Shown: piece by piece, positions 1 to 22,117 of the stretch
How the letters are laid out: each line of letters opens with the position of its first letter
Position numbering within the stretch: the stretch's first letter is position 1
Virus record (IMG/VR): IMGVR_UViG_3300044737_000054
Location: 1 to 22,117 of that record
Reading direction: 5' to 3' (one strand)
DNA from: a virus
DNA length: 22,117 bases
Translations under genes and position numbers: made by a program
The notes under the pieces: generated by a model
The model's database searches: none
What the model was told of the DNA's origin: nothing
What the model saw: only the letters and a program-made list of their open reading frames with translations

Positions 1-3000
1 TTTATCTCGTCTCGCTTGCCGGAGTAGAAGTCGCGAATGCCGCTGAGCCTCTCAGTCAGGCGACCGAGTTCCAGGTTCTTGGTGCGCTCATCCTCGCTGT
101 CGCGGAACTGCATGTCGCTCAGTTCCTCCTGGAGGAGAGCCAGCCTGTCTTTCACCGGCTGCATGAGCGCGTTTTGCTTGTCCTGCTCATCCTCCAGATT
201 CTTGTTGGCCTTGTTGACGTCTTGCTGGGCCGCTAGCTCCAGGAGGTGGAACTTGCGGTCGGTCAGCTCCTGGTCGCGGGTGATGCGATCCATGTCGGCC
301 TGTATCTGGGCGCGCCTGGCCTCAATCGTGCGGTTCTCAAGCTCGCGGGCATGCTCGACGTGCGTCTGCTCTAGCTGCAGCAGCTCCCGCCGCTTGGCAA
401 ACTCCTCGGCCTTTGCGTTACGCTCATCCTGCCTGGACTTAAGCTCCTCCTGGACGACACGTAGCCTCTCCTCGGCACCCTCTTTCTGGCCTGTAAGCTG
501 GTTCTCCTGGCTGCTGAAACCGTATTTCTTCTGGGCGTCCGCGAGCTGCCGCTGTAGGCCTTCTCGCTCCTGGGCGTTCAGGCCGGCGTTGCCGAGGCGG
601 GCCTTCAGGTTGTTGATGTTGGTGCCTTCGTCCTGCAGCCCCTTCAGCCGGTCGTAGGCGTCCTTGGTTTGCCGCAGCGCCTCCAGCTTCAGGTTGATGA
701 CATCAACTTCTCGCTGGGCACCATCTACGAGCTTCTGCTGGGTAGCTATGCGTGCATCGAGAGGCTCAAGAGTTGCGCGCTCCGCCTCGGCCAGCTCATA
801 CAGGCGGTCGCTGATGCTAACGAGCTGCGCATCGAAAGGAGCAAGGGTCTTCTTGGCCTGCTGCTCCAGGTCGTACATCTGGTCCTGCAACGGCCACAGC
901 GCCTGGGTCGTCTTCTCCTGGGCGGCGGCAGCCTGGTTCTGTACCTCCTGCAGGGCCTTCGCCGCCCTCTTTGCGTCAGCCTCAAGAGGTGCCAGCGCCT
1001 TGCGAGCGGCAGCCTCTAGCCCCCGGAGTTCAACCTCGGTATCGTGGATCTCAACCTGGAGCGCGTGCTGCGCCTCCTCGTGAGCTGCCTGCGACTGCTT
1101 GAGGGCTGCCGTCTTCTCTTTGATCTCGGCAACCAGGTCCTTGGTGTCCGCCTTCTCTTGGAAGTAGAGGTCGAACAGCTTGTCGCGCTGCGCATCGATC
1201 AGGGCACCGTACGCCTCTGTTGCGGCGGTCTTGCGCCCGATGGCGGCGGTAACGTCGTCCTGGGCCTTGGCGATGTTCTGCTCTGTCTGGTACTCGAAGA
1301 CGGCGTCAAGCGCAGCCTGCACCTTGTCGTTGGCATTGAGGAGCTGCTCGCCGATACGCTGCCGCTCTTTGAGTAGCTGTTCCGGCGACTTACCCTTCTT
1401 ACCCTTGTTAGCCTTGTCAGGCTCCCTGTAGTTGGGGGAGCGTTGGATGTTGACGTTGTCGATCAGGGAGTCGGTGCCGGTGTAGACGTCGTCTACAGCA
1501 CCGCGGATCGTGTCCCGTGTGTTGCGTATCGCGGCACGGATTACCGCCGGGTCTAGCTGAGCGCCTCTGAGAGCACCGGCCCCAGCATCCTGCAAGGCAT
1601 GCACGGCGTCCGAGTTAGGGTAGCCGAGGCTCTTCCCGTCACCCTGTGCCGCGTGCATGGCGTTGAGGGCTGCAATGATACGGCTTATCTGCAGGACAAT
1701 ATTGCTCGCGGCGGATGTATAAGAGATGACCCAGGCACCGGTTTCGTTCTGGGTAGCCGAGGTGGTGGCGGCGAGGGCCGCCTTCAGGTCGGCAAGCTGT
1801 CTCTCCAGGTCCTGCTCGGACTGCCCCGTAACGTCCACCGCACCGACTGACGCCTCCCCGATCTGCTCCCATGTCATCCCCGCCGTAGCGCCGGAATCAA
1901 TGAACTTCGCTAGGTACTGGTCGAAGTCCTTCGCAAACTTGGAGACAGAATCGGAGCTTACCTCCTGGAACTGGACCGACCCGTCGGCCATCTCCACGAG
2001 CTTGCCCCTGATGGTCTCGCCGTTGGCCCCGATTATTTCGGTAAGCTGGTCGTTCGAGGCGGCAATATCGGCGTCGCTCTGCTTGATGCTTTGTGCGAGC
2101 GTCGGGTAGGAGTCCTTGAGGGAGTCGACGTATTCTTTCTGGGAGGCGGCCATGCTCTCAGCGGCACGTTGGGCGCGCTCCTCAGAGCTGGCGAACAGGT
2201 CAGCCAGGTTAGTAGCCAGGTTCCGCTGGTCCTGGATGATCCCATTGAAAAAGACAGAAGCCCCTTGCGCTTCCTTCGTCAGGAACCGGGTCCACGCCTC
2301 CTCAACAGGCTCAAGCGTCTGCCCCAGGTCCTGCATGGCTGCCCGCTGCTGGTTCGTAAGCTCCTGCATGCGGGTCTTGCCAGTGTTCGCCATTGTGGCA
2401 TACGCCGCCGCGGTCGAGCCTGCATCTCGCTGGTTGGTCTTCAGCGCCTTGTCAACGTTGTCCAGTTCCCCCAGGAGGGTCACAAGGCCGGTACGGGCCT
2501 GCAGGTCAGGGAACATCGCGAGGAGCTGGGCGGAGCGCGCTGATTGGCTCATGCTATCCAGCTTGGCCTTCAGCTCAGGAAGCACCTGGGTAAGGGACCG
2601 GAAGCTACCGTCGGCGTTCCTCGTCTGGATACCGAGATCTCGCAGCCCATCCTGCGCGTTCTGCGTCGGCAACTTGGCGAAGAGGTTCGACAAGTTGTTG
2701 AGGTTCTGTGCTGCCGAGCCGCCTTCTTTGGTGACCCCTACGATGAGCGCGCCCAGTTCATCCAGCGTCACGCCGTACTGCTTGGCTCCCTGGGTGGCTA
2801 GCCCCAGGGATGTGGCTAGTTCTTGCCCACTGACGACGCCGAGGTTGACGGTGTTGAAGAAAACGTCGGTGATATGGTCGGCGTCCGCCACGTCCATCTT
2901 GTAGGCGTTCATGATGCCGATCACGGCAGTGCCGAACGTCTGGGTGTCGGTCTTGGCGGCGGTCGCGCCCTTCGACAGCTTCTCCAGGAGCGTGACGGCA

Positions 3001-3755
3001 TCCTGACCGGAGATGTCTATGCTGGAGAAGACGTTGTACAGGCCCTCTGCAAGCTGGTCAGTGGTCTGCGGGACCCTGGTGGACAGGTCCTGGAGCTGAG
3101 CCTTGATGGCGCTGTCGTCGATCTCCGGCTTGATCGAGTGGAGGCTCGCGACCTCGTACTCTATGTCGCGGAAGGCCTCGGTAGCGTCGGTCCCCATCTT
3201 GACCACGGCACCACCCGCGAGCACAGCGCCGGCGGCCATGACGCCAAGCGCGCCGCCTGTAGTGGTGGATGCGGCGCTGATCTGCTGAAGTTGGACCGGC
3301 ACCCCGCCGAGAGGCCCATGCAGCGCCTGAAGACCACTCGCAAACCCGTTGGTGTTCGTCGCGACCGTCTGCTGCGTTGCCGCCAGGTTGCGCTCTTCTC
3401 GATCCAGCCCCGCGACTGCACTCTTGAGCAGGTCGGTCGAGACAACCCCGGCCTTTTCCTCGCCGACAAGCTCGACCAAGGCGGTCTTTACATCCTGGGT
3501 GGCCCGTTTCTGCTGGTCCTTTGCCGAGGAAAGTTGCTTGATGGAGGATTCAAGCTGCGCCGAGGACGCACGCGCGACCCCCTCACCGGTGGCAAGGGAA
3601 GCGAGATCCGCGGTTAGCTGCTTCGATGCGGTTGACTGCTGGTCGGTAGCCTGTTTAACGCCAAGTAGGGACTGTCTCAGGCGCTCGATGTTCTGAGATG
3701 CCCCCTGGTCCTCAAAGCTCGCTGCGCCGACGAAGCGGCGCGTCTGATCGCCCAA
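1..3755 (-). CDS. Tail tape measure protein, TP901 type (partial, C-terminus beyond left edge)
   Basis: The minus strand is open from a TGA at 3759-3761 to the window edge, giving 1251 codons with no stop. Tape measure proteins set tail length and are threaded inside the tail tube. A coiled, Gln/Ala-rich N-terminus is followed by a hydrophobic Gly/Ala stretch (about residues 165-185). Next comes a region resembling the TP901 tape-measure core (about 185-430), with GTDATEAFRDIEYEV near its start and a helix-rich body containing DELGALIVGVTKEGGSAAQN. A basic KGKKGK linker near residue 785 leads into a long charged coiled coil that fills the rest. The only reasonable start is the TTG at 3755, three bases after the in-frame stop, with GGGG seven bases upstream; the first in-frame ATG is far downstream. 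It follows the tail assembly chaperones, as in most siphoviruses, but is separated from them by a plus-strand gene and has its own promoter/leader cassette. The family call is firm; the start is less so. Confidence 0.93.
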   Translation of the reverse strand, partial: MGDQTRRFVGAASFEDQGASQNIERLRQSLLGVKQATDQQSTASKQLTADLASLATGEGVARASSAQLESSIKQLSSAKDQQKRATQDVKTALVELVGEEKAGVVSTDLLKSAVAGLDREERNLAATQQTVATNTNGFASGLQALHGPLGGVPVQLQQISAASTTTGGALGVMAAGAVLAGGAVVKMGTDATEAFRDIEYEVASLHSIKPEIDDSAIKAQLQDLSTRVPQTTDQLAEGLYNVFSSIDISGQDAVTLLEKLSKGATAAKTDTQTFGTAVIGIMNAYKMDVADADHITDVFFNTVNLGVVSGQELATSLGLATQGAKQYGVTLDELGALIVGVTKEGGSAAQNLNNLSNLFAKLPTQNAQDGLRDLGIQTRNADGSFRSLTQVLPELKAKLDSMSQSARSAQLLAMFPDLQARTGLVTLLGELDNVDKALKTNQRDAGSTAAAYATMANTGKTRMQELTNQQRAAMQDLGQTLEPVEEAWTRFLTKEAQGASVFFNGIIQDQRNLATNLADLFASSEERAQRAAESMAASQKEYVDSLKDSYPTLAQSIKQSDADIAASNDQLTEIIGANGETIRGKLVEMADGSVQFQEVSSDSVSKFAKDFDQYLAKFIDSGATAGMTWEQIGEASVGAVDVTGQSEQDLERQLADLKAALAATTSATQNETGAWVISYTSAASNIVLQISRIIAALNAMHAAQGDGKSLGYPNSDAVHALQDAGAGALRGAQLDPAVIRAAIRNTRDTIRGAVDDVYTGTDSLIDNVNIQRSPNYREPDKANKGKKGKSPEQLLKERQRIGEQLLNANDKVQAALDAVFEYQTEQNIAKAQDDVTAAIGRKTAATEAYGALIDAQRDKLFDLYFQEKADTKDLVAEIKEKTAALKQSQAAHEEAQHALQVEIHDTEVELRGLEAAARKALAPLEADAKRAAKALQEVQNQAAAAQEKTTQALWPLQDQMYDLEQQAKKTLAPFDAQLVSISDRLYELAEAERATLEPLDARIATQQKLVDGAQREVDVINLKLEALRQTKDAYDRLKGLQDEGTNINNLKARLGNAGLNAQEREGLQRQLADAQKKYGFSSQENQLTGQKEGAEERLRVVQEELKSRQDERNAKAEEFAKRRELLQLEQTHVEHARELENRTIEARRAQIQADMDRITRDQELTDRKFHLLELAAQQDVNKANKNLEDEQDKQNALMQPVKDRLALLQEELSDMQFRDSEDERTKNLELGRLTERLSGIRDFYSGKRDEI

Positions 3756-3785
3756 AAATCAACCCCGAGTCTCGCCCCCGGTGGT

Positions 3786-3823
3786 TATTCCACGGCAAAT
3801 AAAAAGCGGCCACCGCTCACCCC
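3786..3823 (-). repeat. 38-bp exact direct repeat, copy A
   Basis: These 38 bases are identical to 14446-14483, about 10.7 kb away. The repeat covers the 3' arm of the terminator stem, the U-tract and about 11 bases beyond it (reading GCCGTGGAATA on the minus strand). Identity stops sharply on both sides. Confidence 0.95.
3797..3805 (-). other. U-tract of leader A terminator
   Basis: On the minus strand the stem of terminator A is followed directly by TTTTTATTT, the uridine-rich run expected at an intrinsic terminator. The transcript would be released about 40 bases before the tape measure TTG start. Confidence 0.75.
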
Positions 3824-3842
3824 GAAGGGAAGCGATGACCGC
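3806..3842 (-). terminator. Intrinsic terminator/attenuator A, upstream of the tape measure gene
   Basis: The arms 3806-3817 and 3831-3842 pair over 12 consecutive positions, two of them G-U, around a 13-nt loop. A U-tract at 3797-3805 follows on the minus strand. The hairpin lies between promoter A and the gene that promoter should serve, so it would stop transcription of tape measure unless it is bypassed. The left arm and everything to 3786 are identical to copy B. The right arm differs by changes that keep pairing as G-U wobbles. Confidence 0.85.
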
Positions 3843-3898
3843 ACATGTGCATGATGTTGGTCTAGCGGAGCAATGTAGCGCTCCTATGTAGTAAATCC

Positions 3899-3927
3899 AT
3901 GATACCGCCGCCGCAGCGGGGCGTCAA
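3899..3927 (-). promoter_or_regulatory. Sigma-70-like promoter A for leader A and tape measure
   Basis: The minus strand reads TTGACG (3922-3927), a 17-base spacer, then TATCAT (3899-3904). It matches the consensus at 5 of 6 positions in each box with ideal spacing. Transcription should begin near 3892 and enter leader A. The same boxes, spacing and leader recur at copies B and C. Confidence 0.8.
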
Positions 3928-3993
3928 TAGCGGGCCGGCCCCGGATGTTGCGCCGGTGTGGTAAGCTACCTAGCAGATATAGAGGAGGCAAGG

Positions 3994-4260
3994 ATGCTAG
4001 TAAGCGTTGCGACTTCCGTCCTGCGAGCAGCCGGGTGGTTTGCCCTACTGTTTAGCATCGCGACGGCATTGTTCTACGTGCTGGGCAGCAGGTTGGTGCC
4101 CCTACCCGCAGCATCAGACGACAGGTTCACGTACGCTGTCACCGTAGGCATGACTGCACTTCTTATACTGCTGATAGGCGCTTCTACCTGGGCGTTCTTC
4201 CAGGTGATGGCTCACATCGCGGAGAAGCTCACCAGCATTGATGAGAGCCTGAGGAAGTAG
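3994..4260 (+). CDS. Small two-TM membrane protein, only plus-strand gene
   Basis: The 88-aa product has two hydrophobic segments (about residues 8-28 and 46-68) separated by a polar loop (PLPAASDDRFTY) and a charged amphipathic C-terminus ending in DESLRK. This layout resembles small holins or other phage membrane proteins, but I do not recognise the family. The start is the ATG at 3994 because AGAGGAGG lies five bases upstream, the best ribosome site in this region; an upstream in-frame GTG at 3958 lacks one. It points against every other gene and lies between the tail chaperone pair and tape measure, back to back with promoter A. No clear plus-strand promoter is visible. It could be a moron-type insertion with its own expression. 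Overlapping minus-strand frames here look non-coding. Confidence 0.75.
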   Translation: MLVSVATSVLRAAGWFALLFSIATALFYVLGSRLVPLPAASDDRFTYAVTVGMTALLILLIGASTWAFFQVMAHIAEKLTSIDESLRK

Positions 4261-4318
4261 CAGGACAAGCACGGCGAGCACAGCGAGCGCGGCGCGGGAC
4301 CCAGCCCACCTGGTCCGC

Positions 4319-5082
4319 TTATACATCCCCGAACTTGCACGCGACCTGGTAGAATTTCCAGGCGTGCTCGACGTCGCAATCGGGCTGCCGGTCGAGCACA
4401 GCTCGGTCCGTCCAGCGCTGCCTTCGCAAGAAGTTGCCCCACGCATAGACGAAGGGTACTTCCCTGCCCCCACCACCATTGTTATGACTGCCAGCCAGGA
4501 AGAGGGCCGATTCTAACTGGCGGAGGGCTTTTTTATCGGCCCCTCTATAGCTTCGGCATAGCCTTCCCTGCGCATCCACAGGAGCAAGTCTTCCGCCTGG
4601 TCGTACAACCTGGCGAATGTAGACGGCTGCCGCACGTCAAGCTCTACTATGGCCGCGATCTCTTCCGGGGTCGGCACCGCGTCCTCTTGCGGCACGATTT
4701 CAAGCGCCCTGACGAACTGGGGGAAGATAGCCCACATCGCATCTACTGTGGGGACCGGCATAGCCAGCCTAAACAATTCCGCGACGGCCCGCTCGTTGTT
4801 GATCCGGAACCAGACCTTGAGCCACCGGTAGCCCTCCAGCGGGCACTGCACGCCCACGAGCTTGCCCGCGATGGGCCACATGGACTTGAGCGCAGCCTCA
4901 AACGCAGCCAGGGCCGCAGCCACTGCAGCGGGATCCTCTTCCCCTGTTGGTGTTGGTACCGAGGCCGAGGCTTCTGCATCTGCTGGTGCGGCTGGTATCG
5001 AAATCTCGGTCGCTTCATTAGCTGCTTCTTCCGCAGCTTGTTCTATATCCGCGCGCTTTTCCTCACGTGTTTTTGCCGGCAT
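4319..5082 (-). CDS. Tail assembly chaperone, frameshifted long form (GT-like fusion)
   Basis: This 254-aa product is made if ribosomes slip back one base at A_AAA_AAG (4534-4528). The first 185 codons are shared with the short form, and 69 residues are added from the -1 frame, ending at TAA 4319-4321. The added part reads through a Gly/Asn linker into VYAWGNFLRRQRW and ends CKFGDV. The short-plus-extended chaperone pair made by a programmed slip just before tape measure is well known in siphoviruses (lambda G/GT): both forms help tape measure and tube subunits assemble and are absent from the virion. The -1 frame is open well before and after the slip site, and its only role appears to be as an extension. 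Confidence 0.88.
4513..5082 (-). CDS. Tail assembly chaperone, short form (G-like)
   Basis: The 189-aa product has an acidic, Ala/Glu/Pro-rich N-terminus (residues 5-65) and a folded, Trp-containing helical part (LKSMWPIAGKLVGVQCPLEGYRWLKVWF, then LRLAM/LWMRREGYAEA-type helices). It ends SAS at TAG 4513-4515, just past a slippery heptamer. The ATG at 5082 is preferred over an upstream ATG at 5145 because that one lies inside a strong intergenic hairpin and would add a low-complexity leader; GGGG lies nine bases before 5082. It sits between the tail tube gene and tape measure, the usual chaperone position. Sequence similarity to a named family is not obvious; the call rests on position and the frameshift. 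Confidence 0.85.
   Translation of the reverse strand: MPAKTREEKRADIEQAAEEAANEATEISIPAAPADAEASASVPTPTGEEDPAAVAAALAAFEAALKSMWPIAGKLVGVQCPLEGYRWLKVWFRINNERAVAELFRLAMPVPTVDAMWAIFPQFVRALEIVPQEDAVPTPEEIAAIVELDVRQPSTFARLYDQAEDLLLWMRREGYAEAIEGPIKKPSAS
4528..4534 (-). other. Programmed -1 ribosomal frameshift site A_AAA_AAG
   Basis: In the zero frame the codons are ATA AAA AAG, so the heptamer is in register for simultaneous slippage of two Lys tRNAs. GAGGGG (4540-4545) lies five bases upstream and could act as a Shine-Dalgarno-like stimulator. GCCAG (4517-4521) can pair with CTGGC (4494-4498) downstream across an 18-nt loop. The zero frame stops 12 bases after the heptamer, while the -1 frame continues for 69 residues. 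Confidence 0.92.
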
Positions 5083-5142
5083 GTCAATTCGCCCCTTTCT
5101 AACTAAGATACAACAGTTTGGTTGGTTGGCCGGTCGGCGAGC

Positions 5143-5197
5143 CATCGAAGCGGAGGCAGAGGATAGGGGCGAAGTAGCCTTTACCTCCGCCTCGATG
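5143..5197 (-). other. Intergenic stem-loop between tail tube and chaperone genes
   Basis: The arms 5143-5156 and 5184-5197 pair over 14 positions with one A-C mismatch and a 27-nt loop. No U-tract follows on either strand, so it is not a typical intrinsic terminator. It lies in the 147-base gap between tail tube and chaperone and could act as an RNase processing or 3' protection element that lets the abundant tube message be treated separately. Confidence 0.65.
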
Positions 5198-5229
5198 CTT
5201 CCTATGGCTCAGTGACCTCTCGTGCCTGG

Positions 5230-6423
5230 CTAAGCGCCGACGTAAGAGGTGGTCACGTTGTCCGTAACGACCCCCAGGGCCGCGCCCGCCGTGTAATCGA
5301 GGTGCCCCTCGAACTTCACCGAGGTGTTGGTTCGCACCGGCTTCATGTCCGGATCGGCGCTCGGCATCACGGGCCTGTTCACTGTGAGCGTGAGCGACTT
5401 ATTGGTGAAGTTCGCCGACCCGATGTTGTTCAAGATGTCCTTGTACTCGGCTACGAAGGCACCCGGTTCCTTATTTTGCTCCCATTGCTGGAAGAGAGAG
5501 CCGGTGTCGCTTTCGTAGTCGGGCAGGATGTCCCCGGAAACTTCGCTGTCTCCCTCGTCAAAGGTCTTCGGATCTGCGGACCGTCGGCCAGTATGCCGAG
5601 GCTCCACATCGTTCTTCACCGAGAGCTTGTAGGCCTTGATGTCCACGTCAGCGCCGGCGATCTTGCCCTGGAACATGGGCCAGTCGATGGGCTTGAACTG
5701 GGTCTGGGCCACGTTGGGGAAGAACCCGGTGCCACCGGCGGTGACTGTCACGCTCGTGATGACACCTGCCGTGAGGACAGGCGTCAGGGTAGCGCCGGTT
5801 CCAGGCCCGCCCGCCGTGATCGTAGTGGTGCCGTCATGTCCGGTGCCGCCATCCAGCACGTCCACTGAGGTGATGACGCCCGCCAGGCTCACCACAGCAC
5901 GCAGGACAGCGCCCTTGCCGGGTCCGCTCACTACGAGGGCCGGGAGGCCTGTCGCCGCGGGTCCCTTGTACTTGTGGGTGAGCATCAGGTCGCCCTCGTT
6001 GGGCTGCTCTACGTCGAAGCCGTCACCGACGCAGTCTATCATCTGACGCCACATCACCCCATCATAGAAGCGAAAGGCGATCAGGGGGCGACCGTAACTT
6101 TCCTTCTGGGTGTGCCTGCGCACGCCCGTGGCCGTCGGGTGATTGACCGAGACTGCGGCGCTAATGTTCGGAGAGAGGAGCATCGGCGTGATGTCGAAGT
6201 CCCCCTTCATCTTGAACTGGAAGCTGTCAACGTTCCCACCGCGCGTCTGGCCGGTGCCCTTGACGGGGGTGCCGGTCTCCACCTTGGTGGACTTGCGGCC
6301 ACGCTTCGGCTGCCACTGCATCGTGTCCAGCTCCGCCGGCACGTTCACCCAGCCGGTGGTAGGGGCGACACCCGCGGTAGCCTGGAGCACCGCCAGGAGT
6401 ATACGTTTCGCGTTAGAAGCCAT
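5230..6423 (-). CDS. Major tail tube protein with inserted glycine-rich domain
   Basis: This 397-aa protein starts at an ATG preceded by CGGAGGAATAAAGAC. The first 155 residues and the last 155 look like a siphovirus tube subunit: a basic GRKSTKVETGTPVKGTGQTR stretch, the strand-rich GDFDITPML, then near the C-terminus FTNKSLTLTVNRP and TSVKFEGHLDY. Between them (about 157-240) lies an insert with two similar units, each carrying VITSV followed by a GGTG turn, a pattern seen in beta-rich surface domains of phage tail proteins. The insert probably decorates the outside of the tube. The order (neck genes, this gene, chaperone, tape measure) supports the tube role. Exact family membership would need a profile search. 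Confidence 0.82.
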   Translation of the reverse strand: MASNAKRILLAVLQATAGVAPTTGWVNVPAELDTMQWQPKRGRKSTKVETGTPVKGTGQTRGGNVDSFQFKMKGDFDITPMLLSPNISAAVSVNHPTATGVRRHTQKESYGRPLIAFRFYDGVMWRQMIDCVGDGFDVEQPNEGDLMLTHKYKGPAATGLPALVVSGPGKGAVLRAVVSLAGVITSVDVLDGGTGHDGTTTITAGGPGTGATLTPVLTAGVITSVTVTAGGTGFFPNVAQTQFKPIDWPMFQGKIAGADVDIKAYKLSVKNDVEPRHTGRRSADPKTFDEGDSEVSGDILPDYESDTGSLFQQWEQNKEPGAFVAEYKDILNNIGSANFTNKSLTLTVNRPVMPSADPDMKPVRTNTSVKFEGHLDYTAGAALGVVTDNVTTSYVGA

Positions 6424-6485
6424 GTCTTTATTCCTCCGAATAAACTACTGATAACCGACGGGTGATCTACTCACGCAGATCGGAA

Positions 6486-7013
6486 CTAGCTGGCCGCCCC
6501 GGCCACTACCACCGCCTCGGGCTGGCTCTCAACTTCCTGCGAGGCAGCCGATGCGGCCTCCACAGGCGTCCCAACACTGGGCTTCGGATCAGCACTGGCA
6601 GGGGCATTGGCAGGGGCGCTGGCAGCCGTCTTCCCCTTCGCCTTAGCCCTGCTCCGTCTCGCGGCTTTAGGTTTGGCAGGGGGACCGGCAGGACCGGCAG
6701 CACCCGCAGCACTACGAGCGGCCTTGCGAGCATTGAGTTCGGCGCGCTTGGCCTTACGCTGTAGGGCCTTCAGCTTCGCCGCGTACTCGTCAGCGCTGAG
6801 TGGCCCCGTGAAACCTGGGTAGCCTATCGTGTACTGCTGGTGGTGCAGCACCCATTCGGGGCTGTCCTCACCCTCAAGCGCGACGCCGGCCACCTCATGG
6901 CCCCGCACGACTTCCTCCGGGGCGACGATAGCCTCTTCCTCCTCCGGTGAGGTCTGAGCTGCCTGCTCCTTGCTCTCGCTGTTGGTGCTGCCGTTGCTGT
7001 TGTTCTTTGCCAC
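6486..7013 (-). CDS. Unrecognised tail-module protein with basic Ala/Lys/Pro-rich C-terminus
   Basis: The 175-aa product starts at GTG 7013 with GGAGG nine bases before it. It has an acidic N-terminus (PEEEEAIVAPEEV), a short conserved-looking centre (EWVLHHQQYTIGYPGFTGPLSADEYAAKLK, about residues 52-83), then a low-complexity tail dominated by Ala, Lys, Arg and Pro (about 84-150) that resembles histone H1 or bacterial H1-like proteins, and a final acidic/Ala segment. It lies between the tail terminator-like gene and the tail tube gene. The low-complexity tail may bind DNA or another polymer, but that is inference; a minor structural or assembly role is equally possible. Confidence 0.75.
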   Translation of the reverse strand: MAKNNSNGSTNSESKEQAAQTSPEEEEAIVAPEEVVRGHEVAGVALEGEDSPEWVLHHQQYTIGYPGFTGPLSADEYAAKLKALQRKAKRAELNARKAARSAAGAAGPAGPPAKPKAARRSRAKAKGKTAASAPANAPASADPKPSVGTPVEAASAASQEVESQPEAVVVAGAAS

Positions 7014-7056
7014 TGCTACATCCTCCAGTTGTCATCTGGTAATCATCTGGTTGTCA

Positions 7057-7572
7057 TCACGGAGGTGTGCCCCGCGAGACGACCACCCTTGCGTTGAGTT
7101 CTACCTTGACCGAGAAGCGCACTCCGTAGTGCCGCGTTCCCAGCAGCCTGAAGACGTCATTTACCGCGCTCACCGGCACTGCCGTGGAGCACTTGCCATC
7201 GAGGGCTATGTTCGCCAGGTAGCACCTGCGCATCAGATTAGGGAAGCGCCGGGCCATCGCCTGCAGGTCTTTCAGGTCCGAGTGCCGGTCGCCGACAATC
7301 GCCCAGCGGTCGTAGTAGTGCACCTGCTCGTCAATCGCACTCTCCCCGCCCATCGTGTCGCCGTGCGGCTTTCCACGGTAAGGGTCGAAGTCCGACCGGT
7401 CCCACACCCCGCAAATGAACGGGTACTCCGTTGTTCTGCCATCGTCCGGCAGGCCCGCGAAGGTCCTCAGCGTGACACCTTCATCCAGGTCGTCGAAATA
7501 GGGCGCGAGATACACTTTCTCGATCTTCGCCATCTTTTCCGCTATTTCGTCTACCAGATACTCGTCAGCCAC
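7057..7572 (-). CDS. Tail terminator-like / tail completion protein
   Basis: The 171-aa product starts at GTG 7572, with GGGGTGATG ending four bases upstream. The N-terminus is a helix (VDEIAEKMAKIEKVY) followed by a strand-rich body, with paired strands and a C-terminal YGVRFSVKVELNARVVV. Proteins of this length and fold pattern between neck genes and the tail tube gene are usually the tail terminator that caps the tube and joins it to the neck. The assignment rests mainly on position and length; I see no diagnostic motif. Confidence 0.7.
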   Translation of the reverse strand: MADEYLVDEIAEKMAKIEKVYLAPYFDDLDEGVTLRTFAGLPDDGRTTEYPFICGVWDRSDFDPYRGKPHGDTMGGESAIDEQVHYYDRWAIVGDRHSDLKDLQAMARRFPNLMRRCYLANIALDGKCSTAVPVSAVNDVFRLLGTRHYGVRFSVKVELNARVVVSRGTPP

Positions 7573-7605
7573 TACGCATCACCCCGATCACCCTGATCGT
7601 CTCGG

Positions 7606-8076
7606 TCATCCTGAACCCAGCTTCCCGACCCAGTCGCCAAATCCCTCGCCCATAGCGCCGTACAGGTCCTCCTCGTACTCGCTCATGAGCCGAGCCGCGA
7701 CGTGGTGGCCCTCGGTGCCTTCCTCGGCGATCCTCATCGCCACCGAGAAGGCGTTGAGGCCCCTCTCTTCTGCCCACTGGTCCAGCTCGCTGCCCTCCCC
7801 CGCGGGAGGCATGTGCGGGTCCGTGTCTTCTTCCCAGAAGAGCCATATATCGCTCTCGCTTTGGAACTCGACCTCAACGCCGCTCGACGTTTCAGTTACT
7901 TCGAGCCTGTACTGCTCGGCCAGGCCGTCGGCACCCTCTTGAGCCGTCTCATCTCGCAGCCCCGCGAGCAATCTCTGGCTCACCGGCAGCAGCTTCGTCC
8001 TGACACTGTCCCTGAGCGTTCGCCGCGCGTCCACGGGAGTAAGCAGGTCAGGCGGTATCTCAAACCGGATGTCCAT
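7606..8076 (-). CDS. Neck/tail component, HK97 gp10-like position
   Basis: The 156-aa product starts at ATG 8076 with GAGG four bases upstream. It has an N-terminal helical stretch (DARRTLRDSVRTKLLPVSQRLLAGLRDE), a strand-rich middle that includes GVEVEFQSESDIWLFWEEDTDPHMPP, and a C-terminal helical region. The phrase 'WLFWEEDTDPHMPP' followed by helices is reminiscent of HK97 gp10-family tail proteins, where a strand/aromatic segment precedes a Pro-containing loop. It lies between the head-closure-like gene and the tail terminator-like gene. The family call is moderate. Confidence 0.68.
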   Translation of the reverse strand: MDIRFEIPPDLLTPVDARRTLRDSVRTKLLPVSQRLLAGLRDETAQEGADGLAEQYRLEVTETSSGVEVEFQSESDIWLFWEEDTDPHMPPAGEGSELDQWAEERGLNAFSVAMRIAEEGTEGHHVAARLMSEYEEDLYGAMGEGFGDWVGKLGSG

Positions 8077-8132
8077 ACGACCTCGCTACCTCTCCACCCT
8101 CCTGCCTCGTAACCTTACGGCCCTACGCCCGC

Positions 8133-8567
8133 CTACGGGACTGCGATCTCCGCGGTTTCCGGGTCCGGTGCTCGCTCCACGTCGGCCAGGATGCTCAAGG
8201 CGTACGTGTCGTCCGTGTCCGGCATGACGATCTCATTCACCTGGCTGTAGCCACCGGCGAGCCTGATCCTGTCGCCCGCCTGCAGGTCGGCCCAGGCAGC
8301 GAACTCACTGAGCCTTCGCTTGCTGGTGGTGGCCCCGGAGCCTCTTGCGAAGCTCGTTACGAACGGGTCGCCGTTCATGCCGCTCCGTTGGCTGCTTGCA
8401 GCTATGGAGCAGGGCACGTCGGTTGCGATCTCCTCGTACGGGCCGTTTCGGGTGTTGCTCTTGGTGTTCAGCTTGCGCCGTTCTATAGAGCACCGCCCCC
8501 GGAGATACCGCTCGGCATACCTCTGCTGGTACTGAGCGAGCCGCTCGTCGGTCAGTCCACCTGGCAT
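8133..8567 (-). CDS. Head closure (stopper)-like protein
   Basis: The 144-aa product starts four bases after the stop of the upstream connector gene. After an N-terminal helix (ERLAQYQQRYAERY) comes a beta-rich part with CSIERRKLN, VPCSIAASSQ, an extended Gly/Ser loop, then LQAGDRIRLAGGYSQVNEIV. The VPC..., GDRI and Y.V strand pattern is typical of head-closure proteins that seal the portal channel after packaging and receive the tail. Position immediately after the connector-like gene supports this. There is no catalytic signature. Confidence 0.7.
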   Translation of the reverse strand: MPGGLTDERLAQYQQRYAERYLRGRCSIERRKLNTKSNTRNGPYEEIATDVPCSIAASSQRSGMNGDPFVTSFARGSGATTSKRRLSEFAAWADLQAGDRIRLAGGYSQVNEIVMPDTDDTYALSILADVERAPDPETAEIAVP

Positions 8568-8570
8568 CGC

Positions 8571-9047
8571 CTACCAGCCACTCCCCAGGCGGTAGTTGGG
8601 GTCGCCCCTGTACACACCGCTGTTTGCGTCCGGGAAGCCCGGGCTCGACTCGATCATGGCGGTGGCCTTGTTCGGGCCTCCTACCGGCGCTCCGCCGCGC
8701 GAGCTGGTGATGAGCTGCTCGAACTTCGCGATGTCATCGAGCAGCTTCGTGCGCATGCCCTCCAGGTTGTCGGTGAGCTGGTCCTCGTTGAACGTGGCAC
8801 CTGTAGCCGACGTCAGCTTGATGCTCCCCCGCTCCTTGCCCAGCATCAGGTCGATAGCCTTGAGCTTGGCGTATCGGTACGTGTGCATCAGCACCAGGTC
8901 GGCCCGCTTCAGCCTGGGGAGCGCCAGTCCCACCTCGATCTCGGACATCGTCCAGTAGTCGTCGATCTCGGCGGCTATACTGCCCGCAGCATCGTCTCCG
9001 ACTTCCTTTATGATCTTGGCCTTATAGGTAGTCGCGTCGAGAGGCAT
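8571..9047 (-). CDS. Head-tail connector (adaptor)-like protein
   Basis: The 158-aa product is mostly helical: TYKAKIIKEVGDD, MSEIEVGLALPRLKRADLVLMHTYRYAKLKAIDLMLG and an EDQLTDNLEGMRTKLLDDIAKFEQLI helix, followed by a Gly/Pro-rich tail. A small all-helical protein directly after the major capsid region and before a stopper-like gene is the usual adaptor that binds the portal ring. The ATG at 9047 is the only good start; a purine-rich GGGGAG sits 12 bases upstream. The call is based on position, size and helical content. Confidence 0.7.
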   Translation of the reverse strand: MPLDATTYKAKIIKEVGDDAAGSIAAEIDDYWTMSEIEVGLALPRLKRADLVLMHTYRYAKLKAIDLMLGKERGSIKLTSATGATFNEDQLTDNLEGMRTKLLDDIAKFEQLITSSRGGAPVGGPNKATAMIESSPGFPDANSGVYRGDPNYRLGSGW

Positions 9048-9108
9048 GTGTCGCGCTCACTCCCCAGTGTATTCAGGTGCCCCACTGAAGAAGGCCCTGT
9101 CTTCGTTT

Positions 9109-9363
9109 CTATGCTTCGCCTTCTTCTTCCAGGCCCTCGGCGCTCACCGCTTCAACGGCACCAAGGCGCACCAAGCGGGCGATCTGCTCATCCGTGAGAC
9201 CTTCGGCCTTCAGGTTGGAGATAGTGCCCTGGGGGCGATGGCCCACGCGGCTGTGCAGCACACGGTAGGAGCCGGTCTGTGCGGCCTTCTTCGAGCCTGC
9301 CTTGGCTGCCTTCTTGGCGTCGGGCGGCGTGGGCGGCGTGTTGTTGTTTTGCGTTTCTGACAT
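9109..9363 (-). CDS. Small unrecognised protein after major capsid
   Basis: The 84-aa product has a disordered Asn/Pro/Lys/Ala-rich start (ETQNNNTPPTPPDAKKAAKAGSKK), then HSRVGHRPQGTISNLKAEGLTDEQIARLVRLGAVEAV and an acidic end. The LTDEQIARLVRLGAVE segment resembles a short helical module found in small phage proteins encoded next to capsid genes. ATG 9363 is chosen because AGGAGG lies 11 bases upstream; longer in-frame starts would run through the inverted repeat at 9418-9455. It may be a minor head protein; function unknown. Confidence 0.7.
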   Translation of the reverse strand: MSETQNNNTPPTPPDAKKAAKAGSKKAAQTGSYRVLHSRVGHRPQGTISNLKAEGLTDEQIARLVRLGAVEAVSAEGLEEEGEA

Positions 9364-9417
9364 GACTTGCGGTTCCTCCTGTAGGAGTGGTTGGTTACGG
9401 CTTGCGGATTGTGGGTT

Positions 9418-9455
9418 ACGAGTGCTGGGTGCTCTAATAGGCACCCAGCACTCGT
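9418..9455 (-). other. 15-bp perfect inverted repeat downstream of major capsid gene
   Basis: The arms 9418-9432 and 9441-9455 are perfectly complementary over 15 bases with an 8-base loop (TCTAATAG on the plus strand). It lies 28 bases after the major capsid stop. No U-tract follows on either side. It could attenuate or protect the 3' end of the capsid message, giving capsid mRNA higher yield than the neck genes downstream. Confidence 0.8.
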
Positions 9456-9482
9456 CCCTCACTTCTTAGTGCTGACGGCTGT

Positions 9483-10511
9483 TTAGAAGACCGTCACCCT
9501 CACCAGCGAGCCGGGGTAGAACAGGGCAATGCCACCATTCACACCGTCGTGCACCTGGATTTCGGCCACGCCCTCGCCCTTCTCGCGCCGCATGTCCTTG
9601 ACATACTGGTACGGGCCTGGCTTGACATCGGGGTTCTGGGCGTTGCGCGTGAGCTGGATCTCGCCGATCCTCTGGCCGACAGGGCGCTTGCCCACGAGCA
9701 CGCCTGCACCGTCGGGAACGAACAACTGGAAGTCGCCGTTATCGTCGATCCAGCCGTCTTCGTTGGCCCGGATGCTGGGCAGGTCCTCGCCGGTCAGAAT
9801 CTTGTTGACGTCGGCCACCGACAGCGCGGTCGCCAGACCGTCCATGCGCTTGCCGGCCAGGTCGTCCTGGTTGCGGTTAGACAGCATGTGGTTGATGGTC
9901 ACCTGGTTGAACTCCAGGGTGGCACCCGCACCGAAGCTCACGCCCTTGCCACGGGCCAGCATCTTCATCTCGCGTAGATCGGCGAGAGGCTTCGAGTTCA
10001 CGTGGTCGCTCCAGTCCACGTCTGCGGTGAACGTCTGCAGGGCATACGTGTCGGTGTGCCCCACCGCACCGGTGGGCAGGTAGACCGAGAAGTTGCCGTT
10101 CACCAGCAAGTCCCAGCCGTTCTTCTCCATGCGGTCGATGCGGCGCTGCAGCAGCATGTCCTGGGCGTCCATGATCATGTCCTCGATGGACATAGGTACG
10201 CCGTACGAGGCGATGGCGGCGCGGTCGGTGAGCATCTCCTCGTCGAGGCTCGTGAACTCGCCGTACACTCCGGGGCGCGACTCGTATCGCTTGTACCCGA
10301 CCAGGTTGACCCGCGGGGGCTGGCCGTTCATACCGCGGAGCTGCTGCAGCCCACGGTAGTCGTCCTTCTGGTCCCAGATGACGCGGCTGGCGTTCACGTC
10401 GCGTGTAGGCAGGATTTGGAAGATGCGCCGCTCCATCGTGAGACGGGCGGCCTTCTCCTGCGCGATCTCGTTCAACTCTTCGTTTGTCGGCATAGTGAAG
10501 TCGACGGTCAT
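9483..10511 (-). CDS. Major capsid protein, lambda gpE-type
   Basis: The 342-aa product starts at an ATG preceded by AAGGAGACAGAA. It shows the features of the lambda E-type HK97-fold family: an N-terminal helix, ILPTRDVNASRVIWDQ, a region YKRYESRPGVYGEFTSLDEEMLTDRA where the E-loop/spine helix would lie, MDAQDMLLQRRIDRMEKNGWDLL, the A-domain stretch LEFNQVTINHMLSNRNQ, and a C-terminal strand pattern QVHDGVNGGIALFYPGSLVRVTVF. Usual family length is close to 340 residues. It lies directly after the small decoration-like gene, the same order as lambda D then E. There is no N-terminal scaffold or delta domain, in keeping with a separate protease-scaffold gene upstream. Confidence 0.9.
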   Translation of the reverse strand: MTVDFTMPTNEELNEIAQEKAARLTMERRIFQILPTRDVNASRVIWDQKDDYRGLQQLRGMNGQPPRVNLVGYKRYESRPGVYGEFTSLDEEMLTDRAAIASYGVPMSIEDMIMDAQDMLLQRRIDRMEKNGWDLLVNGNFSVYLPTGAVGHTDTYALQTFTADVDWSDHVNSKPLADLREMKMLARGKGVSFGAGATLEFNQVTINHMLSNRNQDDLAGKRMDGLATALSVADVNKILTGEDLPSIRANEDGWIDDNGDFQLFVPDGAGVLVGKRPVGQRIGEIQLTRNAQNPDVKPGPYQYVKDMRREKGEGVAEIQVHDGVNGGIALFYPGSLVRVTVF

Positions 10512-10576
10512 TTCTGTCTCCTTGTGGGCTTTCTGTGTGCCCGAACAAAAGCTAAATAGTTATGGACTTTCCACAA

Positions 10577-10597
10577 CCGGGCACACATCCCGCCCGG
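10577..10597 (-). other. Short GC hairpin between decoration and major capsid genes
   Basis: CCGGGC and GCCCGG (10577-10582 and 10592-10597) can pair around a 9-base loop, nine bases after the decoration gene stop on the minus strand. The following bases TTGTGG are not a U-tract, so it is at best a weak pause or processing site. Confidence 0.4.
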
Positions 10598-10605
10598 AGA
10601 AGGGA

Positions 10606-11025
10606 CTAGAAGCTGTAGATCCCGTCGGCGATAGAGCCGCTGATCAGGTGCCCGCCCAGGACGGTGGCGGCGTTCTCATCGAGGCCGACCAAGTCCGTGG
10701 TCTTGAACGCGCCGCCGAAGTAGGCAGGAACCGTCAGGTGGGTCTCACCGGACGGGCCACCGGTGGCGGCCGCGCCGTAGGTGATCTCACCCTGGGCGTC
10801 GGTCGCGCACGGACGATCCACGATACCCTTGGGGATCTCGGTGCCATCCTCGTTGTCAGCGTCGTAGGGCGAGAACACACCCGTGGTGCCGATCTCGCCC
10901 ACAAGCCTACCCTGCTCGAAGACCGTAGAGGGCTTCAGGCGCACCGCCTGCTGCGGATGTGGCACGCCGGGATAGAAGGGGATCAGTCTGGCGTTGCTGA
11001 ATGTCTTGCTGGGATTCTGAGGCAT
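10606..11025 (-). CDS. Head decoration protein, lambda gpD-like
   Basis: The 139-aa product contains KPSTVFEQGRLVGEIGTTGVFSPYD, followed by GTEIPKGIVDRPC and a C-terminal strand region ending GGHLISGSIADGIYSF. The 'strand, G-x-L, strand, then I-P-x-G-I' order is that of gpD-type decoration proteins, which bind as trimers and stabilise the expanded capsid. Length is close to the usual 110-140 residues. ATG 11025 has AAGGAG 11 bases upstream. It lies between the protease-scaffold gene and the major capsid gene, the same order as in lambda. Confidence 0.85.
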   Translation of the reverse strand: MPQNPSKTFSNARLIPFYPGVPHPQQAVRLKPSTVFEQGRLVGEIGTTGVFSPYDADNEDGTEIPKGIVDRPCATDAQGEITYGAAATGGPSGETHLTVPAYFGGAFKTTDLVGLDENAATVLGGHLISGSIADGIYSF

Positions 11026-11130
11026 TTGTTTCTTTGCTCCTTGTTCGTTTGTGCTTCGTTACATCTCACTGGCGACCTGGTCGTCTAACCGCCGCCAACC
11101 AACAACTGTTTTGCGCTTGTGTGGCGCTCT

Positions 11131-11170
11131 TGCCGCTATGCCGCTATGCCGCTATGCCGCTATGCCGCTA
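11131..11170 (-). repeat. Five tandem 8-bp repeats after the protease-scaffold stop codon
   Basis: Five perfect copies of TGCCGCTA (plus strand) run from 11131 to 11170. On the minus strand they read TAGCGGCA, and the first TAG is the stop codon of the protease-scaffold gene. The unit contains no inverted symmetry and does not encode protein in the decoration gene. It is a simple slippage-type repeat. Confidence 0.9.
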
Positions 11171-12838
11171 TCCGGTCTGCTCGGCCCCCACCGCTTCTGC
11201 CACGGCCTGGCCCAGCGGTGTCATACTGAGCAGCTTGGCCTTGCGGGTGCGCCTGGCCCCCTCTGGCTGCTCGCCTTCCTTTACCGTGGCCGCCGAATTG
11301 ACCAGCACGTGCGCCGGCTTGCCCTCCTCCGTGAGGGAGTGCTGAGGCGTGTTCTTGAGGAGCTGCTCGAAGAGGGCGACACCCGTCAGCTCCACCTCTT
11401 CGCCAATGGCGTTGGTGTACTTGACCGGGGTAGCCTGCGCCTCTTCATACCCGCTCAGCAGCTTATAGAGGGCTACAGCCTCAGGTGCGGCACCCGGAGA
11501 CAGCCGGCGGTCCTGCAGCATCAGCTCCCGGAAGTTGGCAGCAGTCGCGTCAAGCTGCGCCGCTCTGGTCGCGCTCAGTTGCGCCTGCAGAGCCAGGTAT
11601 TCCGGCGTCTGCGTGGCGGCCACGTGCGCCTCAGGAGCTTGCTGGCCCTCGCGTGCAGAGTCGCCCGCATCTGTGGCCTGCGCCTCAACAGCAGAGGCGG
11701 TGGGGGCACCGGGGGCTACCGGCGTGGCCGGGGCAGCCGGAGAGGCCTGGGCACCCGCCGGTGCTATAAGCTCCTTCACCCGCTGAGCGAGCCGCTCGAA
11801 GAAGCCGCCCTGCTCCAGCTTGGCCGCCACCTGGGTGCTCGTCTGGTCTACGATCTCGTCTATTTCTGTGCCCATGAGAAAATCTCCTTCTGAAAGAAGT
11901 GCGCTGTAGGTAGACCGAGCCTGCCCCAGCTCCACAAGGTCCATTTGCCCCGCGCGGGCCAGACCGAGGGCCTTGCGGAAGCCGGCCCCGGCTACGGCAC
12001 CGGCGAACACCGCCGAGATCTCCGGCATCCTGGCCTCGTGCAGTGTGTAGGTGGCAGTGCCGTCCTCCACGCCGCGGGCCTTCTGAGCCTTGATCTGCGG
12101 TTCAGTCATCGCCCGCTTGGTACCCGGTGCGTGCGGGCAAAGATACGCGCCGGTCTGTGGGTCGCGAGCGTCAAGCTGGCAGCCGCACAGGTCGCATACT
12201 GCGTAGCCACCCCGCAGGCCAACTGACACCTTGGAGGTGGTGCCCGCGTCAATGGTGGCGTTCAGGTCGTCGGTCGAGGGACCGGAGTCGCCGTTGGGCT
12301 TCACGCCCCGAAGCATAAACATGCCGACCATAGCTCGCTGGGAGCCGTCGGCGTACTCCTCGTACATGCCGCAGAACGTCTTGCCGTAGGGCAGTTCAGC
12401 ATCGGAAGACATCCCCCCGGTCTTGTGGGAGTTCATGAAGGCCGCGCCGGCAGCGCCATCGCGGGCGATGTTCTTCAGCGTGGTGTCGCCGAGGAACATC
12501 GAATACTTGGGGATGTAGACGTACTGCGCGGCTTCGGCGTAGTGGATGTAGACGTCTTCGAGGCTGAGAGGCACACCGCCCTGGTTGAGGGCGTTGATCA
12601 TCGAGATCGCCTCTTCGTTGGAGGAGGGAAGCTGGCCTTCCGTGTAGATGGGCTTGCCCGAACGCTTACGCCCGGTCGCGGCCAAGTCAGCGAGGTTGTA
12701 GACGCCAGCAGCGCCAGGCAGGAACTCGAAAGGCACGGCATTGACGCCGTCGCGCTTGGCCGCGATGCGGTTGCGCTGGGCGCACTTGTCAGCGTTGAAG
12801 ACCGTGTTAGCTATGTCGCCGGTCGCTGGTCGTGTCAC
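11168..12838 (-). CDS. Prohead protease fused to scaffold-like C-terminus, with Cys/His insert
   Basis: The 556-aa product begins at GTG 12838, overlapping the portal stop by GTGA. The N-terminal half (about 1-245) matches a capsid maturation serine protease: FMNSHKTGG carries the likely catalytic His138, and TTSKVSVGLRGG the likely Ser205. Immediately after the Ser motif is a CDLCG...CPHAPG pair (C215, C218, C234, H236), consistent with a small zinc-binding loop. A Pro/Ala-rich linker (about 365-410) leads to a helical, Gln/Ala-rich region resembling an internal scaffold. The protease cuts scaffold and prohead parts during maturation. Position between portal and decoration/capsid supports this. 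The scaffold function of the C-terminus is inferred from composition and context. Confidence 0.85.
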   Translation of the reverse strand: MTRPATGDIANTVFNADKCAQRNRIAAKRDGVNAVPFEFLPGAAGVYNLADLAATGRKRSGKPIYTEGQLPSSNEEAISMINALNQGGVPLSLEDVYIHYAEAAQYVYIPKYSMFLGDTTLKNIARDGAAGAAFMNSHKTGGMSSDAELPYGKTFCGMYEEYADGSQRAMVGMFMLRGVKPNGDSGPSTDDLNATIDAGTTSKVSVGLRGGYAVCDLCGCQLDARDPQTGAYLCPHAPGTKRAMTEPQIKAQKARGVEDGTATYTLHEARMPEISAVFAGAVAGAGFRKALGLARAGQMDLVELGQARSTYSALLSEGDFLMGTEIDEIVDQTSTQVAAKLEQGGFFERLAQRVKELIAPAGAQASPAAPATPVAPGAPTASAVEAQATDAGDSAREGQQAPEAHVAATQTPEYLALQAQLSATRAAQLDATAANFRELMLQDRRLSPGAAPEAVALYKLLSGYEEAQATPVKYTNAIGEEVELTGVALFEQLLKNTPQHSLTEEGKPAHVLVNSAATVKEGEQPEGARRTRKAKLLSMTPLGQAVAEAVGAEQTG

Positions 12839-14421
12839 TTGGCCGCCTCATCCTTGCTGCCGTTGCCGCTGCCGTTGCCGCTGCCGCTGCCGCTGTCTTG
12901 CTGCCCCTGGTTGCCCTGGTTGCCGTTCTGGTTCGGCCCCTGCCCCTGGCCCTTCTGCCGCTGCATGGCCTTGGCTCGCTCGGCCTGCTTCTGCTCGTAG
13001 GCCGCGATCTCCTCTTCGGAAGGCTTTGGCAGCTTGAGCATCTCGCAGATCTTGTCGTATACCGTCGGGTGGATAACCCCCGCCTTTGCCAGGGCCGCTA
13101 TGCCCAGTGCAAAGGTGTTGAAGTCCTGCTGGTCCACATCGCCAAGCGACACGGTGGGCAGCAGCCCCAGCCCCGCCTGGCCGAAGTTGTATTCGACCAG
13201 CGGCTTGATCATCTGCCGCAGGATGGCCGTCTCCAGCCAAGTCCTTATGAACTGGACCAGCAGCCCCAGCACATCCTGGTGCGTCTGGCTGGCAGCCCTG
13301 GCCTGGTGCTTGCCCTCCAGCGTAGCGAGTGTCTGGAAGAGGACCGCCTGCACGATCTCTCGGTTCTCGAAGTCGAGAGCGGTGATAAACACCTGGCCCT
13401 CGCCGAAGACCTGCAGCTTCTTGACGTCGCCGCCGTTCTCGATGACCGCGTATGAGCCGTTTCTCATACCCTCGATCACTGTACCCATGTCGTCGGCTGC
13501 CGATATGACCTCTAGCTCTTCCCCGGTTTCCGGGTCCTCGGTCACCCTGTCCTTAGCGTTGGGAGGCAGTATGCCGATAGTGTTCGGCTCGGCACTCGTC
13601 GCCAGGTACTTGTTGTACGCCGGCAACGTCTGCTGCTTGAGCCACCACGCCGTGTACGCCGACCGCAGGTGCGAGGTACCGCGCGGATCGCCGTTCTCGA
13701 TCATCCAGGCAGCGTTCACGAACTTGCGAGGGTCCAGCATGCCGGTCACGCGACCGTCAGAGTCGACCACTATGGCCGAGCCTGGCGAGATGCGAGTTCC
13801 GCCCGCCGGGTCCACGTACAGCACGCCGATCCAGTTGAAATAGGCGTCCACCACAAAGGCGGTAGCCTTCTGGTCCTTGGGCTTCACGTCCACCAGGCAG
13901 AGCTTGGAGCCTTCCGCGGTGTCGAGCGTCTTCAGTTGGTAAATCTGCTCCGCGAGCTTGTGCCCGTGGCTGATGCCCTCTGTCAGTTCGTAGAGGACCT
14001 GGTGCAGAGGCGTCCGTAGCTCGTCGAGATTGCTTCTGACGAACTGGGCCACCTTATCCGCGGCCTTGAACTTCGGATCGTCGGGCTTCTTGGCCGCCCC
14101 GATCTCCAGGTTGCGCTCCAGCGCCGCCATGCGCAGGTAAGCGGTCGAGGAGCGCATCTGCGGGTCGAGCAACATCCTGCGATAGATGTCCTGCCCGAAG
14201 TCCCGCGTGATGTCGTCGATAGGGTGCGGCAGCGCCCTGAGTGTTGCGGACTGCCAGCTATACCCCCTGCCCGACGAGACGTACTCCTTCTGCAGGTCCG
14301 TCTTCACCGTCTTGACGCGGCGAACACCGGAGGCGCTACCCGGCGTACTGACCGCAGGGCTGCTCTCCACCTGGCTTTTCGGACTTGTAGAAGCTGCCTG
14401 CGCTGCTGGTGCTGGTGCCAC
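12835..14421 (-). CDS. Portal protein, DUF935 (Mu gp29-like)
   Basis: The 528-aa product starts at GTG 14421, with AGGTGG eight bases before it. After a disordered Ala/Ser/Pro N-terminus (1-45) comes a body with LLDPQMRSSTAYLRMAALERNLEIG, a helical LYELTEGISHGHKLAEQIYQ, FNWIGVLYVDP, DPRKFVNAAW, GDPRGTSHLRSAYTAWWLKQQ and LEGKHQARAASQTHQDVLGLLVQF. These fit DUF935 portals, which form the 12-subunit DNA entry ring at one capsid vertex. The C-terminus is low complexity: Gln/Gly/Asn then Gly/Ser/Asn-rich (about 485-520). It is the first gene of the head module after promoter and leader B. Confidence 0.9.
   Translation of the reverse strand: MAPAPAAQAASTSPKSQVESSPAVSTPGSASGVRRVKTVKTDLQKEYVSSGRGYSWQSATLRALPHPIDDITRDFGQDIYRRMLLDPQMRSSTAYLRMAALERNLEIGAAKKPDDPKFKAADKVAQFVRSNLDELRTPLHQVLYELTEGISHGHKLAEQIYQLKTLDTAEGSKLCLVDVKPKDQKATAFVVDAYFNWIGVLYVDPAGGTRISPGSAIVVDSDGRVTGMLDPRKFVNAAWMIENGDPRGTSHLRSAYTAWWLKQQTLPAYNKYLATSAEPNTIGILPPNAKDRVTEDPETGEELEVISAADDMGTVIEGMRNGSYAVIENGGDVKKLQVFGEGQVFITALDFENREIVQAVLFQTLATLEGKHQARAASQTHQDVLGLLVQFIRTWLETAILRQMIKPLVEYNFGQAGLGLLPTVSLGDVDQQDFNTFALGIAALAKAGVIHPTVYDKICEMLKLPKPSEEEIAAYEQKQAERAKAMQRQKGQGQGPNQNGNQGNQGQQDSGSGSGNGSGNGSKDEAAK
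12855..12897 (-). repeat. Hexamer-based repeat encoding the portal Gly/Ser/Asn tail
   Basis: The plus strand is a run of degenerate CTGCCG/TTGCCG units; on the coding strand these give alternating Gly and Ser/Asn codons near the portal C-terminus. The unit is six bases, so length changes would stay in frame. Confidence 0.8.
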
Positions 14422-14432
14422 TCGTTACGCCA

Positions 14433-14454
14433 CCTATTCCACGCCTATTCCACG
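14433..14454 (-). repeat. 11-bp tandem duplication upstream of the portal ribosome site
   Basis: CCTATTCCACG occurs twice in tandem (14433-14443 and 14444-14454). On the minus strand each copy supplies GGAATAGG; the downstream copy leads into AGGTGG, the portal ribosome site. Copy A of the cassette has only one unit. Confidence 0.85.
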
Positions 14455-14483
14455 GCAAATAAAAAGCGGCCACCGCTCACCCC
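14446..14483 (-). repeat. 38-bp exact direct repeat, copy B
   Basis: Identical to 3786-3823. It includes the terminator 3' arm, U-tract and 11 further bases. Confidence 0.95.
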
Positions 14484-14570
14484 CAGAAGGGATGAATGGT
14501 GGCCGCGCATGTTCATGATGTAGGCCGATGTCGCAGCTCTATATGGCGCTGCTATGTCCTAGATGTCTAT
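14457..14570 (-). ncRNA. Structured leader RNA, copy B of three
   Basis: The predicted transcript from promoter B to terminator B is about 114 nt. It contains ACATAG, a hairpin GCAGC/GCTGC (14548-14552 with 14533-14537, 10-nt loop), CGGCCTACATCATGAACATG, then the terminator. CGGCC in the linker is complementary to GGCCG inside the terminator 3' arm, so an alternative fold that disrupts the terminator is possible. An ATG in the linker opens 23 codons, but that frame is not kept in copies A and C. The RNA ends are inferred. Confidence 0.7.
14466..14506 (-). terminator. Intrinsic terminator/attenuator B, upstream of the portal gene
   Basis: The arms 14466-14474 and 14498-14506 form a perfect 9-bp GC stem, with additional possible pairing inside the loop (TCA/TGA, CCC/GGG). 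A U-tract follows on the minus strand at 14457-14465. It lies between promoter B and the portal start, with no gene between promoter and hairpin. Confidence 0.88.
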
Positions 14571-14576
14571 GTGTCA

Positions 14577-14605
14577 ATCGTAAGGCATATTTTAGGGGTT
14601 GTCAA
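14577..14605 (-). promoter_or_regulatory. Sigma-70-like promoter B for leader B and the head module
   Basis: The minus strand has TTGACA (14600-14605), a 17-base spacer and TACGAT (14577-14582). A second TTGACA-like box starts inside the -10 (14571-14576) but has no good partner at the right distance. Start of transcription would be near 14570. Confidence 0.78.
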
Positions 14606-14651
14606 GACCCCCTACTATTGGTCCTGGCTGACCCAGTAGGAAAGTTGGCAG

Positions 14652-14873
14652 TTATTCTGGTTGTTCCCGCAACCTGTCTTCATCGACCCACACTGCATCA
14701 CCCTCAGTCTCTATATGCCCCGGAGCCATCGCAAAGTATCTAGTCCTCCTTACAAGATATAGCGACGCTCCTGTTGTCCTATCGCGCTTACGCCCTTCGA
14801 CTACGACAGGCATGTAAGGCACAAGCGTCAGTTGCGCGCCTACTCGCCACTTGATGCCCTTACGGACCATCAT
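14652..14873 (-). CDS. Small unrecognised protein
   Basis: The 73-aa product begins MMVRKGIKWRVGAQ and is strand-rich: LTLVPYMPVVVEG, a basic turn (RKRDRTTG), ASLYLVRRTRYFAMAPG and a final acidic strand. I do not recognise the family. ATG 14873 overlaps the upstream stop by ATGA with AGGA six bases before it; a longer frame to 14939 overlaps the upstream gene deeply. It is the last gene before the promoter B region, co-transcribed with the gene at 14870-15328. Confidence 0.72.
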   Translation of the reverse strand: MMVRKGIKWRVGAQLTLVPYMPVVVEGRKRDRTTGASLYLVRRTRYFAMAPGHIETEGDAVWVDEDRLREQPE

Positions 14874-15328
14874 GACACTTCCTGCGAGTGCTCTGGCTGG
14901 ATAGCACCCTTCTGGCAATCCCGGCACTTGGGCTCCCACTCCTCCATCGCCTCGCCGACGTCTAGCGGCGTCTTCAAGAACCCGCTGGGCGTGGGCTTGC
15001 CACAGCTCCCACAGGCGCGCAGGATCACGAGCTGGTCGCCGGTCGGCTCTCCGTACTCGATCATCCTGAACCTCACCCCATCGAGGACGATGCTGTCGCC
15101 AGGCTTCTCGATGGGTAGTCCCTCGATGTCAACGCCCACCACCGACTGCATCAGGGCCGCCAGCTTGGCTTCGTTCTTGGCCCATTCGTCGGTCGCCGCG
15201 CGGTTCTTGTCGACGAGCGCGGCCTGAGCACGCTCCTTCCAGCCCTGGGTGGACAGCCAGGTCTCGCCACCTCGCGCGACCGGCTGAACAGTCGGGCTAG
15301 TCCCGTTCCTTCTTGAGTTCCTGCTCAT
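14870..15328 (-). CDS. Small unrecognised protein with CxxC pairs
   Basis: The 152-aa product has a basic/Ser-rich start, a helical part (WKERAQAALVDKNRAATDEWAKNEAKLAALMQSVVG), a strand region (GDSIVLDGVRFRMIEYG) and two CxxC pairs (CGSCGKP and CRDCQK) 37-38 residues apart, consistent with a zinc ribbon. Function is unknown. ATG 15328 has GGAGG four bases upstream. It is the first gene after the terminase promoter-palindrome region and may be controlled by that palindrome. Confidence 0.8.
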   Translation of the reverse strand: MSRNSRRNGTSPTVQPVARGGETWLSTQGWKERAQAALVDKNRAATDEWAKNEAKLAALMQSVVGVDIEGLPIEKPGDSIVLDGVRFRMIEYGEPTGDQLVILRACGSCGKPTPSGFLKTPLDVGEAMEEWEPKCRDCQKGAIQPEHSQEVS

Positions 15329-15343
15329 GACTCCTCCTTAGTT

Positions 15344-15361
15344 GCTATATAACTATATAGC
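15344..15361 (-). promoter_or_regulatory. Perfect palindrome overlapping a -10 box (candidate operator)
   Basis: GCTATATA and TATATAGC (15344-15351 and 15354-15361) are perfect complements separated by two bases. The candidate -10 box of the promoter at 15366-15371 lies inside one arm. A dimeric repressor bound here would block the promoter. Confidence 0.7.
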
Positions 15362-15371
15362 TATGTGTCAA
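15344..15371 (-). promoter_or_regulatory. Candidate promoter for the two small genes after terL
   Basis: TTGACA (15366-15371) is followed by a 16-base spacer and TATAGC (15344-15349). The -35 matches fully and the -10 at four of six positions. It lies in the 50-base gap between the terL stop and the next gene, and no leader or terminator follows, unlike cassettes A-C. Confidence 0.55.
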
Positions 15372-15378
15372 CAACCGC

Positions 15379-16923
15379 CTACCTGAAGCCTTGTGCCTGC
15401 TGCCGAGGTGGGCCAACATAGGGCTTCTGCGGCGGCCTCACGAGAGTCCGCGCGACGAGCGCCAGGGCATAGCTCGTAGCCCGGTCGTCCATCATGCCCT
15501 CGGGGGCCTCCTGCTTGGCACCGTCAATGCTCGCGAGCTGCAGGTACGTCGCCTTGCTGTGCAATATGGTGCCTTCCTTACTGAAGTCCTCCACCGCTGT
15601 GTCGTACATGATCACCTTCGTTGCCTTGTTGCTGTTCCACCCAGGCTTCTTATCTGGACCCTCAAGTATCGGGATGGTGCCGTGCTCGTCGAGGGTCGTA
15701 AGCACCGAGTGCCCGTGATTGTTCCGCTCAACCAGCACACCGGCACCCTTGAAAAACCTACAAACTGAGTTGATGTGCATGCCGAACACCGTCGGCTCGA
15801 ACTTGCCGGCTAGAGCCGCCACTTCCTCCCCTGTCTTGCGATCCAACACAGTAATAGCGCTGTCGTCGCTGCCAGGATTGCCCTCGGCAGGGTCCGCGCC
15901 GGCCACGTACTCCGCACCCGGCTCCGGCAGCCTATAGATCTCAAGCCCTGTAATGGCAGGCGGCTGCCTCTTGAGATCAAGGCGCTTCGATAGGTCGAGT
16001 GGCTTCATCTCGCGATAGCATTGGGTCAAGAAGGCGCGCGGGATACGCTTGTCCTGGCTGTTAGGAGCGAGCGCCTGTGCATCGGTCTCAGGGTACTCCT
16101 GGTGGAGATCGTCCTCGGCACCGGTTTTGGCGATAGAGTCCCGCCTCTTGCCCTCGTACCATTCGTCAGTGCGGCCAGGCCGAGCGCGCCAACTGAGGAA
16201 GATAGGATGGTAGCTATTCTCCCCCTCGACCGCGGCCTGATACACGCGTTTGAACGGTGACAACGGCTGGTCTTTGTCTACTGTGGATATGAGGATGAGT
16301 TGCCCACCGTCGTCTATCGTGGGCTCCACAGTGTTAAGCAGCCCGCCCAGGTCCTCAACAAAGTCTGCCTCGTCAACTACGACCTTGCTCCCTGTGTACG
16401 AGCGAGCGCCCGTGGTCGGGAACGCAAGTGCCCGCGAGCCGTTACCCAGCTCCCACTCATGCTCGTTGTCGGTCCGTACCGCCTGCTGGAGCCATGCAGG
16501 CAGCTCAGCGTGCATCTTCTTCAGGCGCTCGTTAAGTAGTTCCTTGGCCTCCTCATCACGCCTGGACAGAAGCATTAGCGTCTGAATAGGGTGGAACAAG
16601 ACGCCCCACAAACCCTCTCCGAGAACCACCCACGACAAGCCAAGTTGCCTCGCCTTCAGGATGATAACCTTGCGCTTCTCCTGGAGGGTGGTTACTACCC
16701 CTCGCTGTGCAGGCCACAACTCGAAGGGCACCCACGCTCGCTCGGTTGCGTTATAGATGCGCACGTAGGTATCCAGGAAGTAGATAGGGTCATCGTGGCA
16801 CTTCTGCCACTCTTTCTCCTGTTCAGCGGTCCTGCGTGGCTGCAGGCAACTGGCGAACGCCTCCCCCAGTAAAGAAAACGATGTCTGACTGGATGGCTGT
16901 AAGGGCTTTAGGGTCTGAGACAT
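15379..16923 (-). CDS. terL: Terminase large subunit (ATPase plus nuclease)
   Basis: The 514-aa product has the full motif set: deviant Walker A KARQLGLS (90-97), Walker B VVVDEADF (181-188), coupling motif LISTVD (211-216), then nuclease acids in AGADPAEG (Asp344), VLVERNNHG (Glu399) and MMDDRATSYALA (Asp479/480). It pumps DNA into the prohead and cuts the concatemer. The start at ATG 16923 overlaps the small terminase gene by 101 bases; no alternative ATG, GTG or TTG lies between it and the conserved region, so the long overlap is probably real. AAAGGA lies immediately upstream, tighter than usual, suggesting translation depends on the small subunit gene. Confidence 0.96.
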   Translation of the reverse strand: MSQTLKPLQPSSQTSFSLLGEAFASCLQPRRTAEQEKEWQKCHDDPIYFLDTYVRIYNATERAWVPFELWPAQRGVVTTLQEKRKVIILKARQLGLSWVVLGEGLWGVLFHPIQTLMLLSRRDEEAKELLNERLKKMHAELPAWLQQAVRTDNEHEWELGNGSRALAFPTTGARSYTGSKVVVDEADFVEDLGGLLNTVEPTIDDGGQLILISTVDKDQPLSPFKRVYQAAVEGENSYHPIFLSWRARPGRTDEWYEGKRRDSIAKTGAEDDLHQEYPETDAQALAPNSQDKRIPRAFLTQCYREMKPLDLSKRLDLKRQPPAITGLEIYRLPEPGAEYVAGADPAEGNPGSDDSAITVLDRKTGEEVAALAGKFEPTVFGMHINSVCRFFKGAGVLVERNNHGHSVLTTLDEHGTIPILEGPDKKPGWNSNKATKVIMYDTAVEDFSKEGTILHSKATYLQLASIDGAKQEAPEGMMDDRATSYALALVARTLVRPPQKPYVGPPRQQAQGFR

Positions 16924-17503
16924 TCCTTTGCACCGACTCCCCGATGGCTTTTATGAGGGCGAGCGCTTCGTTCAGGGTTATAGTTTGCTTGGCCTCAACC
17001 TCGCGCTTGCGCTGGCTCTCCACCAGCACACGGCGCTGCTGCAAGAGCGATGTGATCTCTACCCGGAGGACCTGGTCGTCGAAGCCCCTCTTGATGAGCC
17101 TGCCCACCTCGTCGAGGGAGACCGCGAAGAACAGGGGGTCATCCTTGAACGCCTCTACCTGGCCCCAGGCTTTCTTCAGCGCCGACCAGAGAGGGCCGCT
17201 CTCACCCGTGTCGAGCTTGCCCAGCAGATCGTCAATAAACGTGTCAAGCAGGGCGATCTCAGCCGTCAGCTCCAGCAGTTGGCGGTCGCCGAACGCCTCC
17301 TCAAATCGCTCAAGGAGGCGGTGTGGCAGCTTGCTGCTCCACCTTCCGTTCTTGAACCGGGGGGATGCTATACCACCCAGGGACTTCCCCCCATGCATCC
17401 GGCACTTGGCTTTACCCTTCATCGGAGGGTTTTCACATGTACCTCCGTCCCGCTTCAATGCGCCACATAGCACGAAGGTCTTTTGCTTGTCTTTACCTTG
17501 CAT
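16823..17503 (-). CDS. terS: Terminase small subunit, HGG-motif type
   Basis: The 226-aa product has an N-terminal Cys/His cluster: LCG (C13), TCENPPMKG (C23), CRMHGGKSLGG (C34, H37), the known 'HGG' module of phage proteins encoded next to large terminase. This is followed by a helical body (LERFEEAFGDRQLLELTAEIALLDTFIDDLLGKL and a coiled coil about residues 145-195) and a basic/Gln end. Small terminases recognise DNA and load it onto the large subunit. ATG 17503 is the first Met; a short upstream reading frame ends just inside it. The product is longer than most small terminases (about 140-180). Confidence 0.85.
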   Translation of the reverse strand: MQGKDKQKTFVLCGALKRDGGTCENPPMKGKAKCRMHGGKSLGGIASPRFKNGRWSSKLPHRLLERFEEAFGDRQLLELTAEIALLDTFIDDLLGKLDTGESGPLWSALKKAWGQVEAFKDDPLFFAVSLDEVGRLIKRGFDDQVLRVEITSLLQQRRVLVESQRKREVEAKQTITLNEALALIKAIGESVQRNVSDPKALTAIQSDIVFFTGGGVRQLPAATQDR

Positions 17504-17522
17504 GGGGTATCCACGAGTGCAT
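17493..17522 (-). CDS. Possible 9-codon upstream reading frame at terS start
   Basis: ATG 17522 opens MHSWIPHAR then TAA at 17493-17495, overlapping the first codons of terS in another frame. AGG lies seven bases before it, while terS itself has a poor ribosome site. Ribosomes finishing this frame would be nine bases past the terS start, close enough for reinitiation. The 14-base sequence around both starts is duplicated. Confidence 0.4.
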   Translation of the reverse strand: MHSWIPHAR

Positions 17523-17531
17523 GGGGTATCC
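17499..17531 (-). repeat. 14-bp direct repeat duplicating the terS start region
   Basis: TGCATGGGGTATCC occurs at 17499-17512 and 17518-17531 (offset 19). Each copy holds an ATG on the minus strand; the shift of 19 places them in different frames. Confidence 0.9.
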
Positions 17532-17534
17532 TCA

Positions 17535-17915
17535 TCAAGCTCTGGCAGGTCGGCTACGAGGCTTGCCCTTGCGCTGCCCCTGGCCGCCGCCCACGTCCTC
17601 GAGCACCTTCAGGTTCCAAGTCGTGGCCTCGCCCGCCGGGACTTGTCCTTCGTTCGGGGCGTCCTCTATGCTCTCGCCTTGATCGGCTTGCTTCGGCTTA
17701 TCAAGCTCGTAGTCAACCCTAATTCGCAGCCACCGGCCAGTCAGTAGCACGAGGGGCAGCATATTCACGCGCTCGCTCTCAGGTGACTCGAAGCGCACTC
17801 GGACGGTCCCGTCGCCGGCAAAGCTTACTGCAGACTGGTGAGGGTCCGGCAAAACCGCCCAGAATTCTATGGTTCGCGGGCCAGACTCCTCACGGCTGTC
17901 GTGCGGTTCGGGCAT
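17535..17915 (-). CDS. Small unrecognised protein with basic tail
   Basis: The 126-aa product starts at ATG 17915, two bases after the upstream stop, with GGGAG six bases before it; an upstream in-frame ATG at 17948 would overlap the neighbour. It is strand-rich (RTIEFWAVLPDP, AVSFAGDGTVRVRFES, RWLRIRVDYEL), ending in a disordered Gly/Lys/Arg tail (GGGQGQRKGKPRSRPARA). It precedes terS in the same module. No family recognised; the basic tail may bind nucleic acid. Confidence 0.72.
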   Translation of the reverse strand: MPEPHDSREESGPRTIEFWAVLPDPHQSAVSFAGDGTVRVRFESPESERVNMLPLVLLTGRWLRIRVDYELDKPKQADQGESIEDAPNEGQVPAGEATTWNLKVLEDVGGGQGQRKGKPRSRPARA

Positions 17916-17917
17916 AC

Positions 17918-18166
17918 CTAACTCCCGCTTTTCGGTAGTACCCGCCAACTCTTCTTACCAGGCCCCCAGCGCGCAACCGGGCCATGTACGGAACAAATCT
18001 CCGTTCTTAGCACGCCTTCAACTCGTACCTTCGTGTTGTGCGGTTGTCGGCAGTAGGGGCATTGGTGAAAGTGTCGCTCTGTCGGGGGTTGCATAGGCCA
18101 CGCTTCAGCGCCCTGGTGAGGCTGAGACTGCGAAGGCGGCTCTTCTGGCACGGGCGAACTGCGCAT
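17918..18166 (-). CDS. Small zinc-ribbon-like protein, first gene after leader C
   Basis: The 82-aa product has a disordered Pro/Ser/Gln start, then HFHQCPYCRQPHN and ICSVHGP, a CxxC...CxxH pattern suggesting one zinc site, and a basic end. ATG 18166 is used because an in-frame TTG at 18199 falls in the U-tract of terminator C. No good ribosome site precedes it, so translation may start on a leaderless or weakly bound message. Function unknown; it is the first gene expressed past the terminator. Confidence 0.68.
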   Translation of the reverse strand: MRSSPVPEEPPSQSQPHQGAEAWPMQPPTERHFHQCPYCRQPHNTKVRVEGVLRTEICSVHGPVARWGPGKKSWRVLPKSGS

Positions 18167-18191
18167 GGTTGTAGACCGGACAGACTTATAT

Positions 18192-18202
18192 AAAAACAAA
18201 AA
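18192..18202 (-). other. U-tract of leader C terminator
   Basis: TTTTTGTTTTT follows the stem of terminator C on the minus strand. It is longer than in copies A and B and lacks their GCCGTGGAATA follow-on. Confidence 0.8.
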
Positions 18203-18245
18203 GCGACCGCGCCACCTCTGAAAAGCAAAGGATGGCAGCGGCCGC
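18203..18245 (-). terminator. Intrinsic terminator/attenuator C, upstream of the packaging module
   Basis: The arms 18203-18216 and 18230-18245 form a stem of about 14 base pairs with one G-U pair and small bulges, followed by a U-tract. Its sequence differs from A and B at many positions, but both arms differ together, so the fold is kept. It stands between promoter C and the first gene of the packaging module. Confidence 0.85.
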
Positions 18246-18301
18246 GCATGTACATGGTGTAGGCCGAAACAACAGCGAAGCTATGGTGCTGCTATACGTT
18301 A

Positions 18302-18330
18302 ATAGTACCCCCGAACGCAAGGGCTGTCAA
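18302..18330 (-). promoter_or_regulatory. Sigma-70-like promoter C for leader C and packaging module
   Basis: TTGACA (18325-18330), a 17-base spacer and TACTAT (18302-18307) on the minus strand. The -35 box contains the TGA stop of the upstream gene. Predicted start is near 18295. Confidence 0.82.
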
Positions 18331-18716
18331 CGGGGCTGCTTGCTCTGCTTCTGATGGCGGTCCCTGTAGGTCTTCAGGGTGTTCTCAGGGCGAGGCCTGT
18401 GAGTTGGGGCCGGCGTCTTCTCCTTGATCCAGTGGTCCTCGAAGTGGGCACTCACATCCCCCTTGCCTACAGCGACCACATCGTACACATCGGGCGCGAT
18501 CTCGTGGAGGGCGGCTACGACAGCATCGACGATCCGCACGTCGCCCCTCTCAGTCGGAATGTGCGGGTCGCCCTCGATGTCCACCTCCAGCCGCACGAAT
18601 AGCTCCAGCAAGCCCCTACTGGCAGCCTCCTTCAGTTCAGGCCGGTTCGCGACTAGAGCCTCGAGGAAGACAAGGCTCTGCTGCAGGCTGGTGGCGGGGT
18701 CGGGCACAGATGGCAC
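18327..18716 (-). CDS. Small unrecognised protein
   Basis: The 129-aa product starts at GTG 18716, shortly after the upstream stop at 18721, with AGGG about nine bases before; GTG 18707 is an alternative. A helical N-terminal half (LVFLEALVANRPELKEAASRGLLELFVRLEV) is followed by strands and a basic, Pro/His-rich tail (TPAPTHRPRPEN, then DRHQKQSKQPR). Its stop codon lies within the -35 box of promoter C. No family recognised. Confidence 0.68.
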   Translation of the reverse strand: MPSVPDPATSLQQSLVFLEALVANRPELKEAASRGLLELFVRLEVDIEGDPHIPTERGDVRIVDAVVAALHEIAPDVYDVVAVGKGDVSAHFEDHWIKEKTPAPTHRPRPENTLKTYRDRHQKQSKQPR

Positions 18717-18720
18717 TCGG

Positions 18721-19002
18721 CTAGCCCTGCCCCTGCTTCCTGGCAGCGTGCCGAGCGACAGCCATACAGTTAGCGATATGCGCTTCATTAGGCTTCTCGT
18801 GCACCTGGCGAGCAGCCTCACGTAGCCCCTTGGCGATACCGTCCTCCGAAAGCCCGTTCCTCACCAGGCGCTCAACCATCCACACCATGTGAGGGCTGAG
18901 CTGGTTGAGCACGGCGTACACAGTCGCGTCTGCTTCCGGCCCTGTTATTCCCTCCTGCCAGAGCATGCGAGGGATGTTACCGGTTCCAGCCGTGTCATTC
19001 AC
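18721..19002 (-). CDS. Small unrecognised helical protein
   Basis: The 93-aa product starts at GTG 19002, overlapping the upstream stop by GTGA with GGAGG seven bases before; a longer frame to 19044 is less likely. It is almost entirely helical (ADATVYAVLNQLSPHMVWMVERLVRNG and EDGIAKGLREAARQV, then AHIANCMAVARHAAR). It could be a small DNA- or protein-binding factor. Translationally coupled with its neighbours. Confidence 0.7.
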   Translation of the reverse strand: MNDTAGTGNIPRMLWQEGITGPEADATVYAVLNQLSPHMVWMVERLVRNGLSEDGIAKGLREAARQVHEKPNEAHIANCMAVARHAARKQGQG

Positions 19003-19256
19003 CGCCCTGCCTCCAGGTCCGCCTGGCCCAAAGGAAGGTCCCACGGAAGCGCTGGCTCATTCATTGGCTGCCAAAAGCCATCCAACGTATCGACGAAGTA
19101 CTTCTTGCCGCGAGTGAAAAAAGCTACGTATGTCTCAGATATGCCGATGGCGCGCCCAACCTCAGCGGCCTTTGGATGAACGTCGCCCGGTTCGCAGTAC
19201 CAGTACCAACCAGGCTCCGTGGGTGCTTCCCGAGACCAGTCTCCAATGCTTGACAC
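18999..19256 (-). CDS. Small protein with W-rich 'PTEPGWYWY' motif
   Basis: The 85-aa product starts at GTG 19256, just after the upstream stop, with GGAGG six bases before. The frame is open much further upstream, but that part is antisense-like composition overlapping the neighbour. It has DWSREAPTEPGWYWYCEPGD, then VGRAIGISETYVAFFTRGKKYFVDTLDGFWQPMNEP. The pattern 'aPtEPGWYWy...W.p' is common in small phage-encoded proteins of unknown role. Confidence 0.75.
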   Translation of the reverse strand: MSSIGDWSREAPTEPGWYWYCEPGDVHPKAAEVGRAIGISETYVAFFTRGKKYFVDTLDGFWQPMNEPALPWDLPLGQADLEAGR

Positions 19257-19257
19257 G

Positions 19258-19809
19258 TCATACCTCCCCTGCAGACACGATGGGCTGCTCGCTTTGCAAT
19301 TCCAGATGGGTACAGATGCCACACCGCAACCCAGGGTAGTAGCGGACCAGGCAGTCGGTGCCTTCGTAGCTGAAACGCACGCTTTCTCGACGCTCGATAG
19401 AGGTCTCGATGAATGGCTCGGCAGCAGCAAACGCAACCTGGAGACCACCAAAGAACCGGTCGTAGAACCCCTCGCTGACGTAGATTGTCGTGACCCCACT
19501 CTTGTAGGGGCCGACGTGCTTGATGCTGCCCATGTTCCTCCCCTCAATTACCAGCCTCACCTGGCGTAGGCGCTCATTGGCTCTCTCGGCCTCGTCTTCG
19601 TGTGTCCAGCCGCCACCATCGCGAGGCGTGCTGTCCTCGGTGTTCCACCCCGCGAACAGGTCTTCAATCTGTTCTAGCTGCCGGCCACGCTGTACGTAGG
19701 CAGCTACGCACTCTCCAGGCCTGTGCTCACCGGTGAGGATGTCCGCGAACGTGACCTCGCGCCCACAGCCCATACAATAACCCCAGACGCCTGGGTCCTT
19801 GCGCTTCAT
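19258..19809 (-). CDS. Unrecognised protein with N- and C-terminal Cys motifs
   Basis: The 183-aa product starts at ATG 19809 with GGAGGGATAGCG before it; an upstream frame to 19887 overlaps the neighbour. An N-terminal YCMGCGREV with a later GEHRPGEC and a C-terminal LRCGICTHLEL give two possible metal sites flanking a strand-rich centre (TTIYVSEGFYDRFFGGLQVAFAAAEPF). Function unknown. It sits in a coupled run of small genes. Confidence 0.75.
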   Translation of the reverse strand: MKRKDPGVWGYCMGCGREVTFADILTGEHRPGECVAAYVQRGRQLEQIEDLFAGWNTEDSTPRDGGGWTHEDEAERANERLRQVRLVIEGRNMGSIKHVGPYKSGVTTIYVSEGFYDRFFGGLQVAFAAAEPFIETSIERRESVRFSYEGTDCLVRYYPGLRCGICTHLELQSEQPIVSAGEV

Positions 19810-19813
19810 CTCG

Positions 19814-20389
19814 CTATCCCTCCAATAGCCGTCGGGCGGTCTCGTCCCTGGCTGCAGCCTCCTCCGGGGAGACAGTGAGCCTCTCATTCAGGTGCGCCCA
19901 CCTCGCCTGCAGCTTGGCAAGCGCGCCCCGGGTCTCCTCGATCTTCTGGTCGTAGTGCGCCTCGACGTGCCTCTGCTGCATGAGCGTGTAACACATCGAG
20001 AGGTAGTATTCCCGCTCCTCTTCCAGTTGCTTGAGGCTGCTCTCCAGCGCCTTAATCCTAACTGAGATGATGTCCATCTCAGGTGCCGACGCTGTCTCCT
20101 GGCGTTGCCAGTACATGAACGCTCCCACTGGCATGCCACCCATAGATACGTTAACGACACGGCCTACGCTGACACGATCTTCAACAGCAGGCCCGCCGGT
20201 CTCCTGCTCCACCCGCTGCTCCGCTAGCTCCGCTTGCTCCACCTGTCGCTGAGCCTCGGCGATGGTTTTCGCCAGCTCACGCTGAGCCGCGTCGTGCTCC
20301 TTTTGCTTGTCGCGCAGGCGCAGACGGCAGTCCGGGCACACCTGCACTACCCGTCGCCGTCGGTTGCGTTGCTTCTTACGCTTGCCCAA
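19814..20389 (-). CDS. Coiled-coil protein with basic CxxC N-terminus
   Basis: The 191-aa product is best started at TTG 20389, because GGAGG lies six bases upstream inside the end of the neighbouring gene; an ATG at 20434 would overlap it by 59 bases. A very basic start (GKRKKQRNRRRRVVQ) leads to CPDCRLRLRDK and two long Gln/Glu/Ala coiled-coil segments (about residues 30-65 and 105-180) around a short GGMPVGAF linker. It may be a structural or DNA-associated factor; unrecognised. Confidence 0.72.
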   Translation of the reverse strand: MGKRKKQRNRRRRVVQVCPDCRLRLRDKQKEHDAAQRELAKTIAEAQRQVEQAELAEQRVEQETGGPAVEDRVSVGRVVNVSMGGMPVGAFMYWQRQETASAPEMDIISVRIKALESSLKQLEEEREYYLSMCYTLMQQRHVEAHYDQKIEETRGALAKLQARWAHLNERLTVSPEEAAARDETARRLLEG

Positions 20390-20777
20390 TTCCCACCTCC
20401 TGCTTCGTCGCTGCCCAGCCGTCGAAATGCTCACCGTGGAACGTATACCCGCCAGGCAGGAAGGAGAACACGACCACGGTCCTGGCTATCTTCCGCTCTA
20501 TCTTAGCCTTTCGCTCCCGATCCTCCACCGACAGGTCCTCGTCACGTTCCTGAACAAGCCCACCCTCTGAGTAGGCAAGATCGGTGCTGTAGGTGCACAC
20601 CATCTGTAGATCATAGGCAGTAGGGCCACCTGTTTGGCGGAACCCTTCTATGTCCTCGCGGACCCAGCCGAAGAGGCGTGCCCGGAGTGCATCCTGCATG
20701 GCCTTCAGTGCGGCATAATGCTGCTTGGACTTCTCGTGCTGCTCTTCCTCACGAAGCTGCTTTTTCGTTTTGTTCAT
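20376..20777 (-). CDS. Small unrecognised protein, helical N-terminus and Gly/aromatic C-terminus
   Basis: The 133-aa product starts at ATG 20777 with AGGAGG four bases before it and overlaps its upstream neighbour by 29 bases. A charged helix (KKQLREEEQHEKSKQHYAALKAMQDALRARL) is followed by a region ending VVVFSFLPGGYTFHGEHFDGW. Its end carries the ribosome site of the next gene. No family recognised. Confidence 0.72.
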   Translation of the reverse strand: MNKTKKQLREEEQHEKSKQHYAALKAMQDALRARLFGWVREDIEGFRQTGGPTAYDLQMVCTYSTDLAYSEGGLVQERDEDLSVEDRERKAKIERKIARTVVVFSFLPGGYTFHGEHFDGWAATKQEVGIGQA

Positions 20778-21219
20778 CTTGCCTCCTCCCGACTTGCCTC
20801 AACACCCGCAGCGGATCCACCTCTCCGAAGCGTATCCCGCCGGTGCGTACCACTGCCCACTCGCCACCTGGTGACCACTGCCAGTGATCCGACGGCACCT
20901 GGAGGAGCACGCCGGCCTGCACGTGGTTGGGGATGATAGCGTCGAAGACCTCCACATGGTACGAGCTGCGCCCCTTCTCCCCTTTCTTCCCCTTCTCGCG
21001 CACTCCACATAGGTGCATCGCATAGGTGACATACTTCACCATGAGTTCGACCGAGCCGCACTCCGGGCAGGCCGCAGAGAGCACCCCGCCGGTCTTCCCC
21101 TTCACCAGGCCGTCCTGCAGGTCCTCCAGCACAACGGACCTGGAGCCTGGGCAAAGCAGAGGGCCGCGATCTTCGTCGGTAAGCTCGTGATCGAACCTGG
21201 GAGCTACCCTGGGGTTCAT
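20749..21219 (-). CDS. Unrecognised protein with CxxC zinc-like motif
   Basis: The 156-aa product starts at ATG 21219, overlapping the upstream stop by ATGA; ATG 21237 is an alternative with no better ribosome site. It contains LLCPGSRSVVL, then AACPECGSVELMVKY, a basic loop (REKGKKGEKGRS), and a strand-rich end (VGVLLQV-type strands with WQWSPGGEWAVVRTGGI). A single CxxC pair plus one upstream Cys may bind zinc. Function unknown. Confidence 0.72.
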   Translation of the reverse strand: MNPRVAPRFDHELTDEDRGPLLCPGSRSVVLEDLQDGLVKGKTGGVLSAACPECGSVELMVKYVTYAMHLCGVREKGKKGEKGRSSYHVEVFDAIIPNHVQAGVLLQVPSDHWQWSPGGEWAVVRTGGIRFGEVDPLRVLRQVGRRQDEQNEKAAS

Positions 21220-21617
21220 CGGTAGGTGTCGTCCCATACATCGCCGACGGTCTCGAGCACGCGGTAGACTAGCTCGTGATGCCGAGGGTCCGGCTCGCGG
21301 TAGACCTCTATCACCCGTTTCCAGTACACGAATCGAGCATCATTGCGTCGCGCCTTGCGTATCCGATAGAAGGCGTTGAGGATGTTCTTTCGAGCGTGCG
21401 CAAGGTGCTGATCTGACTGAAGTTCATCCCCGCCCGCGACGTCAATAGCTATGTCCTCAACGATCCTATCAACATGGCCGCTGCTTACGTCGTCGATCTG
21501 CATGAGTATGGGCTTGCACACCATACAGAGTGTATCATCGTACCGCTCGCCTCCGAGGTCCATGAAGCCCTCAAGGGTTATAGTTTCGACATTCGTGGGT
21601 GCTGCTATGCCGGTCAT
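21216..21617 (-). CDS. Small unrecognised protein
   Basis: The 133-aa product starts at ATG 21617, overlapping the upstream stop by ATGA, with AGGAGG seven bases before it. A short acidic segment with CMVCKP is followed by DDVSSGHVDRIVEDIAIDV and a helical basic stretch (LAHARKNILNAFYRIRKARRNDARFVYWKRVIEVY). It has no recognised family; the pattern could fit a small nucleic-acid-associated factor. Confidence 0.75.
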   Translation of the reverse strand: MTGIAAPTNVETITLEGFMDLGGERYDDTLCMVCKPILMQIDDVSSGHVDRIVEDIAIDVAGGDELQSDQHLAHARKNILNAFYRIRKARRNDARFVYWKRVIEVYREPDPRHHELVYRVLETVGDVWDDTYR

Positions 21618-22117
21618 CGCTGGTCCTCCTCAGGTTGTATAAGGAGGGCCGGGTTCAACTGCACCTCCTTGCCTCTGACTACCACGAGGTTGCTGTCGCG
21701 GAGCATCGAGCGATACTTGCTGGTAGTGCCGCTACCTGGAGTGAGATTGGCGGCAGTAGCAACCTCTTGCCAAGTGAATGTGTCGTCCGGATGCTCGACG
21801 AACACATCGAACATGCGCTGCGCACCGTCGGGCAAGGTATCCCGCCACATGCGGATCAATTCTTCAGACGTCAAGGGCTTGCTCGACGCACCTATGTTAG
21901 CCTGCTCTTTGCCATAGTCCGTCAGGCCGACCCGCTTATTGCCGTCCTCTTCGAGCAGGCCCAGCGACCGGGCCTCGGCGCGGTACTTACTGTAGGTGCC
22001 GCTGTCAGGTGACAGGCGCGATAGCGCAGCCAGCTCTCGCCAGGTCACTCTCCTGGGATGTATACGAGCGGCAGCCAGCACCATGCGGCGCATGCCGTCG
22101 GGCAGCACAGATAGGTC
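21614..22117 (-). CDS. Tandem winged-helix protein (partial, N-terminus beyond right edge)
   Basis: The frame is open to the edge. Two similar units are visible: LPDGMRRMVLAAARIHPRRVTW...LSPDSGTYSKYRAEARSLGLL and LPDGAQRMFDVFVEHPDDTFTW...LTPGSGTTSKYRSMLRDSNLV, each ending in a basic recognition helix and short wing. This module occurs at the ends of ATPases and in small DNA-binding proteins. The start may lie outside the window; GTG 22108 is in frame but splits the first unit. A regulator or DNA-binding role is likely. Confidence 0.8.
   Translation of the reverse strand, partial: DLSVLPDGMRRMVLAAARIHPRRVTWRELAALSRLSPDSGTYSKYRAEARSLGLLEEDGNKRVGLTDYGKEQANIGASSKPLTSEELIRMWRDTLPDGAQRMFDVFVEHPDDTFTWQEVATAANLTPGSGTTSKYRSMLRDSNLVVVRGKEVQLNPALLIQPEEDQR

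Follow-up and report, generated by a model that had tools for sequence, protein, structure and literature searches.

The late genes of the uncultured tailed phage analysed here are probably controlled at terminators: its sequence suggests that each late promoter is held by an intrinsic terminator immediately behind it and is opened by regulated read-through of a polymerase that bears the leader RNA. The DNA is a 22,117-base IMG/VR record fragment (hereafter, the window), the minus (late) strand of which carries head, packaging and tail genes by comparison to PHROGs. Detailed knowledge of late antitermination control is limited to a few phages of cultured hosts. In the present case, terminators appear to stand behind the late promoters of an entire lineage of uncultured tailed phages, with several copies per genome.

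Three cassettes on the late strand

Three non-coding minus-strand cassettes, A (3927-3786), B (14605-14446) and C (18330-18191), were all located where an earlier note on this DNA had placed them. In each, the layout it had described was present, running from a TTGACR-17-TAYNAT promoter through a 5' hairpin and a linker (26 nt, ungapped) to a strong intrinsic terminator made up of a GC hairpin and U-tract (Table 1). The same layout was found twice more in a related phage, L006. A late gene had been said to lie directly behind each cassette, which was found to be the case for A (tape measure) and B (portal); behind C, two small genes, one of which encodes a Cys-rich protein of 93 aa, precede the terminase genes.

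Table 1. Features of the late strand of the window.
Feature	Positions	Strand	Remarks
Tail length tape measure protein, behind cassette A	3..3755	-	PHROGs E=2.3e-30; extends past window edge
Post-terminator element A, GCCGTGGAATA	3786..3796	-	identical 11 nt after terminator B
Intrinsic terminator A, hairpin -28 to -29 kcal/mol + TTTTTATTT	3797..3842	-	
26-nt conserved linker A, GACCAACATCATGCACATGTGCGGTC	3837..3862	-	final 6 nt open terminator 5' arm
5' hairpin A, GGAGC/GCTCC, loop 8	3867..3884	-	
Promoter A, TTGACG-17-TATCAT	3899..3927	-	
Portal protein, behind cassette B	12835..14421	-	PHROGs phrog_113, E=3.7e-47
Post-terminator element B, GCCGTGGAATA, then second, partial copy GGCGTGGAATAG	14446..14456	-	
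Intrinsic terminator B, hairpin -34.9 kcal/mol + TTTTTATTT	14457..14506	-	
26-nt conserved linker B, GGCCTACATCATGAACATGCGCGGCC	14501..14526	-	
5' hairpin B, GCAGC/GCTGC, loop 10	14533..14552	-	
Promoter B, TTGACA-17-TACGAT	14577..14605	-	
Late operon behind cassette C: two small genes, then terminase genes	15379..18199	-	
Large terminase (TerL)	15379..16923	-	member of operon behind cassette C
Small terminase-like gene	16823..17503	-	weak PHROGs match of L006 orthologue
Intrinsic terminator C, hairpin -30.1 kcal/mol + TTTTTGTTTTTA	18191..18245	-	
26-nt conserved linker C, GGCCTACACCATGTACATGCGCGGCC	18240..18265	-	
5' hairpin C, GCAGC/GCTGT (G-U pair), loop 11	18272..18292	-	outside: 3 more A-U/G-U pairs
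Promoter C, TTGACA-17-TACTAT	18302..18330	-	
Gene adjoining promoter C on upstream side	18327..18821	-	L006 orthologue, 46%

A promoter scan of bases 1-20000, scored by simple consensus, gave four sites of at least 9/12, three of which lie on the minus strand and are the promoters of cassettes A, B and C (each 10/12 with a spacer of 17 nt). This count by itself is at chance level (3.9 expected for both strands); thus, the weight of evidence lies in the layout common to the three cassettes. All four matches to CATGNACATG in the window fall within the cassettes compared to 0.09 expected, two of them being both strands of a perfect palindrome at C. Sequence similarity was detected between A and B (E=1.8e-18) and between B and C (E=6.5e-5), and A and B have in common 38 identical bases that end in the terminator 3' arm, the U-tract and GCCGTGGAATA. 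The terminator hairpins of the three cassettes were predicted at -28 to -35 kcal/mol (z -5.8 to -8.0). The first stem of the 5' hairpin is 5-6 bp in A, B and C. Loops and promoter-to-stem distance vary between the copies (the gap from the -10 hexamer to ATAGSAGC is 6 nt in C, 11 nt in A and 21 nt in B), and the linker is strongly conserved in sequence and length.

No promoter scoring above 7/12 was detected within 150 nt after any of five terminators (those of A, B and C and of the two L006 cassettes). This finding suggests that the late modules are reached by polymerases that have passed a terminator, whether these started within the cassette or further upstream, and such a dependence would make read-through the natural control point. 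By the mechanism we propose, host RNA polymerase would start at the sigma70-type promoter of each cassette and generate an RNA of ~95-140 nt (5' hairpin, 26-nt linker and terminator), with transcription normally stopping at the last of these. Late in infection, the nascent leader, or the polymerase bearing it, would be acted upon by a factor of the phage, by a host factor that the phage recruits or by the leader RNA, and the polymerase would then pass the terminator into the module behind (terminase, portal/head or tape measure). If the change to the polymerase were lasting, later cassettes would be passed as well. We infer promoter firing, terminator function and the regulation of read-through from the arrangement of these parts, and likewise that the 5' hairpin and linker would be the site of action.

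Cassettes are retained in a related phage across a module swap

A search with TerL as a single-protein query retrieved two viral loci, and an alignment query retrieved 80 at ~50% identity. The closest TerL relative was L006, an IMG/VR phage on a 9.3-kb contig of conserved gene order, with orthologues of 18327-18821 (46%), 17918-18199 (64%), 16823-17503 (48%), TerL (54%) and 14870-15328 (48%). Its two cassettes of the window type occupy the places of C and B: that at 2613-2789 lies between the orthologues of 18327-18821 and 17918-18199, as does cassette C, and that at 8229-8384 lies after the orthologue of 14870-15328, as does cassette B. The promoter spacer is 17 nt in all five copies. In both L006 cassettes an additional hairpin, different in sequence in each, separates the first stem from the linker. 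The terminator of the cassette at 8229-8384 is followed by GCCGTGAAATA, the counterpart of the post-terminator element GCCGTGGAATA. Since the linker core of L006 reads CATCGTTATG, the conserved feature is the ungapped 26-mer GRCCWACANCATSNNNATGYGCGGYC and not CATGNACATG, by which the earlier note had defined the linker and which describes A, B and C only. The 26-nt linker is aligned with no gaps and 17 invariant positions between phages whose proteins are ~50% identical.

The L006 cassette at 8229-8384 is followed by a scaffold gene and then by the first part of the head gene after it, where cassette B of the window has the portal. The portal of each phage matches a PHROG of its own (PHROG 113 for the window and PHROG 104 for L006). 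Thus, the head module behind B differs while the cassette is kept in place, revealing that the cassette persists across a module swap. Insertion behind an existing cassette may explain how swapped head modules keep late control. As the window and L006 are both fragments, further cassettes or an antiterminator gene may lie beyond the DNA in view.

Several searches extended beyond this pair. A pattern scan of viral contigs for linker plus terminator gave zero matches; scans of viral contigs with two other patterns, U-tract plus GCCGTG and the linker by itself, each had L006 as the sole genuine match, the remaining matches being without the cassette layout and those to the linker mostly inside coding sequence. 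The portal, the major head protein and the gene before cassette B, when used as baits, detected nothing beyond L006. The covariance-model search that had been proposed for finding related copies returned none that was convincing outside the window and L006; its weak matches elsewhere were mostly bare terminators, and those in L035, L037, L016 and L107 were discarded as terminators or chance. Giles-like blastn matches (E=0.1) were likewise at chance level. No match to the cassettes was detected in Rfam, with still none for copy A at a permissive threshold.

Promoter-then-terminator order in related late regions

The order of the two elements was surveyed across 76 de-duplicated related late regions (905 kb), with a strong terminator defined by dG <=-20 plus TTTTT; a promoter was counted if it scored at least 10/12 and lay no more than 150 nt upstream. 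On the late strand, 11 of 55 strong terminators had a promoter upstream compared to 0 of 41 on the opposite strand (Fisher p=0.0014), an enrichment drawn from roughly a dozen cases, with promoters scored by simple consensus. Shuffled sequences gave an expectation of 0.0, and the 150 nt further upstream gave 0. When the window and L006 were removed, the late-strand count was 7/51 (p=0.013), and a comparison set of 30 unrelated viral loci drawn from chance pattern matches gave 0/15.

Most promoter-terminator pairs of the relatives are without sequence similarity to the window cassettes. Several of them occupy places that the proposed mechanism would predict: in L044 and L055 the order precedes scaffold and major head genes, and in L072 a capsid-region gene. 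It also precedes the terminase region of L044 and L054 and, as judged by eye, that of L015. The two cassettes of L044 have a common linker of their own, CRRCGAGGCAWAGATCCCGG, and L013 has two copies of another leader (hairpin, linker and terminator) with weaker promoters. In G008 the order is reversed, with terminator then promoter ahead of three other genes; thus, the two orders are distinct arrangements. L015 is possibly a distant relative of the window cassettes: its covariance score is weak (18.2 bits, E 0.42), and it was kept because a promoter, 5' hairpin, terminator and CGTGGAATA are found just ahead of its terminase genes.

These relatives bear upon an alternative that we judge rather unlikely, namely that the cassettes are genes for three phage small RNAs (~95-115 nt) acting in trans, with the terminator forming the RNA 3' end and the late genes being transcribed from elsewhere. 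A promoter, conserved structured core and terminator do make up a free-standing transcription unit with a linker conserved in sequence and length, and a fixed position would be expected of units inherited together with neighbour genes; however, all copies are co-oriented directly ahead of late modules, the region past the terminator offers no alternative promoter (above 7/12 within 150 nt), and distant relatives keep the promoter-then-terminator order with other sequences, to which control in cis is the better fit.

RNA structure and alternative pairing

When the five copies were aligned by hand, the first stem was found to have one paired change (GGAGC/GCTCC in A vs GCAGC/GCTGC) and one G-U, and the outer terminator stem one paired change (in C) and two wobbles. 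In a shuffle control, 91 of 500 shuffles reached the observed level. Covariation in the stems is therefore weakly supported by the five sequences, and the earlier note, which had taken covariation to imply a selected RNA structure, overstated a signal of one paired change per stem. The G-U and paired changes that it reported for the terminator stems hold to the extent of the change in C and the two wobbles; the terminator 3' arm is identical in A and B, so the differences between these two copies are one-sided changes of the 5' arm and not paired.

In each of the five copies, the linker GRCC can also pair with GGYC of the terminator 5' arm. A double change in copy A (GACC/GGTC vs GGCC/GGCC) preserves this pairing, and the same change weakens the terminator pair to U-G, which is suggestive of an alternative fold. 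Control could then be by attenuation through exclusive folds, in which GRCC/GGYC pairing around an inner CAU-N4-AUG stem would form an antiterminator hairpin stabilised by a factor or a ribosome. A similar overlap occurs in L013 (GCGGG/CCCGC) and in L072 (GGCG/CGCC; reached by 1.7% of shuffles). We nevertheless consider this explanation quite improbable, as the double change is a single event that 105 of 500 shuffles reach, the pairing energies of the five copies are within the range of shuffled upstream sequence (fractions 0.07-1.0) and the terminator fold is far more stable. A leader peptide starting at the linker ATG was also considered and rejected: the frames vary in length and composition, with no ribosome-binding site directly upstream.

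Comparison to known antitermination systems

Lambdoid phages have one pR'-tR' unit each, whereas the window has three cassettes within 15 kb. In phages lambda, 21 and 82, the late promoter meets an early terminator before the late genes and Q opens it, with read-through as the control point (PMC6606751). The window has the same order of promoter, intrinsic terminator and late genes. However, the 17-nt promoter spacers of the five copies have no sequence common to all, with likeness only between positional counterparts (clear for B and L006 8229-8384, weak for C and L006 2613-2789). Thus, there is no common Q-binding element between -35 and -10; unlike the promoter-embedded Q site, the conserved element of the window is the transcribed leader. 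Q families (PF06530, PF03589) had no match in the window, L006 and 18 related records, most of which are fragments. NusG (PF02357) likewise had none in these 20 records, many of them fragments, and a host protein could serve in its place.

The put RNAs of HK022 (putL, putR) are structured, promoter-proximal, present in more than one copy per genome and tied to terminator read-through (PMC9378689), and the window similarly has more than one copy of a predicted structured RNA close to a promoter. By contrast to put, which is an RNA of ~70 nt with two stem-loops at early promoters, the window has one short 5' stem (two in L006), the 26-nt linker and an immediate terminator; no window copy has the make-up of put (~70 nt, two stem-loops side by side, put sequence). 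With no match in Rfam either, the proposed kinship to put is not supported, nor is membership in the Q systems.

In lambda N/nut and in systems of LoaP-type NusG paralogues, a short leader RNA element marks the polymerase for read-through, and the window similarly conserves a short element in its leader RNA. LoaP is described as a NusG paralogue of leader-hairpin antitermination (PMC12691694). No boxB-like element was identified by eye in the leaders; N-type proteins are too small for a family search.

The failure of the Q and NusG family searches (20 records, including fragments) to find a match would also suit an unregulated arrangement, by which a constitutive promoter and leaky terminator would set a low basal level and end the upstream operon with no dedicated factor, and the terminators are indeed also placed at the end of the upstream operon. 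We find this unlikely: at -28 to -35 kcal/mol, and with U-tracts of canonical form, the terminators are strong, and an operon-end terminator needs no 5' hairpin and 26-nt linker conserved in two phages. Antitermination directed by the leader RNA is favoured over this and the small-RNA alternative, because the transcribed leader is conserved, the spacers have no common sequence and neither Q nor NusG was found in the 20 records. The regulated read-through that the earlier note put forward thus stands as the best reading, with the cassettes at common positions in L006 and the same order in distant relatives, apart from its assignment to put or Q.

Tentatively, the cassettes may represent a new class of RNA-element antitermination, by which a leader copy before each late module would allow one factor, or the RNA itself, to open all modules together; relatives would use unrelated leaders that keep this layout, and each leader would presumably have a separate factor. 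Should read-through be demonstrated, the leader copies would provide a ready assay and a bait for a new antitermination factor. The product of 18327-18821 is a candidate regulator by its position alone; its AlphaFold2 model was unusable (mean pLDDT 45). As to the host, a TerL relative (L084) found among genome contigs is located on a contig of a Chloroflexi MAG, which is only a hint.

Sequence following the terminators

Immediately 3' of the terminator U-tract, a conserved element, (C)CGTGRAATA, was found in the window, in L006 (a related 9.3 kb IMG/VR phage contig) and in L015, a possible distant relative. The element was partly duplicated downstream of the terminator of cassette B. Because of this location past the terminator, only read-through transcripts would include the element.

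Gene content next to cassettes A and B

The portal genes of the window and L006 belong to different families (PHROG 113 and PHROG 104, respectively) and differ in position, and the neighbouring packaging genes are orthologous. This difference is a module swap, with a boundary that coincides with cassette B. At window 3786-4600, cassette A separates the tape measure gene from the small genes upstream. Many tailed phages have tail assembly chaperones at this place, in tight linkage with the tape measure gene.

Coordinates of the elements, genes and RNA features compared
Feature	Record	Position	Strand	Basis
(C)CGTGRAATA	window	3786-3796		conserved sequence
(C)CGTGRAATA	window	14446-14456		conserved sequence
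(C)CGTGRAATA	L006	8382-8392		conserved sequence
(C)CGTGRAATA	L015	about 6650		conserved sequence
Portal gene	window	14421-12835		PHROG 113
Portal gene	L006	5883-7376		PHROG 104
Three near-identical units	G008 (record of L026)	about 18750-18880, 22950-23090, 25310-25430	minus	
About seven related leaders	L144 (G024, record of L080)	480-4710	minus	
Eight type II hammerheads	L104 (G010, record of L036)	1155-1221 and 3340-5478	minus	RF02276 matches

Repeated units in related viral loci

By contrast to the window cassettes, the G008 units were found in reversed order, with a terminator-like hairpin (GAATCCGCAC/GTGCGGATTC) ahead of a TTGACA-17-TATAAT promoter that is followed by a start codon. The leaders of L144 precede small genes; a conserved GAATCGGGTG occurs in most of them together with a terminator-like stem and a ribosome-binding site that is strong.

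In L104, one of the eight hammerhead ribozyme matches exceeded the Rfam gathering score; the other seven scored 23-33 bits, with GAAA and CTGATGA cores intact. Seven of the eight were placed between consecutive small genes, all on one strand. No type II hammerhead was detected in 15 other related records. Prophage genes flanked by multiple hammerheads are already known (PMC3088659); an array of eight within a single phage record looks unusual.
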